Source of the DNA: Ferrovibrio sp. MS7
Lineage (GTDB): Bacteria; Pseudomonadota; Alphaproteobacteria; Ferrovibrionales; Ferrovibrionaceae
Direction of reading: 5' to 3'
Assembly: GCF_038404985.1 (NCBI RefSeq)
Contig: NZ_JBBKBA010000001.1
Coordinates: 1,578,001-1,642,000 of the forward strand
DNA: 64,000 nt
A model generated the notes under the pieces. It saw only the letters and a program-made list of their open reading frames with translations, was not told the origin of the DNA and searched no databases. Positions 1-64,000 of this stretch are shown piece after piece; positions within the stretch are counted from its first letter, which is position 1; every line of letters starts with the position of its first letter. The translations under genes were made by a program, and so were the position numbers.

Positions 1-975
1 GCACATGCCGCCACCATTGGTGTTCAGCGGCAGCGATCCACCTGGTGCGGTATGGCCCTCCTTGATGAAATCGCCAGCTTCCCCACGGCCAACAAAACCG
101 ATGGCTTCCAGGCCATAGATCGGCAGATGCGCGAAGGCGTCATAAATCATCAAGTGATCGACATCCTCCTTGGTGATACCGGCTTCCTGGAAAGCCTTGC
201 GGCTGGAAACCGAGAACACATCGGCGCGGGTGAAATCGGCCATCTGGCTGATATTGTTCATGCTGACGGTTTCGCCGCCGCCCATATAGTAGATCGGCTT
301 CTGCCGCAGGTCCTTGGCGCGGTCGGAACTGGTCACGATGATGGCACCGCCGGCGTCGGTTACCAGACAGCACATTAGCTTGGTGATCGGATCGGCGATC
401 ATGGTGGAGGACAGTACGTCATCCACTGTCACTGGATCGCGCAGATAGGCACGCGGATTCTTAGCAGCCCATTCACGCTGGCGTACATGCGCCCAGGCGA
501 GATGCTCTGGCGTAAGACCGGTTTCATACATGAACCGGCGCACCGGCAGAGTGAACATGGTTGGCGGCATTGTGGCGCCGTATGGCAGTTCAAATTGCCG
601 GTGGTTATCGGTATATTTCATGTCGAGGCCGGTGGTGCCAAGCCGCGAGCGGCCGCTCTCGCCATGGGTGATTAGAATCGTGGTGGCATGGCCGGCCTGG
701 ATTGCCGAGACGGCATGGCGCAGATGCAGCATATAGGCACAACCGCCGACATCGGTGGCATCGACCCAGGTTGGCGTGATGCCGAGGGCCGCTGCGATGG
801 TCCAAGGCAGTTCTTCAGCGGAAGCGATGCCGTCGATATCCTTCGGCGTCAGACCAGCATCTTTCATGGCGCGTAGAGCAGCATTGCAATGCAGCTGTAC
901 CTGGCTCATGTCATCGACAATACCAATGCGGTCGCTTTCGGCGGCGCCAACGATGGCTACACTATGGCGCGGCAT
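1..975 (-). CDS. Thiolase-like protein (SCP-x/Ltp2 family), partial, C-terminus outside window
   Basis: The first 325 residues are present; the gene runs off the window start. The N-terminus has the thiolase-fold strand MPRHSVAIVG. Cys79 (in GGCAYM) is in register with the thiolase nucleophile. Where true thiolases have a His-Asp-Ala motif this protein reads YDAF, which is usual for thiolase-like proteins paired with DUF35 partners, including the steroid side-chain aldolase Ltp2. It may therefore cleave C-C bonds in a thiolase or retro-aldol reaction on acyl-CoA. The start codon follows the stop of the DUF35 gene directly (TGAATG), so the two are translationally coupled and probably form a complex. 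Exact reaction is not determinable from the sequence. Confidence 0.85.
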   Translation of the reverse strand, partial: MPRHSVAIVGAAESDRIGIVDDMSQVQLHCNAALRAMKDAGLTPKDIDGIASAEELPWTIAAALGITPTWVDATDVGGCAYMLHLRHAVSAIQAGHATTILITHGESGRSRLGTTGLDMKYTDNHRQFELPYGATMPPTMFTLPVRRFMYETGLTPEHLAWAHVRQREWAAKNPRAYLRDPVTVDDVLSSTMIADPITKLMCCLVTDAGGAIIVTSSDRAKDLRQKPIYYMGGGETVSMNNISQMADFTRADVFSVSSRKAFQEAGITKEDVDHLMIYDAFAHLPIYGLEAIGFVGRGEAGDFIKEGHTAPGGSLPLNTNGGGMC

Positions 976-1386
976 TCAGGCAATCTCCACGGGCTTGAAC
1001 ATCACCAGATTGATATCGTCACTTACCGGTTCGAATACCACTTCCACCGGCATTTCCATGGCGATCGAAGCGGAATCCTGTGGGCAGCCGACAATGTTGG
1101 TCAGCATGCGTGGGCCTTCATCGAGCTGTACCACCGCAATGGAATAGGGTGGTGTGAAGCCCGGAGAACGGAAATTTGAGATGATGAAGGTATGAATCCG
1201 GCCCTTGCCGGATGCCTTGACGACCTTGATCTTGCCATCGCCACAGGAGGGACAAAAGGGGCGAGGCGGAAAGTAGGTATGCTCGCAGGAATTACATTGC
1301 TGCAGCAGCAGTTCCCCTTTTTTCGCCCCCTCCCAGAAATGAGCTGTTTCCGGCGTCGGCACCGGAATTTGGCGCGCTTTGGTCAA
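976..1386 (-). CDS. Zn-ribbon/OB-fold (DUF35) protein, thiolase partner
   Basis: A 136-residue protein with the standard layout: an N-terminal helix (PVPTPETAHFWEGAKKGEL), a rubredoxin-like zinc ribbon with CxxC pairs at about residues 31-34 and 45-48, then an OB-fold. Family members bind acyl-CoA and form complexes with thiolase-like enzymes or aldolases. The adjacent thiolase-like gene starts immediately after this stop, which supports a two-subunit enzyme. About 176 bp separates it from the upstream SDR gene on the same strand, so it may have its own promoter; I see no clear one. Confidence 0.9.
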   Translation of the reverse strand: MTKARQIPVPTPETAHFWEGAKKGELLLQQCNSCEHTYFPPRPFCPSCGDGKIKVVKASGKGRIHTFIISNFRSPGFTPPYSIAVVQLDEGPRMLTNIVGCPQDSASIAMEMPVEVVFEPVSDDINLVMFKPVEIA

Positions 1387-1562
1387 TACCCTCTCCTCAT
1401 TTATGCCATTCCACGCCTCTTTGGGCGTTGCTGCAAAGGCTGAGGCATTTTGAGGTCAAAGAGGGTGGTCAAGAATAACGGATATCGACATTCTTATGTT
1501 CATTAAAACGCCCATGGAGCGACTTGTGGAATCGCACGCCATGGACGGTTGGCGCGGCGCGG

Positions 1563-2318
1563 TCAAACTACCATGCCGCCATTCACTTCGAGGATCGAGC
1601 CGGTGAGGTAGTCGTTGGCGAGAATATGCGCCGCTGCCATGGCGATATTCTCGATCTGACCAATGCGCCGCAGCGGAATCTGCGCCGCCAACGCTTTGAG
1701 GCCTTCCGCTGGCATGGAGCGCAGCAGATCGGTATCGACGGCACCTGGTGCGATCACCATTGAGCGGATGCCATAGCGGCCATATTCCTTAGCCCAGACC
1801 CGGCTCATTGCCACCAGACCGGCCTTGGCAGCGGAATAGTTAGTCTGGCCGTAATTGCCACGGAAAGAGCCGGACGAAATATTGACGATGGCGCGGTCGC
1901 TGCCATCCCCCGCCAGCATATGAGCGACGGCTTCCCGTGCGCAGAGGAATGCCCCCTTGAGGCAGACATTCATCACCTTGTCAAAATCCTCAAGACTCAG
2001 CTTGGACACTACCTTGCCATCGCGGACCTTGACCATCAGGCCATCGCGTATGATGCCGGCATTATTCACCAAGCCATGAATAGCGCCGAAGTCACCAGCG
2101 ATTTCGGCGAAGCAATTTTCGACAGCTGATTCGTTTGTGATGTCACAGACATAGCCTTTGGCTCGAATGCCGATTCGCGAAACGGTTTCCTCAATCGTTG
2201 CTGCGTTTACGTCGATAATGGCGAGCCGGGCGCCATGTTGTGCCAGGTGATAGGCGATGCCCTGGCCGATGCCGCGTCCGCCGCCGGTAACCACTACTAC
2301 CTTGTCCTGCAATCCCAT
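1563..2318 (-). CDS. SDR-family short-chain dehydrogenase/reductase
   Basis: 251 residues of a classical SDR. It has the dinucleotide-binding motif TGGGRGIGQG at residues 11-20, NNAG at about 85-88, the catalytic serine near 149 and the YxxxK pair Tyr161/Lys165. I use the ATG at 2318 because it is preceded by AGGA and gives the normal SDR N-terminus (MGLQDKVVVV); an upstream in-frame ATG at 2417 would add 33 residues unlike the family. Asp36 after the second beta strand favours NAD(H). Likely a 3-hydroxyacyl-CoA or similar alcohol dehydrogenase in the surrounding beta-oxidation set; substrate unknown. Confidence 0.88.
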   Translation of the reverse strand: MGLQDKVVVVTGGGRGIGQGIAYHLAQHGARLAIIDVNAATIEETVSRIGIRAKGYVCDITNESAVENCFAEIAGDFGAIHGLVNNAGIIRDGLMVKVRDGKVVSKLSLEDFDKVMNVCLKGAFLCAREAVAHMLAGDGSDRAIVNISSGSFRGNYGQTNYSAAKAGLVAMSRVWAKEYGRYGIRSMVIAPGAVDTDLLRSMPAEGLKALAAQIPLRRIGQIENIAMAAAHILANDYLTGSILEVNGGMVV

Positions 2319-2444
2319 TGATTTCCGTCCTGCCAGATACCTACGCGGGTCTTCCTGTCGCCCGCTCAGGTCTAGAATAGGAAGCACATGGGATATGGAC
2401 ATAACCAGAACTGCCAAACTGCTGTGCTGATCTGGCGGCGGATG

Positions 2445-3446
2445 TCAGCGGTGGCGATAGGATTCCGGTGTCGCACCGGTCCAGCCCTTGAAGGCGCGGC
2501 TGAAGGCGCTGGGTGTCGAAAAGCCCAGTCGCTCTGAGATCTCGGCGATAGTGTATTTGTTGTTGGTGAGGTGGAACACGGCCGTATCCAGCCGCAGGCT
2601 GTCCTTAATCTTCTGGAAGGTGTTGCCTTCCTGGCGCAGCCGCCGGCGCAAGGTCTGCTCGGTCATCGCCATTTCGCTGGCGATGATCTTGGAATTCTGC
2701 GCGTCGTCCTCAGTCTTGCGACTCAATGCCACATAGACCCTGTTGGTCAGGCTATCGGTGCCGATCAGCTTATTCAGCAGGTCCAGAGGGGCTCGCCGGT
2801 TATAGGCTTCTACATCCGAGGCAGTTTTCAGCACCGGAAGATTGAGATACTGCGCTGCGAAGGCCAGCATATTCGGGCCGGGCTGGCTGAAGCGATGCTC
2901 ACAAGGGAACAGGTAGATATATTCGTTCAGATTCTCAGTCGGCGTATAAGCGAAATCGCAATATTGCAGGGTAATGGCGCGGCCAGCCAACCATGATGAC
3001 AGACGAAAGCCGATGCACATGAAGGTTTCCACGACGAAATGCGCCACGTCCAGTTCCGGGCGCCGCAACTCCACCATGAAACGAGCTTCTTTGCCCACAG
3101 TCTTGAGCGTCAGCGCGACATCGTCGGTTACGGCACCATAGAAGCGGCAGATTTTTTGCAGTGCTTCGCCAATAGTCGCGGCATTCGCAGCATATTCGCA
3201 GGCGATAGAGAAGGTGCCGAAGCGCAGCCGGCGCGGCAGATAGCCGAAGGCCTCATCATCGATATGCGGCGCGATTTTCTGATACAGCCGTACATGGCTT
3301 TCTATCGGTACCCGCGCCTTGGCTTCCTGCATCACGGAAGGTGCGATATTGGCCTCCTGCAGGAATTTCTGGCATTGCGCGGGATCGTGCTGCAGGCCGT
3401 GCAGCAGTGTCTTCGGGTAGTGAATGCTCAAGGTAAGAGTTTTCAT
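2445..3446 (-). CDS. AraC-family transcriptional regulator (arabinose-binding-domain type)
   Basis: 333 residues. The N-terminal two thirds match the long ligand-binding domain found in OruR/VirS-type AraC regulators. The C-terminal third carries two helix-turn-helix units: one around SEMAMTEQTLRRRLRQEG and one around TIAEISERLGFSTPSAFSRA, ending GATPESYRHR. It is co-directional with the TetR gene and 22 bp downstream of it. The start has a poor ribosome-binding site (AGG touching the ATG), so translation may depend on the upstream TetR gene, or the start may be slightly different. Probably controls the flanking acyl-CoA genes; no operator is assignable. Confidence 0.88.
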   Translation of the reverse strand: MKTLTLSIHYPKTLLHGLQHDPAQCQKFLQEANIAPSVMQEAKARVPIESHVRLYQKIAPHIDDEAFGYLPRRLRFGTFSIACEYAANAATIGEALQKICRFYGAVTDDVALTLKTVGKEARFMVELRRPELDVAHFVVETFMCIGFRLSSWLAGRAITLQYCDFAYTPTENLNEYIYLFPCEHRFSQPGPNMLAFAAQYLNLPVLKTASDVEAYNRRAPLDLLNKLIGTDSLTNRVYVALSRKTEDDAQNSKIIASEMAMTEQTLRRRLRQEGNTFQKIKDSLRLDTAVFHLTNNKYTIAEISERLGFSTPSAFSRAFKGWTGATPESYRHR

Positions 3447-3468
3447 CCTGGCGGACCGCTGGTACGGG

Positions 3469-4095
3469 CTATTTCACCTGGGACAGGGCTTTGATGATCT
3501 TGGCGAAGGCATTGCTGACCCAGGCCGGATCCTCGCCCTTGCTCACTAACTGCTCATAGAAACCAAGGCGTGCCGAGGTCAGCAGCACCGCGACAACCCG
3601 CAATTCTCGATCGGTAAAACCCCTGTAGCTGCCGGCTTCCTTTTGGCGTCGCAGCGACTTCGTGTAACGCTGCAGCACATTCGCCATGTGATTGTTATAG
3701 GCCTCCGGGGCATAGACCTCGGCTTCTTTGAACACCCGCATGATCGGCGAACCTGAGGATACATAGTCGAAGTAGGTCTTAATCGAGCGTACTTCGCCCT
3801 CGACCACCGACTTAGCATCGTGGAATTCCTGTCCCAGGGTGGCGATGAGGTGTGAGCCCACCGCCGGCAGCAATTGCCGGAACAGGTCATCGCGGCTTTC
3901 GAAATACTGGTAGAACAGGCCGAGCGACAGGCCGGCGCGGCGTGTTACCTCGGCAATGGTGGCGGCTTCATAGCCGCTTTCGCCGACGATGCTCGCGGCG
4001 GCATTGATCAGTGCTTCGCGGTTTTCCCTCGCCCGCTCGGCCCTGGAGCGTCGGCGGCGGACTGGCTTGGTGGAGGTTGGCGTAGCGGCCGTCAC
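3469..4095 (-). CDS. TetR/AcrR-family transcriptional regulator
   Basis: 208 residues with a basic N-terminal tail (TKPVRRRRSRAERARENREA) and a TetR helix-turn-helix around residues 40-65 (TIAEVTRRAGLSLGLFYQYF), followed by an all-helical ligand domain. It lies 2 bp downstream of the acyl-CoA dehydrogenase stop and upstream of the AraC gene, so it is probably the second gene of an acd-tetR-araC operon and may regulate the divergent promoter at about 5259-5428. TetR proteins next to acyl-CoA dehydrogenases commonly respond to acyl-CoA, which is an inference here. Confidence 0.9.
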   Translation of the reverse strand: MTAATPTSTKPVRRRRSRAERARENREALINAAASIVGESGYEAATIAEVTRRAGLSLGLFYQYFESRDDLFRQLLPAVGSHLIATLGQEFHDAKSVVEGEVRSIKTYFDYVSSGSPIMRVFKEAEVYAPEAYNNHMANVLQRYTKSLRRQKEAGSYRGFTDRELRVVAVLLTSARLGFYEQLVSKGEDPAWVSNAFAKIIKALSQVK

Positions 4096-4097
4096 GG

Positions 4098-5258
4098 TTA
4101 CAGCCCGTATTCGGTGACGATCTGCGGCATCGAGCGGGAAACGATCTGACGCATGATTTCATTGGTGCCGCCGACGATCCGCTGCGAGCGGGCATCGGCA
4201 TAGGCACGGGCAATGGGGAAATCCCAGATGAAGCCGTAGCCACCATAAAGCTGCAGGCAGCCATCCAGCACGCGGCCTTCCAGTTCGGTGACCCAGGCCT
4301 TGGCCATTGCGGCAGAAACCGGATCGAGCACGCCATCGGCAGATTTCTGAATGCAGTCATCTACGAAAAGGCGCCCAGCCTTGGCATCCATCACGTAATC
4401 GGCCAGTTTGAACTGGGTATTCTGGTAGGAGGCGACTGGTTTGCCGAAAACTTCTCGGTCACTGGTATAGGCGAAGGCATCGGCAATCGCTCGTTCGATC
4501 ACCGCCATGGCCTGTATGGCGATCTGTGTCCGCTCCCAGGCCAGCTCGGTCATTAGATATTTGAAGCCCAGGCCTTCCTCGCCGAGCATATTCTCCTTTG
4601 GCACGCGCATGTCCTCGAAAAACAGCTCGGCGGTATCCTGTGCCTTCATGCCGAGCTTGTTGAGCAGTCGGCCGCGCTTGAAGCCAGGTGTATTGGATTC
4701 CACCAGGAAGAGGGATATGCCCTTGGCGCCGGCCTGCGGATCGGTCTTCGCTACCACCAGCACCAGATCGGCCATCCAGCCATTCGAGATAAAGGTTTTC
4801 GAACCGTTGATGATGTAGTCGTCGCCGTCGCGTACCGCGCGGGTGCGAATGCCTGCCAGGTTGGACCCCCCGCCAGGCTCGCTCATCGCGATGGCCATGA
4901 TCCTGGTGCCGGCAATGAGCTGTGGCAGCCAGGTGCGCTTCTGCGCTTCGGTGCCGTAGCTGGCGATATAAGGCGACGCCATATCCGAATGCAGCCAGAA
5001 GCCGGGGCCAGTCTGGCCGGCATAGGCAGCTTCCTCAAGAAAGACTACAGGAAATTTACGATCGACTTCTGCACCACCATATTCCGCGGGTGCCGTCATG
5101 CACAGGAAACCCATCTGGCCGGCCTTCTGCCAGACTTCGCGGTCGACATGGCCTTGCTGCTCGAACTTCTCGCGGTAGGGAGTGACGTGCTCGGCGAAGA
5201 AGCGCCTGGCGGACTCGCGGAAAACCCTATGTTCTTCGTTGAAAATTGGGCGATTCAT
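4098..5258 (-). CDS. Acyl-CoA dehydrogenase, LCAD/isovaleryl-CoA type
   Basis: 386 residues, full length for the family, covering the N-terminal helical, central beta and C-terminal helical domains. The C-terminal motif reads VGGTNEIMR, lacking the Glu of the medium-chain YEGT motif. Instead Glu242 in AWERTQIA occupies the alternative base position used by long-chain and isovaleryl-CoA dehydrogenases. The SEPGGGSN and KTFISNG flavin-contact segments are present. It should introduce the alpha,beta double bond into an acyl-CoA, plausibly a branched one, and pass electrons to ETF. First gene of a minus-strand run with TetR and AraC genes, divergent from the racemase gene. Confidence 0.92.
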   Translation of the reverse strand: MNRPIFNEEHRVFRESARRFFAEHVTPYREKFEQQGHVDREVWQKAGQMGFLCMTAPAEYGGAEVDRKFPVVFLEEAAYAGQTGPGFWLHSDMASPYIASYGTEAQKRTWLPQLIAGTRIMAIAMSEPGGGSNLAGIRTRAVRDGDDYIINGSKTFISNGWMADLVLVVAKTDPQAGAKGISLFLVESNTPGFKRGRLLNKLGMKAQDTAELFFEDMRVPKENMLGEEGLGFKYLMTELAWERTQIAIQAMAVIERAIADAFAYTSDREVFGKPVASYQNTQFKLADYVMDAKAGRLFVDDCIQKSADGVLDPVSAAMAKAWVTELEGRVLDGCLQLYGGYGFIWDFPIARAYADARSQRIVGGTNEIMRQIVSRSMPQIVTEYGL

Positions 5259-5326
5259 AGCTGCTTGCTTCTCCGTCTCTGCTCCCTTGGTTGTGTTCTG
5301 AGCTACACCCGCGTCGGGTTGGTGTC

Positions 5327-5357
5327 AATAAAAATGAAAAATGGTTCAATTTTTATT
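5327..5357. promoter_or_regulatory. AT-rich inverted repeat between divergent acyl-CoA genes
   Basis: Perfect 9-bp arms AATAAAAAT (5327-5335) and ATTTTTATT (5349-5357) with a 13-bp spacer. They lie between a minus-strand TTGACA (complement of 5323-5328) and the plus-strand TTGACA at 5365. The position fits an operator for the nearby TetR or AraC protein. Confidence 0.45.
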
Positions 5358-5364
5358 TTCTATG

Positions 5365-5392
5365 TTGACAAGGTGGTGCTGCACTCAATACT
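5365..5392 (+). promoter_or_regulatory. Putative sigma-70 promoter for the racemase gene
   Basis: TTGACA at 5365-5370 and AATACT at 5387-5392 with a 16-bp spacer, about 37 bp before the racemase start at 5429. The -35 box is consensus and the -10 box is moderate. Confidence 0.45.
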
Positions 5393-5428
5393 CCAGAAGC
5401 AACAACAATGAATTTCTGGGGAGTGGGC

Positions 5429-6541
5429 GTGTCTGGACCGTTGACGGGAATCAAGGGTATCGAGCTTGCCGGCATCGGTCCGGCGCCATTGGCAGCGATG
5501 CTGCTGGCCGATCTAGGTGCGGAAATTCTACGTATCGAAGCGCCGTTCAAGCGCGAACCAAGCGTTACCATCGACCGCCGGGCGGATATCATGCTGCGCG
5601 GTCGTCGTGCCATGACACTGGATCTGAAACAGCCGGCAGACCGCGACTATTTGCTGGAGCTTTGCGGCAAGGCGGATTTTCTTATCGAGGGTTTCCGGCC
5701 CGGCGTGATGGAGCGGCTTGGATTAGGGCCAGAGGATGTCTGGCGCGGCAATCCGAAGCTGGTATTCGGCAGGATGACTGGCTGGGGGCAGAGCGGGCCG
5801 CTGGCGCAGCGGGCAGGCCACGACATCAACTACATCGCCCTGGCGGGGGCCCTGCATCCCATCGGGCAGACTGAAGATGTGCCGCCGCCACCGCTCAACC
5901 TGATTGGCGATAATGGTGGCGGCGCGCTGTTTCTGGCTTTCGGCGTGCTCGCGGCCTACATCGAGGCACAGCGCTCCGGTCGGGGCCAGGTTGTAGATGC
6001 CGCCATTGTTGATGGCACGACAGCACTGATGGCGCCGTTCTTCAGCATGCTAGCCGCCGGCACCTGGAAATTGGAGCGGCAGAGCAACATGATCGACGGC
6101 GCTGCGCCATGGTATCGTGCCTATCGCACCGCCGATGGCCAGTTCGTTGCCATTGGTGCCATAGAAACCAAGTTCTACGACACCCTGATTAGCCGCATGG
6201 GGCTGGTACAGAGCGAATTGCCGAGTCAGTTCGACCGCAGCCGCTGGCCCGAACTGGAGCGGATATTTACCGCCACTTTCGCCAGCCGCACGCGCGATGA
6301 ATGGGTTGCTATCCTTGAGCCTGAAGATAGCTGCTTCGCACCGGTATTGAATATCGGCGAAATGGCGCAGCACCCGCATGTGCAGGCGCGCGGGACGGTG
6401 GTTGAGCATCAGGGCGTGCTGCAGCCGGCGCCGGCGCCGCGCTTCAGCCGCACCCCTGGGGAATTGCAGGCGCTTTCCCATGAGGTGGCGTGGGATTGCA
6501 CTGAATTGCTCCGGCGCTGGGGTGTTGCGGCGCGGATTTGA
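5429..6541 (+). CDS. Alpha-methylacyl-CoA racemase (CaiB/BaiF family)
   Basis: 370 residues from a GTG start at 5429, preceded at 5 bp by GGGGAG and giving the usual beginning MSGPLTGIKG. The ATG at 5408 has no good ribosome-binding site. The family III CoA-transferase fold is clear, and the racemase residues are in place: His131 (GHDINYI), Asp161 (GDNGGG) and Glu245 (GAIETKFY), matching the known His/Asp/Glu set of mycobacterial and mammalian racemases. It would interconvert 2R and 2S 2-methylacyl-CoAs, needed because acyl-CoA dehydrogenases accept the S form. This points to breakdown of methyl-branched chains such as isoprenoid acids or sterol side chains. Confidence 0.85.
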   Translation: MSGPLTGIKGIELAGIGPAPLAAMLLADLGAEILRIEAPFKREPSVTIDRRADIMLRGRRAMTLDLKQPADRDYLLELCGKADFLIEGFRPGVMERLGLGPEDVWRGNPKLVFGRMTGWGQSGPLAQRAGHDINYIALAGALHPIGQTEDVPPPPLNLIGDNGGGALFLAFGVLAAYIEAQRSGRGQVVDAAIVDGTTALMAPFFSMLAAGTWKLERQSNMIDGAAPWYRAYRTADGQFVAIGAIETKFYDTLISRMGLVQSELPSQFDRSRWPELERIFTATFASRTRDEWVAILEPEDSCFAPVLNIGEMAQHPHVQARGTVVEHQGVLQPAPAPRFSRTPGELQALSHEVAWDCTELLRRWGVAARI

Positions 6542-6646
6542 AGGCGGGCAGGTATGCTGCCGGTTTGACATGGTTCTGTGCGGCAGGTTGATTGTTTCCG
6601 GTATTTGTGCCCGAAGGACTGGCGCATATGCTGCGGAAAAATTGAA

Positions 6647-6673
6647 CAGGCGGATAAACGAATTTACCGCCTG
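6647..6673. repeat. Inverted repeat upstream of the TRAP genes
   Basis: Arms CAGGCGG-A-TAAA (6647-6658) and TTTACCGCCTG (6663-6673) pair over 11 bp with one bulged A and a CGAA loop. No T-run follows on the plus strand, so it is not a standard terminator. It sits 27 bp before the dctQ start and may be an operator or mRNA hairpin. Confidence 0.4.
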
Positions 6674-6699
6674 ATGCGGAATATCCCAGGGAGGGATGG

Positions 6700-7206
6700 A
6701 TGCAATTCGTAGCAGCGTTCAATTATTGGACCGACAGAGCAAATAACCTCGTTTATCAGTTCTGTGGCATCTGCATGCTGGTCATCATGGTGATCGGTGC
6801 TGTCGATATTGTGCTGGGTAACACAATAGGTTACAGGCCTCCGGCGACTATCGATATATCTCAATCACTATTCACGGTCAGTGTATTTCTGGCATTGCCT
6901 ATTGTGATTGCACGAAACGATCATATTCGCGTTGATCTGTTTCTAGGCATTGGCAATGGCGGCTTTCGCCGATTTTCGGACAGGATTTCGGCTGTGATCA
7001 GTATTCCGGTCTATGCCGTTCTTGCCTACACGATGTGGCTGCTCTTCATGCAAAGTTGGGGAATGAAAGAGAAGTCAGTATCTCTGTTCGCCTTTCCGAT
7101 CTACCCGATAAAGTTCGCCGCGTTTATTGGGCTAACATTAGCTGCATTTGTGAGCGCCAGTCGCTTATGTCTGATGCTGGTCCAATCTCAAGAAAAGAAA
7201 ATCTGA
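6700..7206 (+). CDS. dctQ: TRAP transporter small membrane subunit (DctQ)
   Basis: 168 residues with four hydrophobic helices, the size and topology of DctQ. Start ATG at 6700 follows GGGAGGG. TRAP systems import organic acids with an ion gradient and need a periplasmic DctP binding protein. No dctP gene lies in this cluster or elsewhere in the window. The coding sequence is clearly less GC-rich than its neighbours (26 of 60 bases G+C at 6721-6780, against 43 of 60 at 9001-9060 in the ligase), suggesting separate acquisition. Confidence 0.85.
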   Translation: MQFVAAFNYWTDRANNLVYQFCGICMLVIMVIGAVDIVLGNTIGYRPPATIDISQSLFTVSVFLALPIVIARNDHIRVDLFLGIGNGGFRRFSDRISAVISIPVYAVLAYTMWLLFMQSWGMKEKSVSLFAFPIYPIKFAAFIGLTLAAFVSASRLCLMLVQSQEKKI

Positions 7207-7216
7207 GGTACGCGTT

Positions 7217-8533
7217 ATGGAATTGTCAGGTCTTGGGCAAGGCACTCTCACTATCACCATCATCCTAGTGCTTATGGGTCTTGGAGTTCCAGTTGCTGTC
7301 TCAATGATCGTCGTTGCTGGTGCCGCGATGTGGTATTTCGTTGATATCAATTTCATGCTGACGAATTTCCGCACTCTGCCTTACACGCTTACCTCAAACT
7401 ATACTTATGTTGTTGTGCCGATGTTCGTTTTGATGGGTGAATTGGCGTCGAAGTCTGGGATTATCTCCGATCTCTATATGGCAGCCCACCGCTTCACTAG
7501 TCGTATTCGGGGGGGGCTGTTTATGTCGACTATCCTGGCTTCCGCGGGCTTCGGTGCCGCTTCCGGTTCGACAGTTGTGTCGGCGAGTGTATTCACCAAG
7601 ATCGCATTGCCGGAGATGAAGCGTTTCAAATACAATCTTGGTGTTTCTGCTGGTTGTATTGCTGCCTCAGGTACCTTGGCGGCGTTGATTCCCCCTTCGA
7701 TCGCAATGGTCATCCTTGCCGTACTCACGGATCAGTCTATCGGCGCCTTGCTGATGGCTGGTGTGGTTCCCGGCTTGCTGACCGCCGCCTTCTACATGGG
7801 GGGCGCTTATATCTTCGTCCGTATCCGGCCTGATTGGGCGCCATTGACAGGCGAGTCCTATTCGTGGCGAGAGAAATTGCAGGGCCTGCGTGGTGTTTGG
7901 GCCATCATGCTGCTAGCCACTGTAGTCATAGGTGGATTGTATTTTGGTGTTTTTGCACCATCAGCAGCCGGTGCCGCAGGCGCAGCTGGCGCAGCTCTGA
8001 TCGCTTTCTTGTCAAGACGCCTCACCTTGCGCGAATTCTGGGGGGCGACGCTGGAAGCGGCACGGATCACTACGGTTCTTTTCCTGATATTCATCGGCGG
8101 CATGCTGCTCAGCCGGGCATTGTTGGTGATGGGTTTCATTGATGACCTGAATGATATGATCGCGGGTTACGGTATATCTGCTGGCATGTTTATAGCCCTA
8201 GTAATTATCATCTACTTTATTCTTGGCATGTTCGTGGATTCCATATCGATCATGGTTATTACGCTGCCATTTATGTTCCCAATTTCACAGGTGCTAGGCA
8301 TCAACGCTATATGGTTCTCAGTCCTGCTGATAAAGCTGGTTGAGATTGCCGCAATAACACCCCCCGTAGGCCTCAATTTATATGCAGTGCAGACAGCGGC
8401 TGCGGGGGAAATAAATTCACGACAAATATTCCTTGGCGTGTTGCCTTTCGTCGCAACGGAAATAGTGCTGCTGGCGGTTCTTATCATGGTGCCGGAATTT
8501 GCCACTTGGCTGCCAGACCAGATGCGGCGCTGA
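7217..8533 (+). CDS. dctM: TRAP transporter large permease (DctM)
   Basis: 438 residues, very hydrophobic, about eleven to twelve predicted membrane helices, typical DctM length. Characteristic segments include VPMFVLMGELASKSG near residue 70, the GSASGSTVVSA-like loop (here FGAASGSTVVSAS) and the C-terminal TPPVGLNLYAVQ. It starts 10 bp after dctQ. Codon use is as AT-rich as dctQ (24 of 60 bases G+C at 8161-8220). The substrate is probably a carboxylate activated by the ligase encoded next, an inference from gene order. Confidence 0.92.
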   Translation: MELSGLGQGTLTITIILVLMGLGVPVAVSMIVVAGAAMWYFVDINFMLTNFRTLPYTLTSNYTYVVVPMFVLMGELASKSGIISDLYMAAHRFTSRIRGGLFMSTILASAGFGAASGSTVVSASVFTKIALPEMKRFKYNLGVSAGCIAASGTLAALIPPSIAMVILAVLTDQSIGALLMAGVVPGLLTAAFYMGGAYIFVRIRPDWAPLTGESYSWREKLQGLRGVWAIMLLATVVIGGLYFGVFAPSAAGAAGAAGAALIAFLSRRLTLREFWGATLEAARITTVLFLIFIGGMLLSRALLVMGFIDDLNDMIAGYGISAGMFIALVIIIYFILGMFVDSISIMVITLPFMFPISQVLGINAIWFSVLLIKLVEIAAITPPVGLNLYAVQTAAAGEINSRQIFLGVLPFVATEIVLLAVLIMVPEFATWLPDQMRR

Positions 8534-8551
8534 GCTTGGGAGGGAAGCGAT

Positions 8552-10189
8552 ATGCCGGAGTGGTATCCGAAAAAACGGGTTGGTGATCTGGCTGATGATG
8601 CTGCGCGCCGCTTCGGTGACAGAGAAGGCTTGGTCTACAAGGACAGGCGCTACAGCTTCCGGGCCATGGCCGAACAGGTGGACTTGGCGGCGCGGGCATT
8701 GCTGGCGCTGGGCGTTCAGCGCGGCGAACATGTGGCGCTGTGGCTGAACAACCGCGATGACTGGATTTTCCTGCAATACGCCATTGCCAAGATCGGCGCA
8801 GTTCTGGTGCCAGTCAACACGCGCTTCCGCAGCGGCGATATCGAATACTTATTGCGTCAATCGGATAGCGCCTACCTGATCACCCATGATGTCTCCGGCC
8901 CAATCAACTACCTCGATATCGTCCGTGATGTGGTGCGGCTGCCGGAGGGCGGCGATACGGTGAATGACGTTAATTTTCCCAAATTGCGCAAGGTGGTGAT
9001 TCTAGGTGAGGGCGACCATGCCGGCACGGTTTCCTGGGAGGCAGCCAAGCGGGCCGGCGCCAAGGTGAGCATGGGCGAACTGACGGCGCGGGCCGCCTCA
9101 GTTGACCCCGACGATACCACGTTGATCCTCTATACTTCGGGTTCCACCGGCTTTCCCAAAGGGGTGATGCACACCCATATCATCATCCGGGTACTGGAAG
9201 AGCGGGCCTTCAAGCATAGCCTGAATGACCGTGATGCAATCATAAATTACCTGCCGCTGTTCCATGCCTTTAGCATCTCCGAAGGCTCGCTGATGTCCAT
9301 GGTCAGCGGTGCGCGCCAGGTGCTAACCGAGCTGTTCGATCCAGCGGAAGCACTTGATCTGATTGAGCGGGAACGCATCACTATCGCCCATGGCTTCGAT
9401 ACCCATATCATGATGCTCATGGACGAACAGCAGAGGAAACCCCGCGATATCAGCACGCTGCGGGTCGGCTGGCTGCCGGCCGGACCGTCGAATGTGGTAC
9501 CCACCGCTCACAAGGCCCGCAAGATACTGGCGCCGATCAAGACCTTCTCCGGCTTCGGTATGACCGAGACCTGGACCGGCGCCTGTGTCGGCGCGCTCGA
9601 CGATACCGACGAGCAGCGTTGCGAAGCCTCAGGCCGGCCGGCGCTGGGATTCGAGGTGCGGGTGGCCGATCCCATAACCAATATCCCGCTGGGCATCAAC
9701 GAACAAGGCGAGATTCAGGTGCGGGGCCCCAGCGTGATGAAGGGCTATTACAACAAGCCCGCTGAGACCAAGGCAACTTTCACCGAGGATGGCTGGCTTA
9801 AATCCGGCGATGTCGGCTTTTTCCGTGAGGATGGCTGCCTGCGCTTTTTCGGCAGGATCAAGGATATGCTCAAAGTCGGCGGCGAGAATGTCGATCCGCT
9901 GGAAATCGAGGGTTTCATTCTCGGCCACCCGCAGGTGCAGCAGGTTTCTATTGTCGGTGCGCCGGACAGGAAATTGTCCGAAGTGCCGGTCGCCTATGTG
10001 CGCAAGGTGGATGCCGCGACCATCAACGGCGAGGAAGTGATTGCTTTCTGCCGCAATAAGATGGCCAGCTTCAAGATTCCGCGCCATGTGGTGTTTGTTG
10101 AGGATTTTCCGATGACGGGATCGGGCAAAATCCGCAAGCAGGATCTGCGCGATGATGCGGCTAAGCGCTTTCCTGCCGCCATAGACTGA
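8552..10189 (+). CDS. AMP-forming acyl-CoA ligase (fatty-acyl/cyclohexanecarboxylate-type)
   Basis: 545 residues of an ANL-family enzyme. Visible motifs are the phosphate loop YTSGSTGFPKG near residue 194, FGMTE near 335, the GWLKSGDVG hinge region and the C-terminal catalytic lysine in SGKIRK near 525. It would adenylate a carboxylic acid and transfer it to CoA in the cytoplasm. Start ATG at 8552 has GGGAGGG upstream. It lies 18 bp after the TRAP permease gene and 3 bp before the hydratase gene, so uptake, activation and beta-oxidation appear to be co-expressed. Chain type is unknown. Confidence 0.9.
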   Translation: MPEWYPKKRVGDLADDAARRFGDREGLVYKDRRYSFRAMAEQVDLAARALLALGVQRGEHVALWLNNRDDWIFLQYAIAKIGAVLVPVNTRFRSGDIEYLLRQSDSAYLITHDVSGPINYLDIVRDVVRLPEGGDTVNDVNFPKLRKVVILGEGDHAGTVSWEAAKRAGAKVSMGELTARAASVDPDDTTLILYTSGSTGFPKGVMHTHIIIRVLEERAFKHSLNDRDAIINYLPLFHAFSISEGSLMSMVSGARQVLTELFDPAEALDLIERERITIAHGFDTHIMMLMDEQQRKPRDISTLRVGWLPAGPSNVVPTAHKARKILAPIKTFSGFGMTETWTGACVGALDDTDEQRCEASGRPALGFEVRVADPITNIPLGINEQGEIQVRGPSVMKGYYNKPAETKATFTEDGWLKSGDVGFFREDGCLRFFGRIKDMLKVGGENVDPLEIEGFILGHPQVQQVSIVGAPDRKLSEVPVAYVRKVDAATINGEEVIAFCRNKMASFKIPRHVVFVEDFPMTGSGKIRKQDLRDDAAKRFPAAID

Positions 10190-10192
10190 ACA

Positions 10193-10969
10193 ATGGTTTT
10201 CGAGACGATCCTTTGCGATATCGATGAACGTGGTGTCTGCACACTGGTATTGAATCGGCCGGACAAGGGTAATGCCGTATCGGAGACGATGCAGGCTGAA
10301 TTGCTGACGGCGATCGGCAGAGCTGCAGGCGATGTCGCGATACGGGTGGTGGTGCTTTCCGGTCAGGGCAGGAATTTCTGCACCGGCGGCGATCTCGACT
10401 GGTTCATGCAGTCATTCGACGATACTAGGGAAGGGCGGATCCAGCGCAGTGCCGCCTTTAGTGATCTCTATGAGGCCCTTAACACTTTGCCGAAACCCCT
10501 GATCGGCCGCATCAATGGCTCGACCTTCGGCGGCGGCATGGGTTTGGTCGCGGTCTGCGATACGGTGCTTACACTCACTTCGGCCAAGTTCGGTTTTTCC
10601 GAAACCCGCATTGGCCTGGTGCCAGCCTCGTTCTCACCCTATGTCATTCCCCGCATCGGGATTGCCAATGCCCGCAGGACCATGCTGTCCGGTGCGCCTT
10701 TCACGGCGGATGTGGCGGCCAGGATCGGCCTGGTGGATGAGGTCTGCGGCGATGAGGCAGAACTGGATCGACGCGTGGCGGTCATTGTGGATGAGCATCT
10801 GGCTGCAGCACCGGTAGCCGCTGCCATGACCAAGCGTATGCTTGCCGGCTTCGCGCTGGAACCGCCCCAGGCATCGCGTGCCCATATGAGTACTTTGATC
10901 GGTGATGCGTGGGAAACCGGTGAGGCGAAGCAGCGCCTGGCAGAGCGACTAGGTAAGACGCGGGCCTGA
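10193..10969 (+). CDS. Enoyl-CoA hydratase/isomerase family protein (methylglutaconyl-CoA-hydratase-like)
   Basis: 258 residues of the crotonase fold. The oxyanion-hole segments are present (GRNFCTGGDLDWF and FGGGMGLVAVCD). Of the two hydratase glutamates, the second is kept (FSETRIGLVPA), while the first position is Gly in MGL. The DLDW and VPASFSPYVIPRIG segments resemble LiuC/AtuE-type methylglutaconyl or isoprenoid-CoA hydratases more than short-chain crotonase. Only 3 bp separate it from the ligase gene. It probably hydrates a branched enoyl-CoA made in this cluster. Confidence 0.85.
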   Translation: MVFETILCDIDERGVCTLVLNRPDKGNAVSETMQAELLTAIGRAAGDVAIRVVVLSGQGRNFCTGGDLDWFMQSFDDTREGRIQRSAAFSDLYEALNTLPKPLIGRINGSTFGGGMGLVAVCDTVLTLTSAKFGFSETRIGLVPASFSPYVIPRIGIANARRTMLSGAPFTADVAARIGLVDEVCGDEAELDRRVAVIVDEHLAAAPVAAAMTKRMLAGFALEPPQASRAHMSTLIGDAWETGEAKQRLAERLGKTRA

Positions 10970-11064
10970 GTGCGACGCATAGGCGCGGCAGAATGTCATT
11001 TCCTGTCATTGCCCTGATGCGGGCCTGACCGGCAGACTCTCCCTTCATGTTTTGGGAGGGAAGA

Positions 11065-13089
11065 ATGCAGCCGCTGGCAAAGAACAGGGAACAGCCATTT
11101 CCGCATCTATTCCAGGCGGGACGGCTGCGCAATCTGGCGCTCAAGAACCGCCTGATCATGGCGCCGATGGAATCCAATCTTGCCGCCGAAGATGGTTCGG
11201 TTTCCGACCTGATGCGTGAGTATTACCGTGCCCGCGCAGTCGGCGGTGTTGGCATGATCATTGTCGAGTATACCTGCATCGACCGTCCCCTCGGTTTGGG
11301 CGGGCAACCTCAGTTGGGCCTGGATGACGATGCGTTGATTGCCAGTCATGCAGACTTGGTGCAGGCAGTGCATGCCGCTGGTAGCCGCATCTGCGTGCAA
11401 CTGTTTCATGCCGGCCGGCAGACCCATCCGAAATTCACCGGCGGCCAGCAGCCGATTGCCGCCTCGGCGATTCCCTGTCCGATGTATCGCAAGATGCCGC
11501 GTGAAATGAATGCGGCGGATATGGACCGTGTGTTGCAGAAATTCCGCGACGCGGCGGAGCGGGCGGCGAAGGCCGGTTATGATGCCGTGGAGATCCACGG
11601 TGCCCATGGCTACCTGCCGGCCAATTTTCTCTCAGCGGCTTCCAACCAGCGCGGTGACGAGTTCGGCGGTTCGCTGGCCAACCGCCAGCGTTTTCCGCTG
11701 CGTATCGCGGAGGCTGTGCGGCAGGGTGCCGGCGACCTGCCGGTGATCTTCCGTCTCTCGGCCGATGAATTCGTCACCGGCGGTACGGATATCGGTGAGG
11801 CGATGGATACCGCGCGGCGGTTGGAAGCCGTGGGCGTGGATGCCATTCACGTTTCCACTGGCTGCCATGAGCGTATCGACCGCAATGTCGATCCGGTGTG
11901 GATGCCGGAAGGCTGGCGCCTGCCGCTGGCTCGGCAGATTCGCGATGTTGTCAACATCCCGGTGATTGGTGTCGGCGTGATCCGGCACCCGGAAGTGGCC
12001 GAACGGGCGATAGATGAGGGTTCGGCTGATTTCATTGCCCTGGGCCGGGCATTGCTGGCCGATCCGGAATGGCCGAACAAGGCTGCTGCCGGTAGAGTCG
12101 CTGATATCCGGCCTTGCACATCGTGCAATTGGTGCGTGGCGCAGATCGGTACCGGCCATACGCCGGTTGGCTGCGCCGAGAATCCTCGTACCGGACGTGA
12201 AACTCAACCGCAGCCGGTCTTCATCGGCAGCCGCGAATTGGCCGTGGTGATTGGCGCCGGGCCAGGCGGGATCGCGGCTGCATTGACCCTGGATCGTGCC
12301 GGCTACCGGGTATTGCTGATGGAGCGGCAGACCGCGTTGGCACCCGGCCTGCTGGCTTCGGCGGCGGCACCGAAGAAGGACAAGTTTCTCTGGTATCGCG
12401 ATTATCTTGCGCACAAGCTACGGCATTCCGATGTCGAGCTGAAATTCGGCAGCGCCGCCGGCGCGGCGGACATCGCTGGACTCTCACCGGCTCTTGTGGT
12501 GCTGGCCACTGGATCGCGGGATCGCGCTCTGGAAGGGGTCCGTGGTCTGGACTTGCCGCTGGTGAAGTCGGCCTATGCTGTTCTTGCCGGCGACGACAGC
12601 ATCCGACAAGGCCCGGTGGTGATCTATGGCGCCGGCGAGGTCGGCTGCGAGGCCGCGAAATTCGCGGCCAGTAAGGGTTTCGAGGTGATCTTGGCGACGC
12701 GTTCCAGCGATGCCAATGCCTTGTCGCGCTCCACTTCCCTGCGCATCTACCGCGAGCAGTTCATCGAAACCATCCGCGCCTACCCGAATATCAGAATTGA
12801 GTTGGGTACTGCGCTGCGGTCGGTTAGTCCGGATGCTGTTCACATGGAACGCGACGGGCAGGAAATCACATGGCGCACTGGCCAGCTTTTGCTTGCGGTG
12901 GGCAGATTGCCAAACGACGATCTGTCGGTCGCCCTACAGGCTGCCAGCATCCCGACGTTGGTGGTCGGCGATGCCGTGGACGTGCGCCGTATCGGCGATG
13001 CCGTGCATGATGCCTACTGGAAGATCCGCGATATGACGCGGCGGATCAACCCGCAAGGCACCGCAATAGAAAGTATCGATTTCCTCTAG
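11065..13089 (+). CDS. NADH:flavin oxidoreductase / 2,4-dienoyl-CoA-reductase-like enzyme
   Basis: 674 residues from the ATG at 11065, which follows GGGAGGG; an ATG at 11047 adds six residues but lacks a site. Residues 1-360 form an old-yellow-enzyme FMN barrel (APMESNL, HAGRQTHP, EIHGAHGYL). A 4Fe-4S motif CTSCNWC with a fourth Cys 13 residues later has the spacing of trimethylamine dehydrogenase, not the CxxCxxxC of E. coli FadH. The C-terminal half has FAD/NAD-binding Rossmann motifs (VVIGAGPGGIAAA; VVIYGAGEVGCEAAK). It likely reduces an unsaturated acyl-CoA or cyclic enone. Confidence 0.88.
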   Translation: MQPLAKNREQPFPHLFQAGRLRNLALKNRLIMAPMESNLAAEDGSVSDLMREYYRARAVGGVGMIIVEYTCIDRPLGLGGQPQLGLDDDALIASHADLVQAVHAAGSRICVQLFHAGRQTHPKFTGGQQPIAASAIPCPMYRKMPREMNAADMDRVLQKFRDAAERAAKAGYDAVEIHGAHGYLPANFLSAASNQRGDEFGGSLANRQRFPLRIAEAVRQGAGDLPVIFRLSADEFVTGGTDIGEAMDTARRLEAVGVDAIHVSTGCHERIDRNVDPVWMPEGWRLPLARQIRDVVNIPVIGVGVIRHPEVAERAIDEGSADFIALGRALLADPEWPNKAAAGRVADIRPCTSCNWCVAQIGTGHTPVGCAENPRTGRETQPQPVFIGSRELAVVIGAGPGGIAAALTLDRAGYRVLLMERQTALAPGLLASAAAPKKDKFLWYRDYLAHKLRHSDVELKFGSAAGAADIAGLSPALVVLATGSRDRALEGVRGLDLPLVKSAYAVLAGDDSIRQGPVVIYGAGEVGCEAAKFAASKGFEVILATRSSDANALSRSTSLRIYREQFIETIRAYPNIRIELGTALRSVSPDAVHMERDGQEITWRTGQLLLAVGRLPNDDLSVALQAASIPTLVVGDAVDVRRIGDAVHDAYWKIRDMTRRINPQGTAIESIDFL

Positions 13090-13101
13090 GGGTGGCCGAT
13101 T

Positions 13102-14127
13102 TCACAGCGGCAGGCGGTAAACCCGCTTTGCTGTATCGTGGAATAGGGCGTTTTTCTCGGTTTCGGAATAGGCGATCGTCAGGCGCTTGAAGCCATTCCA
13201 CAGTACGGGATAGGCGATGGCGACGCCATCTACCGGGAAGTTGCTTTCGAACATGCAGCGCGACGGACCGAATTGCGTGATGACGTGATCGAACCAGGCC
13301 TCGTAATGCGTGGCATATTCCATTGAATCGAGCGGCCGATCGCGCTTGTGCCAGCCGAAACCGACCGGCGACATTGCCATGCCACCGAGCTTGATGCATA
13401 GGTTCGGGCATTGCGCCACCAGGGCGATGTTACTCTTCCATTCTTCGAAATATTCGGCATGACGGCCCTTGTAGGGGCCGACACCGATCACGCCGCCCAT
13501 ATGGTTGCAGACGATAGCCGCTTCAGGCACGGCACGGGCCAGGTCGGCGATTTCGGACAGGCGCGGGAAATAGACATAGGTATCGAAGGCGAGGCCGCGC
13601 TCGGCCAGGCGCTTTAGGCCGCGCCGGAAGGCGCTATCGGCTAGCAGGCCTTCAGGCGGGTTGGTGTGACCGTTCAGTAGGCCAGGATCGGGATGCCAGG
13701 CTGCAGAATTGCGGATGCCGCAGAGACGGCCGCCAGAAGCCTCGATCAGGGCATCGATCTCGGCATCGAGATTGGTACTGCGCAGATCGGTATAGCCGAT
13801 CACGCCGGCCACGGGGTCACAGATCCTGGGGCGCCCCTGCTGCAATTCCCGCATCCGGGCGCCCTGTTCGGTGGCAAACCGCATTTCACCCGGGGCGCCG
13901 CCCTGGATGAAGAAATCAGCATTTGCCTCCATGTGGATGGCGCCACGGATATTGTGCCCGGTATCGACCATGGTGAGGAAGTCGGCAGCTAGGAATTCAT
14001 GGCCACGTCCGGTGAAGAAGTGGAAATGTGGGTCAATGATGGGGCGATCGGGATCAATCGCGGTCTCTTGCACCTGCGCAAACCATTCCCGGCGATCATC
14101 ACGTTTTCCAGCCAACGGTGATTCCAT
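13102..14127 (-). CDS. Amidohydrolase (TIM-barrel metal-dependent hydrolase, amidohydrolase-2 family)
   Basis: 341 residues. The HxH metal motif is His34/His36 in IDPHFHFF, a later His lies in CNHMGG, and an Asp in FESNFPVD, the pattern of the 2-pyrone-4,6-dicarboxylate lactonase/ACMSD-like group. Members hydrolyse lactones or decarboxylate ring-cleavage products. It converges on the dienoyl-CoA-reductase-like gene with a 12-bp gap and is transcribed from its own promoter in 14128-14200. The substrate is unknown; a lactone or cyclic intermediate would fit the neighbourhood. Confidence 0.85.
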   Translation of the reverse strand: MESPLAGKRDDRREWFAQVQETAIDPDRPIIDPHFHFFTGRGHEFLAADFLTMVDTGHNIRGAIHMEANADFFIQGGAPGEMRFATEQGARMRELQQGRPRICDPVAGVIGYTDLRSTNLDAEIDALIEASGGRLCGIRNSAAWHPDPGLLNGHTNPPEGLLADSAFRRGLKRLAERGLAFDTYVYFPRLSEIADLARAVPEAAIVCNHMGGVIGVGPYKGRHAEYFEEWKSNIALVAQCPNLCIKLGGMAMSPVGFGWHKRDRPLDSMEYATHYEAWFDHVITQFGPSRCMFESNFPVDGVAIAYPVLWNGFKRLTIAYSETEKNALFHDTAKRVYRLPL

Positions 14128-14780
14128 TCTCTAGTGCTATGTATTTGATCTAATGATACTATTTTGATGGGTGTGCTGAAGAGCAGAAACCTACATTCGA
14201 ATAGACGAGAATTTATTCAGGGCCATATTGGGGTGGCTTGGCATATTGCGCGAATACACTGCTGTAGAATTCTGCTTCCCAGCGCGTGGGATCTGCCTTC
14301 AGGCATCGCCGTGATTTCGATTCGTGTCGTTGAAAGCCGGCAAATGCCTGTTTTTCTTGATAATTTCTCTGATATCGAGAGAGTTTTCTCTTTTCCAAGT
14401 TAAGTGGAGATTGCGTGTTTTTACCTGCTGACAGGGAATGGTGGACTGGGCAAAGCTGGCTGGCGACCGTTCAAACAGCCAGCCGTTCTCTTTAGCCGCC
14501 TGAGCGGGAGCCGTTTTGATTCTGATTTTGGCTATAAAGCCCTGCCATCTTACAGTTCCGATGGAAATGATCGGAAATCCCACCTGCAACCGCGTCCGTT
14601 TCCGGCTCACAATTGTATGCGGCGATGGCGATTAGCTGTGCGCCGATCCCAAAGACGCAGTATTTCCCGATTAACAACAATTTTCCAGAGAAGCTTGGCT
14701 CTCACAAAGCCTTGACTGACACGCCGCCACATGATTGGATCCATGATCAAGGCTTCAAAATTCAAAAAAGGAGGGAACAC
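14128..14780. other. 653-bp intergenic region between divergent amidohydrolase and sugar ABC genes
   Basis: No convincing gene is seen on either strand. It holds the amidohydrolase promoter region near 14128-14200, an unassigned inverted repeat (GCTGGCTG at 14455-14462, CAGCCAGC at 14476-14483) and, at its right end, a TTGACT box at 14712-14717 and the TGGATCCA site before the ABC operon. Short reading frames inside have no family resemblance. Confidence 0.6.
14736..14750. promoter_or_regulatory. GntR operator-like site upstream of the sugar ABC operon
   Basis: TGGATC-CAT-GATCAA, one mismatch from the perfect palindrome at 21624-21638. It overlaps the -10 position expected from the TTGACT at 14712-14717 and lies about 30 bp before the binding-protein start, a good place for repression. 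Confidence 0.55.
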
Positions 14781-16055
14781 ATGCTCAAGCGCTTCGCGGT
14801 GGCCGTCGCCGCCGCCAGTCTGCTCGGCTCCGCGGCCATGGCCCAGGAAGTCACGCTCACGATCCTGTCGCATAAGGTCCATGAAAATGTTTCACGTGGC
14901 CTGGTGCCTGGCACCACAGGCGGCGATATCGCCGGCGAATGGGCGAAAAAGAAGGGCGTGAAGCTCAATTGGATCACCGCCAATATCGAGCCGATGCATG
15001 ATCGCCTGTTTCGCGAACTGTCGCTGCGCGAGACTTCTATCGATCTGGCCTTCGTGATCAACAAGTTCGCCACGCCGAAGGTGAGCGTGCTGCTCGAGCC
15101 GCTGGATGACTGGCAGAAGAAGTCGCCCATCGAGGCTTTCGACGGCATCCCGGCCAACCTGTTGGGCGCGATGCGCTATGGCGGCGTGCTGACCGCGATC
15201 CCGTTCCGCCATGCCACCACCGGCCTGCATTTCAACACCGAATTGTTGAAGGAGCGCGGCCTGACGCGGCCGCCACAGACCGCCGACGAGGTGGTGGAAT
15301 ATGCCCGCAAGCTGACCTACACCCGCGCCGATGGTACCCGGGTGAACGGCCTGACGATGAATTCCGGCGACGAGCATCTCGCCGTGCTCACTTTCCTCAA
15401 CATGTATGGCGCTGAACTGATCGACAGCAAGATGCAGGTGCGCGCCAGCTCGCCGGAGATGATCAAGGCGCTGACCGTGATGGCGGCGCTCTACAAGGAA
15501 GGCGTGCTGCCGACCAACTATGCCTCGCTCAGCATCGACGAAGTGATCACCACCATGCAGGCCGGCCGCGCCGCCATGGCGATTGATCCCTTCGCGCGCT
15601 ACACCGTCTACAACAATCCCAAGGCGTCGAAATTCCCTGGCGCCGTGGATGTAATGGTGCTGCCGTCCGATCCCGCGACCAAGCGCGACGGCACCGCGAT
15701 GACCGAAATCTGGTCGATGGCGATTCCGAAGAACTCCAAGAACAAGGAGCTGGCCTGGGATCTGGCCCGCGAGTTGTCCGGTCCGGAAAATACCGTGCTG
15801 GTGGCGCTGAACGGCAACGGCCCGGTGCGCCCGCAGGCTTATAGCGACAAGCGGCTGCAAGAACGCCTGCCCTACACCAAGGAAGAGGCGCGCGCCATTG
15901 CCCAGGCGCTGGTGGTGCCCTCGGCCTTTAATGCTTCGCTTGAGGCGCTGGCGATCTTCCGCGAGGAGTCGCAGGCAGCGGTGATCGGCATGAAGAGCCC
16001 GGCCGATGCCGCGGCATCGATGCAGAAGCGTATCGAACCGCTGGTCAAGAAGTGA
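14781..16055 (+). CDS. ABC transporter extracellular solute-binding protein (carbohydrate family 1)
   Basis: 424 residues. The ATG at 14781 follows AGGAGGG and begins a Sec signal peptide, cleaved after Ala-Met-Ala at about residue 21. In-frame sequence reaches upstream to 14613 but lacks a start site. The protein has the extended MalE/UgpB-type fold with AIPFRHATTGLHFNTELLKERG near residue 135. It should bind a sugar, polyol or glycoside in the periplasm for the two permeases that follow. A 12-bp hairpin separates it from the first permease gene, fitting its expected excess over the membrane subunits. Confidence 0.9.
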   Translation: MLKRFAVAVAAASLLGSAAMAQEVTLTILSHKVHENVSRGLVPGTTGGDIAGEWAKKKGVKLNWITANIEPMHDRLFRELSLRETSIDLAFVINKFATPKVSVLLEPLDDWQKKSPIEAFDGIPANLLGAMRYGGVLTAIPFRHATTGLHFNTELLKERGLTRPPQTADEVVEYARKLTYTRADGTRVNGLTMNSGDEHLAVLTFLNMYGAELIDSKMQVRASSPEMIKALTVMAALYKEGVLPTNYASLSIDEVITTMQAGRAAMAIDPFARYTVYNNPKASKFPGAVDVMVLPSDPATKRDGTAMTEIWSMAIPKNSKNKELAWDLARELSGPENTVLVALNGNGPVRPQAYSDKRLQERLPYTKEEARAIAQALVVPSAFNASLEALAIFREESQAAVIGMKSPADAAASMQKRIEPLVKK

Positions 16056-16069
16056 TAGCGTGACATATC

Positions 16070-16107
16070 GGCGGGAGCCGGGCATTTCCGGCTCCCGCCT
16101 GATTTTT
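16070..16107 (+). terminator. Hairpin with short T-run between binding-protein and permease genes
   Basis: A perfect 12-bp stem, 16070-16081 with 16088-16099, and a 6-nt loop, followed by TGATTTTT. The location inside the operon suggests a leaky terminator or 3' stabiliser that raises binding-protein output relative to the permeases, as known for malE-malF. Confidence 0.6.
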
Positions 16108-16138
16108 GTGTGGGTAGATCCAGGATACGTGAAACAGC

Positions 16139-17011
16139 ATGCGCCGCCCTGATTTCTTCGCCTATATGCTGCTGGCGCCGGTGCACCTGCTGCTGCTGGC
16201 GGTGATCGCACTGCCCTCGCTTTACGTGCTGTGGCTCAGCCTGAATCAGTCTGGGTATGGCACCGGCCTGGAATTCGTCGGCCTTGCCAATTACTACAAG
16301 ATCTTCGAGGACCGCTATTTCTGGCGCGCCTCGCTCAACACCTTCATCGTCGTCAATGCCGTGGTCTATGCCGAAATCGTGCTCGGCCTGGCCCTGGCGG
16401 CGCTGTTTGTGCGCGGTGTGCCCCTGCCACGTCTGATGTTCGCCATCGTGCTGATGCCCTATGCGGTCTCCGAAGTGGTCGGCGTGCTGACCTGGAAGAT
16501 GCTGATGGATCCGAATTTCGGCACTATCAGCCGCCTGATCGAAGAACTGGGTCTCGGCCGTTTCAACTGGTCAGTCGCGCCCTACCAGGGCCTGACACTG
16601 ATCTCAGTGATCAGCGTGTGGCACAATCTGCCCTTCACCTTCCTGCTGCTTTATGCCGGCATGCTGGCGATCCCGCAATCGGTCTACGAAGCGGCGAAGA
16701 TCGATGGCGCCACGCCCTGGCAGACCTTTACGCGCATCACTCTGCCGCTGATGGTGCCGAGCATCCTGGTCGCCATCATCTTCCGGCTGGTTTTCGCCTT
16801 CCGCATCTTCTCCGAGGTCTGGCTGCTGACCAAGGGCGGGCCGGCGCGGTTCACCGAAGTGCTCGCAGTGTATCTCTATCAGGCGGGCTTCCGCTTTGGC
16901 GATTTCGGCGTCGCTTCGGCCACAGGCTGGGTGATGGTGATCGGATCGCTGCTCATTGCCTCGATCTATCTGCGCGAAATGCACAAGCGCATGGTGAACA
17001 AGCATGCTTAA
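16139..17011 (+). CDS. Carbohydrate ABC transporter permease (MalF/UgpA type)
   Basis: 290 residues with six membrane helices and the ABC-coupling EAA loop YEAAKIDGATPWQTFTRITL near residue 182. It pairs with the following MalG-type permease. The ribosome-binding site is weak, and the hairpin lies 32 bp upstream, consistent with lower expression than the binding protein. The end overlaps the next gene by 8 bp. Confidence 0.92.
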   Translation: MRRPDFFAYMLLAPVHLLLLAVIALPSLYVLWLSLNQSGYGTGLEFVGLANYYKIFEDRYFWRASLNTFIVVNAVVYAEIVLGLALAALFVRGVPLPRLMFAIVLMPYAVSEVVGVLTWKMLMDPNFGTISRLIEELGLGRFNWSVAPYQGLTLISVISVWHNLPFTFLLLYAGMLAIPQSVYEAAKIDGATPWQTFTRITLPLMVPSILVAIIFRLVFAFRIFSEVWLLTKGGPARFTEVLAVYLYQAGFRFGDFGVASATGWVMVIGSLLIASIYLREMHKRMVNKHA

Positions 17012-17834
17012 GCGCGCCCTCGGCAGCCTGCTGCGCTATCTCGCCTTCGCCCTGGTCGCCTTGTGGTCGGCGGTGCCGGTGCTGTTTATCGTGCTGTCCT
17101 CGCTGAAGCGCGAACAGGATATCTTCACCTATCCGCCGGTGCTGCTATTCCGCCCGACTTTCGATCACTATGTCACGCTGTGGCAGCAATGGGGCGGCTT
17201 CTTCGATACCCTGCGCAACAGCCTGATCGTTGCCAGCGGCGCCACCCTGCTCGCCGCTGCGGTCAGTTTCCTCGCCGGTTTTGCCTATTCGCGCTATTCC
17301 AGCCGCTTCCTCGCCGGCAGCGCCTTCTACATGATCGCGGTGCGCCTGCTGCCGCCCATCGTTGTCACGTTGCCGTTGTTTCCGCTCGCTGATTTTCTGG
17401 GGTTGAGCGACAGCCACGTGCTGCTGATCGTGCTCTACGCCACCTTCTGGGTGTCACTGTTCACCATGATCATGAAAACCTTCATCGACGAAGTGCCGGT
17501 GGAACTGGACGAAGCCGCCTATGTCGATGGCGCTTCGCGCTGGCAGACGCTGATGAAGGTGATCTTCCCGTTGGCGCTGCAGGGCATGGCGGCGGGCAGC
17601 CTGTTCGTCTTCATCTATTCCTGGAACGAATTCCTGTTCGCGCTGATCTTCACCACCAAGGATGCCAAGACGGCGCCTCTGGTGATCAGCGAAGTGATGG
17701 GCTCTGTGGATGGCACGGCGTGGGGCGTGCTGTTCGCCGGCGTCACGGTGCAGTTGCTGCCGGTGGTGCTGCTGGCCGGTTTCGCCCAGCGTTTCCTGAT
17801 CGCCGGGCTTACCGCCGGTTCAGTGAAGGGCTGA
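17004..17834 (+). CDS. Carbohydrate ABC transporter permease (MalG/UgpE type)
   Basis: 276 residues, six membrane helices, with an N-terminal LSSLKREQDIFTYPP segment typical of MalG-type subunits and the EAA loop LDEAAYVDGASRWQTLMKVI near residue 168. Starts inside the last codons of the previous permease. The ATPase for this importer is not adjacent; the candidate lies 5.5 kb downstream at 23294. Confidence 0.92.
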   Translation: MLKRALGSLLRYLAFALVALWSAVPVLFIVLSSLKREQDIFTYPPVLLFRPTFDHYVTLWQQWGGFFDTLRNSLIVASGATLLAAAVSFLAGFAYSRYSSRFLAGSAFYMIAVRLLPPIVVTLPLFPLADFLGLSDSHVLLIVLYATFWVSLFTMIMKTFIDEVPVELDEAAYVDGASRWQTLMKVIFPLALQGMAAGSLFVFIYSWNEFLFALIFTTKDAKTAPLVISEVMGSVDGTAWGVLFAGVTVQLLPVVLLAGFAQRFLIAGLTAGSVKG

Positions 17835-17852
17835 ACCGCAGCGGATGGGTGG

Positions 17853-19295
17853 CTAAATGCCGCCTACCAACAGGTATTTCATTTCACAATATTCCTCGAT
17901 GCCGTGGTGCGAGCCTTCGCGGCCGATGCCGGATTGCTTGAAACCACCAATGGGCGCCTGCTCGGTGCCGAGCGCCACGGCATTGATGCCGACCATGCCG
18001 TATTCCAGGCGTTCGGCCAGGCGGATCACGCGGCCGAGGTCGCGGCCATAGAGATAAGCCGCCAGGCCGTAATCGCCGGCATTGGCGCGCGCCACTAGAT
18101 CGGCGTCGTCGGTGAATCGGCTCACGGCAGCCACCGGGCCAAATGTTTCCTCACGTGCGATCAGCATGTCATCGCTCACCTCGCAGAGCACGGTCGGCTC
18201 GTAGTAGGTGCCGCCCAGCGCCGAACGGTTGCCGCCGGCCAGCAGCTTCGCCTGCTTGGCCAGGGCGTCCGATACATGGCTTTCCACCTTGGCGACAGCG
18301 CGCTGGTTGATCAGCGGCCCCTGGGTGATGCCGGCGGCATCGCCGCGCCCCAGCGTCAGCTTCGCCACCTGGGCGGTGAAGCGTTCAAGGAAGGCATCAT
18401 GGATGCTGGCATGTAGCCAGATGCGGTTGGCGCAGACGCAGGTCTGGCCCATGTTGCGGAACTTGGCGATCATCGCGCCTTCCACGGCGGCATCGAGATC
18501 GGCATCCTCCAGTACGATGAACGGTGCATGACCGCCGAGTTCCAGGCCGATTTTCTTCACCCCGGCGGCGGCCTGGCGCATCAGCAGTTTGCCCACGGCG
18601 GTGGAGCCGGTGAAGCCGATGAAGCGCACGGCCGGATGGGTGCAGAAGACATCGCCGATGGCGGCGGCATCACCGGTCACCACATTCAGCACGCCGGCGG
18701 GCAGGCCGGCTTCTTGGGCCAATGCGGCCATGGCCAGCGCAGTGAACGGCGTTTCCGGTGCCGGCTTCAGCACCACGGTGCAGCCGGCGGCCAGTGCCGG
18801 GCCGATCTTGCGCGCCACCATGCCGGCGGGAAAATTCCACGGCGTGATCGCCGCCACCACGCCGATCGGCTGGCGCAGCACCAGGATGCGGCTGTCCTGG
18901 CGGTGTGCCGGGATCACCTCGCCACGAATGCGCCGCGCCTCGTCGGCGAAGAAGTCGATATAGCCGGCAGCCGAGAGAATCTCGCCGCGTGCCTCCGCCA
19001 GCGGTTTGCCCTGTTCGGCGGTAAGGATTGCCGCCAGAGAATCGGCCTGCTGCGTCAGCAGATCGGCGAAGCGGCGCAGGATCAGGCCGCGGTCCTTGGC
19101 TATCAGGCCGCTCCAGGCCGGGAAGGCGGCACTGGCCGCTTCCACCGCCACAATCGCCCCCTCGCGCCCCAGGTCGGGTACCTGGCCGATCACGGTGCCG
19201 TCCGCCGGATTACGGATCGCCAGGCTGGGCTGGCCGGTCCAGGCGCCGTTCACGAGGCATTGCTGGCGCAGCAGGGAAGGGGCGAGATCGGCCAT
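17853..19295 (-). CDS. NAD(P)-dependent aldehyde dehydrogenase (succinate-semialdehyde-dehydrogenase-like)
   Basis: 480 residues from the ATG at 19295, which has GGAG 7 bp upstream and gives the usual GabD-like start (MADLAPSLLRQQCLVNGAW). Catalytic Cys286 is in GQTCVC, the general base Glu in LELGG, and the cofactor segment is WNFPAGM. It ends just 18 bp from the converging permease stop. In this cluster it probably oxidises an aldehyde made by the FAD or GMC oxidoreductase. The GabD resemblance does not fix the substrate. Confidence 0.9.
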   Translation of the reverse strand: MADLAPSLLRQQCLVNGAWTGQPSLAIRNPADGTVIGQVPDLGREGAIVAVEAASAAFPAWSGLIAKDRGLILRRFADLLTQQADSLAAILTAEQGKPLAEARGEILSAAGYIDFFADEARRIRGEVIPAHRQDSRILVLRQPIGVVAAITPWNFPAGMVARKIGPALAAGCTVVLKPAPETPFTALAMAALAQEAGLPAGVLNVVTGDAAAIGDVFCTHPAVRFIGFTGSTAVGKLLMRQAAAGVKKIGLELGGHAPFIVLEDADLDAAVEGAMIAKFRNMGQTCVCANRIWLHASIHDAFLERFTAQVAKLTLGRGDAAGITQGPLINQRAVAKVESHVSDALAKQAKLLAGGNRSALGGTYYEPTVLCEVSDDMLIAREETFGPVAAVSRFTDDADLVARANAGDYGLAAYLYGRDLGRVIRLAERLEYGMVGINAVALGTEQAPIGGFKQSGIGREGSHHGIEEYCEMKYLLVGGI

Positions 19296-19335
19296 CGTGG
19301 TCTCCAAAGTATGTTTCATTAGGGATGTTGCATTA

Positions 19336-19343
19336 TGGATCCA
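19336..19343. promoter_or_regulatory. TGGATCCA site between aldehyde dehydrogenase and FAD oxidoreductase genes
   Basis: TGGATCCA in the 133-bp divergent gap, 41 bp from the aldehyde dehydrogenase start and 86 bp from the oxidoreductase start. The flanks TTGCA and TGCAA form a further near-symmetric pair around it. Shares its core with the sites at 14736, 21569 and 21624. Confidence 0.5.
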
Positions 19344-19428
19344 AATTTGCAATAGTCTGCCCGCCCGGGATGCGGCATGGATTGGCGCCGCATCCCGAGG
19401 CAGTGAGAAAAAAGAAAGTCGGGAAGCC

Positions 19429-20820
19429 ATGCAGATAAGGGAATACGACGTCGTGGTTCTGGGCGCCGGCAGTGCCGGCATCGCTGCGGCGGTGGCCGCC
19501 GCGCGCAATGGCGCCCGCACCGTGCTGGTGGAAGGCGGCCCGACGCTCGGCGGCGAATTGCTCACCGGCATGACCATCGATGGCGCCATCAACGGCAAGG
19601 GCGAACAGATCATCGGCGGCGTGCTGAACGATCTGCTGGCCATTTGCCGCGAGATGGGTGGCTTCGTTGCGCCGCTGAACGATTGGCGCCTGATCCAGTA
19701 TTTCGCCTATGACCCCGAGATCATGAAGATCGCGATTCCGCAGCTCATCTACGATGCCGGAGTCGACGTGCTGCTCTACACCACGGCGGAAGACGTGGTG
19801 CGCAAGGGTGAGGAAATCAGCGGCGTGGTGGTGCGCAACAAGACTGGCCGCACGCTGCTTACCGCCAAGGCTTTCGTCGATGCATCGGGCGATGCCGATC
19901 TCTGCTACATGGCCAATGCGCCGATGCTGCCGGACGAGGGGCCGGGCAATCCGCAGCCGGTGTCGATGATGTTCCGCATGGCCGGCGTTGAGACAGAGCC
20001 GCTGCTGCGCTTCGTGCAGCAGAATCCGGATTATGTCGCGGTGGGTGAGAGCGATGCGATCCGTGGCGGCCGCACCGACCAGCAGATCGTCGACGAGATC
20101 TACAAGCAGGGCCATCCTTGCGTGTTTTTCCGCGGCAATGGCGACCTGCTGCGCGGCGCCATCGAGCGCGGCGAGATGTTTCCCACCGCGCTCATCATGA
20201 TGCAGCCGACCTCACCGGCGCGGAAGGAAATCTGTATCAACGCCACCCGCGTGTCGTTGAAGAATCCGCTGGAGCCGGAATCACTCAGCCTTGCCATGCG
20301 CAGCCTGATGCAGCAGGTGCGGCAATGCAGCGATTTCCTGATCCTTAATGTACCGGGCTTCGAAAAAGCCTGCCTTTCCGGTTTGGCGCCGCGTATCGGC
20401 ATTCGCGAAACCCGCCGCATTGAGGGCGATTACGTGATGACGCGCGAGGATGTGCTGGAAGCGCGCAAGCGCAGCGATGGCATTGCCAAGGGCTGCCACC
20501 ATGTTGATATCCACCAGGATGGTACCGGCCAGATCCGTATTCCGGTGGCGCATGGCGGTTCCTACGACATCCCGCTGGCCAGCTTGTTGCCGAAGACGCT
20601 CAGCAATGTGGTAGTGGCGGGGCGGTGTCTTTCCGCTTCGCGGGATGCCCATGGCTCGGCACGCGTGATGGGCGGCTGCATGGGCATGGGCCAGGCTGCC
20701 GGTGCCTTGACGGCAATGGCGCTGCGGCAGAATCGTTCCGCCGATCTGCGTGCCGTCGGCGTCGACCGCCTGCGGGAACGATTGCTGGAGCAGGGTGCCG
20801 TGCTCAGTGGCACGGCTTGA
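19429..20820 (+). CDS. FAD-dependent oxidoreductase (FAD_oxidored family)
   Basis: 463 residues from the ATG at 19429 (MQIREYDVVVLGAGSAG). The N-terminal Rossmann motif GAGSAGIAAA and VEGG define FAD binding; the C-terminal motif SASRDAHGSARVMGGCMGMG is typical of PF12831 proteins. The start at 19429 matches the family; the frame is open upstream into the aldehyde dehydrogenase antisense. Members oxidise or reduce small metabolites but few are characterised. It probably acts on the imported sugar or polyol, or on a derivative. Its end is 8 bp from the converging GntR stop. Confidence 0.85.
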   Translation: MQIREYDVVVLGAGSAGIAAAVAAARNGARTVLVEGGPTLGGELLTGMTIDGAINGKGEQIIGGVLNDLLAICREMGGFVAPLNDWRLIQYFAYDPEIMKIAIPQLIYDAGVDVLLYTTAEDVVRKGEEISGVVVRNKTGRTLLTAKAFVDASGDADLCYMANAPMLPDEGPGNPQPVSMMFRMAGVETEPLLRFVQQNPDYVAVGESDAIRGGRTDQQIVDEIYKQGHPCVFFRGNGDLLRGAIERGEMFPTALIMMQPTSPARKEICINATRVSLKNPLEPESLSLAMRSLMQQVRQCSDFLILNVPGFEKACLSGLAPRIGIRETRRIEGDYVMTREDVLEARKRSDGIAKGCHHVDIHQDGTGQIRIPVAHGGSYDIPLASLLPKTLSNVVVAGRCLSASRDAHGSARVMGGCMGMGQAAGALTAMALRQNRSADLRAVGVDRLRERLLEQGAVLSGTA

Positions 20821-20828
20821 GGCGCTAC

Positions 20829-21503
20829 TCAGCGGCTCGCGGCCACCGGCGCATCATGCAGATTGTCGAGAACCGTTGCCTGGGTGCCGGCGTTATGCGC
20901 GGTGAGCAGGGCAATAAGCTGGTTGCAGTCGCCGCGCTCGATGGCTTCCACCATCTCCGCATGGTCCTGCGTCGAGCGCTTGATGCGTGCTTGGTGCAGC
21001 AGTGCGGTGCGCTGGTAGCGTTCAGAAAGGTCGAACAGCGAGACGATATTGCGCAGGATGTAGCGGTTACGGCAGGGCTCGTACATCGCCAGGTGAAACG
21101 AGCGGTTGGCATCCATGTAATCATCCAGATCCTGGGTTGGATCGATGCCGCGCAACTGGCGCTCAAGATCGCGGATCTGGCGGCGGGTCTCCGCCGTGTA
21201 ATGCGGCCAGGCCGCCAGCACCGCCCAATGCTCAACCACGCGGCGCGCGGAATACAGTTCTTCCATATCGTTGGCGGAAATATCCGCCACCACGGCGCTG
21301 CGATGCGGGTTGAGATGAATGAAGCCGCGTTCGGAAAGCCGCTCGATGGCCTGGCGCACTGGGTGCCGGCTGACATCCAGCCGCTTCGCCAGCTCAATCT
21401 GGTCGATCGGAGCGCCGGCCGGCAATTCACCGCTGAGGATGAGGTGCCGTATCTCCGCCGTGGTGTAGTCAGCGGTGCTTTTATAGCGCATAGCTTGCCG
21501 CAT
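20829..21503 (-). CDS. GntR-family regulator, FCD (FadR-like) subfamily
   Basis: 224 residues from the ATG at 21503, preceded by GGAGG at 5 bp. Residues 10-70 form the winged helix (IDQIELAKRLDVSRHPVRQA and the wing NPHRSAVVA). The C-terminal helical FCD domain has a candidate metal site with Asp and His residues (MDANRSFHLAMY; HAEMVEAI). It lies at the centre of the sugar cluster, divergent from the GMC gene. It is the best candidate to bind the TGGATC-N3-GATCCA sites in this cluster, probably as a repressor released by a pathway acid. Confidence 0.9.
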   Translation of the reverse strand: MRQAMRYKSTADYTTAEIRHLILSGELPAGAPIDQIELAKRLDVSRHPVRQAIERLSERGFIHLNPHRSAVVADISANDMEELYSARRVVEHWAVLAAWPHYTAETRRQIRDLERQLRGIDPTQDLDDYMDANRSFHLAMYEPCRNRYILRNIVSLFDLSERYQRTALLHQARIKRSTQDHAEMVEAIERGDCNQLIALLTAHNAGTQATVLDNLHDAPVAASR

Positions 21504-21568
21504 GGTTCCTCCAGGGCGTCGACGGTGAGACCCTTGTAGCACAGCACGAACTGCCCCCGGAGTCATTC

Positions 21569-21576
21569 TGGATCCA
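21569..21576. promoter_or_regulatory. TGGATCCA site near the GntR start
   Basis: TGGATCCA, 66 bp upstream of the GntR start on the opposite side from the GMC gene. The second half-site is poor (CATCAT instead of GATCCA). May serve autoregulation. Confidence 0.4.
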
Positions 21577-21623
21577 CCATCATTGACCCAGAACAGCACC
21601 GGATGTCATAGTCTTACATTAAA

Positions 21624-21638
21624 TGGATCCATGATCCA
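21624..21638. promoter_or_regulatory. Perfect palindromic GntR operator candidate upstream of the GMC gene
   Basis: TGGATC-CAT-GATCCA, a perfect 6-3-6 inverted repeat 35 bp before the GMC start. Best copy of the site shared by the three control regions of this cluster. Confidence 0.6.
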
Positions 21639-21672
21639 ACAGTCTGCCAGGGATTTTATAGGGAGGCCGTTC

Positions 21673-23268
21673 ATGGCCGACACGTATGATTACATCATCG
21701 TTGGCGCCGGGTCGGCCGGCTGTGTGCTGGCGAACCGGCTGAGCGAGCGCCCGGATTGCCGGGTGCTGCTGCTGGAGGCTGGGCCGGAGGACCGCTATCC
21801 CTGGATTCACATCCCCGGCGGCCTCTACAAGCTGGTGCATAACCCGGCGGTGGACTGGTGCTTCGTCACCGAGGCCGATCCCGGCTTGAACGGGCGCCAG
21901 ATGAAATGGCCGCGCGGCAAGGTGCTGGGCGGTTCCAGTTCGATCAATGGCCTGGTCTATATCCGTGGCCAGGCAGAGGATTTCGATCTCTGGGCGCAGC
22001 GCGGCAATCGCGGCTGGTCCTATGACGACGTGCTGCCCTATTTCCGGCGCAGCGAGGCGCAGCAGCGCGGTGCCGACGAATATCATGGCGGCGATGGTCC
22101 GCTGCAGGTTTCCGATACCGTGGAGCGTTACGAGATCGTCGAGGCTTTCATCGCCGCCTGCGAACAGGCCGGCGTGCCGCGCACCGATGATTTCAATGGC
22201 CGGGTGCAGGAAGGAGCCGGCTATTTCCAGCTCACCGCGCGCAATGGCCGCCGCTGCAGCGCCGCCAAGGCCTATCTGGCGCCGATCCGCCATCGGCGCA
22301 ATCTCGAGATTGTCACCGAGGCACTGGCGCATCGCCTGCTGTTCGATGGCCGCCGCGCCAGCGGCATCGAATACGAGCGCGATGGCAAGCTCCATACCGC
22401 GCAGTGCAAGGCTGAGATTGTGCTTTCCGCCGGCGCAATCAATTCGCCGCAATTGCTGCAGCTTTCCGGCATCGGTGATCCGGCGCTGCTGCAATCGCTC
22501 GGCATTCCGGTGCAGCATGCCCTGCCGGGCGTCGGCGGAAATCTGCAGGATCACCTGCAGGCGCGCATGGTGCTGAAGACCAAGCAGCCGATCACGCTGA
22601 ACGACCGCACCCGCTCGCCGCTGCAGAAAGCAATGATCGGCCTCGACTACCTGCTGCGCCGCCGGGGTCCCTTGAGTTTCGCCGCCAGCCTGGCCGGTGC
22701 TTTCGTCCGCACCGATCCGCGCCTGCAATCGCCCGATGTGCAGTTCCATTTCCAGCCGCTGAGCCTCGATAGCTATGACGGCGGCCTGCATCCATTTTCC
22801 GGCTGCACGCTCTCGGTCTGCCAGTTGCAGCCGGTCAGCCGTGGCAATCTGGCGATCCGTTCAACCGATCCGCGGCAGGCGCCACGCATCGAAGCGAAAT
22901 ACCTCTCGGCGCAAGAAGACCGTAACGCGATGATCCGGGCGGTGCGCTTCTGCCGCCAGGTTGCCGAAGCGCCGGCCATGGCGCGACATGTCGCCAGCGA
23001 ATTCCGCCCTGGGCCGGGCGTGCGGAGCGACGACGAGATTCTCGGCTATCTGCGCGAAACCGCCACCACCATCTTTCATCCCTCGGGCACCTGCGCCATG
23101 GGCCAGGATGCCCTTGCCGTGGTTGACGATCAACTCCGCGTGCATGGCGTTCATGGCTTGCGTGTTGCCGACTGTTCGATCATGCCCACGGTGGTATCGG
23201 GTAACAGCAATGCCGCTGCCATCATGATTGGCGAGAAGGCCGCCGACCTGGTCCGCCAGGCAGCCTAG
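21673..23268 (+). CDS. GMC-family FAD oxidoreductase (choline/alcohol dehydrogenase type)
   Basis: 531 residues from the ATG at 21673, preceded by AGGGAGG. FAD-binding GAGSAGCVLANRLSE at residues 11-25, the GMC signature GGSSSINGLVYIRG near 85, and the C-terminal catalytic His in FHPSGTCAMG with the partner Asn in VSGNSNAA. It probably oxidises a primary alcohol of the imported sugar or polyol to an aldehyde, which the clustered aldehyde dehydrogenase could take further. No signal peptide is seen, so it is cytoplasmic. Confidence 0.92.
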   Translation: MADTYDYIIVGAGSAGCVLANRLSERPDCRVLLLEAGPEDRYPWIHIPGGLYKLVHNPAVDWCFVTEADPGLNGRQMKWPRGKVLGGSSSINGLVYIRGQAEDFDLWAQRGNRGWSYDDVLPYFRRSEAQQRGADEYHGGDGPLQVSDTVERYEIVEAFIAACEQAGVPRTDDFNGRVQEGAGYFQLTARNGRRCSAAKAYLAPIRHRRNLEIVTEALAHRLLFDGRRASGIEYERDGKLHTAQCKAEIVLSAGAINSPQLLQLSGIGDPALLQSLGIPVQHALPGVGGNLQDHLQARMVLKTKQPITLNDRTRSPLQKAMIGLDYLLRRRGPLSFAASLAGAFVRTDPRLQSPDVQFHFQPLSLDSYDGGLHPFSGCTLSVCQLQPVSRGNLAIRSTDPRQAPRIEAKYLSAQEDRNAMIRAVRFCRQVAEAPAMARHVASEFRPGPGVRSDDEILGYLRETATTIFHPSGTCAMGQDALAVVDDQLRVHGVHGLRVADCSIMPTVVSGNSNAAAIMIGEKAADLVRQAA

Positions 23269-23293
23269 TCTTTTATCATTCCGGGAGAATACC

Positions 23294-24346
23294 GTGGCTT
23301 CGGTTCAGATTGATCGCGTCGGCAAGGCCTTCGGCCAGCATCGTATCCTGCAGGATGTCTCCTTCGAGATTCCGGATGGCGCCTTCGTGGTGCTGGTCGG
23401 GCCATCAGGCTGCGGCAAGAGCACGTTGTTGCGGCTGATCGCCGGGCTCGAGGAAATTTCATCGGGCCGGATCAGCATTGGCGGCAAGGTGGTGAACGAA
23501 TTGCCGCCAATGGAGCGCAACATCGCCATGGTGTTCCAGAATTACGCGCTCTATCCGCATATGACCGTGGCGAAGAACATGGCCTTCTCGCTCAGCCTGC
23601 AGAAGGCACCGGCGGCTGAGATCGAGCGCAAGGTGATGCACGCTGCTGGCATCCTTGGCCTGGAGAAGATGCTGGACCGCCTGCCGCGCCAGCTTTCCGG
23701 CGGTCAGCGCCAGCGTGTCGCCATGGGCCGCGCGATTGTCCGCGATCCGCAAGTCTTCCTGTTCGACGAGCCGCTGTCCAATCTCGATGCCAAGCTGCGG
23801 GTGCAGATGCGTACCGAGATCAAGGCGCTGCATCAGCGGCTGAAATCCACCATGATCTATGTCACCCATGATCAGGTGGAGGCCATGACCATGGCTGACC
23901 AGATCGTGGTAATGCAGGGCGGCCATATCGAGCAGATCGGCGCACCGCTGGAACTCTACGACCGGCCAGCCAATACCTTCGTTGCCGGTTTCATTGGTTC
24001 CCCGGCGATGAATTTTCTATCGGGCCGAATCCAGAGCGGCAGTTTTGTCACGGCTTCGGGTGCCGCATGGCCCTTGCCGCCAAATGCGGCAGCGACGGCC
24101 GATACTCGGATCACCTATGGCATCCGGCCAGAGCATTTTGAATTGGGCCAGGATGGTGTTCCATTCAGCGTGGAAGTGGTGGAGCCGCTTGGCAGCGAGA
24201 CGCAGCTTTTCGGCCATGTCGGGCAGGATCGCTTGAGCCTGCTGTTGCGCCAGCGGTTGGCCGTGAAGGCAGGTGAGACCATTCCGGTTCGCCCCATCGC
24301 GGCCCAGGTCCATCTTTTTGATGATTCAGGCAGCCGATTGGACTGA
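23294..24346 (+). CDS. ABC transporter ATP-binding protein (UgpC/MsmK type)
   Basis: 350 residues from a GTG at 23294, preceded by GGGAG. Walker A GPSGCGKST near residue 37, signature LSGGQRQR, Walker B VFLFDEP, and a C-terminal TOBE/OB regulatory domain (about residues 235-350), as in carbohydrate importers. It lies 25 bp after the GMC gene and is separated from the permease genes by 5.5 kb, but is the only CUT1-type ATPase here, so it most likely powers the importer at 14781-17834. Confidence 0.9.
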   Translation: MASVQIDRVGKAFGQHRILQDVSFEIPDGAFVVLVGPSGCGKSTLLRLIAGLEEISSGRISIGGKVVNELPPMERNIAMVFQNYALYPHMTVAKNMAFSLSLQKAPAAEIERKVMHAAGILGLEKMLDRLPRQLSGGQRQRVAMGRAIVRDPQVFLFDEPLSNLDAKLRVQMRTEIKALHQRLKSTMIYVTHDQVEAMTMADQIVVMQGGHIEQIGAPLELYDRPANTFVAGFIGSPAMNFLSGRIQSGSFVTASGAAWPLPPNAAATADTRITYGIRPEHFELGQDGVPFSVEVVEPLGSETQLFGHVGQDRLSLLLRQRLAVKAGETIPVRPIAAQVHLFDDSGSRLD

Positions 24347-24585
24347 TGGTTGAGTGCGGCAGGCAGCGGCCGAGGCAGTCGGGCTGTATCATTCGATTTA
24401 TGCTCGGTAACCATCAATTACAGGCCGAGTAGCTGATGGCTGGTTTGCAATATGCGATGCAATGAAAAAGGGATTACCTATTGGAAGCATTCCGCATAAG
24501 TAACCATTTTATGTATGTAATTGCATTATAAATAGGTATATCTTCCCTCCTGGTCTGCTCAACAAGAAGATGTAGAGTATGAGAA
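24347..24585. other. AT-rich gap before the type I secretion genes
   Basis: No gene is seen. The stretch 24481-24540 has only 17 of 60 bases G+C, far below the surrounding genes. It carries a TTGCA/TGCAA inverted repeat (24445-24449 and 24558-style partner at 24458-24462) and TATAAAT-like boxes near 24527. Probably holds the promoter of the secretion operon. Confidence 0.5.
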
Positions 24586-26733
24586 GTGCATACCGGCGGT
24601 GAGATCGATAGCGGCCTGTATTCATTGGCTGCGATACTTCGTGTTCTCGGTCAGGCTGTCGATCTGGGGCAATTGCAGCATCGTTTCGGGCGGCCGGGCC
24701 AGCCGCTGAATGCTGCGGAACTGGTGCGGTGCGGACGCCAGCAGGATTTGAAGATCCGGCTGATCAGGAGCGACTGGGATCGCCTGGCTGGCACACAGCT
24801 TCCGGCTATTGCCGAACTCAATGATGGGCGCTTCGTGGTGTTGGCGGCCTGCCGCACCGAGGTCGGAAAGCAGGCGGTACTGCTGCTGGATCAGGCGACA
24901 GGCCGGCCCATCTCGATGAACCGGGCGGAATTCCAGGCCTCGTGGTCCGGCCGCCTGATCCTCGTTACCAGCCGTGCCAATCTGGCGGGAAGCGATCGGC
25001 GTTTCGATATCACCTGGTTCATCCCGGCGATTGTCCGCTATCGCAAGATGTTCGGCGAGGTACTGCTCGGCTCGTTCATTCTGCAGCTCCTGGCGCTGAT
25101 CTCCCCGTTCGTGTTCCAGATCATCATCGACAAGGTGATGGTGCACCGTTCGCTGACAACCCTGGATGTGCTGATTTTCGCCTTGGTGACGATGTCGGTA
25201 TTCGAGGCGCTGTTCGGTGGTTTGCGCAGCTACTTATTCTCCCACACCACCAACCGCGTGGACATGGAGCTTGGCTCGCGGCTATTCAGCCACTTGATGA
25301 GCCTGCCTCTGTCCTATTTCGAGGCCAGGCGCGTAGGCGACAGTGTCGCGCGCGTGCGTGAACTGGAAAATATCCGCAACTTCCTCACCGGTTCGTCGCT
25401 GACCGTCGTTGTCGATGCCTTCTTCACCATTGTTTTCATCCTGGTGATGTTCATCTACAGCAGCTTTCTCACCTGGATCGTGCTCATCTCCATTCCGTTT
25501 TATGTCGGGCTGTCGCTGCTGATAACCCCGGTGTTGCGCCAGCGGCTGGATGAGAAATTTGCCCGGGGCGCGGAAAATCAATCCTTCCTGGTTGAGCGCG
25601 TCGGCGGCATCGAGACGGTGAAGGCCATGGCCGTAGAGCCGCAGATGCAGCGGCGCTGGGAGGAATTACTCGCCGCCTATGTCGGCGCCTCATTCCGCGC
25701 CGGCCATATCAGCAACATCGCCAGCCAGATAGCTCAATTGATCAACAAGCTCGTTGTCGCTGCCACATTGTGGTTTGGCGCCAAGCTGGTGATCGGTGGC
25801 GCGTTGACCGTCGGTGAACTGGTCGCTTTCAACATGCTGGCCGGGCGGGTCAGCGCGCCGATCCTGCGCATGGCCCAGCTCTGGCAGGATTTCCAGCAGG
25901 CGCGACTCTCGGTGCAGCGCCTGGGCGATATTCTCAATACCGTGCCGGAAAATGGCCTGCGCGCCGGCAAGGCCTCGTTGCCTGCTGTCAAAGGCGAATT
26001 GTTCTTCGACCGCGTGAATTTCCGCTATCAGCCCGATGCGCCGGAAGTCTTGCGCAATGTTTCCCTACGGGTACCGGCGGGTCAGGTTCTGGGCATTGTC
26101 GGGCCGTCGGGTTCGGGCAAAAGTACGCTCGCCAAGCTAGTGCAGCGCCTCTATTCGCCGGAAAACGGCAAGGTACAGATAGATGGCCTTGATCTGGCGG
26201 GCATCGATGCCATGGCGCTGCGCCGGCAGATTGGCGTTGTGCTGCAGGAGAATGTGTTGTTCACCGGTAGCGTGCGCGACAATATTGCCCTGGCGCTGCC
26301 AGGCATTGAATTGCCCCGTGTCATCCGGGCTGCCGAACTGGCTGGCGCGCATGACTTTATCATGTCACTGCCGCAGGGCTATGACACCGTGATCGGCGAG
26401 CGCGGTTCTACCCTGTCGGGCGGCCAGCGCCAGCGCATCGCCATTGCCCGCGCGCTGGTCACGGATCCGAAGATCCTGATTTTCGATGAGGCGACGAGCG
26501 CGCTGGATGTGGAATCAGAGGCGGCAATCCAACGCAACATGCGCCTGATCTGCCAAGGGCGCACAGTGATCATCATTGCCCACAGGCTATCTGCCGTGCG
26601 CAACACCGACCGGGTTATCACCATTGAGCATGGCGCAGTGGTGGAGGACGGGACGCCTGATGAATTGCTGCATGCCGGCGGGCGTTTCGCAGCCATGTAT
26701 CGTCAGCAGGCTGGGGGCATGCATGCCGTTTGA
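24586..26733 (+). CDS. Type I secretion ABC transporter (HlyB-like, degenerate C39 domain)
   Basis: 715 residues from a GTG. Residues 1-130 resemble a C39 peptidase domain, but the catalytic Cys position is Ser/Tyr (IDSGLYSLAAIL), so it is a non-cleaving C39-like domain as in HlyB. About residues 150-430 are the six-helix membrane domain. Residues 480-715 are the ATPase, with Walker A GPSGSGKST, signature LSGGQRQR and Walker B ILIFDEATSALD. It should export an unfolded RTX-type or similar protein with the adaptor that follows. The adaptor gene overlaps its end by 11 bp. No substrate gene is near. Confidence 0.92.
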   Translation: MHTGGEIDSGLYSLAAILRVLGQAVDLGQLQHRFGRPGQPLNAAELVRCGRQQDLKIRLIRSDWDRLAGTQLPAIAELNDGRFVVLAACRTEVGKQAVLLLDQATGRPISMNRAEFQASWSGRLILVTSRANLAGSDRRFDITWFIPAIVRYRKMFGEVLLGSFILQLLALISPFVFQIIIDKVMVHRSLTTLDVLIFALVTMSVFEALFGGLRSYLFSHTTNRVDMELGSRLFSHLMSLPLSYFEARRVGDSVARVRELENIRNFLTGSSLTVVVDAFFTIVFILVMFIYSSFLTWIVLISIPFYVGLSLLITPVLRQRLDEKFARGAENQSFLVERVGGIETVKAMAVEPQMQRRWEELLAAYVGASFRAGHISNIASQIAQLINKLVVAATLWFGAKLVIGGALTVGELVAFNMLAGRVSAPILRMAQLWQDFQQARLSVQRLGDILNTVPENGLRAGKASLPAVKGELFFDRVNFRYQPDAPEVLRNVSLRVPAGQVLGIVGPSGSGKSTLAKLVQRLYSPENGKVQIDGLDLAGIDAMALRRQIGVVLQENVLFTGSVRDNIALALPGIELPRVIRAAELAGAHDFIMSLPQGYDTVIGERGSTLSGGQRQRIAIARALVTDPKILIFDEATSALDVESEAAIQRNMRLICQGRTVIIIAHRLSAVRNTDRVITIEHGAVVEDGTPDELLHAGGRFAAMYRQQAGGMHAV

Positions 26734-28123
26734 TGGTTTGCGCCGAGCTTTTGCGGTAATGGGCGCGGCATTGGCCCAGGAAAAGGCTGCACCGAAACAG
26801 CATTCTCGCGGCCGCGATGAAACCGAATTCCTGCCCGCGGCCCTGGAATTATTGGAAACGCCGCCATCGCCAACCGCGCGGCTTTTCTTTTGGTTCATGA
26901 CGGCTTTCCTCGCCATCGCCCTGGCCTGGTCGTTCATTGGACAGCTTGATGTGGTCGCCACGGCGGAAGGCAAGCTGGTGCCGGCCGGCAAAGTAAAGCT
27001 GATCCAGCCACTCGAAGCTGGCATCGTGCGGGCGATCCATGTTCAGGATGGCGCCACGGTGCGGGCTGGCGATCTGCTGGTGGAACTCGATGCCACTGCC
27101 ACTGGCGCTGATTTCCGCCGTCTGACCGCCGATCTTGTAGCGGCCGAGGCCGAGGCGGCGAGATTACGGGCAGCACAGTATCCGCTGGATGCCCTGGCGC
27201 ATTACAAGCCGGGCGCCGTGGTGCCGGCCGAGCAGCGCGTCATGCAGCAGGCATTACTGCTGAATCAGACGGAGGAATATCGGGCCAAGCTCGCGGCATT
27301 GGAGGAGGAGGTGACCAGGCGGAAAGCGGAGCGCCGTTCGGTGGACACCGCTATAGAGAAAGTGCAGGCGGCTATGCCGTTGCTGCGCCAGCGCCGCGAT
27401 GCCAGGCAGGAACTCGCCGATAAAGGCTATGGTTCGCGTTTGGTGGCCTTGGAATTGCAGCAGCAGGTGATTGAGCAGGAGCATGAATTGCAGGCCTTGC
27501 GGCATCGCCGCGAGGAGAGCAATGCTGCACTGGGAGGGCTGGAGAAACAGAAGCGCCAGTACGAGGCCGAATATCATAAGGCCATCCTGGCGCAATTGGC
27601 CGAGACCGAGCGCAAGATCGCAACGCTGACCGAAGAGCTGCTCAAGGCGGAGCAGCGGCAAGACCAGCAGCGCCTGCTGGCGCCTGTGGATGGAGTGGTG
27701 CAGCAACTGGCCGTGCATACTGTCGGCGGCGTGGTGACGCCGGCGCAGGCGCTGATGGTTATCGTGCCAGCCGATATGCCACTGGAAATCGAGGCCGTGC
27801 TGCCGAACCGGGATATTGGCTTTATTCATCCCGGACAGTCGGCGGAAGTGAAGCTGGAAACCTATTTGTTCACTAAATATGGCACGCAGCCGGCGCAGGT
27901 CGTATCGGTATCGCGCGACGCCGTGCAGGATGAGAAGCGAGGGCTGATCTATCCGGTGCGCATGGCACTGGAACGGACCTGGATCGAGGTGGATGGCCGC
28001 CGCATGAATCTGGCGGCTGGCATGGCACTGGTGGCGGAGGTCAAGACCGACCAGCGACGCGTCATTGACTATCTGCTATCGCCGATTCTGCGCTACCAGC
28101 AGGAAAGCCTGCGCGAACGGTGA
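26723..28123 (+). CDS. HlyD-family type I secretion periplasmic adaptor
   Basis: 466 residues from the ATG at 26723, inside the end of the ATPase gene. A cytoplasmic N-terminus is followed by one membrane helix near residues 53-75, a lipoyl-like half motif (LEAGIVRAIHVQDGATVRAG), a long coiled-coil region (about 130-300), and a C-terminal beta-barrel domain with the HlyD signature region TDQRRVIDYLLSPILRY. It should bridge the inner-membrane ATPase to a TolC-type outer membrane channel, whose gene is not in the window. Confidence 0.92.
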   Translation: MPFDGLRRAFAVMGAALAQEKAAPKQHSRGRDETEFLPAALELLETPPSPTARLFFWFMTAFLAIALAWSFIGQLDVVATAEGKLVPAGKVKLIQPLEAGIVRAIHVQDGATVRAGDLLVELDATATGADFRRLTADLVAAEAEAARLRAAQYPLDALAHYKPGAVVPAEQRVMQQALLLNQTEEYRAKLAALEEEVTRRKAERRSVDTAIEKVQAAMPLLRQRRDARQELADKGYGSRLVALELQQQVIEQEHELQALRHRREESNAALGGLEKQKRQYEAEYHKAILAQLAETERKIATLTEELLKAEQRQDQQRLLAPVDGVVQQLAVHTVGGVVTPAQALMVIVPADMPLEIEAVLPNRDIGFIHPGQSAEVKLETYLFTKYGTQPAQVVSVSRDAVQDEKRGLIYPVRMALERTWIEVDGRRMNLAAGMALVAEVKTDQRRVIDYLLSPILRYQQESLRER

Positions 28124-28327
28124 ACACTTGCATAGCTCAAGGAGCGCACGGCCTTATTCGTCACTGAGGTCGCGGTAGATATAGGCAATTTTGAGCGGCC
28201 ATCAGCCAACGCCGCAACGGTGCTGGAAAGTCAGTATCAATAATCATGACGGATGGCGGAGTTCACTGCATTCCCATGTCGAATCAGGCATAGTTGTTTT
28301 GCCCTGTTTCGAATGGAGTCGCATGCC

Positions 28328-28990
28328 ATGCCGGCGATCAAGGAGTTCATTCTGTTTCACGATTCCATGCCGCGTGCACCGGAGGCTTTCCAAGCCGCGT
28401 GGCTGCGGGTGGATGGCGGGGCCGGGCCGGGCGCCTATGCCTACCGGCGTAATTTCGTTGGCAATCCGATTGATGGTTTTGCATCTGGCGCCTATGCCGG
28501 TGTGGCCGAATACTGGCGCAGCGATGCCGAAGCGCCACTGAAGGCAGGGGCCGGCGGTGCGATTCCCGCTGTGGATGCCACCAAATCGGCGCATTTCCTG
28601 GCGGAGGAATTCATCATTAAGGAGGGGTGCGGGGCGGTGAAGTTCATGTCCGTTCTGCGGCGCAAACCCGGTCTCACGCCCGCGGAATTCAGTGCTGCCT
28701 GGCGCATGCGACACCCGCTGGTGGTTCGCTCAGTCCCGGAAATCTGGGGGCTGTTTCGCGGCTATCGCCAGAATCATGTGCTGCCGGGGCAATGCCGGCA
28801 TCTGGACGGCAGCGCGATGGAACGGCCCATCGACGGCATCGTGGAAATCTGGTTCGACAGTCTTGCCGATTTGCAGGCAACGATGATGTCTGCGCGCTAC
28901 CGTGAGATCGTGCGGCCGGATGAGGAAACTTTTGTCGACCTGCCGAACACCCGGCTGTTCGTCACCGAAGAGGTGGTGATTGCCGAGTGA
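28328..28990 (+). CDS. EthD-domain protein (two ferredoxin-like barrel repeats)
   Basis: 220 residues. The ATG at 28328 is chosen because it starts the first EthD-like strand (MPAIKEFILFHDSM); GGAG lies 9 bp upstream. Two half-similar dimeric alpha/beta barrel units are visible, the second from about residue 103 (KFMSVLRRKPGLTPAEFSAAW) with the EthD ending VDLPNTRLFVTEE. EthD proteins accompany oxidative degradation genes but their reactions are mostly unknown. The next gene converges on it from the opposite strand. Confidence 0.8.
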   Translation: MPAIKEFILFHDSMPRAPEAFQAAWLRVDGGAGPGAYAYRRNFVGNPIDGFASGAYAGVAEYWRSDAEAPLKAGAGGAIPAVDATKSAHFLAEEFIIKEGCGAVKFMSVLRRKPGLTPAEFSAAWRMRHPLVVRSVPEIWGLFRGYRQNHVLPGQCRHLDGSAMERPIDGIVEIWFDSLADLQATMMSARYREIVRPDEETFVDLPNTRLFVTEEVVIAE

Positions 28991-29011
28991 TCCGCCTTCA
29001 ATCTGGTTGTC

Positions 29012-29593
29012 TCAGTTCTCCGGCGTGAAGGCATTCTCGAAGGCGATGGCAGCCACTGGCTTGCGCAAGGTCGGGCTATCCTTGCTGCGCAAAGGCTCGG
29101 GCAGCAGCGCGCGGTCACCTGGCCGACCGACAGCGATCATCATCTGCACTGCATAGGGTTCGTGGATATCGAAGCTTTCCACGGCGCGCGTATAATCAAA
29201 ATCCTGCATGCCGCGAACCGCGAGGCCCAGCGCGTGGCCTTGCAAAGCAAGATTCTGCCATGATGCACCAGCATTCAGGGCATGTGAGCGGTCATGCTTC
29301 TCGTTGTGCTCGAATTGCGTGCGTGCCACCAGGATCATCAGCACGGCAGCATTGGCACACCAGATCTTGTTGATCGGGTCCAGCAGATCGTACATCGCAG
29401 CCCATGCGGCTGATCCCTTATGCGCGTAGATATAGCGCCAAGGCTGGCCGTTGTAGGAGGAAGGCGCCCACCGTGCCGCCTCGAACAGGCTCATCAATTC
29501 GGCATCGCTCACTGCCTCGCCAGACATCGCGCGCTGCGACCAGCGCCCGATAAGCGCCGGCATTACTGGATACTCAGCCACTCGTTCCGCCAT
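29012..29593 (-). CDS. Nitroreductase-family FMN oxidoreductase
   Basis: 193 residues, one nitroreductase domain. The N-terminal RWSQRAMSGEAVSD segment matches the RRSxR FMN phosphate contact, WAPSSYNGQPW the second FMN segment, and the C-terminal half the dimer core. It should use NAD(P)H to reduce nitro, quinone or enone substrates. Divergent from the bicupin gene with a shared AT-rich control region. Confidence 0.9.
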   Translation of the reverse strand: MAERVAEYPVMPALIGRWSQRAMSGEAVSDAELMSLFEAARWAPSSYNGQPWRYIYAHKGSAAWAAMYDLLDPINKIWCANAAVLMILVARTQFEHNEKHDRSHALNAGASWQNLALQGHALGLAVRGMQDFDYTRAVESFDIHEPYAVQMMIAVGRPGDRALLPEPLRSKDSPTLRKPVAAIAFENAFTPEN

Positions 29594-29635
29594 GCCGCCT
29601 CGCTGTAGCTACCTGTTTCTGGGTGCGAATTTATT

Positions 29636-29664
29636 ACTATACTTTTATATGAGAATAGTATAGT
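29636..29664. promoter_or_regulatory. Inverted repeat in the nitroreductase/bicupin divergent region
   Basis: Perfect 8-bp arms ACTATACT (29636-29643) and AGTATAGT (29657-29664), 13-bp spacer. It lies 42 bp from the nitroreductase start and 40 bp from the bicupin start, an operator-like position. No regulator gene is adjacent. Confidence 0.45.
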
Positions 29665-29704
29665 TTTCAAACCAGGACGAAAAATTATTCTTAGGAGGAT
29701 TATC

Positions 29705-30691
29705 GTGCTCGATACCCCGTCCCGTGGTCTCATCATTCAGCGCGAAGAGGCGCAGAGCTGGTGGCAGCCAGCACCTTCGCATGGCTGCATGAACACGATT
29801 CTCACACCCGAGAATTGCCCTTCCAACACCTTCACGGTAGCTACCCAGTATATCGATGAAGGCTGTGTGATCCGCCATCACGCCCATGACGCCGCCGAGG
29901 AAATCCTGTTCCTCTATGAAGGTGAAGGGACGCTGCATCTGAACGGCCAGGATTTCGAAGTCGGGCCGGGTGCCACCTGCCTGGTCGGGCGCTACACGCT
30001 GCATGCGCTGCTGAACAAATCGCCGGGCACCATGAAGGTGCTGGCGGTGCTGTTTCCGCCCTGCGCGGAAATCACCTGGCGCGGCATGGGCCGGCCGCGT
30101 GTGTGGGGAGAGCCGCCGCCGCCGCGTTATGGCCGCGAGCAAATTCCCGATATGAAGGACCTGCTGGTGCAGGGTCGCTTCGCCGATCCGGCAAAGATTT
30201 CCAGCGCGAAGCCGGAAGAACGCGGCGCCGCGATCTGCATGCAGCCGCATGAGGGCGTATCCTACTGGCAGCCGCAGCCGACCGGCGGCTTCGTCACTTG
30301 GAAGCTGTGGCATGACACCATGACCAGCAACATGTTTGCCATGGGCACCCAAAGCATTCCGCCGGGTGGCGTGATGCGCCCGCGCTCCTTCAGCCGCGCG
30401 GAAGGCGTCTTCTTCGTTTATCGCGGTGAAGGCATTGCCACGGTGGATGGTCAAACACGCCCGATCGGGCCGGAAACCACGGTATATGCTGGCCGTGGCG
30501 CAGTGCATTCGCTGGCCAATACTGGCAAGGAACCGCTGGAGTTTGTCTGGATCACCACGCCGCCAGGCCCGGAGCAGACTACCCGGATGCTCGGCAAGCC
30601 ACGCCAGCATGGCGAAACGGCACCGGCGCCTTTCGAGTATGATGCAGGCTGGGAAAAGACCTGGGCCTGGGCCGGGCAGCAGCCTGGCTGA
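29705..30691 (+). CDS. Bicupin protein (gentisate-dioxygenase-like fold)
   Basis: 328 residues from a GTG preceded by AGGAGG. Cupin 1 (about residues 50-115) has a complete metal motif: HHAHDAAEE followed by a His in TLHALLN. Cupin 2 (about 210-290) has lost the HxH pair (MRPRSFSRAEG) but keeps the later His in AVHSLAN. It therefore has one probable metal site. Could be a ring-cleaving dioxygenase-like enzyme or another metal-dependent isomerase or binding protein; the sequence does not decide. Confidence 0.75.
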   Translation: MLDTPSRGLIIQREEAQSWWQPAPSHGCMNTILTPENCPSNTFTVATQYIDEGCVIRHHAHDAAEEILFLYEGEGTLHLNGQDFEVGPGATCLVGRYTLHALLNKSPGTMKVLAVLFPPCAEITWRGMGRPRVWGEPPPPRYGREQIPDMKDLLVQGRFADPAKISSAKPEERGAAICMQPHEGVSYWQPQPTGGFVTWKLWHDTMTSNMFAMGTQSIPPGGVMRPRSFSRAEGVFFVYRGEGIATVDGQTRPIGPETTVYAGRGAVHSLANTGKEPLEFVWITTPPGPEQTTRMLGKPRQHGETAPAPFEYDAGWEKTWAWAGQQPG

Positions 30692-30715
30692 AACCGGCGC
30701 ATGTAAAATAAAACA

Positions 30716-30747
30716 GGGTCGCGATGCAGATCGCGGCCCTTTTCTTT
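30716..30747 (+). terminator. Rho-independent terminator after the bicupin gene
   Basis: Stem GGGTCGCGAT (30716-30725) with ATCGCGGCCC (30730-30739), one G-T pair, loop GCAG, then TTTTCTTT. It lies 24 bp after the bicupin stop and also faces the converging livF gene. Confidence 0.8.
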
Positions 30748-30773
30748 GCCTGACGTCAGGGCGCCGGCCAGAA

Positions 30774-31490
30774 TCAGGCCATCGAACCGCCGAGATAGGC
30801 ATCGCTCACCTTGGGATCGCGCGCCAGCGCGGCCGCTTCACCAGCCATGACGATCTGGCCGTTTTCCAGCACATAGGCGCGGTTGGCAACACCCAACGCC
30901 ATCGCTGCATTCTGTTCCACCAACAGAATGGTGGTGCCGGCCTTGTTGATGTCGCGGATGATCGAGAAGATCACCTTCACCAGCTTAGGCGCCAGGCCCA
31001 TCGAGGGTTCATCCAGCAGCAGGATGCGCGGTTTGGCCATCATGGCGCGGCCCATGGCCAGCATCTGCTGCTCACCGCCCGATAGCGTATCGGCCATCTG
31101 GTGCCGGCGTTCATGCAGCACCGGGAAACGCTCGAATATCTGTGCCTTCTCGCGTTCCAGATCGGCTTCCTTGGCGCGCGAATAAGCTCCCATCTCCAGA
31201 TTCTCGTCGATGGTCATCTCGCGGAAGACGCGGCGACCTTCCGGCACATGCGAAATGCCGGCGCGCACCACATCGCTGGGAGCGGCGCGGGACAGCGACT
31301 TGCCTTCCAGCACGATCTCGCCGCTGGCCGGCAGCAAACGGGAGATGGCCTTAAGTAGCGAGGTCTTGCCGGCGCCATTGGCGCCGATCAGGGCAACAAC
31401 CTCGCCACTATTCACTGACAAAGAGACATCGCGCAGTGCCGGGATACGGCCATAGGAAACGGAAAGGGATTTGATGTCGAGGAGGCTCAT
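30774..31490 (-). CDS. livF: HAAT-family ABC transporter ATP-binding protein LivF
   Basis: 238 residues. Walker A GANGAGKTS near residue 36, signature LSGGEQQMLAMGRA, Walker B ILLLDEPSMGL, typical of LivF. It overlaps the livG stop by 4 bp (ATGA). Last gene of the minus-strand importer operon, downstream of the RidA gene and the binding protein. Imports a branched-chain amino acid, amide or similar small polar compound; substrate unresolved. Confidence 0.92.
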   Translation of the reverse strand: MSLLDIKSLSVSYGRIPALRDVSLSVNSGEVVALIGANGAGKTSLLKAISRLLPASGEIVLEGKSLSRAAPSDVVRAGISHVPEGRRVFREMTIDENLEMGAYSRAKEADLEREKAQIFERFPVLHERRHQMADTLSGGEQQMLAMGRAMMAKPRILLLDEPSMGLAPKLVKVIFSIIRDINKAGTTILLVEQNAAMALGVANRAYVLENGQIVMAGEAAALARDPKVSDAYLGGSMA

Positions 31491-32248
31491 GCCGCATCCT
31501 CCTCACCGAGATAGGCTTGCAGCACGCGGGGATTGCTGCGGATCTCTGCCGGCTTGCCCTCCGCGATCTTCACGCCATGATCCATTACGATAATGCGGTC
31601 AGACACACCCATCACCAGTTTCATATTATGCTCAATCAGGAAGATGGTAATGCCGCGCTGGCGCACCCGCTCGATGGTCTCCATCATCACACCGACTTCC
31701 GTCGGCGTCATGCCGGCGGTGGGTTCGTCCAGCAGGATCAGGGAGGCATCCGTAGCCAGGGCACGTGCCATTTCCAGCCGCCGTTGTTCGCCGTAGGATA
31801 ATGCCGAGGCGAGGTAGTCCGCTTTGTCCGCGAGTCCCAGTAGCTCCAGCAGTGCGGCAATGCGCTCGCTTTCTTCACGCTCGCGCCGCAGCGTCGAGGG
31901 TAGGCGGAAAATGGCACCCAGAGCGGAAACCGGCGAATGGCATTGGCACGCCACGCGCATGTTGTGCGCCACCGTCATGTCCTGGAACAGTTCGATATTC
32001 TGGAAGGTGCGGCCGATCCCGAGCCGGGCAATGGCATGCGGGGGCAGGCCATTGATCTCCTGGCCCTTGAACAGGATGCTGCCGGTATCGGCGGCATAGA
32101 AGCCGGTGATCATGTTGAACACCGATGTCTTGCCGGCGCCATTCGGTCCGATCATCGACACGATCTCGCCGGCCTGCAATTCGAAGCTGGCATCCGAAAC
32201 CGCCTTGAGGCCGGAGAAGCTTTTGGCCAAGCTGCTGACTTTCAACAT
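31487..32248 (-). CDS. livG: HAAT-family ABC transporter ATP-binding protein LivG
   Basis: 253 residues from the ATG at 32248, with CCGGAG upstream; an ATG at 32287 would overlap the permease end and add 13 residues. Walker A GPNGAGKTS, signature LSYGEQRRLEMARA, and the LivG-specific C-terminal end with a YLGEE motif. Pairs with LivF in the nucleotide-binding heterodimer. Confidence 0.92.
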   Translation of the reverse strand: MLKVSSLAKSFSGLKAVSDASFELQAGEIVSMIGPNGAGKTSVFNMITGFYAADTGSILFKGQEINGLPPHAIARLGIGRTFQNIELFQDMTVAHNMRVACQCHSPVSALGAIFRLPSTLRREREESERIAALLELLGLADKADYLASALSYGEQRRLEMARALATDASLILLDEPTAGMTPTEVGVMMETIERVRQRGITIFLIEHNMKLVMGVSDRIIVMDHGVKIAEGKPAEIRSNPRVLQAYLGEEDAA

Positions 32249-32252
32249 GGCT

Positions 32253-33179
32253 TCAGCTCCGGCGCCAGAACAGGGCTGCGGTGCCAACCAGGCCGCGCGG
32301 CACGAAGATCATCAGGATCATCAGCAACAAGCCGTAGATCAGCATGTTGTAGTCTTTCAGCATGGTCAGGGTTTCGCGCAGGTAGACCACGATCACCGCG
32401 CCAACCAGCGGGCCTGTCAGCGTACCCATGCCGCCGATCACGGTCATGATCAGCAGGTTGATCGACTCACCCAGGCCGAAAGCATCGGGTGCGATATAGC
32501 GGTTGAGATGGGCATAGAGCGAGCCGCCGATGCCGGCGAAAGTGGTGGAGATGGCGAAAGCCAACACCTTGGTGCGCTGCAGGTCGATGCCCATGGCGGC
32601 GGTGGCCTTGGGGCTGTCCCGTACGGCAATGAAACGTGAGCCGAAATGCGAGCGAATCAGGTTCCAGTAAACCAGGAATGCTAACGCACCGATGGCCAGA
32701 ACCAGATAATACTTTGCTGTTGGCGTGTTAAAGCTGTAGCCGAACAGTGCAGGATGCGGGATGCGGGAGATGCCGGTGGGACCGCGTGTCACCACTTCCC
32801 AGTTCACCAGCGTCATCTTCACGATCTCGCCAAAGCCAATCGTGGCCATGCCGAGATAAGAGCCCTCCAATTTGAGCGATGGCGTGCCAACGATATAGCC
32901 AAGAATGAAGGCTGCGATACCGGCAAACAGCAGGCCGATCCAGAAGGGCAGGCCGAGATCGATGGTGGTGAGCGCGGAAACATAGGCGCCGACGGCGAAA
33001 TACGCGGCATGGCCGAGCGAGATCTGACCCGCATAGCCAAACACCAGGTTCAATCCCATGGCGACGATGGCGTAGATGCCGATCAGCGAATAGATATGCA
33101 GCGTGTAGGGATTGGCGCCGATAGCCGGCAGCAGCGCCAGGATTAGGATGGTTGCGGCGATGGCGATATAAGTCTTCAT
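32253..33179 (-). CDS. livM: HAAT-family ABC transporter permease LivM
   Basis: 308 residues, eight to nine membrane helices. The conserved GYAGQISLGHAAYFAVGAY segment near residue 48 and a coupling loop around AVRDSPKATAAMGIDLQRTK (about 198-217) are diagnostic. Separated from livH by 9 bp. Confidence 0.93.
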   Translation of the reverse strand: MKTYIAIAATILILALLPAIGANPYTLHIYSLIGIYAIVAMGLNLVFGYAGQISLGHAAYFAVGAYVSALTTIDLGLPFWIGLLFAGIAAFILGYIVGTPSLKLEGSYLGMATIGFGEIVKMTLVNWEVVTRGPTGISRIPHPALFGYSFNTPTAKYYLVLAIGALAFLVYWNLIRSHFGSRFIAVRDSPKATAAMGIDLQRTKVLAFAISTTFAGIGGSLYAHLNRYIAPDAFGLGESINLLIMTVIGGMGTLTGPLVGAVIVVYLRETLTMLKDYNMLIYGLLLMILMIFVPRGLVGTAALFWRRS

Positions 33180-33188
33180 CCTGGGGCC

Positions 33189-34100
33189 TCAGACGCGACG
33201 TTGCACGGGCTTGAGCAGCAGGCCTGAGGGCTTGTACTGCAGGAACAGGAGCAGTAGGGCGAAGGCAACTACATCCTTGTAGACCGAGGAAATCAGGGCG
33301 ATCACTAGACTTTCGGCCAGCCCGAGCAGCAGGCCGCCGAGCAGGGCGCCGCGCATCGAGCCGAGACCACCGATCACCGCGGCAGTGAAGCCTTTCAGGG
33401 CATAGCCGGCCCCCATGGTGGGGTAGGCGAAGGAAATCGCACCGATCAGTAGGCCGCCGACGGCACCGACACCGGCAGAGAGACCAAAGGTCCAGGAATC
33501 CGCTGCCGCCAGGCGCACACCCATCAAGGCAGCCGTTTCGCGGTCCTGTGCTGCTGCGCGCAACCCTTTTCCGATCCAGCTGCTTTGCAGGAAGAAGTTC
33601 AGTGCGGCCATCAGGGCTATGGCCACGGCGGTGATCCAGAGATATTCGGTGGGGATCAGCGCGCCGAGCACGGAAAACGGTTGTTGGTCAAACACCTTGG
33701 GGAAGGGCAGCGCCTGCGCACCCCAGACCAGCATGGCGCCATTCTGCAGGAAGATGCCGGTGCCGATGGTGGAGCAGATGATCAGGATATGCAGGCGTGC
33801 CGGATGATTGACATTCGCCTTGAATACCGGGCGGTAGGCTAATTTCTCGAATATCACGCCGATAATCGATACGGCAGCAGCGGTGAGGGGGATGGCGGCC
33901 CAGAAGGGTAACCCAAGCGTCACGGTGAAACCGATGCCGACATAGGCACCCAGCATGAACAACTCGCCGGTGGCGAAGTTGATCTGGTTGAGTGCCCGCA
34001 CGGTCAGGCTGAAGGCCAGTGCCACCAGGGCATAGACACTGCCAACAGCCAGACCGCTGACAACTTGTTGTAGAAGCGCACCAAGCATCACCATCCCCAC
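33189..34100 (-). CDS. livH: HAAT-family ABC transporter permease LivH
   Basis: 303 residues with about eight membrane helices and the LivH segment NQINFATGELFMLGAY near residue 37. ATGs at 34100, 34094 and 34088 are all possible; GGGG immediately before the second makes 34088 attractive. Lies 9 bp after the binding-protein stop. Confidence 0.92.
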   Translation of the reverse strand: MGMVMLGALLQQVVSGLAVGSVYALVALAFSLTVRALNQINFATGELFMLGAYVGIGFTVTLGLPFWAAIPLTAAAVSIIGVIFEKLAYRPVFKANVNHPARLHILIICSTIGTGIFLQNGAMLVWGAQALPFPKVFDQQPFSVLGALIPTEYLWITAVAIALMAALNFFLQSSWIGKGLRAAAQDRETAALMGVRLAAADSWTFGLSAGVGAVGGLLIGAISFAYPTMGAGYALKGFTAAVIGGLGSMRGALLGGLLLGLAESLVIALISSVYKDVVAFALLLLFLQYKPSGLLLKPVQRRV

Positions 34101-34109
34101 GCGGCTGGA

Positions 34110-35225
34110 TTACTGCGATACCGCTTCAGCAACGCCCTGCTTGATCTGCAGGATGATCGCACCCTGGCCAAGTTCGCCATCCGGCGCGCCGGTCTTCAGG
34201 CCGGTGACGCCCGGATAGTTCTTCATCGCCTTCAGTTCAGCCACCACCTTCTCGCGGTTGGTGCCAACCTTCTCGATGGCGGCCAGCAGCATGTTGATGC
34301 TGTCATAGCCCAGGCCGGCCACCGGGTTTGGGTCGGTATTGTAGGCCTTCTTCCACTTGGCGATGAATTCCTTGGTCTGCGGCGCACTATCGGCGTTGGA
34401 ATAATAGCTCACCACTGTCACGCCTTCGGCGGCCGAACCAGCGAGTTCAAGGAAGTTGCCCTGCAGCACGCCAGAGCTGGCGAAGATCGGCAGGCCAAGG
34501 CCGAGCTTCTGCGCCGCCGAAACAATCTTGGCACCTTCGACATAGAAGCCCCAGAGGATCAGGCTGTCGGCACCGGATGCCTTGATCTTGTTGATCTGCG
34601 AGGCGAAGTCCTTGTCCTCATTGTTGAAGGATTCGGTGATCACCGGCTTCATGTTCAGCTTGGCCAGTGCCGCCGTGGCGGAGGCCAGGCCGCCCTTGCC
34701 GTAATCCGAGCTGTCGGACAGGATCGCGATCTTGCTGGCGCCCTTCTTCTTCACGGCGTAATCCACCAGCTCGGCGGCGAGGATGGAATCGGTCGGCGTC
34801 ACGCGCAGCACATAGGGATTGCCCATCTGCGTCACTTTTGGTGCCACACCCAGCACCAGGTGCGGTACCTTGGCTTCCATGGTCACTTCCAGAGCGGAAA
34901 GCGCGGTGGGGCTGTTTGGTGTGCCGATCACAGCAAACACGTCGTTCTGGAATACCAGGCGGCGCGCGGCATTGGCGGCGACGGTCGGCTGCAACTGGTC
35001 ATCCTCGATGAAAAGCTGAATTTTGCGGCCTTTGATGCCGCCTTTGGCATTCACCTCATCCACCACCATCTTGATCGCATCGCGCTGCGACTGGCCCGGC
35101 TGGCTGGCCGAGCCGGTGAGCGCACTGAGGGAGCCAATCTTGATGTCCTGAGCCGCGGCCGACTGAGCAGCGAGGGCGAGGCCGGAACAGGTAAGCACAA
35201 GGGCAACGGTATGCTTCATGGACAT
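34110..35225 (-). CDS. HAAT-family ABC substrate-binding protein (Leu/Ile/Val-binding-like)
   Basis: 371 residues from the ATG at 35225, preceded by AGGAG at 6 bp. A Sec signal peptide ends near Ala-Ala-Ala at about residue 25, followed by IKIGSLSALTG, the usual start of a type I periplasmic binding fold (Peripla_BP_6). In contrast to three other binding-protein genes here, no strong hairpin follows it. First gene of the transporter operon, after a 73-bp gap from the RidA gene. Confidence 0.92.
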   Translation of the reverse strand: MSMKHTVALVLTCSGLALAAQSAAAQDIKIGSLSALTGSASQPGQSQRDAIKMVVDEVNAKGGIKGRKIQLFIEDDQLQPTVAANAARRLVFQNDVFAVIGTPNSPTALSALEVTMEAKVPHLVLGVAPKVTQMGNPYVLRVTPTDSILAAELVDYAVKKKGASKIAILSDSSDYGKGGLASATAALAKLNMKPVITESFNNEDKDFASQINKIKASGADSLILWGFYVEGAKIVSAAQKLGLGLPIFASSGVLQGNFLELAGSAAEGVTVVSYYSNADSAPQTKEFIAKWKKAYNTDPNPVAGLGYDSINMLLAAIEKVGTNREKVVAELKAMKNYPGVTGLKTGAPDGELGQGAIILQIKQGVAEAVSQ

Positions 35226-35298
35226 CTGCTTCTCCTTTGATTGTGCATTGGGGGATTGTGCAATGGGGCGAGAGAAAAGGGTGGGTTGATCAAGAAAA

Positions 35299-35679
35299 TC
35301 AGGCATGGGCATCACGTTGTGCAGCTACCACCATGATTTCGACGCGTGCATGAGGGCGCGCCAGTTTGGCTTCGACGCAGGCGCGCGCTGGCGCCTCGCC
35401 GGGCGGCAGCCAGGCATCCCACACGCGGTTCATTTCGTCGTAGTAGCGCATGTCGCTGACCCAGAATTGCGCCGAAAGCAGGCGGTCGCGGCCGGATCCG
35501 GCCTGGGTCAGCAGGTCATCAATCGTGGCAAGGATCTGCTGCGTTTCGTCCGTGATGCTGGCGCAGGGAGCCTCGGCCACAATGCCGGCCAGATGCACCA
35601 TGCCGGCGCAAACCACGGCTTTGCTCATGCGAGCACTGGTATTGATGCGTTTTATCTGCATGTCCCCCTGCCAGCTCAT
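35299..35679 (-). CDS. RidA/YjgF-family protein
   Basis: 126 residues. The conserved RidA ending PARACVEAKLARP with its Arg, which binds the imine/enamine substrate carboxylate, is present, and the C-terminal strand VEIMVVAAQ. The start may be the ATG at 35661 instead. RidA enzymes deaminate reactive enamine or imine intermediates of amino-acid breakdown, which fits an amino-acid-type importer downstream. Divergent from the TetR gene across a 138-bp control region. Confidence 0.88.
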   Translation of the reverse strand: MSWQGDMQIKRINTSARMSKAVVCAGMVHLAGIVAEAPCASITDETQQILATIDDLLTQAGSGRDRLLSAQFWVSDMRYYDEMNRVWDAWLPPGEAPARACVEAKLARPHARVEIMVVAAQRDAHA

Positions 35680-35713
35680 CTTTACGATGACCCTGTCATG
35701 GGTATGAAATTAT

Positions 35714-35732
35714 ACTATTGAAAAATTATAGT
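35714..35732. promoter_or_regulatory. ACTAT-N9-ATAGT repeat between RidA and TetR genes
   Basis: ACTAT at 35714-35718 and ATAGT at 35728-35732, 9-bp spacer. The same half-sites at the same spacing occur inside the longer palindrome at 38764-38796. Position near the RidA start fits control by the adjacent TetR protein. Confidence 0.4.
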
Positions 35733-35817
35733 CTACATTTTTCTATCCGTGGCGGCGAAAGTTTGATTCTAGTAGGATCAGGCTTCTCGCCGATTCTAGC
35801 CGGGATACAGAAAAGCC

Positions 35818-36450
35818 ATGAATACAGCCCGCAAAAAGCGCAAGATTGAGAAGCGTCGCCAGGAAATCCTCAGCACGGCGAAGCAACTCTTTCTCAACAG
35901 CTCCTATCTCGACGTCACCATGGACGAGATTGCCGAAGCTGCGGACATGTCGAAGGCGACGATCTACAGCTACTTCGAGAACAAGCTGGAAATTTACTCC
36001 GCAATCACGCTGGCCGATGCCGAGGCGTTGGTGGTGTCGCTGCAGACTTCAGTGAGCGAGCGCGCCAGCACCCGTGAAAATCTCGGGGCTTTGGCGAAAG
36101 CCTACATCACCTTCTTCTTCAATCACCCGGAATATTTTGAAAAGCTTTCCTGGTTCTATTTCCCTGGCCGCGAAAAGCATTTGTCCCGCGCGCAGATCCA
36201 GGCGGTGGGCGAAAAGTTCGAAGCGGCGCGTGATGTGATCGCCAAATGCCTCAATCAGGGTATCAAGCGCGGTGAATTGCGCGCCATGGACGTGAAGACG
36301 GCCGCCGTCACCATCTATTCGCAGTGGCTGGGACTGGTTTATCTTGCCATCGCTGGCGGCAATACCAAGCGCAAGGTGTTCCTGGATATCGACAAGGCGA
36401 TCGAATTCGCTGGCGACATGCAAATCGCCGGCCTGATGAAGCGGGCCTAG
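35818..36450 (+). CDS. TetR/AcrR-family transcriptional regulator
   Basis: 210 residues, basic start (NTARKKRKIEKRRQEIL) and TetR helix-turn-helix around residues 30-55 (TMDEIAEAADMSKATIYSYF). The C-terminal domain is aromatic-rich, suggesting a hydrophobic ligand. It is 2 bp before the alpha/beta hydrolase gene, so they form an operon. Likely regulates the divergent RidA/Liv operon, itself, or the M24 gene. Confidence 0.9.
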   Translation: MNTARKKRKIEKRRQEILSTAKQLFLNSSYLDVTMDEIAEAADMSKATIYSYFENKLEIYSAITLADAEALVVSLQTSVSERASTRENLGALAKAYITFFFNHPEYFEKLSWFYFPGREKHLSRAQIQAVGEKFEAARDVIAKCLNQGIKRGELRAMDVKTAAVTIYSQWLGLVYLAIAGGNTKRKVFLDIDKAIEFAGDMQIAGLMKRA

Positions 36451-36452
36451 CG

Positions 36453-37265
36453 ATGGCGCTGTGGCATGGCCTGAACGACGGGCAGATCGAGATCGAATAC
36501 AATCCGCGCCACGCCGTGCCGGATTTCCAACGCCATTTCGAATGGCGCGAGGCGGAAAGCCAGCGCTATCGCGAAAGCCATGGGCTGCCGCAGAGCCTAG
36601 CCTATGGGCCGGGTGAGCGCGAGGCAGTCGATTTATTCCCGTATGCCGGCAGCCGTACCACTTTGTGCTTCATCCATGGCGGAGCCTGGCGTGCCGGCAG
36701 CCGGGCCAATTTCCATTATATGGCGCAGGCGGTGCAGGCGATGGGGCTGTCCTTTGCCAGTATCGGCTATCCGCTGGCGCCGCAGGCCGGCATGGGCGCG
36801 ATGGTAAAGGCCGTGGCTGGTGCCCTAACCTTGCTGGCGCGAGAAGTATCCGGCGACTTCATCCTCTCCGGCCATTCTGCCGGCGCGCAACTCGCCAGCC
36901 TGCTGCTGCTGTCGCATCCAGCGGTGGGGCGGGTGAAAGGTGCCCTGCTGGTCAGCGGCCTTTATGATCTGGGAGCCGTGGCGCGCACCACGATCAATGC
37001 CGATGTGAAACTGACACAGGACGAGATTGCCTCCTGCACGCCTTTCTCAGCCGGTCAGGCGTGGCAGACGCCAACCTGTGCCGTGGTTGGCGCACTGGAA
37101 ACCGATGCCTTCAAGGAAGAGTCCCGGCGCATTCTGGCGTTGGCTCCGGCCACAGCCGACCAGTATGTCGCGCTAGAGGGGGAGAATCATTTCTCCATCG
37201 TGCGGCAATTCGCCGATCCGGCATCGCCGCTCAATGCGCAGGTACAGGCACTAGCCGCCGGCTGA
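36453..37265 (+). CDS. Alpha/beta hydrolase (arylformamidase/esterase-like)
   Basis: 270 residues from the ATG at 36453, directly after the TetR stop. Oxyanion motif HGGAW near residue 73, nucleophile elbow GHSAGA near 146, a late acid in the LETDAF region and His in GENHFS near 248. The arrangement resembles kynurenine formamidase-like and carboxylesterase family proteins. It probably hydrolyses an ester or amide. Its last 15 bp overlap the converging gene. Confidence 0.88.
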   Translation: MALWHGLNDGQIEIEYNPRHAVPDFQRHFEWREAESQRYRESHGLPQSLAYGPGEREAVDLFPYAGSRTTLCFIHGGAWRAGSRANFHYMAQAVQAMGLSFASIGYPLAPQAGMGAMVKAVAGALTLLAREVSGDFILSGHSAGAQLASLLLLSHPAVGRVKGALLVSGLYDLGAVARTTINADVKLTQDEIASCTPFSAGQAWQTPTCAVVGALETDAFKEESRRILALAPATADQYVALEGENHFSIVRQFADPASPLNAQVQALAAG

Positions 37266-37571
37266 AGCAGCAAAGATACGCTGGTAGAGATGGCGTTCAA
37301 TCGCGGTAAAGCGCGAGACCCAGAATTGCGTACTCTCGGAAGCTGCCCGCCATTTCTTGTAGGTTTCGTTTTCAACTGCCTCGGGGCTGGCAAGGCGGTA
37401 GACCGCAAGATAGCGGATGCCGGGACCGATCTGGCGGAACCGCTCGGCTGAAATGAAGCCGGGCAACTGCATCAGTTCCGGTATATGCACATCGTTATAC
37501 CAGGCGTTATAGGCGGCTTCATGTTCATCAGAAACATCGGTCATCATCAGCAGCAGGGCTTGATCGGTCAT
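37251..37571 (-). CDS. Small dimeric alpha/beta barrel protein (EthD/DUF4286-like)
   Basis: 106 residues. The pattern YNAWYNDVHIPELMQLPGF matches DUF4286/EthD-like stress-barrel proteins, where the His lies in a buried pocket. No function is proven for the family. It lies 7 bp downstream of the M24 peptidase-like gene, so it is probably the last gene of that minus-strand run. Its 3' end overlaps the hydrolase gene by 15 bp. Confidence 0.75.
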   Translation of the reverse strand: MTDQALLLMMTDVSDEHEAAYNAWYNDVHIPELMQLPGFISAERFRQIGPGIRYLAVYRLASPEAVENETYKKWRAASESTQFWVSRFTAIERHLYQRIFAASAGG

Positions 37572-37578
37572 TATTTCC

Positions 37579-38751
37579 TCACATCACGACATGTAGATCG
37601 CGGGGTACGCCCGACGTTAAATTCTCGGCGCCATCTGCGGTAACCAGTACGCATTCCTCCAGGAAAGCACCTTGCACGCGGAATTGTGGCACATCATAGG
37701 CCGGTATCTCGATTGCCAGTGCAATGCCTTCGCGCAACACCACGTCGCCGCCTGCGGCGATCATCGGGTATTCATAATTTTCCAGCCCAATACCATGGCC
37801 GAAGACGCGCCAGGCAATTGCCTCGGTGGCGGCGTTCTCGCGCATCGCCGTTGCTGCGGCGTCATAGATGGCGCCGGTGGTGACACCTGGGCGGATTGCC
37901 GCTAGCGCGGCATCAATGCCACGCCGGCTTTGCGCATAGAGCCGGGCCTGCAAATCGCTTACCGGGCCGATATTGGCGAAGCGGTGGATATCGATATGGT
38001 AGCCGTTCAATACAGGGCCGCCGGCCAGCATCATTTGCTCGCCAGTTTGCACCCGGCGTGTGGTGGGCGGACCGCAGAATACGGGGTAGCGGTCTGGACC
38101 GGAGCGGACCATGATCTGGCCGCCATTGGGGCCGGCATCGGCCCCGGCGGCGATCATGGCGCCCCACATGGCGCGCGCCACTTCCTGCTCGCTTACGCCA
38201 GGTGCGATCATCGCCAAGCCGGCACGGAAACCGAGGGCAGTGATGGCGCCAAGGCGTCGATACTGCGCCAGTTCCCAGGCTGTCTTGAGGATGCGGCAAT
38301 CCCAGAGTTGGGGGGAGATGTCTGTCAGCCGGGTTGAGCCGATGCCCTGTTCGATGGCCGCCAGTTCAGCCGCATCGGCGGCACGGTGCAAACCCATGGA
38401 GCCTTCCATGCCGATGCGGCCGCTTGGCCCGGCCAATTGCAGCAGTGTGGCGATGCCGGCGGTGGCGCTATCCACTGTCGTCACGTCGCCCCAGGCGCAT
38501 TCGCGCATCAGGTTGGCCAGCCCGGGCATGCCGATGAGCTGGGCTTCACCGGATACCGGCAGGTAAGCGGCAACAAAAGCCATATTCGGCGCAATGATGC
38601 TGGGGCGGAAGCCGGTAAGCCAAGCGATATTGGCGCGGTTGAGCAGCAAGGCGCCGCGCAGGTCCAATGCAGTTAAACAGCGCTGCAGCCTGCTACGCCG
38701 TTCCAGATAATCGCTTTCCGGGATAGCCGGGTAGAGCCGCGTCACGGCCAT
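37579..38751 (-). CDS. M24-family peptidase/creatinase-like protein
   Basis: 390 residues from the ATG at 38751, preceded by GGAG at 7 bp. An N-terminal creatinase domain (about 1-150) is followed by a pita-bread domain. The usual first metal Asp, 11 residues before the second, is Ala here (MLAGG before GYHIDIHR); the His (GHGIGLE) and two Glu (IEIP, LEECVL) remain. Two-metal aminopeptidase activity is therefore doubtful and a creatinase-like hydrolase without metals, or a single-metal enzyme, is possible. It is downstream of the nitronate-monooxygenase-like gene with its own palindrome. Confidence 0.85.
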   Translation of the reverse strand: MAVTRLYPAIPESDYLERRSRLQRCLTALDLRGALLLNRANIAWLTGFRPSIIAPNMAFVAAYLPVSGEAQLIGMPGLANLMRECAWGDVTTVDSATAGIATLLQLAGPSGRIGMEGSMGLHRAADAAELAAIEQGIGSTRLTDISPQLWDCRILKTAWELAQYRRLGAITALGFRAGLAMIAPGVSEQEVARAMWGAMIAAGADAGPNGGQIMVRSGPDRYPVFCGPPTTRRVQTGEQMMLAGGPVLNGYHIDIHRFANIGPVSDLQARLYAQSRRGIDAALAAIRPGVTTGAIYDAAATAMRENAATEAIAWRVFGHGIGLENYEYPMIAAGGDVVLREGIALAIEIPAYDVPQFRVQGAFLEECVLVTADGAENLTSGVPRDLHVVM

Positions 38752-38763
38752 TGGGAGTCTCCA

Positions 38764-38796
38764 AAACAATACTATTAAGTCATAATAGTATTGTTT
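38764..38796. promoter_or_regulatory. Long perfect palindrome over the M24-gene promoter
   Basis: 14-bp arms (38764-38777 and 38783-38796) with a 5-bp spacer AGTCA. On the minus strand TTGATT-17-TACTAT fits a promoter whose -10 box lies inside the repeat, 25 bp or so before the M24 start. It also contains TAAGTCATA at 38776-38784. Confidence 0.65.
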
Positions 38797-38838
38797 CTGA
38801 ACTCCTAAATCAATTATGTATTGATGTAGCTGCCATGC

Positions 38839-39795
38839 TTACGCATAGGCACGTCGGCGCTCTTTAACCAGGTTTGTCAGTCGGTCGGTCGCAGCAAGAT
38901 ATTCCCGCTCCATGCGGCGGATCAATTCGGCGACCGGCGGCGTGTCATGGATCGAACCAACGCCCTGGCCGGCACTGAGAATGTCGCGCCAACGCTTTGG
39001 CTCGCCGAGTACATCGGTGACATTCATGCTGCCGACCGTACCACCGGCCCGCAGGTTGCCTTTTTCCGGCAGGGTCTGGCGCAGCCAATTAGCGCCAACA
39101 CCATCAACTTCGGCAGAATAGATGATATCGGTGATGTCCGACTCGATGACCAACTGCTTCATCTTATCCGAGGCCATGCTCTCGGCGGTGTTGACCAACC
39201 TTGTGCCGACATAGGCCAGATCGGCGCCGGCCGCGATGGCGCTGGCGATGCTGCTGCCATCGCTTATGCAGCCTGAAAGAATCAGGGCCTTGTCACCCAG
39301 CAGCGGGCGCAATTCGCCAATAAAGGCGAAGGGATTGTATGTGCCGGCATGGCCGCCGGCGCCGTTGCACACGGCGATGATGCCATCCACGTTCATTTCC
39401 AGCGCGCGGCGGGCGTGATGCACGTTGATGGCATCATGAAACACCAGGCCGCCATAGGCATGCACGGCATCGGTCACTTCGCGGGTGATGCCCAACGCGG
39501 TGATCAGGATCGGCACTTGGTATTTCACTGTCAGGGCCATGTCTTCGGCCAGGCGGGCATTGGTGCGGTGTACTGCAAACTGCACTGCCCAGGGTGCGTC
39601 ATCCGGACCGAGCCGGCCGCGGATATCCTTTAGCCATTCCTCGTAACCGGCCGATGTGCGCTGGTTGAAGCTGGGGAAACTGCCGATCACGCCGGCCTTG
39701 CTGGTTTCCACCACCAGATCCGGGCCGGAGATCAGGAAAAGCGGCGAAGCCAGCACCGGAAGCCGCAGGCGTCCTGCCAGAGTGGTTGGCAACAT
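38839..39795 (-). CDS. Nitronate monooxygenase (2-nitropropane-dioxygenase family)
   Basis: 318 residues, FMN-binding TIM barrel. The catalytic His is present as His149 in AGGHAG, and the N-terminal LPVLASPLFLISGPDL and C-terminal phosphate-binding region (ADLAYVGTRL) are typical. It may oxidise a nitronate or act as an NADH:quinone or enoyl reductase. Divergent from the acyl-CoA dehydrogenase gene. A paralogue lies at 44967. Confidence 0.88.
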   Translation of the reverse strand: MLPTTLAGRLRLPVLASPLFLISGPDLVVETSKAGVIGSFPSFNQRTSAGYEEWLKDIRGRLGPDDAPWAVQFAVHRTNARLAEDMALTVKYQVPILITALGITREVTDAVHAYGGLVFHDAINVHHARRALEMNVDGIIAVCNGAGGHAGTYNPFAFIGELRPLLGDKALILSGCISDGSSIASAIAAGADLAYVGTRLVNTAESMASDKMKQLVIESDITDIIYSAEVDGVGANWLRQTLPEKGNLRAGGTVGSMNVTDVLGEPKRWRDILSAGQGVGSIHDTPPVAELIRRMEREYLAATDRLTNLVKERRRAYA

Positions 39796-39839
39796 TTTTT
39801 ATCCTCCCTTAGGTCGTATAGGTGCCATCGTAGCGTGAT

Positions 39840-39888
39840 TATGACTTATAAATAATATTATTTACTTAAAAGTCAAATTGACTATAAT
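39840..39888 (+). promoter_or_regulatory. Operator-rich promoter of the acyl-CoA dehydrogenase operon
   Basis: Contains TATGACTTA (39840-39848), the palindrome TAAATAATATTATTTA (39849-39864), a second palindrome AGTCAA-A-TTGACT (39871-39883), and a plausible promoter TTTACT (39861-39866)-16-TATAAT (39883-39888). It begins 58 bp before the operon's start. TAAATAATATT and TAAGTCATA recur at 54979-54999. Confidence 0.6.
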
Positions 39889-39945
39889 GGTATCCGCTGA
39901 AAAGCGGTCCGCAGTGGCCGCGTGACAACAATTGGAGGAAACCAG

Positions 39946-41088
39946 ATGGCTGCCAGCGGAATCGACAATGAACTGGTCGAGGGCGTGCGCCGCTTTGTCG
40001 CCAAGCGTATCACCCCCTATACCGCTGCCTGGAATCGGGACGGGCGCGCGCCTGATAGCGTGCTGGCGGAAATGGGCGAGATGGGCCTGTTCGGCCTGCT
40101 GCTGCCTGAAGAATATGGCGGCGCTGGCTGCAATCTTTCCACCTTCATTGCCGTGGTCGAGGAACTGGCGGCTGGAGACGGCGGCCTCTCAACCCTGGTG
40201 CATGTGCACGGCCTGGGTACCGCCATGTTGCTGGCGCGGCTGGGCACCGAGGCACAGAAGCAGGCTTGGCTTGGCAAGATGGCGAGCGGCGAGGTGATCG
40301 GCGCGGTCTGCCTCACCGAGCCGTCAGCCGGCTCCGATCTTTCCGCCATCACCGGGCGCGCTACGCGCGCTGAAGGTGGCTGGATTCTGAATGCCACGAA
40401 GCAATTCATCTCCAATGGCGCCCGCGCCGGCCTGGTAATCGTGCTGGCGGTCACCGATCCCAAGGCCGGTTCGCACGGCAAGAGCTTCTTCCTGGTGCCA
40501 AAAGGCACGCCAGGCTTCACGCCGGGCAAGCTCGAACGCAAGATGGGGCAGCACACCTCCGACACGGCACAGATGCATTTCGAGAATTGCTTCGTGCCCG
40601 ATGACATGGTGCTGGGGGCTGTCGGCGAAGCCCTGCCGCTCACCATGGGGCTGCTCTCCGATGGCCGCATCTCGGTTGCTTCCCAGGCCGTGGGCATGGC
40701 GCGCGCCGCCTATGAACTGGCGCTCGGCTATTCGCGGGAACGCACCGCGTTTGGCAAGTCGATCTTCGATCATCAGGCGGTTGGGTTCCGGCTGGCCGAC
40801 ATGCATGCCGCCATCGACATGGCGCGGGTCTATACCCGGCATGCGGCGCAGCTATTCGATGAAGGCAAGGAATGTGCGCGCGAGGCCTCGATTGCCAAGC
40901 TGGTATCCGCGGAAATGGCCGAGAAGGTCTGCACCGATGCCATCCAGATTCATGGCGGCAATGGCTATCTCAACGATTACCGCGTGGAGCAGATTTTCCG
41001 TGATGTCCGCGTCTGCCAGATCTATGAAGGCACCAACGATATTCAGCGGCTGATCATCGCCCGTCGCATTCGCGAGCAGCAGCTATAA
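39946..41088 (+). CDS. Acyl-CoA dehydrogenase, short/medium-chain type
   Basis: 380 residues from the ATG at 39946 with GGAGG upstream. Catalytic Glu361 is in the canonical IYEGTNDIQR motif, unlike the enzyme at 4098. SEPSAGS-type flavin contacts appear as LTEPSAGSDL near residue 123. It introduces the 2,3 double bond and passes electrons to ETF. First gene of an operon with the crotonase and reductase genes. Confidence 0.92.
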   Translation: MAASGIDNELVEGVRRFVAKRITPYTAAWNRDGRAPDSVLAEMGEMGLFGLLLPEEYGGAGCNLSTFIAVVEELAAGDGGLSTLVHVHGLGTAMLLARLGTEAQKQAWLGKMASGEVIGAVCLTEPSAGSDLSAITGRATRAEGGWILNATKQFISNGARAGLVIVLAVTDPKAGSHGKSFFLVPKGTPGFTPGKLERKMGQHTSDTAQMHFENCFVPDDMVLGAVGEALPLTMGLLSDGRISVASQAVGMARAAYELALGYSRERTAFGKSIFDHQAVGFRLADMHAAIDMARVYTRHAAQLFDEGKECAREASIAKLVSAEMAEKVCTDAIQIHGGNGYLNDYRVEQIFRDVRVCQIYEGTNDIQRLIIARRIREQQL

Positions 41089-41101
41089 ACGGCAGGAGAA
41101 T

Positions 41102-41893
41102 ATGACGATGGCGGATAAGCTGGTTACCTTCGAGCGCAAGGGCGCAGTAGCGTGGCTTACGCTGACGCGCCCCGAAGCCGGCAATGGCATGAATGTGGCT
41201 TTGCTTAGCGATCTTGGGGAGGCGGTGCGTCGCTGCGATGCCGATCCGGCGGTGCGGGCCGTGGTGCTGACCGGTGCCGGGCGCTTCTTCTGTGTCGGCG
41301 GTGACCTTAGCGGCATGCGAGACCCGGCGGAAACCGCGCTCAGTATTCGCACCATGACCCTGCATCTGCATGCCGCCGTTGCCTGCCTGGCGCGGATGCG
41401 GGCGCCGAGCATTGCCGCTGTGAATGGTCCCGCCGCCGGCGCCGGTTTCAGCCTGGCGTTGGCCTGCGATTTTCTCATCGCGTCCGAAACGGCGCAATTC
41501 GCCTCCGCTTATGCTGCAGCCGGGCTTTCTGCTGATGGCGGCCAGTCCTGGTTACTGCCCCGCCGTGTCGGTCCGCATCGTGCCAAGGTAATGATGCTGC
41601 AGGGGCGCAAGCTTTCCGCTGCCGAGGCGCTGGACTGGGGCATCGCCGATCAGGTGGTGAAACCGGACGCGTTCATCGCTGCTGCCACTCAGATGGCTGA
41701 GGGCTTGGCCGGCGGCCCCACGGCGGCCTTCGGCCGGATGAAGAATCTGCTCGCCGATGCGGAATGCACCAGCTTGGAAACCCAACTCGAACTGGAGGCG
41801 CGCGGCATTGCAGCCTGCGTCGAGTCCCGGGATGCGCAGGAGGGTATTGCTGCCTTCATGGAAAAGCGCAAGCCGGTATTCCAGGGCTGCTGA
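41102..41893 (+). CDS. Crotonase-family protein (PaaG-like isomerase/hydratase)
   Basis: 263 residues. Oxyanion-hole segments GRFFCVGGDL and GPAAGAGFSLALACDF are conserved. Both hydratase glutamates are replaced (Ser and Ala), while an Asp is present in LSADGG, as in PaaG-type isomerases. The start may be the ATG at 41108. It lies 13 bp after the acyl-CoA dehydrogenase gene. Probably a double-bond isomerase or specialised hydratase. Confidence 0.85.
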   Translation: MTMADKLVTFERKGAVAWLTLTRPEAGNGMNVALLSDLGEAVRRCDADPAVRAVVLTGAGRFFCVGGDLSGMRDPAETALSIRTMTLHLHAAVACLARMRAPSIAAVNGPAAGAGFSLALACDFLIASETAQFASAYAAAGLSADGGQSWLLPRRVGPHRAKVMMLQGRKLSAAEALDWGIADQVVKPDAFIAAATQMAEGLAGGPTAAFGRMKNLLADAECTSLETQLELEARGIAACVESRDAQEGIAAFMEKRKPVFQGC

Positions 41894-41905
41894 AAGGAAA
41901 GCGCA

Positions 41906-43042
41906 ATGGCTGATGCGGCGGCGAAGGAATGGCGCGGTCTGGCGCTGCGTTCCTGTATCACTTCGACCGGCGAACTGCGCCTTGCTGTGGCCGAGGAAGT
42001 GATCGCTGCACCAGCGGAGGGTGAGGTGGTGGTGCGGGTGGAGGCGGCACCGATCAACCCCACCGATATGGGCCTGCTATTCGGCCCGGCCGATCTATCG
42101 GCCGCGCGGCTTGAAGGTAGCGTTGGGCAGCCGGTGCTGGTAGCGCCGGTCCCACAGCAGGCGCTGCCTTTCGTGGCTTTGCGTTTGAATCGGCCCTTGC
42201 CGGTGGGCGTGGAAGGGGCGGGTGTGGTCGTTGCTGCCGGGCGGGGCCAGGAAAAGCTGCTCGGCAGAACAGTGGCAATGCTGGGCGATGGCGCCTATGC
42301 GCAGTACCGCCGGATTGCGGCTGCCGATCTTCTGGTGTTGCCTGAAGCTACTGATCCGGCAGATGCCGCTTCGGCCCTGGTCAATCCGCTGACTGTGCTG
42401 GGGCTGCTTGAGACCGCGAAGCAGAATGGACACAAGGCTGTGGTCCATACGGCGGCTGCTTCCAGCCTTGGCAAGATGCTGATCCGCGCATGCCGGCAGG
42501 ATGGCGTGCCGCTGGTCAATATCGTGCGCCGCGAGGAACAGGTGGCTGAGTTGCGTGCACTCGGCGCTGAGCATGTCTGCAACAGCACTGCGCCTGACTT
42601 TAGGCAGACATTGGCGGAGGCGCTGCAGGAGACTGGTGCCACGGCCTGCTTCGATGCTGTGGGCGGGGCGCTTACCGGGCGTGTGCTCGGTGCCATGGAA
42701 GCAGCGGCCTTGCGCCGGGCGACACAGTATAGCCGCTATGGCACCGACGTGCTGAAGCAGGCCTATGTCTATGGCGCACTCGACCGTTCCCCTATCGAGA
42801 TCGGCCGTAGTGTCGGTTTGAGCTGGAGTGTGGGCGGTTGGCTATTGTTCAATTTCCTGCGGCAAGTGGATGCGGCAACCCTGGCGCGGTTGCACCGGCG
42901 GGTTTGCGATGAACTGCGCACGACCTTCGCCAGCAGTTATGCCGCTACCCTCTCTCTGGCGGATGCGGTGCGGCCAGATATGGTCGCCGCTTATACGCAG
43001 CAGCGTAGCGGCGCCAAATACCTGATCAACCCGCAGCTTTGA
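41906..43042 (+). CDS. MDR-family reductase (quinone oxidoreductase/enoyl reductase-like)
   Basis: 378 residues of the medium-chain dehydrogenase/reductase fold without zinc ligands (GVEGAGVV in place of the zinc GHE). The nucleotide-binding loop is unusual (HTAAASSLGKMLI instead of GxGxxG-type AAGGVG), closest to NADPH-dependent quinone or enoyl reductases. Third gene of the operon; its last 17 bp overlap the converging CaiB/BaiF gene. Substrate unknown. Confidence 0.8.
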   Translation: MADAAAKEWRGLALRSCITSTGELRLAVAEEVIAAPAEGEVVVRVEAAPINPTDMGLLFGPADLSAARLEGSVGQPVLVAPVPQQALPFVALRLNRPLPVGVEGAGVVVAAGRGQEKLLGRTVAMLGDGAYAQYRRIAAADLLVLPEATDPADAASALVNPLTVLGLLETAKQNGHKAVVHTAAASSLGKMLIRACRQDGVPLVNIVRREEQVAELRALGAEHVCNSTAPDFRQTLAEALQETGATACFDAVGGALTGRVLGAMEAAALRRATQYSRYGTDVLKQAYVYGALDRSPIEIGRSVGLSWSVGGWLLFNFLRQVDAATLARLHRRVCDELRTTFASSYAATLSLADAVRPDMVAAYTQQRSGAKYLINPQL

Positions 43043-44117
43043 TGCCGTCAAGAATCTCGGCGGTATGCTCGCCGAGTGCTGGCGCGCCTGAGCGGATACT
43101 GCTGGCATAGGCGGAGAACTGTACCGGCTGCAGGATATGCTCCTCCCCGTTCGCCAGGCGTTGAAACAGGCCGCGGTCGCGGAAATGCGGTTCCTGCAGC
43201 ACCCCGCTGAAATCGTGCAGCGGCGACCAGGCGATGTTACCGATGGCATCGAAGACGGCGGCCCAATGCGCGCGCGGCTGTTGTGCCAGCAAGGCGGCAA
43301 TCTCCGCCTTCAGTTCGGCGCAGCGCTGGCGCCGCTCTGGCGCCTTCAGCCCCGCATGCTGCGGCAGGGAGAGGGCCGTGCAGAGTGCCGCCCAGAAATG
43401 ATCTTCATGGGCAATGGAAAGGGTGAGCTGCTTTTCGTCGCCGCAGGTGAACAGGCCATAGGCGGGTTCGTCGAAGACCTCGAAAGCCTTGTCGCCGCTC
43501 ATATGCGGCACCAGGTAAGGCGTCATCCAGGAAACCAGGCCATCGGTCATGGACACATCAATGGCAGTGCCATGGCCGCTGCGCTCCCGGCCATAAAGCG
43601 CTGCGGCAATGGCGAAGGCGGCAAAAGTAGCGCTGGAAAGATCGCCAAACGGGATTTCAGGCATGGCCGGTGGTGCGCCAGCGCTGCCAAAGACCATGCC
43701 GGCCACGGCCTGATAGGAAAGATCATGGGCGGGGCGCATGCGGCTCGGTCCGCTCTGGCCGAAACCGGTGATCGAGGCATATATCAGGCGCAGGTTGCGG
43801 GCTGAGAGCACCTCATAACCGACGCCGAGGCGATCCATGGTACCCGGACGGTAGCCTTCCAGTACCACGTCTGCCTTTGCCGCCAGGGCAAGGAAGTCAG
43901 CCCGCCCGGTCTCGGTCTTGAGGTCCAGGCAGAGGCTGCGCTTGTTGCGGCCAACCGAGCGGAAGAAGGACGGGAAGGCACGCGTCGGGTCGCCGCCGGA
44001 GGGACGCTCCACCAGTATGACATCGGCGCCGAGATCGGCCAGAAGCAGCGTGGCATAGGGCCCAGGCAATTGCTCGGCCAGCGATAGAACCCGGATGCCG
44101 TCGAAAATGCCTTTCAT
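43026..44117 (-). CDS. CaiB/BaiF family CoA transferase or 2-methylacyl-CoA racemase
   Basis: 363 residues, family III fold. The racemase residues are also present here: His131 (AHDLSYQ), Asp159 (FGDLSS) and Glu238 (IAHEDHFW), at nearly the same positions as in the protein encoded at 5429. CoA transferase activity through Asp159 is equally possible. Divergent from the TetR gene at 44345; its 3' end overlaps the reductase gene. Confidence 0.85.
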   Translation of the reverse strand: MKGIFDGIRVLSLAEQLPGPYATLLLADLGADVILVERPSGGDPTRAFPSFFRSVGRNKRSLCLDLKTETGRADFLALAAKADVVLEGYRPGTMDRLGVGYEVLSARNLRLIYASITGFGQSGPSRMRPAHDLSYQAVAGMVFGSAGAPPAMPEIPFGDLSSATFAAFAIAAALYGRERSGHGTAIDVSMTDGLVSWMTPYLVPHMSGDKAFEVFDEPAYGLFTCGDEKQLTLSIAHEDHFWAALCTALSLPQHAGLKAPERRQRCAELKAEIAALLAQQPRAHWAAVFDAIGNIAWSPLHDFSGVLQEPHFRDRGLFQRLANGEEHILQPVQFSAYASSIRSGAPALGEHTAEILDGIKAAG

Positions 44118-44215
44118 CTTACCCTCCTGCTGCTTACGATTCGGCCGATATCGCAGCCCTGCCGAGTCGCCAGACTCGTCGCTGCGGTAAAAAGGACCTG
44201 ATTTAGGGGCGGTTT

Positions 44216-44225
44216 ATTTGACTTT
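44216..44225 (-). promoter_or_regulatory. AAAGTCAAAT site upstream of CaiB/BaiF and TetR genes
   Basis: The 10-mer AAAGTCAAAT on the minus strand, identical to 39869-39878. It lies in the 227-bp divergent gap and overlaps a TTGACT box pointing to the TetR gene. Possible autoregulatory site. Confidence 0.35.
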
Positions 44226-44344
44226 GTAGTAAGTTTATTCAATGTTTCCCGCCGCAGGCCCGATTCCCGGAATATGTGTGGCATCGCAGGCAAGAGCCGG
44301 CGGGCCGATCGAGCCGGATTGAAGCGGGCAGAATTGAAGGAGAC

Positions 44345-44980
44345 GTGCCGTTGGCACAGCGTGGTCGTAAAGCATCGGCTTGGAAGAATGTGGCGCCCAG
44401 CCGGGATCAGCTTTTTGCACTGAAGCGCACGGCGTTGCTGCGCGAAGCGGCGCGTGCCTTCTCTGCCCGTGGCTACCACGACACCTCGCTCGATGATGTC
44501 GCCAAGACCCTCGGTGTCACCAAGCCGGCGCTCTATTACTATGTCACCAACAAGCAGGAAATCCTGTTTGAGTGCCATATGCTGGCGCAGGATCTCGGCA
44601 ATGTCGCCTATGACTATGCCTTGGAGCATGGCAAGACCGGGCGCGAACGCATCGTGCTGGTTTGCCGCCGTTACATCGAATTGATCACAGGCGAGATCGG
44701 TTCCTGCGCCGTGCTGAGCGAATTCGCTGCACTGGAGCCGAAGAACCGTGCCGTGATCGCCCGCCGCCGTGACGAATTTCAGAAGAAATTCTCCGAACTG
44801 ATCGCTGATGGCATGAAGGATGGCAGCATCCGCGAGGCCGATCCGCGCATGACGGTGTTTTTCTTCATGGGCGCGATCAACTGGATGACGCAATGGTTCC
44901 GGCCCGATGGCGACATGAGCGGCGAGGGTATTGCACGGGTGTTTTCCGACCTGCTGGAGCATGCGCTCAAGCCGCAGTAA
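44345..44980 (+). CDS. TetR/AcrR-family transcriptional regulator
   Basis: 211 residues from a GTG at 44345 with AAGGAG upstream; an ATG at 44276 would add 23 residues with no site. TetR helix-turn-helix around residues 40-65 (SLDDVAKTLGVTKPALYYYV), a DNA-binding helix common among acyl-CoA-responsive members such as KstR2/FadR-like proteins. The C-terminal ligand domain has a Trp/Phe-rich end. Surrounded by acyl-CoA genes, it is a candidate for the AAGTCAWA sites. Its end overlaps the converging gene by 14 bp. Confidence 0.9.
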   Translation: MPLAQRGRKASAWKNVAPSRDQLFALKRTALLREAARAFSARGYHDTSLDDVAKTLGVTKPALYYYVTNKQEILFECHMLAQDLGNVAYDYALEHGKTGRERIVLVCRRYIELITGEIGSCAVLSEFAALEPKNRAVIARRRDEFQKKFSELIADGMKDGSIREADPRMTVFFFMGAINWMTQWFRPDGDMSGEGIARVFSDLLEHALKPQ

Positions 44981-45926
44981 CGTTCCGTCCGTTCCGGGCG
45001 CTCTGATAATCACGCTGGAAGCGCCGCACCAGGTCGGCAACGCCTTCCACTTCGCGAACATCGCCAACGCCGTGGCCGGCGCTCCAGATGTCGCGCCAGG
45101 CTTTCAGGGCATTCATTTCCTTCAGCAGATTGAAGCCGCCTTCATGCTTGCCCCCTGATTTCAGGCCGGCGCCTTCCAGGCTCTGGCGCAGCATGTTGGC
45201 CGGGATGCCGGTGATCTCGGCAGTGAGGATGATGTCGTCGGCATTGGCACTGATCAGCATCTCGCGGTACTGGTCGTTGGCCTGGCTTTCGCGCGTGGCG
45301 ATGAAGCTGGTACCGATATAGGCGAGATCGGCGCCCATTTCCTGGGCGACATGAATATAGCGCCCGCGTGAAATGGCACCGGCCAGCACGATGGGGCCAT
45401 CGAAGAATTCGCGCACCTCGGCGACGAAGGCGAAGGGGCTGAGCCAGCCGGTATTGCCGCCGGAACCGGCGCAAAGCAGGATCAGGCCATCGACACCGAC
45501 TTCCACGGCGCGGCGTGCATGCTTGAGCGATGCCACGTCGGAAAAGACCAGGCCGCCATAGGCATGCACGCGGGCAACCACACCGGCCGGGCTGCCAACG
45601 CTGGCGATCACCAGGGGCGCTTTGTGCTTTTCCACCAGCACCAGATCCTCTTCCAGCCGGGTATTGCTGGAATGCACGATCAGATTCACCGCATACGGAG
45701 CAGCACCTGGGCGGCTGGTTTCGGCAGCGATGCGGGTCAGCCATTGGTCGAGCAGCTCAACGGTACGGGCATTCAGGCTGGGGAAGGAGCCGACGACACC
45801 GGCATTACAGCAGCCGATCACCAGATCCGGCCCGGAAATCAGGAACATCGGTCCGGCAATAGCCGGTAGTTGCAGTTGCGAAGTGAAACGGGCGGCGAGT
45901 TCGCGGCTGCCAGATTTTGTCGTCAT
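44967..45926 (-). CDS. Nitronate-monooxygenase paralogue lacking the catalytic His
   Basis: 319 residues from the ATG at 45926, preceded by GGGAGG. It aligns throughout with the protein at 38839 (LPAIAGPMFLISGPDL, VHAYGGLVFSD, AHVAQEMGADLAYIGTSF-like region), but where that one has GGHAG this has GGNTG, with Asn158 at the catalytic His position. It should still bind FMN. Likely a reductase or an enzyme with another substrate. Divergent from the second Liv operon. Confidence 0.85.
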   Translation of the reverse strand: MTTKSGSRELAARFTSQLQLPAIAGPMFLISGPDLVIGCCNAGVVGSFPSLNARTVELLDQWLTRIAAETSRPGAAPYAVNLIVHSSNTRLEEDLVLVEKHKAPLVIASVGSPAGVVARVHAYGGLVFSDVASLKHARRAVEVGVDGLILLCAGSGGNTGWLSPFAFVAEVREFFDGPIVLAGAISRGRYIHVAQEMGADLAYIGTSFIATRESQANDQYREMLISANADDIILTAEITGIPANMLRQSLEGAGLKSGGKHEGGFNLLKEMNALKAWRDIWSAGHGVGDVREVEGVADLVRRFQRDYQSARNGRNVTAA

Positions 45927-45958
45927 TTGTGTCCTCCCAAGAATGTGCGAAAGAGAGA

Positions 45959-45986
45959 TTGACATAAATTTACCCGTAAGTAAACT
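45959..45986 (+). promoter_or_regulatory. Promoter with operator-like repeat for the second Liv operon
   Basis: TTGACA (45959-45964), 16-bp spacer, TAAACT (45981-45986). Between the boxes lie TTAC-CC-GTAA (45970-45979) and the wider TTTAC-N6-GTAAA (45969-45984), a site that a repressor could use to block the polymerase. The operon starts at 46064. Confidence 0.55.
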
Positions 45987-46063
45987 AGACGTCCATATGG
46001 TCAGATACTAAATAGGCCAAGCCGGTCCGGGAGCTGAACCCGGCCGACGATAGGGAGGAACGA

Positions 46064-46879
46064 GTGGAAGCGATGGCAATGTCGCGCGACGCGGCGACCA
46101 GCGCGGGCAAACGCCCGGTGCTTGCTGCCCGTGAAATCTATCTGCAGTTCGGCGGCATCAAGGCGCTGGACGGTGTCACCATCGAGATTGGCCAGGACGA
46201 ACTGGTGGCGGTTATCGGCCCCAATGGTGCCGGTAAATCTTCTCTGATGAACTGCTTCAGCGGCTTTTACCGCCCGCAGCGCGGCAGCATCGAGTTCGAT
46301 GGCATGCCAGCCAACGGCAAGTCGGTGCACCAGATTGCGCGCGCCGGCCTCGCCCGTACCTTTCAGGGTACGCATATCTTCTCAGGCATGACGGTGATCG
46401 AAAACATCATGATCGGCCGTCATATGCACATGCACACCAGCATCCTGGATGCCTTCGTGCATTTTGGCCGTTCCCGCGCTGAGGAATTCACCCAGCGCGA
46501 AGTGGTGGAAGAGATCATCGAACTGCTGGAAATGGAATCGATCCGCCATCGCCCTGTCGGCACATTGGGTTACGGCCAACGCAAGCGCGTCGATCTGGGT
46601 CGTGCACTGGCACAAGAACCGAAGATCCTGCTGATGGACGAGCCGATGGCCGGCATGAATACCGAGGAGAAGGAAGACCTAGCCCGCTTCATTCTCGACG
46701 TGCGCGAGGCGCGCGGCATTCCGGTGGTGCTGGTGGAGCATGACATGGGCGTGGTGATGGATCTCGCCGACCGCGTCGTGGTGCTGGATTTCGGTCGCAA
46801 GATCGCCGAGGGCACGCCGGCCGAGGTGCAGCGCGATCCGGCGGTGCTAAAAGCCTATCTGGGTGAGGGGACGCGCTGA
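46064..46879 (+). CDS. livG: HAAT-family ABC transporter ATP-binding protein LivG
   Basis: 271 residues from a GTG at 46064 after GGGAGG. Walker A GPNGAGKSS near residue 50, signature region LGYGQRKRVDLGRA and Walker B ILLMDEPMAGM. First gene of an operon ordered livG, ligase, livH, livM, binding protein, livF. The ligase gene starts in the stop codon (TGATG). Confidence 0.92.
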   Translation: MEAMAMSRDAATSAGKRPVLAAREIYLQFGGIKALDGVTIEIGQDELVAVIGPNGAGKSSLMNCFSGFYRPQRGSIEFDGMPANGKSVHQIARAGLARTFQGTHIFSGMTVIENIMIGRHMHMHTSILDAFVHFGRSRAEEFTQREVVEEIIELLEMESIRHRPVGTLGYGQRKRVDLGRALAQEPKILLMDEPMAGMNTEEKEDLARFILDVREARGIPVVLVEHDMGVVMDLADRVVVLDFGRKIAEGTPAEVQRDPAVLKAYLGEGTR

Positions 46880-48843
46880 TGCTGGCGATGCAGACTTTGC
46901 CGCAACTACTGTTGCAGCGCGGCAAGCAGGAACCGAAGCGCTTGGCGCAGCGCCACAAGAAGCGTGGTATCTGGCGCGAATATAGCTTTGGCGATGTGCT
47001 CGAGCATGTCCGTGGCCTCGCCCTTGGCCTTGAGGCCATGGGCATCAAGCGCGGTGAGACTGTAGCCATCATTGGGGAAAATGAGCCGGAAAATTTCTGG
47101 GCAGAATTCGCCGCCCTGGCGCTCGGCGCCAAGGTGATCTCGCTCTATCCCGATCTCACCGCCGGTGAAATTGATTATCTGTTGAATAACAGTGAGGCGG
47201 TCTGCCTTATCGCCCAGGACCAGGAGCAGGTCGACAAAGGCCTTGCCGTGCGCAGTGCGGTACCCGGCCTGCGGCATATCCTTTACTGGGACACCACTGG
47301 CATGTGGTCCTATGGCAACAAAGGACTGCATACCACTCAGGATGTGGCAGCACGTGGCAATGAGCGCCATCGCGCCAATCCGCAAGCCTTTGAAGTGATG
47401 GTGGCGGCGGGCAGCCCGGATGATATCGCCGTACTGTCCTATACCTCAGGCACCACCGGTAAGCCGAAGGGGGTGATCGTCACCCACAAGATGATGATCG
47501 ATAATGCCCACCGCATTATGACTGCGGCTGAGGTGAAACCGGGCCTCGATTACCTCACCTATATCGCGCCGGCTTGGATCACCGAGCAGATTGTCGGCGT
47601 AACCATGGGTCTGGCTGTGCCGATGGTGGTGAATTTCCCCGAATCACCAGAGGAAGTGCTGGCCAACCTGCGCGAGATCGCCGTCGAGATGATGGTGTTC
47701 GCACCCCGGCAATGGGAAAGCCTCGCGGCCACGATCCAAGCGCGCATGCTGGATGCCGGCCCGCTGCGGCGTCGCATCTACGAATGGGGCGTTGCCATCG
47801 GGCATAAGGTGAATGTCGGTCGTCTGCAAGGCAAGCCGGTGCCGCTGCTCGCCCGCTTGCTCTATCCCCTGGCCGATGCCGTGGTGCTGCAGCCGCTGCG
47901 CGACAAGCTGGGCCTGACGCGGTTGAGCTTGCCGGTCTGCGGCGGTGCCACCATGGCGCCAGATGTGTTCCGCCTGTTCCATGCCATCGGCGTGCCACTG
48001 CGCAACATCTATGGCGCCACCGAGGTGGGCCTGATGACCTTGCACCAGGGCGCCAGCTACAATCTCGAAACCGTCGGCCATTGGCTGAAGCCGCATCCGG
48101 ATGCCGGCAAACCGCTGGAATGGAAGCTCTCCGAAGCCGGCGAATTGATGGTGCGCGGCGGCTCCTTCTTTCAGGGCTATTACCGAAACGAAGAGAAGTC
48201 CGTCGAGCGCCTCAGCGATGGCTGGTATCTCACCGGTGACGCGGTCACCGCCACAGAGAGCGGCGAGTTGGTTTTCCTCGAACGTATCAGCGACCTGCGC
48301 CGCATGCGCAGCGGTGACAGTTTCCCGCCGCAGTATATCGAGACGCGGCTGCGCTTCAGCCCGTTCATCAAGGATATCCTCACGCTTGGCGATGAGAGCC
48401 GTGATTTCGTTGGCGCGCTGATCAATATAGACATGGAAGTGCTGTCGCGCTGGGCGGAAGAACGCAACATCACTTATTCCACTTTCACCGATCTTTCACA
48501 GAAGCCAGAAGTGGGAGCGCTGATTCGGGAGGATATCCGCCGCGTCAACCGCTTCCTGCCCGAGCATGCCCGGGTGCGGCGCTTTGCGAATTTCCCCAAG
48601 GAACTTGATCCGGACGAAGGCGAATTGACCCGCACCCGCAAGCTGCGGCGTGAATTCATCACCGAACGCTACCGGTATCTGGTGGAGGAACTCTATCAGG
48701 GCAGCAGCATGGCATCATTGAACATCCCGATCACCTACCAGGATGGCCGCAAGGGCACACTCTCGGCAGTGGTGCGGATCAATGATGTGGATGAGGATTT
48801 CAAGATGACCGAGACCCAGAACAACAGGCGGGCCATCGCATGA
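46879..48843 (+). CDS. Long-chain-type AMP-forming acyl-CoA synthetase inside the ABC operon
   Basis: 654 residues, the size of FadD15-like long-chain synthetases. Phosphate loop YTSGTTGKPKG near residue 193, GATEVG near 378, the GDAVT hinge near 450 and a long C-terminal extension. No membrane segment is evident. It overlaps livG by 1 bp and livH by 4 bp, so its coexpression with the transporter is certain. The context suggests that the imported carboxylate is activated at once, which would trap it in the cell. Confidence 0.9.
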   Translation: MLAMQTLPQLLLQRGKQEPKRLAQRHKKRGIWREYSFGDVLEHVRGLALGLEAMGIKRGETVAIIGENEPENFWAEFAALALGAKVISLYPDLTAGEIDYLLNNSEAVCLIAQDQEQVDKGLAVRSAVPGLRHILYWDTTGMWSYGNKGLHTTQDVAARGNERHRANPQAFEVMVAAGSPDDIAVLSYTSGTTGKPKGVIVTHKMMIDNAHRIMTAAEVKPGLDYLTYIAPAWITEQIVGVTMGLAVPMVVNFPESPEEVLANLREIAVEMMVFAPRQWESLAATIQARMLDAGPLRRRIYEWGVAIGHKVNVGRLQGKPVPLLARLLYPLADAVVLQPLRDKLGLTRLSLPVCGGATMAPDVFRLFHAIGVPLRNIYGATEVGLMTLHQGASYNLETVGHWLKPHPDAGKPLEWKLSEAGELMVRGGSFFQGYYRNEEKSVERLSDGWYLTGDAVTATESGELVFLERISDLRRMRSGDSFPPQYIETRLRFSPFIKDILTLGDESRDFVGALINIDMEVLSRWAEERNITYSTFTDLSQKPEVGALIREDIRRVNRFLPEHARVRRFANFPKELDPDEGELTRTRKLRREFITERYRYLVEELYQGSSMASLNIPITYQDGRKGTLSAVVRINDVDEDFKMTETQNNRRAIA

Positions 48844-49724
48844 GCGAGTTCCTGAACTATACCATAAACGGTGCCCTGATCGGGTTGCTCTACGCCCTGA
48901 TCGCCATGGGCTTCATCGTCATCTACCGCGCATCGAAGGTATTCAATTTTGCCCAGGGCGAATTGGTAGTGTTTGGTGGCTTCGTGGTGTGGTGGATGAT
49001 CACCTCCATCGGCCTGCCTTACTGGATCGGCATTCCGTTGGCCTTCGGTGTCGCTGCCCTATTCGGCTTGGCCATCGAGCGCATCTTTTTCTCCAAACTG
49101 GTGGGTGAGTCGGTTTTTGCCATGGTGATGGTGACAATTGGCCTGCTCATCCTGTTGCGTGGCTTGATCCTGGTATTGTTTGGCCCGCAGGTGCGGCCAT
49201 TCCCGATCATCTTCCCGCTGCAGCCAGTGATCGTGGGGGAAATCCTGATCCCGCGCTCGCTGTTTGTCGGCGGCATCATCACGGTGATTGTTGGCTTTGG
49301 CCTGTCCTGGTTCTTCAACCGTACCCGCCTCGGCCTGCGCATGACAGCGGTGGCTGAAGATCACCAGGTGGCGGTGTCGATGGGCATTTCGGTGAAGCGC
49401 TCGGTGGCCTTCGCCTGGATACTCGGCTCGGTCCTGTCCACGCTCGGCGCGATCATTTTCCTCAGCGGCAAGTCGATCAGCTTCCTCGCCTCGGATATCG
49501 GCTTGGCTGCGCTGCCGGTAGCCTTGCTGGCCGGCTTTGAGTCAATTGCCGGCGTGCTGCTTGCGGGCATTATCGTTGGCATCATCCAGGGCCTCGTCAC
49601 GGCTTATATCGACCCAGCACTTGGCGGCTCGGTCGGCAGTGTTTTTCCATTCATCATCATGCTTGCCATCCTGTTTATCCGGCCGACCGGTATGTTCGGC
49701 TGGAAGATGGTCGAAAGGGTTTAA
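48840..49724 (+). CDS. livH: HAAT-family ABC transporter permease LivH
   Basis: 294 residues, about eight membrane helices, the LivH segment KVFNFAQGELVVFGGF near residue 36. Begins in the ligase stop (ATGA). Three bp separate it from livM. Confidence 0.92.
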   Translation: MSEFLNYTINGALIGLLYALIAMGFIVIYRASKVFNFAQGELVVFGGFVVWWMITSIGLPYWIGIPLAFGVAALFGLAIERIFFSKLVGESVFAMVMVTIGLLILLRGLILVLFGPQVRPFPIIFPLQPVIVGEILIPRSLFVGGIITVIVGFGLSWFFNRTRLGLRMTAVAEDHQVAVSMGISVKRSVAFAWILGSVLSTLGAIIFLSGKSISFLASDIGLAALPVALLAGFESIAGVLLAGIIVGIIQGLVTAYIDPALGGSVGSVFPFIIMLAILFIRPTGMFGWKMVERV

Positions 49725-49727
49725 GCC

Positions 49728-50780
49728 ATGGATCCCGCTGGCGTATTTGCAACCAGCTTCGCGCGTGACCAGTCTCTGATCCGCACGCGCAAGCAGCTTA
49801 TCTGCCTGGTGCTGTTCCTGTTGCTGCTGGCTGTGCTGCCGCTGTTGGTCGGCCCGCGTCTGGTAGCAGTGGCCACCTCGGCGCTGATCACCGCCGTGGT
49901 CACCGTCGGCCTGCAGATATGCACCGGCTATGGCGGCCAAGTGAATCTCGGTCAGGCTGCTTTCATGGGCAGCGGGGCTTATGCCACCGCCGTCCTGGCC
50001 AGCAAATTCGGTTTCCCGTTCTGGGCGTCTATTCCGCTCGGCGGCTGCGCTGCCGCGGCCTTCGGCTTCGTCTTCGGCCTGTCGGCGGTGCGCATCAAGG
50101 GATTCTACCTGGTGCTGACCACCATTGCCGCGCAGTCGCTGTTCCATTTCCTGGTGCTGAACCTGCCACAATCCTGGCTGGGTGGCTCCAACGGTCTGTC
50201 GCTCGAACCGGCGAATCTCTTCGGCTTTGCCATCGATACCGACCGCTCGATCTACTATCTCTGCCTGGTGTTTGCCGTAGTGATGGTGGCTGGTGCTTAT
50301 GGTATTGCCCGCAGCCGCCACGGCCGCGACTTCGTGGCGGTGCGCGATGATGATGTCGCCTCTGGCATGATGGGCATTGATGTGGTGCGCACGAAGGCCA
50401 TGGCCTTCCTGGTTGGTGCCTTCTATGCCGGCATCGGCGGTGGTCTCTGGGCCTACTATGTCCGCTTTGTCGCGGTCGACCAGTTCACGCTGTTCCACTC
50501 GATCTGGTTCATCGCGATGATCATTGTCGGTGGCATCGGCTCGGTGACCGGTGCACTGATCGGCGTCGTTGTCATCCTCTCTGTGCGCGAGAGCTTTATC
50601 AGCCTCGGCCCGACATTTGTGCAGGTGGTGCCCTGGCTGGGCGGCGATGTGGTGTTCGCCACGCTCAATGTATTCCTGGGCGGCATCATCGCGGCATTCC
50701 TGATCTTCGAGCCGCGCGGCTTGATGCATCGCTGGTCGATCATCAAGCGGTCCTACCGCATGTGGCCGTTCCCCTACTGA
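49728..50780 (+). CDS. livM: HAAT-family ABC transporter permease LivM
   Basis: 350 residues. The GYGGQVNLGQAAFMGSGAYA segment near residue 66 and the coupling loop AVRDDDVASGMMGIDVVRTK near 205 are typical. The C-terminus (SYRMWPFPY) is characteristic of the ligase-associated subgroup of these transporters. Confidence 0.93.
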   Translation: MDPAGVFATSFARDQSLIRTRKQLICLVLFLLLLAVLPLLVGPRLVAVATSALITAVVTVGLQICTGYGGQVNLGQAAFMGSGAYATAVLASKFGFPFWASIPLGGCAAAAFGFVFGLSAVRIKGFYLVLTTIAAQSLFHFLVLNLPQSWLGGSNGLSLEPANLFGFAIDTDRSIYYLCLVFAVVMVAGAYGIARSRHGRDFVAVRDDDVASGMMGIDVVRTKAMAFLVGAFYAGIGGGLWAYYVRFVAVDQFTLFHSIWFIAMIIVGGIGSVTGALIGVVVILSVRESFISLGPTFVQVVPWLGGDVVFATLNVFLGGIIAAFLIFEPRGLMHRWSIIKRSYRMWPFPY

Positions 50781-50835
50781 CGTTCAAGAAGGTTTAAACG
50801 AGTTTCACCGCGTAGCAAAAACGGGAGGAAGTAAA

Positions 50836-52053
50836 ATGAACATGTTCGTGCGCACCGCTGCCGCCGGGATGGTTGCGGCAATGCTGGCTGGTCCGGTGCA
50901 GGCCCAGACCACTTACAACATCGCATCGCTGGCCGACTTTACGGGCCCTTATGCCGACGTGATGAAGGATCTGAACGGTGCCCGCCATGCCGCCGTGGCG
51001 TGGTGGAATGCCGAGGTCGGCAAGTCGCTCGGCATCCAGCTCCGGATGAAGGATTACGATCATCGCTACGACGCCGCCCAGGTCGCCAGCCTGTGGCCGG
51101 GTATCAAGGCCGAACTGAATCCGATCATCGCTCTTGGTGTTGGCGCACCGGACGCAACCGCGTTGCAGGGCCGCCTGCCGGCCGATGGTATTCCGCTGAT
51201 CATGTCCACTGCCGGCTACGGTTTCGGCTGGAAGAGCGATCCCTGGGTGTTCAACCCGCGCTCGACCTATGCCCATGAGGCGGCCGGCTTCCTCGAATGG
51301 TACCGCAAGGCCAACAATATCTCTGGTCCGCTGAAGGTCGCGGTGTTCTCGTCGGAAGCGTCGCCAGCCTATGTCGATATCGCCAAGGGCCTGAAAAAGT
51401 ATGCTGACGAGAACAAGGCCACCATCGACCTGGTTGAAACTGTGTTCACCGAGGTTCAGCCGACCGATCTGACCACCCAGGTGAACCGCGTGCTCGGCAA
51501 GGGGGCGCAGGTGCTGGACGTGCAGACCAACACCGCTGCCGTGGTGGCGGTGAAGCGTGCCCTGCAGGCCTTGAACAAGAAGGTCCCGATCGTGATGAGC
51601 TCGCATAACGGCATCACGGCTTCTGCCCAGGCTATTGGTGGCATTGCCAATCTGGAGGGCGACTACGAAGTCTACGGCATGGCGATGCCGACTGACGAGA
51701 TGACCAAGTCGCGCCAGTTCTACGAGAAGCTCAAGGCCCAGTATGGCATGAAGGGCGGTTGGACGGTGCCGACCCTGATGGGGCTGAACCAGACCCTGGT
51801 AGCCTTGCGCGCGGTGGAGGCGTCGGCCAAGAAGTCCGGCGCTGCCAATGTCACCGGCCGGACGGTGCGCGAGACCTTGCTCACTACCACGATCACCAGT
51901 GCGGAGACCTTCGAGATCCTCTCGGACGTCAAGTACACCAATGATGCCCCGTTCCCCACTACGGGCGCGGCGGTGAATATCGGTGTTGTGAAGGGCGGCA
52001 AGTATGTAACGGCTGCCCAGGCTGTGCCGGTGCCGCAGATCGGTAAGTGGTAA
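50836..52053 (+). CDS. HAAT-family ABC substrate-binding protein
   Basis: 405 residues. Sec signal peptide cleaved after Val-Gln-Ala at about residue 23, then a type I periplasmic-binding fold with an aromatic-rich pocket region (AVAWWNAEV; GYGFGW). Distant from the other two Liv binding proteins here. The ATG at 50836 has GGGAGG 7 bp upstream. A 12-bp palindromic hairpin follows before livF. Substrate probably a hydrophobic or aromatic carboxylate given the ligase, an inference. Confidence 0.9.
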   Translation: MNMFVRTAAAGMVAAMLAGPVQAQTTYNIASLADFTGPYADVMKDLNGARHAAVAWWNAEVGKSLGIQLRMKDYDHRYDAAQVASLWPGIKAELNPIIALGVGAPDATALQGRLPADGIPLIMSTAGYGFGWKSDPWVFNPRSTYAHEAAGFLEWYRKANNISGPLKVAVFSSEASPAYVDIAKGLKKYADENKATIDLVETVFTEVQPTDLTTQVNRVLGKGAQVLDVQTNTAAVVAVKRALQALNKKVPIVMSSHNGITASAQAIGGIANLEGDYEVYGMAMPTDEMTKSRQFYEKLKAQYGMKGGWTVPTLMGLNQTLVALRAVEASAKKSGAANVTGRTVRETLLTTTITSAETFEILSDVKYTNDAPFPTTGAAVNIGVVKGGKYVTAAQAVPVPQIGKW

Positions 52054-52067
52054 TTCAGTCGCAAAAG

Positions 52068-52092
52068 CGGGCCGGGCATCATGCCCGGCCCG
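52068..52092 (+). promoter_or_regulatory. Hairpin between binding-protein and livF genes
   Basis: Palindrome with 12-bp arms (52068-52079, 52081-52092) and a 1-bp centre, no T-run. It can shield the binding-protein mRNA 3' end. It also contains an in-frame ATG (52081) that is not the livF start. Confidence 0.6.
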
Positions 52093-52110
52093 ACACTGCC
52101 GGAGGCGCGC

Positions 52111-52902
52111 GTGCTTGAACTCAACAATGTCGAAGTGATCTACAGCGAAGTCATCCTGGCCGTGAAGGGGGTGTCGCTGCGCATCAATGAAGGCCAATGC
52201 GTTGCCCTGCTGGGCGGCAATGGCGCCGGCAAGTCGACGACGCTGAAGGCGATTTCCAACGTGATTCAGACCGAGGATGGCCGCGTCACCTCGGGCAATA
52301 TCCAGTTCAATGGCCAACGCATCGACAACCGCGATGCGGTGGATATCGTCGATGCCGGCATCATCCATGTGATGGAAGGCCGCCGTGTGCTGCGCCACCT
52401 CACCGTGGAGCAGAACCTGATCATCGGCGGCCACAAGGAGACCAGCCTGCGCGCAGTGCGCCAGCGACTGGACGAAGTCTATGCCCGGATCGGCCGTCTG
52501 GCGGCGCTGAAGGACCGTACCTCGGGCTACCTCTCAGGCGGCGAGCAGCAGATGCTGGTGATCGGCCGTGCCATGATGGCCCGCCCCAAGCTGATGCTGA
52601 TCGACGAGCCATCCCTGGGCCTGGCGCCGCTGATGGTGGACGAAGTCTTCGCGGTGCTGCAATCGCTGAAGGAATCCGGCGTCACGTTGCTGGTGGTGGA
52701 GCAGAATGCCCGCGTTGCCCTGGCCTTGGCCGATTACGGCTATGTCATGGAAAATGGCCATATCGTGCTTGAAGGTGCTGGCGATGAACTGCGCAGCAAC
52801 GAGGATGTGCGGGAATTCTATCTCGGCCTCAATATCGAGGGCGAGCGCAAGAGCTACCGCGACGTCAAGCATTACCGCCGGCGCAAGCGCTGGCTCGGCT
52901 AA
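52111..52902 (+). CDS. livF: HAAT-family ABC transporter ATP-binding protein LivF
   Basis: 263 residues from a GTG at 52111 with GGAGG 5 bp upstream, giving MLELNNVEVIY; the ATG at 52081 sits inside the hairpin. Walker A GGNGAGKST, signature LSGGEQQMLVIGRA and Walker B LMLIDEPSLGL. The basic C-terminal tail (SYRDVKHYRRRKRW) is longer than that of the two other LivF proteins. Last gene of the operon, 20 bp from the converging PaaK-like stop. Confidence 0.92.
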   Translation: MLELNNVEVIYSEVILAVKGVSLRINEGQCVALLGGNGAGKSTTLKAISNVIQTEDGRVTSGNIQFNGQRIDNRDAVDIVDAGIIHVMEGRRVLRHLTVEQNLIIGGHKETSLRAVRQRLDEVYARIGRLAALKDRTSGYLSGGEQQMLVIGRAMMARPKLMLIDEPSLGLAPLMVDEVFAVLQSLKESGVTLLVVEQNARVALALADYGYVMENGHIVLEGAGDELRSNEDVREFYLGLNIEGERKSYRDVKHYRRRKRWLG

Positions 52903-52922
52903 GCTGCCAGAGCTGCCTGCGC

Positions 52923-54134
52923 CTATTGGCGCAGGTCTCGCACCAGCGGTGCCTCCGGGGGCAGTTCTGCGGCTGTCACGATTTCCACATGATCGGCCTT
53001 GAGGCGGGACAATTCGCGGAACTTTGCCTGCGCCGGCTCGGTCACACCGGCGGCATCGGTTTCATCCTGCAGCGACAGGCGCAGGGTGACGCAGTCCCGG
53101 TGGCCTTCTCGGCTGATCGAGGCTTGAGCCCGCAGCACCCCCGGAATGGCGATGGCAAGGTCTTCCAGTTGGCGCGGATAGATGAAGATTTCCCGCGCCT
53201 TCACCGATTGCCCGACGCGGCCCTGCAACATCGAGATATGCGCCACGCTACCATCGCCATGCAGTTCGCGGGCAATGGCGACATCGCCGGTGCCGAAACG
53301 GATCAGTGGCCAGCCCGGGCGCAACGTGCTGACCACGATCTCTCCTGGCTCGCCTATAGGCAGCGGCAGACCGCTTACGGGGTCGCAGATCTGCACGATA
53401 CGGTCGGGATGGGTTTCATACCCCTCCTTTCCGGGGCGCTCAAAGCCGATCAGGCCAAAATCTGCCGTGGCATAGACCGAGAAGGTACGGATGCCATAAC
53501 GCGCCTCAAGCCGACGCCGCTTGCCCATCCAGTCGCCGAACTCGCCGCCCAGGAAGGCCGAGGTGACACTCCAGTCGCGTGGCAGCTCATGTCCGGCCTG
53601 TTCCAGCGTTTCAGCCAGGGTGACGAAATAGGCAGTCGCGGCGCAGATGCAGGTGACGCCAAGGTCGCGCACCAGCTTGGCCTGCATCTCGCTGCCGCCG
53701 GTACCAGCAGGGATCACTGTGGCGCCGGTATTGCGTATGCCTTCATCCAGCAGCAGGCCGGCCGGCACAAGGTGGTAGGACCAGGTGTTCAGCACCACAT
53801 CGCCTTTGCCGATGCCGGCAGCGGCGAAGGCAGCGCCGAAACCGAAGGCATCATCTTCGCTGCGCAATTGCGGTTCATTGATCGGGCCTGGCGATACAAA
53901 GATACGCTCGATATCTGCGGGATCGGCAGCAAGGAAGCCGCCATAAGGCGGTGCCTTGCGCTGCTGCTCGATCATCGCTTCCTTCTTGAACACGGGCAGG
54001 CGGCTAAGGTCCGCAGCATTGCCAAGCTGCTCGGGACGCAAGCCGGCGCCATCGAACAGGGCGCGGATTGCCGGAGCGCGCTCATAAGCCCGGGCCTGGA
54101 TGGCGCGCAGCCGGGTGAAACGGTCGTCGGTCAT
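52923..54134 (-). CDS. Phenylacetate-CoA-ligase-family protein (PaaK-like), divergent
   Basis: 403 residues, ANL superfamily PaaK branch. The core GEPGEIVVSTL and RFGTGDVA motifs are conserved, but the phosphate loop reads VSPGPINEP instead of SSGTTGKP, and the C-terminal end (PLVRDLRQ) has no obvious catalytic Lys. Either an altered CoA or aryl ligase or a non-ligating adenylate enzyme. Begins 17 bp after the crotonase stop on the same strand. Confidence 0.82.
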   Translation of the reverse strand: MTDDRFTRLRAIQARAYERAPAIRALFDGAGLRPEQLGNAADLSRLPVFKKEAMIEQQRKAPPYGGFLAADPADIERIFVSPGPINEPQLRSEDDAFGFGAAFAAAGIGKGDVVLNTWSYHLVPAGLLLDEGIRNTGATVIPAGTGGSEMQAKLVRDLGVTCICAATAYFVTLAETLEQAGHELPRDWSVTSAFLGGEFGDWMGKRRRLEARYGIRTFSVYATADFGLIGFERPGKEGYETHPDRIVQICDPVSGLPLPIGEPGEIVVSTLRPGWPLIRFGTGDVAIARELHGDGSVAHISMLQGRVGQSVKAREIFIYPRQLEDLAIAIPGVLRAQASISREGHRDCVTLRLSLQDETDAAGVTEPAQAKFRELSRLKADHVEIVTAAELPPEAPLVRDLRQ

Positions 54135-54151
54135 CGTGGCGCTCTCCCGGA

Positions 54152-54946
54152 TCAGCGGCCAGTGAAGCGCGGCTGGCGCTTTTCCTCGAAGGCGGCCAGT
54201 CCTTCCTTCAGGTCGGCGCTCTGGGCATGCAGCTCGGAGGCCAGCAATTCCAGGCGCAGTGCCTGGGCGGTGGGCTGCTCCAGCCCGTCATCCACCAGAG
54301 CCTTTACGCGTCGCAGCACCAGCGGGCTTTTCACCGCCAGCTTGGCCACCAGGCGGCCGGCAGCGGCCATCAGGTCGGTATCCTCCACTACCTCGTTCAC
54401 CAGCCCAGCCGGTACCAGATCGGTAGCCGGAACCGACTCACCAGTAAACAACAGATATTTCGCCCGGGTGGGACCGATCTTGCGCGGCAGCCGAACCGAC
54501 GAGCCGCCGCCCGGCAACAGGCCAAAATTGGCATGGGCATCGCCGATGCGGGCCGAGCGTGCTGCTATGACCAGATCGCAGCACAGCAGCAACTCCAACC
54601 CGCCGGCCAGCGCCAGTCCATTCACCGCCGCGATCACTGGACGCGGACAGCTTTCCAGGCGCGTCATCATGTGCAGCACAGAATCCAGGAATATACTGAC
54701 ATTTCTCTCATCCTGGCCGCTGGTGGCGCGTACGAATTTGAGGTCGGCGCCGGCACAGAAGGCACGGCCATTGCCGGTCAGCACCACGGCGCGGATGTCA
54801 TCTTGTTCCGCGCGGTCAAGCGCCTGTTCGATGCCGGCGACAATGGCCGGAGTAATCGAGTTGAGCGCGGTGGGGCGGTTCAGGCAGATCCAGACCGCAC
54901 CATCGCGGACTTCGACCAGCACGCTGGAATCGACAGGTGCGTTCAT
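54152..54946 (-). CDS. Enoyl-CoA hydratase/isomerase family protein
   Basis: 264 residues. Oxyanion-hole segments GRAFCAGADLKF and LALAGGLELLLCCD; the first catalytic Glu (GGLEL) is kept, while the second position falls in DAHANFGLLPGGG, with His/Asn. First gene of a two-gene minus-strand run with the PaaK-like gene; divergent from the thiolase across a palindrome-rich promoter. Confidence 0.88.
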   Translation of the reverse strand: MNAPVDSSVLVEVRDGAVWICLNRPTALNSITPAIVAGIEQALDRAEQDDIRAVVLTGNGRAFCAGADLKFVRATSGQDERNVSIFLDSVLHMMTRLESCPRPVIAAVNGLALAGGLELLLCCDLVIAARSARIGDAHANFGLLPGGGSSVRLPRKIGPTRAKYLLFTGESVPATDLVPAGLVNEVVEDTDLMAAAGRLVAKLAVKSPLVLRRVKALVDDGLEQPTAQALRLELLASELHAQSADLKEGLAAFEEKRQPRFTGR

Positions 54947-54962
54947 GGCTTTCCTCCAGTTA

Positions 54963-54999
54963 TTGACTCATGAGTCATTAAATAATATTGTAAGTCATA
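54963..54999 (+). promoter_or_regulatory. Promoter and operator-like repeats between crotonase and thiolase genes
   Basis: TTGACT (54963-54968), 17-bp spacer, TATTGT (54986-54991) toward the thiolase. The palindrome TGACTCATGAGTCA (54964-54977) overlaps the -35 box, TAAATAATATT is at 54979-54989 and TAAGTCATA at 54991-54999; both of the latter recur in 39840-39859. Confidence 0.6.
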
Positions 55000-55084
55000 T
55001 TGTAGACCATATAGAAATATTGGCAAGCACCGCGACGCTTTCGCACGGGTGCCGTAGCCGTCGGGCAAAGCGAGGGAGGGAAAG

Positions 55085-56323
55085 ATGGAACAGGTATATG
55101 TCGTTGGCGTCGGTATGACGCCGTTCGGGCGCCAGCTCGACAAAACGATCAAGGGCATGGCGCAGGATGCCGTGCAGGGTGCGCTGAAGGATGCCGGGCT
55201 GGAGCGGCAGCCAGCGGAGGCGGCGTTCTTTGCCAACTCGACTCAGGGCCATATGGAACGCCAGCATATGATCCGCGGCGAAGTGGTGATGCGCAGCATG
55301 GGCGTTGGCGGCATTCCCGTGGTGAATGTGGAGAATGCCTGCGCCAGTGCGGCGACGGCATTCAACCTAGCGGTCAATTTCCTCAAAGCCGGCGAAGGCG
55401 ATGTGGCGCTGGCGCTCGGGTCCGAGAAGATGTTCTCGACGGACCGCGAGCTGATGTTCTCCGCTTTCGACGGCGCCTGGGATGTGGCGGACGTGACGGC
55501 GATCAAAGATCGTCTGCTCAAGCTCGGCGATGGCGTCGAGGTGCCGGAGGGCACTACGTCGCCGAAGCCCTACAGTGCCTTCATGGATGTGTATGCGGCT
55601 TTCTCCCGTTCGCATATGAAGCGCTTCGGCACCACCCAGCGCCATCTGGCTGCGGTGGCGGCCAAGAACCATACCCATTCGGTGCATAACCCGCTGTCGC
55701 AGTTCCGCGATGCTTATACGGTGGAGCAGATTCTTGCTGCGCCGCCAATCACCTATCCGCTCACCCTGCCGATGTGCTCGCCGATATCGGATGGTGCTGC
55801 CGCGGCTCTGCTGGTGACCGAGGCTGGCCTGCGCCGTCTTGGCATCGACAAAAGCCGTGCCATCAAGGTTCTGGCCAGCGTGCTGCAGACCGGCAGCGAC
55901 CGCGATCCGTCGGAAGTGGAAAAGCATTGCACGGCGCTTGGCTCCAAGCGCGCCTATGAGAAGGCCGGCGTCGGTCCGAAGGACATTTCGGTTGCCGAGG
56001 TGCATGACGCGACCGCGATGGGCGAGATCATCCAGATCGAGAATCTGGGCTTTTGCGATTTCGGTGAAGGCGGGCCGATTTCCGAGCGCGGCGAAACCAC
56101 GTTGGGCGGCCGTATTCCGGTCAACCCGTCGGGCGGCTTGGAATCCAAGGGCCATCCGGTCGGCGCCACCGGTCTGGCACAGGTCTATGAACTGGTGATG
56201 CAGCTTCGTGGTGAAGCCGGCGCGCGCCAGGTCGAGGGTGCCAAGCTGGCACTGGCCGAAAATGGCGGCGGCTTGCATGGCATCGAGGAAGCGGTTGCCA
56301 GCGTCATCATTCTCGGTCGCTAA
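55085..56323 (+). CDS. Thiolase, SCP-x/lipid-transfer-associated type
   Basis: 412 residues. Catalytic Cys86 in ENACASA, His in AEVHDATA and His in SKGHPVGATG give a complete thiolase triad, unlike the truncated protein at 1-975. The long acceptor loop (TSPKPYSAFMD) is typical of SCP-x thiolases, which cleave 3-oxo-2-methylacyl-CoAs as well as straight chains. Start ATG at 55085 has GGGAGGG upstream. The HSD10-like dehydrogenase gene follows after 29 bp. Together they complete a beta-oxidation round. Confidence 0.93.
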   Translation: MEQVYVVGVGMTPFGRQLDKTIKGMAQDAVQGALKDAGLERQPAEAAFFANSTQGHMERQHMIRGEVVMRSMGVGGIPVVNVENACASAATAFNLAVNFLKAGEGDVALALGSEKMFSTDRELMFSAFDGAWDVADVTAIKDRLLKLGDGVEVPEGTTSPKPYSAFMDVYAAFSRSHMKRFGTTQRHLAAVAAKNHTHSVHNPLSQFRDAYTVEQILAAPPITYPLTLPMCSPISDGAAAALLVTEAGLRRLGIDKSRAIKVLASVLQTGSDRDPSEVEKHCTALGSKRAYEKAGVGPKDISVAEVHDATAMGEIIQIENLGFCDFGEGGPISERGETTLGGRIPVNPSGGLESKGHPVGATGLAQVYELVMQLRGEAGARQVEGAKLALAENGGGLHGIEEAVASVIILGR

Positions 56324-56352
56324 CACACAGTATTTCAGTCTGGGAGGATACA

Positions 56353-57123
56353 ATGAATTTGCAGAACAAGGTTGCCGTGGTCACCGGCGCCGCATCGGGT
56401 TTGGGATTTGGTACCTGCAAGGCCTTGGCCGCTGCTGGCGCCAAGATCGTCGGCCTGGATCGCGACAAGGAAAAGCTGGCGACTCTGGCTGCTGAACTCG
56501 GCGCCAATGGCATCACCTGTGCCGTCGACGTGGCCGATGAGGCCAGTGTGCAGGCTGGTATCGACGCGGCGATGCAGGCCTTTGGTGCCATCCATGTGGC
56601 GGTGAATTGCGCCGGCGTCGCTGATTCGGCCAAGACGCTCTCGCGCGGTCAGCCTTTCCCGATGGCCACCTGGAGCAAGGTGCTCGCAATTAATCTCACC
56701 GGTACGTTCAATGTCATTCGCTTCGCGGCACAGGCGATGAGTGCCAATCCGCCGGAGGAAAGCGGCGAACGCGGCGTCATTGTCAACACCGCTTCGGGTG
56801 CTGCCTGGCAGGGCCAGATCGGCCAGGCCGCCTACAGCGCGTCAAAGGCCGGCGTGATGGGCCTCACCCTGCCGGTGGCGCGCGATCTGGCGGAAATCGG
56901 CATCCGTGTCGTCACCATTGCGCCAGGCCTGTTCGACACCTCGATGGTGGCGGGCCTGCCGGAGAATGTGTCGCAGTCGATCATCAACCGGATGATCCTG
57001 TATCCCAGCCGCATGGGGCAGGCCTCGGAATTCGGCGCTCTGGTGCGGCATATCGCGGAAAACCAATATCTCAATGCGACCACCATCTCGCTGGATGCCG
57101 GCGCCCGCATGGCGGCGCGCTGA
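56353..57123 (+). CDS. SDR dehydrogenase, HSD10-like (3-hydroxy-2-methylacyl-CoA dehydrogenase)
   Basis: 256 residues, classical SDR. Cofactor motif TGAASGLG at residues 11-18, Asp36 for NAD, catalytic Ser near 148, Tyr161 and Lys165. The [10 protein letters not shown] region and substrate loop match HSD17B10/HSD10, which oxidises 3-hydroxy-2-methylbutyryl-CoA and other 3-hydroxyacyl-CoAs. Its position beside an SCP-x thiolase supports branched-chain beta-oxidation. The strong terminator at 57190 closes the operon. Confidence 0.92.
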
Positions 57124-57189
57124 TCACCCCAGCACAAGGATCAATCATTAGCGCGGTACCTTCCTCCCTGTGAGGCCGCGACTACCTGG

Positions 57190-57224
57190 CCCAGCCTTGC
57201 TGCCGCAAGGCTGGGTCTTTTTTT
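57190..57224 (+). terminator. Rho-independent terminator of the thiolase-SDR operon
   Basis: Perfect 11-bp stem (57190-57200 with 57205-57215), TGCC loop, then TCTTTTTTTG. The best terminator in the window; 66 bp after the SDR stop. Confidence 0.93.
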
Positions 57225-57267
57225 GATTGTCTGCCAGCCCGTATTTACCGTTGACTCCATCCTTAAT

Positions 57268-57291
57268 GTACTATCAGTATAACAATAGTAC
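57268..57291. promoter_or_regulatory. Inverted repeat before the GntR/UTRA gene
   Basis: Arms GTACTAT (57268-57274) and ATAGTAC (57285-57291), 10-bp spacer, 20 bp before the GntR start. A TTTACC-18-TACTAT promoter overlaps it, so it may be the autoregulatory operator. Confidence 0.5.
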
Positions 57292-57311
57292 TAAGCAGGG
57301 GCGAAGCGGAC

Positions 57312-58172
57312 ATGGTGGCTGCGGGCGGAGCTAGGGCGATAGACGAGCGTCTGCCGACGCCGTTGTATCACCAGATTCTGCTCATTCTGCGCAGCCAGAT
57401 CCTGGACGGTCGCCTGCAGGCCGGCGTGCAACTGCCCGGTGAAGAAGAGCTGGCGCGGCAATTCAATGTCTCGCGAATAACGGCACGCCGCGCGCTCGCC
57501 GAATTGGCGGCCGAGGGCCTGGTGACGCGGGGCAGGGGGCGCGGCACTCATGTGGCACAGCGTTCGGACCCACCGCCGATCCGCGCTGGAGTCGAGGGGT
57601 TGCTGGAAAACCTGCTGGCCATGGGTCTCAAGACCCAAGTGACCCTGGTTGATTTCGGTTATGAGCCGGCGGCGCCAGATGTCGCCGCCGCCTTGCAGGT
57701 GCCAGCGGGCGAGGAGGTGCAACGTGCCGTGCGTGTGCGCTCTCTGGAAGCCGGGCCCTTCTCCTACCTCACCACCTATGTGCCAGCCGATATCGGGCGT
57801 AAATTTTCGCGCAAGGAATTGGCACAGCAGCCGCTGCTGAGCCTGCTGGAACAATCCGGCGTCACCATCGGCGGTGCCGAACAGACCATCTCGGCCACCC
57901 TGGCCGATGCCCGCGTAGCCCCCCTGCTGCATACCGCGATAGGCGCGCCACTGCTGCGTATCGGGCGCGTGGTGCAGGATGCCGCCGGCCGGCCGGTAGA
58001 GTACATCATCGGCCTCTACAGGCCTGACCGCTATCAATTCCGCATGAGCCTCGACCGCGTGCGCGGCGAGGAGGAAAACACCTGGTCGGCCCGCGTGGCG
58101 CCGACTGCAGGGGGCAAGAGGCCGCCACGCTCCACCCGCCCAAGTGCCATCCGCAGGGAGAAATTAAAATGA
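57312..58172 (+). CDS. GntR-family regulator, HutC (UTRA) subfamily
   Basis: 286 residues. Winged helix at residues 15-85 (YHQILLILRSQI; FNVSRITARRALAELAAEG; wing RGRGRGTHV) and a UTRA ligand-binding domain from about 100. The unusual basic tail after residue 245 may be an extension. It overlaps the binding-protein start by 4 bp (ATGA), so regulator and importer form one operon. Ligand is probably the transported compound. Confidence 0.9.
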   Translation: MVAAGGARAIDERLPTPLYHQILLILRSQILDGRLQAGVQLPGEEELARQFNVSRITARRALAELAAEGLVTRGRGRGTHVAQRSDPPPIRAGVEGLLENLLAMGLKTQVTLVDFGYEPAAPDVAAALQVPAGEEVQRAVRVRSLEAGPFSYLTTYVPADIGRKFSRKELAQQPLLSLLEQSGVTIGGAEQTISATLADARVAPLLHTAIGAPLLRIGRVVQDAAGRPVEYIIGLYRPDRYQFRMSLDRVRGEEENTWSARVAPTAGGKRPPRSTRPSAIRREKLK

Positions 58173-59404
58173 CAACGCCCAAGTCTGGTTTCCGCTTCAC
58201 CCGCCGCCATTTCATTGCTGGTTCCGCCGTCGGTGCTGCTGCCGGTATCGGCGGCTTCCCCGCCATCCTCAAGGCGCAGCCGCGCACCATCAAGGTCGGC
58301 ATCCTGCATCCGGTGACCGGCCCGCTGGCGCCCTCGGGCCAGCAATGCCGCCTCGGTGCCAAGCTGGCCATCGACACCATCAATGCCAATGGCGGTATCG
58401 CCTCGATGGGCGGGGCCAAGCTGGAGCCGATCTATGCCGACGCGCAGTCGAAGCCGGATGTTGGCGCCGCTGAGGTTGAGAAGCTGAATGAGATGGGGGC
58501 TGCTGCCATCATCGGGCCGTTCGCTTCCGGCATCGCGCTGGCCACCACCCAGGCGGCGGCCAAGCACAACATTCCGCATATCGTCGATGTCGGCGTGGTG
58601 GATCAGGTGGTGACGCGCGGCCTCACCAACACTTTCCGTTTCGGCCCAGGCCTCGGTGCCATCGTCGATAGCGCCATCGACAATCTGGTGGCACTCAACA
58701 CCCAAGCCGGCAAGCCGGCCAAGACGGTGATGATCGTGCATGAGGAATCGGCTTTCGGCGCCGGCATGGCCAAGACGCTGAACGAGAAGCTGCCGGCCAA
58801 GGGGTTTGAGGTACTGGAGACCATCCCGCATGCCAACCCGACCCGCGACTTCAACAATATTGCGCTGAAGATCAAGGGCCGTAATCCGGACCTGCTGATT
58901 CCCTCCAATTACTACAATGAATTCGTGCTGTTGGCGCGCACCCTGCGGCAGCAGAAGATTCGTCCGAAGGCGATCTATGCCATCCTTGGCGGCGCTGCCT
59001 CGCAGTATCGTTTCGTTGAAGAATTCCCCGATGCAGCCGAATTCATCATGGATTGCAATCACTGGTTTGATCCGCGCAATCCGGTGGCGCTGGAACTGAA
59101 AAAGAAGGTGGAAGCCGAAAAGGCCTACTTCTCCTACGAAGTGTTCCTCAACCATGAATGCGTCCGGTTGCTGGCTGATGCGCTGGAACGCGCCGCTTCC
59201 GCCGACCGTGCCGCCATCACCCAGGCGCTGGCCGCTTCCGGCTGGAGCAACCACTTCATGCCCTATGGCCCGACCCGCTTCGTCAATGGCCAGAATGTCG
59301 GCGCCGCACCGGTGAACACCCAGGTAATCGGCAAGGATATCAAGGTGATCTTCCCGAAGGATTTCGCCAACGCCAAGCCGGTTTTCCCGGCGCCGCGCGC
59401 CTGA
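58169..59404 (+). CDS. HAAT-family ABC substrate-binding protein with Tat-type signal
   Basis: 411 residues. The N-terminus has a twin-arginine motif FTRRHFIAG followed by a hydrophobic stretch (about residues 17-35), so it is probably exported folded through Tat, unlike the other two. The mature part is a Peripla_BP_6 domain (IKVGILHPVTGPLAPSGQQ). A 10-bp palindrome follows in the gap before livH. Operon order is regulator, binding protein, livH, livM, livG, livF, hydratase. Confidence 0.9.
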   Translation: MTTPKSGFRFTRRHFIAGSAVGAAAGIGGFPAILKAQPRTIKVGILHPVTGPLAPSGQQCRLGAKLAIDTINANGGIASMGGAKLEPIYADAQSKPDVGAAEVEKLNEMGAAAIIGPFASGIALATTQAAAKHNIPHIVDVGVVDQVVTRGLTNTFRFGPGLGAIVDSAIDNLVALNTQAGKPAKTVMIVHEESAFGAGMAKTLNEKLPAKGFEVLETIPHANPTRDFNNIALKIKGRNPDLLIPSNYYNEFVLLARTLRQQKIRPKAIYAILGGAASQYRFVEEFPDAAEFIMDCNHWFDPRNPVALELKKKVEAEKAYFSYEVFLNHECVRLLADALERAASADRAAITQALAASGWSNHFMPYGPTRFVNGQNVGAAPVNTQVIGKDIKVIFPKDFANAKPVFPAPRA

Positions 59405-59420
59405 TCCGTTGAGTGCCAGC

Positions 59421-59441
59421 GGGGCCGGCCAGGCCGGCCCC
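59421..59441 (+). promoter_or_regulatory. GC-rich palindrome after the binding-protein gene
   Basis: Arms GGGGCCGGCC (59421-59430) and GGCCGGCCCC (59432-59441) with one central base, no T-run; folds as a 9-bp stem. Third hairpin found between a binding-protein gene and the next transporter gene in this window. Confidence 0.6.
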
Positions 59442-59460
59442 GTCAATCATCGGAATAGTA

Positions 59461-60333
59461 ATGCTCGAAGTATCGATCCTGCTGCCAGCAATCCTGAACG
59501 GCCTGACGACCGGGGCGATCTATGCCCTGATCGCACTCGGGCTGACGCTGATCTACGGCGTGCTGCATATCATCAATTTCGCCCATGGCAGCCTGCTGAT
59601 GCTGGCGCTTTATGGCGTGTTTTTTCTCCACAGCCTGTTCGGTATCGATCCCTATCTTGCTTTGCCAGTGGCGGCTTTGGCGCTGTTCGGTATCGGCTAT
59701 GGCCTGCAACGCTTCGTCATCGGTCAGGCCAGCCATGGCAAGGATGAGAATATTCTGCTGGTGACGCTGGGCCTGTCGGTGATCATCGAGAATTTGGCGC
59801 TGTATCTCTGGCGCTCGGATACCCGCACCATCGAGACGCCGTATTCCTTCGATGTGGTGGATTTCGGCGTTGCCTTCATCGCTGTGCCGAAAGTAGTCGC
59901 CTTCATTGGCGCGCTGATCGTCGCGGGCCTGCTCTGGCTGCTGATGGCGCGGACTGATCTCGGCCGTGCCATCCGCGCGTTGGCCAAGGAGCGCCAGGGT
60001 GCCAAGCTGGTCGGCATCAATGTCGAGCATATCTTCGCCATGTCCTTCGGCATCGGCTGTGCTTGTCTCGGCATTGCTGCTTGTCTGCTGCTGCCGAGCT
60101 TCTATGTCAGCCCACAGGTCGGCCATGCCTTCGTGCTGGTGGCATTCACCGTGGTCGTACTCGGCGGCATGGGCAGCTTCATCGGTGCTTTGCTCGGCGG
60201 TCTTATCATCGGGGTCACAGAGAGCATTGGCGGCCTGTTCCTCGGCGAGAGCCTGGGGCAGCTCGGGATTTTCCTGATCTTCATCATCGTACTGCTGTTC
60301 CGGCCCACCGGACTGCTCGGGCAGAAGGCATGA
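59461..60333 (+). CDS. livH: HAAT-family ABC transporter permease LivH
   Basis: 290 residues from the ATG at 59461 (MLEVSILLPAILNGL); earlier in-frame sequence runs through the palindrome. About eight membrane helices with the IINFAHGSLLMLALYG segment near residue 37. Overlaps livM by 4 bp. Confidence 0.92.
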   Translation: MLEVSILLPAILNGLTTGAIYALIALGLTLIYGVLHIINFAHGSLLMLALYGVFFLHSLFGIDPYLALPVAALALFGIGYGLQRFVIGQASHGKDENILLVTLGLSVIIENLALYLWRSDTRTIETPYSFDVVDFGVAFIAVPKVVAFIGALIVAGLLWLLMARTDLGRAIRALAKERQGAKLVGINVEHIFAMSFGIGCACLGIAACLLLPSFYVSPQVGHAFVLVAFTVVVLGGMGSFIGALLGGLIIGVTESIGGLFLGESLGQLGIFLIFIIVLLFRPTGLLGQKA

Positions 60334-61316
60334 CCATGCGCGGCCTTGCTCCCATCCTGATTTTTGCCTTTGTGCTGGCGCCGCTGCCATTGCTGGTACA
60401 GTCGGATTTCTGGCTCACCTGGCTCACCCTGGCGCTGTTCTATGCCTATCTTGGCCAGGCCTGGAATCTGCTCGGCGGCTATGGCGGGCAGTTCTCCTTC
60501 GGCCACGCACTGTTCTTTGGTACCGGCGCCTATTGCACGGCAATCCTGCAGATCCGTTTTGGCATCAATGCCTGGGGTGGCTTTGGCCTGTCCGCCATCG
60601 CCGCCGGTGCCGTGGGTGCCGGCACTGGCTGGCTGGTGTTCCGCTATGGCCTGCGCGGCTCGTATTTCGCTCTCGTCACCCTCGCCTTCGCGGAAGTGTT
60701 CCGTATCCTGGCCAACACTTTCGCTTTCACCGGTGCTGGTGTCGGTCTGCTGGTGCCGCTGCAGCCGGGCTTCGCGCAGATGCAATTCCCGGACAAGGCC
60801 GGCTTCTTCTGGCTGCTGCTGGCGTTGGTCACGGCGGCCCTGCTGCTCACCTGGTGGCTCGAGAATGCCCGTTTCGGCGCCAGGCTGATGGCGGTGCGCG
60901 AGAATGAAGAAGCGGCCCGGGCTCTTGGCGTCGATCCCTTCGCGACCAAGCTTGGCGCCATCGTACTGTCCGGCGCATTGGCCGGCACTGGCGGTGCCAT
61001 CTATGTGCAGCTTTTTCTCTACATCGATCCTGGTATCGCCTATGGCCCAGCCATGTCGGTGGAGGCATTGCTGGTGCCGATCATCGGCGGGCTGGGTACC
61101 ATTTTCGGCCCGGTGCTTGGCGCCTTCGCGCTGCATGCCATTGCCGAGATCGGCCGCATGGTGTTTGGCGAAGCGCCGGGCCTGAATCTGGTGCTCTATG
61201 GCCTGCTGCTGGTGCTGATGGTGCTGTTCCTGCCCAATGGCCTGTTCGGTCTTGGCAAGGCACGGTTCGGCAGCGGTGCTCTCCGTCGTTTGTTCAAGCG
61301 GGGGCAGCATGCTTGA
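60330..61316 (+). CDS. livM: HAAT-family ABC transporter permease LivM
   Basis: 328 residues from the ATG at 60330 overlapping the livH stop; the ATG at 60336 is the alternative. Segment GYGGQFSFGHALFFGTGAY near residue 51, coupling loop AVRENEEAARALGVDPFATK near 190. Overlaps livG by 8 bp. Confidence 0.93.
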   Translation: MTMRGLAPILIFAFVLAPLPLLVQSDFWLTWLTLALFYAYLGQAWNLLGGYGGQFSFGHALFFGTGAYCTAILQIRFGINAWGGFGLSAIAAGAVGAGTGWLVFRYGLRGSYFALVTLAFAEVFRILANTFAFTGAGVGLLVPLQPGFAQMQFPDKAGFFWLLLALVTAALLLTWWLENARFGARLMAVRENEEAARALGVDPFATKLGAIVLSGALAGTGGAIYVQLFLYIDPGIAYGPAMSVEALLVPIIGGLGTIFGPVLGAFALHAIAEIGRMVFGEAPGLNLVLYGLLLVLMVLFLPNGLFGLGKARFGSGALRRLFKRGQHA

Positions 61317-62067
61317 AATCCGGCACCTTGCGAAGAAATTTGGCGGTCTCGTCGCCACCAACGATGTCAGCTTCATTGTGCCGGAAGGTCGCATCACGGC
61401 GCTGATTGGCCCGAATGGCGCTGGCAAGACCACTATTTTTGCGCAGATATCGGGCTTCCATCGCCCCGATGGCGGCGACATTCTGTTCCAGGGGCGCTCG
61501 CTGGCTGGCATGACGCCGGAGGCGATCTGCCGGCTCGGCATCGCCCGCACCTTTCAGATCGTGCAGCCCTTCGCTGGCTTGAGCGTGCGCGAGAATATCG
61601 CCGTTGGTGCCCATCTGCATCGTGCTGGCCGCCGCGCGGCGCTGGATCATGCAGAAGCTGTGGCTAAGCAGGTCGGCCTGGCGACGCAGCTCGACAAGCC
61701 GGCAGCAGCGCTCACCGTGGCGGGCCGCAAGCGGCTGGAATTGGCCAAGGCGCTGGCCACCGACCCGAAGTTGCTGCTGCTGGATGAAGTGATGGCCGGC
61801 CTCAATCCGGCGGAGATCGACGAGATCATTCCGGTGATCCGCGGCATCCGTGCTTCTGGCGTCACCATTCTGCTGATCGAGCATGTGATGCGGGCGGTGA
61901 TGAATCTGTCCGAGCATGCCTGGGTGCTGAATAATGGCAGCCTGATTGCCAGCGGCACGCCAGCCGAGATTGCCGCCGATCCGCAGGTGATCGAAGCCTA
62001 TCTCGGCCATGGCGCTGCGCAACGCATGCAGGCGGACACAGCAACGGCGGGGGTGCGCCATGCTTGA
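61309..62067 (+). CDS. livG: HAAT-family ABC transporter ATP-binding protein LivG, atypical signature
   Basis: 252 residues from the ATG at 61309. Walker A GPNGAGKTT near residue 37 and Walker B LLLLDEVMAGL are intact, but the signature motif reads TVAGRKRLELAKA in place of LSGGxxxR. This occurs in some Liv subunits and may reflect one weak ATP site. Overlaps livF by 8 bp. Confidence 0.9.
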   Translation: MLEIRHLAKKFGGLVATNDVSFIVPEGRITALIGPNGAGKTTIFAQISGFHRPDGGDILFQGRSLAGMTPEAICRLGIARTFQIVQPFAGLSVRENIAVGAHLHRAGRRAALDHAEAVAKQVGLATQLDKPAAALTVAGRKRLELAKALATDPKLLLLDEVMAGLNPAEIDEIIPVIRGIRASGVTILLIEHVMRAVMNLSEHAWVLNNGSLIASGTPAEIAADPQVIEAYLGHGAAQRMQADTATAGVRHA

Positions 62068-62761
62068 AGTGCGTTCCCTGGAAGCCGGTTACGACGAGAT
62101 CGCTGTTCTGCGCGGCGTCACGCTTGATGTTGCCAAGGGGGAGATCGTTGCCTTGCTCGGCGCCAATGGTGCTGGGAAATCGACGCTGAACAATAATCTT
62201 TCGGGTCTCTATCGGCCGCAGGCCGGCAACATTCGTTTTCTGGGTCAAGACATCACCGGCGCTAATCCCGACCGCATTGTCGAGGCCGGGCTGATACAGG
62301 TGCCGGAAGGTCGTCGGGTTTTTCCTAACCTGAGCGTGCGCGAGAATCTGGAGCTTGGCAGCTATCGTCGCGCTCGCGCCAGCCGTGTCGCCAATATCGA
62401 GCGCGTCTATGCCATTTTTCCACGCCTGCAAGAGCGCGCCAGCCAGCATGCCGGCACGCTCTCGGGCGGTGAGCAGCAGATGTTGGCCATTGGCCGTGGC
62501 CTGATGGCGGAACCGGAATTGCTGATCCTTGACGAGCCATCGCTCGGCCTTTCACCGCTGCTGGTGGAGGAAATGTTCGGCCTGATTCAGCGGCTGAACC
62601 GCGAGGGCCTCTCGATCCTGCTGGTGGAACAGAATGTGGTACAATCCCTGGCCATCGCGCACCGCGCCTTCGTGCTTGAGCATGGCGTGATCGCCTTGTC
62701 TGGCCCAGCGGCCGAGTTGATGAACGATCCGGGGCTCAAGGCCTCGTATCTGGGGATCTGA
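62060..62761 (+). CDS. livF: HAAT-family ABC transporter ATP-binding protein LivF
   Basis: 233 residues from the ATG at 62060. Walker A GANGAGKST, signature LSGGEQQMLAIGRG, Walker B LLILDEPSLGLSP. Completes the third Liv importer; 2 bp before the hydratase gene. Confidence 0.92.
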   Translation: MLEVRSLEAGYDEIAVLRGVTLDVAKGEIVALLGANGAGKSTLNNNLSGLYRPQAGNIRFLGQDITGANPDRIVEAGLIQVPEGRRVFPNLSVRENLELGSYRRARASRVANIERVYAIFPRLQERASQHAGTLSGGEQQMLAIGRGLMAEPELLILDEPSLGLSPLLVEEMFGLIQRLNREGLSILLVEQNVVQSLAIAHRAFVLEHGVIALSGPAAELMNDPGLKASYLGI

Positions 62762-62763
62762 CC

Positions 62764-64000
62764 ATGACCCAGGCGGCAATACAGCCGGCAATGACTCTCG
62801 CTGAAAAACTGGTGGCCCGCGCCGCCGGGCGCGGCAGCGTGCGGCCGGGCGAGGTGATCACTGCCAGGGTCGATCTGGCCATGATGCACGATTCCGGTGG
62901 CCCGCGACGGGTGGCGCCGATGCTGCAGCGGCTTGGCGCCTCGGTGTGGGATCCGGAGCGCGTGGTGGTGATCTCAGATCATTATGTGCCGGCAGTGGAT
63001 GCGGAGAGTGCAGGTATCCTCGATCTCACGCGCAAATGGGTGAAGGCTGCCGGCGTATCGAAGTTCCACGACATGCAGGGTATCTGCCATGTGGTGTTGC
63101 CGGAACGCGGCCATCTGCGCCCGGGCATGTTCGTGGTCGGCGGCGACAGTCACTCGCCCACAGGCGGAGCCTTCGGCGCCTACATGTTTGGCGTCGGTGC
63201 CACCGAGATGTGCGGCGTGCTGGTTACCGGCGAGATCTGGCTGCGCGTGCCGGAAACCATCCTGCTGCATTGGCAGGGCAAGCTCGCGCCGGGCGTGGTG
63301 GCGAAGGACATGATCCTAGCCATGTGTGCCAAGCTTGGCATGGATGGTGGCCGCTATCAGGCCATCCAGTATGCCGGCGACACCATCGGCAGACTGGCGA
63401 TGCAGGAACGCATGACCTTGAGCAACATGGCCGCTGAGCTTGGTGCCCAAGCCGGCCTGATCGCACCCGACGCAGTGACGCGCAGCTATCTCGAAAGCGT
63501 CGGCGTGGCGTCGGAAGTCATCGATACCGCCTATTGGCAAACCGATGCTGCTGCCTGTATCGCCGAACGCCATGATTTCGATGCTTCCGAATTGGCTCCG
63601 ATGGTTGCGGCGCCGCATAGCCCGGCCAATTCTGCGGCGGTCACCGAACACAGGGGCGTTGTTATCGATCAGGCCTATATTGGTGCCTGCACCGGTGCCA
63701 AGATCAACGATCTGCGTATGGCTGCCAGTGTGCTGAAGGGCCGCAAAGTGGCAAGCAGCACACGGCTGCTGATCGCGCCGGCCTCTGCCCGCACAACCGC
63801 CGAAGCCGCTGCAGACGGCACCCTGGCAATACTGGCCGAAGCCGGGGCAATCCTGTTGTCGTCAGGTTGCGGCGCCTGTGCCGGCTATGGCGCCGGTGTA
63901 CTGGCCGAAGACGAAACCTGCATCGCTTCCACGGCCCGCAATTTCAAAGGCCGCATGGGGGCTGGTTCTTCCAAGGTCTATCTCGGTTCGCCTTATACGG
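62764..64000 (+). CDS. Aconitase-superfamily hydratase large subunit (LeuC/homoaconitase-like), partial
   Basis: The first 412 residues are visible; the C-terminus lies beyond the window. 4Fe-4S ligands are Cys309 (GACTGAK), Cys369 and Cys372 (CGAC). The N-terminal GGDSHSPTGGAFGAY substrate and cluster segment is typical of the LeuC family. It likely forms a two-subunit dehydratase with a small LeuD-like protein encoded downstream. Linked to a transporter rather than to leucine genes, so it may be a catabolic hydratase, for example acting on a dicarboxylic or tricarboxylic acid. Substrate unknown. Confidence 0.88.
   Translation, partial: MTQAAIQPAMTLAEKLVARAAGRGSVRPGEVITARVDLAMMHDSGGPRRVAPMLQRLGASVWDPERVVVISDHYVPAVDAESAGILDLTRKWVKAAGVSKFHDMQGICHVVLPERGHLRPGMFVVGGDSHSPTGGAFGAYMFGVGATEMCGVLVTGEIWLRVPETILLHWQGKLAPGVVAKDMILAMCAKLGMDGGRYQAIQYAGDTIGRLAMQERMTLSNMAAELGAQAGLIAPDAVTRSYLESVGVASEVIDTAYWQTDAAACIAERHDFDASELAPMVAAPHSPANSAAVTEHRGVVIDQAYIGACTGAKINDLRMAASVLKGRKVASSTRLLIAPASARTTAEAAADGTLAILAEAGAILLSSGCGACAGYGAGVLAEDETCIASTARNFKGRMGAGSSKVYLGSPYT

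Follow-up and report, generated by a model that had tools for sequence, protein, structure and literature searches.

QacR is a TetR-family regulator of which a pair of dimers binds one operator, and the name PfmR is understood as phenylacetate/fatty-acid metabolism regulator. The TetR repressor TTHB023 of Thermus thermophilus HB8 (PDB 3VPR) is named PfmR in PMC6657595 and PMC10636190. According to PMC7022988, TTHB023 selected the 16-bp consensus (a/c)Y(g/t)A(A/C)YGryCR(g/t)T(c/a)R(g/t), its mapped sites are at fatty acid biosynthesis promoters, and divergent targets and two-site promoters are reported; the same paper gives TGACYrnnyRGTCA as the consensus of SbtR (TTHA0167, T. thermophilus). 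MbdR of Azoarcus sp. CIB, as described in PMC4424350, is a TetR repressor that acts on a CoA-thioester catabolic cluster, is induced by 3-methylbenzoyl-CoA and has several operators (ATACN10GTAT) over -10/-35 elements, its own promoter included. Among the literature matches listed for Ferrovibrio and TetR, no title concerned a TetR regulon.

The window analysed here is a stretch of 64,000 nucleotides from Ferrovibrio sp. MS7, in which an acyl-CoA catabolic cluster of eight transcription units and four divergent gaps extends over 38.8-57.1 kb (Table 1). One copy of the 16-bp palindrome TTKACY-N4-RGTMAA is found in each divergent gap, the predicted site at 44218 adjoining the gene of the regulator TetR2. 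Very probably, TetR2 (44348) is a dimeric local repressor acting on the palindrome in all four gaps, its own gene included. TetR2 belongs to the TetR/AcrR family, TetR_C_24 subgroup (TetR_N: 51.1 bits, cut-off 24; TetR_C_24: 103.3 bits, cut-off 26.4). None of the NCBIfam TetR equivalogs exceeds its cut-off (the best is the SACE_7040 family, 41.1 bits vs 250), so that no curated family names its function.

Table 1. Coordinates of the genes and predicted sites in the window.
Feature	Position	Strand	Remarks
Matching palindrome before nitroreductase-family gene (29012-29593, -)	29636..29664		
Matching palindrome, ridA / TetR1 divergent gap	35709..35737		
TetR1	35818..36450	+	proposed regulator of second palindrome
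Perfect 14+5+14 palindrome before M24 gene	38764..38796		core holds TAAGTCATA (38776); assigned to TetR1, not TetR2
NMO1, NMO-family flavoprotein gene	38839..39795	-	proposed regulated unit
Secondary, partly matching operator, 20 bp from 39861 operator	39841..39856	-	RGTCA at offset +30; invariant 4/4 genomes
Candidate TetR2 operator TTTACTTAAAAGTCAA, NMO1 / acyl-CoA dehydrogenase gap	39861..39876		invariant 4/4 genomes; held-out rank 1 of 63,985
Acyl-CoA dehydrogenase, enoyl-CoA hydratase and zinc-binding dehydrogenase genes	39946..43042	+	proposed regulated unit
Family III CoA-transferase gene (CaiB)	43026..44117	-	proposed regulated unit
Candidate TetR2 operator TTGACTTTGTAGTAAG, CaiB / TetR2 gap	44218..44233		present 4/4 genomes; held-out rank 5
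TetR2 (TetR_N + TetR_C_24)	44348..44980	+	proposed autoregulated repressor; nearest solved relative 3VPR (PfmR)
NMO2, second NMO-family gene	44967..45965	-	proposed regulated unit
Candidate TetR2 operator TTTACCCGTAAGTAAA, NMO2 / ABC-transporter operon gap	45969..45984		held-out rank 4
Added half-site GGTCA	45999..46003	+	offset +30 from 45969 operator
Branched-chain-amino-acid-type ABC transporter operon with AMP-forming ligase	46064..52902	+	proposed regulated unit
PaaK-like ligase and enoyl-CoA hydratase (ECH2) genes	52923..54946	-	proposed regulated unit
Candidate TetR2 operator TTGACTCATGAGTCAT, ECH2 / thiolase gap	54963..54978		held-out rank 4
Added half-site TAAGTCATA, RGTCA from 54993	54991..54999	+	offset +30 from 54963 operator
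Thiolase-like and short-chain dehydrogenase genes	55085..57123	+	proposed regulated unit

Among solved chains, PfmR is the best match of TetR2 (E 5.1e-27), with homology over nearly the full length (residues 27-207 of 210 vs 5-185 of 3vpr). By reading, all four operators fit the PfmR half-site YKAMY / RKTMR with a 4-bp centre, which is a loose pattern. With the PfmR consensus, they agree at the ten half-site positions, g/t and c/a ambiguities included, and differ in the GRYC centre and the outermost bases. The full TTHB023 consensus has 3-5 mismatches to the four operators, which is within the window background, and as a scanner it fails to single them out; TetR2 is therefore considered a relative and is not filed as PfmR. 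At the level of operator consensus, that of SbtR shares the TGACY-N4-RGTCA frame with the TetR2 operators. The likeness to MbdR lies in the CoA-thioester catabolic cluster and the several promoter-overlapping operators, including that of the own promoter. By reading, the TetR2 operators lack the ATAC/GTAT of the MbdR operator, and the MbdR chain (4uds) is absent from the best 60 of 76 matches for TetR2 and matches TetR1 weakly.

Since the palindrome consensus was derived from the sites themselves, its circularity is reduced only by leave-one-out, homologue and spacing tests. Matrices built without one promoter placed the left-out site among the best five of the 63,985 window positions in every case (held-out ranks in Table 1). 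The operators are also kept in the orthologous gaps of three congeners (G001, G006 and G007): none of the 15 sequences, counting those of the window, has more than one mismatch (three gaps in four genomes; the 54963 gap in the window, G001 and G007). The 39-bp block 39840-39878 is invariant in the four genomes, within a gap that is otherwise poorly conserved. These three congeners also encode orthologues of TetR2 (92-94%) and of the acyl-CoA dehydrogenase (87-91%); searches with the two proteins found neither in 13 further genomes. Perfect YKACYNNNNRGTMR is located upstream of 7 of the 17 TetR2 homologues (35-42% identity), compared with 0.13 expected and none in 300 simulations; the backward control pattern is perfect upstream of none of 20 homologues. 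Six of these seven adjoin thiolase, AMP-ligase or acyl-CoA dehydrogenase genes. The remaining ten homologues have no perfect upstream site, and neither the closest homologue outside the genus (L131, 42%) nor L132, from the same genus as L131, has an upstream site with fewer than two mismatches. The palindrome upstream of distant homologues makes TetR2 the likely repressor; it also provides a testable operator for TetR_C_24-type regulators that, across several families of the class, are encoded next to acyl-CoA genes.

Three of the four operators overlap predicted promoters. The left halves of the 39861 and 54963 operators are the -35 elements of the predicted acyl-CoA dehydrogenase and thiolase promoters, respectively, and the 45969 operator covers the spacer and -10 of a predicted TTGACA-16-TAAACT promoter. 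The best three promoter-like sites in 37.5-56 kb (10/12) and one 9/12 site all overlap operators or an added half-site. In three gaps, this half-site, RGTCA, is at a distance of 20 bp (about two turns) from the right half of the main operator; at offset +30 it is present in three of four gaps vs 0 of 20,000 simulations. In two of them (39840 and 54991) it coincides with TAAGTCATA, which is 28 bp from the operator start in both the 39861 and 54963 gaps. The secondary operator at 39841 holds most of TAAGTCATA (39840-39848, -), and the RGTCAT of the 54991 half-site is kept in 3/3 genomes compared. The CaiB/TetR2 gap has no +20 half-site, and no promoter match is listed for it.

Taking the sites, their conservation, the spacing and the upstream sites of homologues together, TetR2 likely binds and represses at the palindromes. 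A TetR2 dimer would occupy the 16-bp palindrome of every divergent gap and repress all eight transcription units, its own gene among them; as each gap has one palindrome, four operators would be enough to cover the eight units, and the locus offers an example of such an arrangement. In three gaps, bound TetR2 would exclude RNA polymerase because the operator overlaps the -35, the spacer or the -10. The presumed inducer, which would free the DNA of TetR2, is an acyl-CoA intermediate of the pathway, and the RGTCA half-site may recruit a second, cooperative dimer. QacR has paired dimers on its operator; the second element of TetR2 is mainly a half-site, and two dimers are only presumed there. The probable control of the cluster by a local TetR repressor is an ordinary kind of regulation and is well supported by the conservation.

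The initial annotation had proposed that a motif, AAGTCAWA, links five promoter sites. The motif does occur five times (1.12 expected), always in intergenic gaps: TAAGTCATA is found at 38776 (+), 39840 (-) and 54991 (+), with no other copy in the 4,576,383-base genome (backward control: 7 matches), and AAAGTCAAAT at 39869 (+) and 44216 (-). As a recognition unit it was rejected, because it cuts the palindrome, of which it is only a half-site, and mixes two operators. The right half of the 39861 operator is within AAAGTCAAAT at 39869, and the left half of the 44218 operator within AAAGTCAAAT at 44216 (-). Rather than being equivalent, the five sites are a mix of operator halves, added half-sites and an M24 site of another palindrome. 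The 16-bp palindrome and its 45969 copy had gone unnoticed. The 11-mer TAAATAATATT is shared as described (39849 + and 54979 +, with a further copy at 39854 -), at a level within chance; its supposed constant relation to the motif does not hold, as at 39849 the motif directly adjoins the opposite side of the 11-mer, on the opposite strand, and at 54979 it follows after one base. Since the gaps are rich in AT, shuffles of the whole window (about 60% GC) make the matches look more surprising than they are, and chance was assessed by gap-by-gap Markov simulations (n=300). Observed were five 8-mers in at least three gaps (0.42 expected; 0/300 simulations), one 9-mer in at least three gaps (TAAGTCATA; 5/300), five 10-mers in at least two gaps (1.76 expected; 17/300) and two 11-mers in at least two gaps (0.56 expected; 41/300). 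By these simulations, the 9-mer is unusual; the 10-mers are borderline, and the 11-mer falls short of significance. The suggested comparison of upstream regions with relatives showed the palindromes kept in the three congeners. The idea of one regulator for genes 15 kb apart, most likely TetR2, is supported by the operators kept in congeners with TetR2 and by the palindrome before distant homologues.

The M24 site (38776), which had been placed under the same regulator, is better explained by its sequence as a candidate operator of TetR1 (35818). A second palindrome is common to the M24, TetR1 and nitroreductase gene promoters; two adjacent putative TetR regulons, merged in the short-motif view, are thereby separated. 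By reading, ATAC and GTAT are separated by 15 bases in the 38764 palindrome, vs N10 in the MbdR operator. In a search of 385 genomes of the class at E 1e-20, with 8 candidates scored for each genome, TetR1 has one other homologue (37%), whose locus has no TetR1-operator match within 3 mismatches. The pattern ACTATN9ATAGT was discarded for TetR1 as too loose: its two exact places genome-wide are both in the window, and with at most one mismatch it has 17 matches vs 22 for the control.

That the shared motif is nothing other than a sigma-70 promoter (TTGACT/TTTACT as -35, AT blocks as -10), with no need for a common regulator, seems to us quite improbable. Three of the four sites do coincide with promoter-like matches, and conservation of -35 hexamers would be expected anyway; as TTGACT resembles such a hexamer, part of the operator conservation may be promoter conservation. 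However, the opposite half, RGTMAA, is conserved yet is no promoter element, the 45969 palindrome covers the -10 and the spacer and not the -35, the frequency of the palindrome before distant TetR homologues is far above simulation, and the half-site keeps its +30 offset in three gaps. The spacing and the homologue sites, along with the leave-one-out recovery and the conservation in three congeners, also make it extremely improbable that the matches are chance k-mers of AT-rich gaps, although the 10-mers and the 11-mer are near chance under gap-matched controls.

Binding of the AAGTCAWA sites by TetR1 or another, unlinked regulator is highly improbable in our judgement. TetR1 is encoded nearby and TAAGTCATA lies inside the 38776 palindrome, but of the 18 genomes of the order, 1 has TetR1 (E 1e-20), the TetR2 operators persist in three congeners without a TetR1 match, and TetR1 has another candidate operator that suits it better. 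These counterpoints bear on TetR1 and not on an unlinked regulator. An extended reading is unlikely: a composite 36-bp operator (palindrome plus in-phase half-site exactly 20 bp away) would serve two cooperative dimers, and TetR1 and TetR2 would cross-talk at a chimeric M24 palindrome, where TetR1 arms enclose the AGTCA core AATACTATTAAGTCAT. In the window, AATACTATTAAGTCAT of the M24 promoter has rank 6 by the operator matrix.

Genome-wide, TTKACYNNNNRGTMAA with at most one mismatch has 29 sites vs 87 for the backward control; in the absence of an excess, the signal for TetR2 lies in local clustering, conservation and position. Six of the 25 other sites of the genome within one mismatch (L086, L089, L090, L095, L099 and L006; neighbour families for four) showed no clear common pathway. 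TGACTNNNNAGTCA was too strict as a genome-wide pattern (three places, only one of them in the window). Concerning the genes beside the operators, the true start of NMO2 is probably a few codons downstream of the annotated one.

The acyl-CoA cluster of the 4.58 Mb genome comprises eight units, which all start from four divergent gaps because the units converge pairwise. Conserved blocks in the aligned orthologous gaps resolve into a single 16-bp palindrome, the candidate operator of TetR2 (the TetR gene at 44348). Its consensus is TTKACYNNNNRGTMAA, with at most one mismatch in all 15 gap sequences from four genomes (the 54963 gap without the congener G006); at the 44218 operator the centre and the R position differ among genomes. 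One of these blocks, 39 bp long (39840-39878), is without change in 4/4 genomes. In a leave-one-out test, a symmetric matrix from three promoters was scored against 63,985 window positions, and the held-out operator ranked 1 (39861), 5 (44218), 4 (45969) and 4 (54963); the positions outranking it were the training sites and, once, 39841.

Candidate operators, 29-bp palindromes and gene order in the region
Feature	Position	Strand	Setting	Basis
Operator TTTACTTAAAAGTCAA	39861		acyl-CoA dehydrogenase gap	gap alignment
Operator TTGACTTTGTAGTAAG	44218		CaiB/TetR2 gap	gap alignment
Operator TTTACCCGTAAGTAAA	45969		ABC gap	gap alignment
Operator TTGACTCATGAGTCAT	54963		thiolase gap	gap alignment
29-bp palindrome pattern	38766-38794		before M24 peptidase gene	
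29-bp palindrome pattern	35709-35737		between ridA and TetR1, next to liv-type ABC operon	
29-bp palindrome pattern	29636-29664		before nitroreductase-family gene	
NMO1 (NMO-family flavoprotein)		-	first gene of 38.8 to 57.1 kb cluster	
Acyl-CoA dehydrogenase, enoyl-CoA hydratase, zinc-binding dehydrogenase		+	after NMO1	
Family III CoA-transferase (CaiB)		-	between zinc-binding dehydrogenase and TetR2	
TetR2		+	between family III CoA-transferase and NMO2	
NMO2 (NMO-family)		-	between TetR2 and ABC transporter operon	
ABC transporter operon with AMP-forming ligase		+	after NMO2	
PaaK-like ligase, enoyl-CoA hydratase (ECH2)		-	after ABC transporter operon	
Thiolase, short-chain dehydrogenase		+	last genes of 38.8 to 57.1 kb cluster	

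An added half-site accompanies the operator. TAAGTCATA begins 28 bp past the operator start at 39861 (minus strand) and 54963 (plus strand), the operators being oriented alike, and GGTCAG occupies the matching register of the ABC gap. RGTCA thus begins at offset +30 in three of the four gaps, at a distance of 20 bp from the right half of the operator itself; in 20,000 simulations, three gaps never shared an offset for it (any common offset counted, the half-site having been picked after viewing the alignments). It is retained in 4/4 (39861), 3/3 (54963) and 4/4 (45969) genomes compared, and the thiolase gap of the congener G007 has GGTCAT at both places. It is missing from the CaiB/TetR2 gap of the window and, as read from the sequences, of the three congeners too. 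The added element at 39841 is itself similar to a complete operator. A natural reading would be two dimers binding in phase.

A sigma-70 scan of 37.5-56 kb gave 11 promoter-like sites vs 5.8 expected, none of them listed in the CaiB/TetR2 gap. The top three (10/12) belong to the acyl-CoA dehydrogenase, where the left half of operator 39861 serves as the predicted -35 (TTTACT); the ABC operon (TTGACA-16-TAAACT), where operator 45969 covers most of the spacer and -10; and ECH2, where the -10 ends on the added half-site. Among the eight 9-of-12 matches, the thiolase one takes TTGACT at 54963 as -35, one at 39884 (minus strand) overlaps operator 39861, and six are located elsewhere. On the simplest reading, TetR2 would repress sterically and would also control its own gene (autoregulation), and a pathway acyl-CoA may release it, as suggested by gene content and by MbdR (PMC4424350).

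TetR2 has orthologues (92-94%) in three congeners, G001, G006 and G007; among the matches listed for 57 further relatives, long ones reach at most 41%, and a few short ones restricted to the HTH reach 42-43%. Acyl-CoA dehydrogenase orthologues (87-91%) are found in the same three genomes; 13 of 14 other genomes of the order have only paralogues (<=53%) and one has none at E 1e-80. The TetR2 search covered these 14 apart from G061 (same species, 72% complete). In a search of genome contigs, possibly omitting the window's own genome, the closest relatives of this dehydrogenase (87-91% identity) were two Ferrovibrio metagenome-assembled genomes and one alphaproteobacterial assembly. The other TetR gene, TetR1 (35818), is ruled out as owner of the conserved operators, since the congeners have no TetR1 match at E 1e-20.

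Distant homologues of TetR2 were taken from listed matches (E <=1e-30) in 385 genomes of the class, with a maximum of eight candidates scored per genome; these 16, from which the window's own TetR2 gene and its G006 orthologue were excluded, and four matches with a locus from the relatives search make 20 loci. Three same-genus duplicates were dropped (L132, without a site; L135 and L136, each with a perfect site). In the 340 bp upstream of the remaining 17, four of which are Ferrovibrio paralogues, a perfect YKACYNNNNRGTMR is found in seven (L011, L014, L015, L134, L139, L141 and L143; simulated mean 0.13, seven reached in 0/300 simulations). One mismatch gives 10/17 vs 3.14 expected, and two give no signal (16/17 vs 15.59). 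Thiolase, AMP-ligase or acyl-CoA dehydrogenase genes adjoin all of these seven except L011. Three Ferrovibrio paralogues (L012, L013 and L130; 37-39%) have another common upstream element ending AGTAAC (GTGAAC..CAGTAAC-like), which may have diverged from the operator.

The closest solved relative of TetR2 is 3VPR, which PMC6657595 and PMC10636190 call PfmR. Compared with the selected 16-bp PfmR consensus (PMC7022988), the half-site positions agree, whereas the centre and edges differ; used as a scanner, that consensus fails to pick out the TetR2 operators in the window. TetR2 is a PfmR relative that likely works in the same way, and is not filed as PfmR.

The initial annotation had proposed one regulator, perhaps the TetR protein at 44345, acting through an AAGTCAWA motif at five sites, each in a gap before an acyl-CoA, M24 or TetR gene, and so controlling genes 15 kb apart. 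All its coordinates are correct, and TAAGTCATA has no further occurrence in the whole genome (reversed control, 7). A whole-window shuffle (about 60% GC) is too lenient because the gaps are AT-rich. The 11 gaps >40 bp that lie at 29-58 kb were simulated, each with its own composition, gene limits being partly estimated. Five 8-mers occur in >=3 gaps vs 0.42 expected (0/300 simulations), the single 9-mer in three gaps is unusual (5/300), shared 10-mers are borderline (17/300), and the shared 11-mer TAAATAATATT is not significant (41/300), nor does it stand in the same relation to the motif at both places, as had been claimed. Each copy of AAAGTCAAAT, at 39869 and 44216, holds one half of an operator palindrome; the operator at 45969 escaped the annotation. 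The idea of a single regulator over the acyl-CoA genes stands, with the motif, the M24 membership and the 11-mer corrected. Judged from sequence, the cluster is a genuine TetR regulon, local and conserved, and its kind is ordinary.

The M24 site is better placed with TetR1. There, a perfect 14+5+14 palindrome has TAAGTCATA (38776) as its core, and the 29-bp pattern of this palindrome recurs at 35709 and 29636. Within 3 mismatches, the window holds only one further reading of this pattern, shifted and on the minus strand at 35704 (0.07 matches expected, the pattern being derived from the three sites themselves). ATACTNTTNNNNNNNAANAGTAT with <=2 mismatches is found at four genome places, including these three (control, one). 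These palindromes likely belong to TetR1 as a second regulon; at E 1e-20, TetR1 is unmatched across the order's 17 other genomes. The left arm and core of the M24 palindrome rank sixth under the full TetR2 matrix, so TetR1/TetR2 control may overlap there.

About 29 kb past the window end, the same genome has an exact TTKACYNNNNRGTMAA match, TTGACCAGATAGTCAA (C1:1671259; L089 around 1501-1516), flanked by alpha/beta hydrolase and CoxG-family genes, which could be a further TetR2 target. Directly beyond the cluster lie a GntR/UTRA regulator gene (57312-58172) and a further liv-type transporter set (58169-62067). With 30774-35315 and 46064-52902, this makes three gene sets for ABC transporters of the branched-chain-amino-acid type in ~31 kb, each with a regulator gene nearby.
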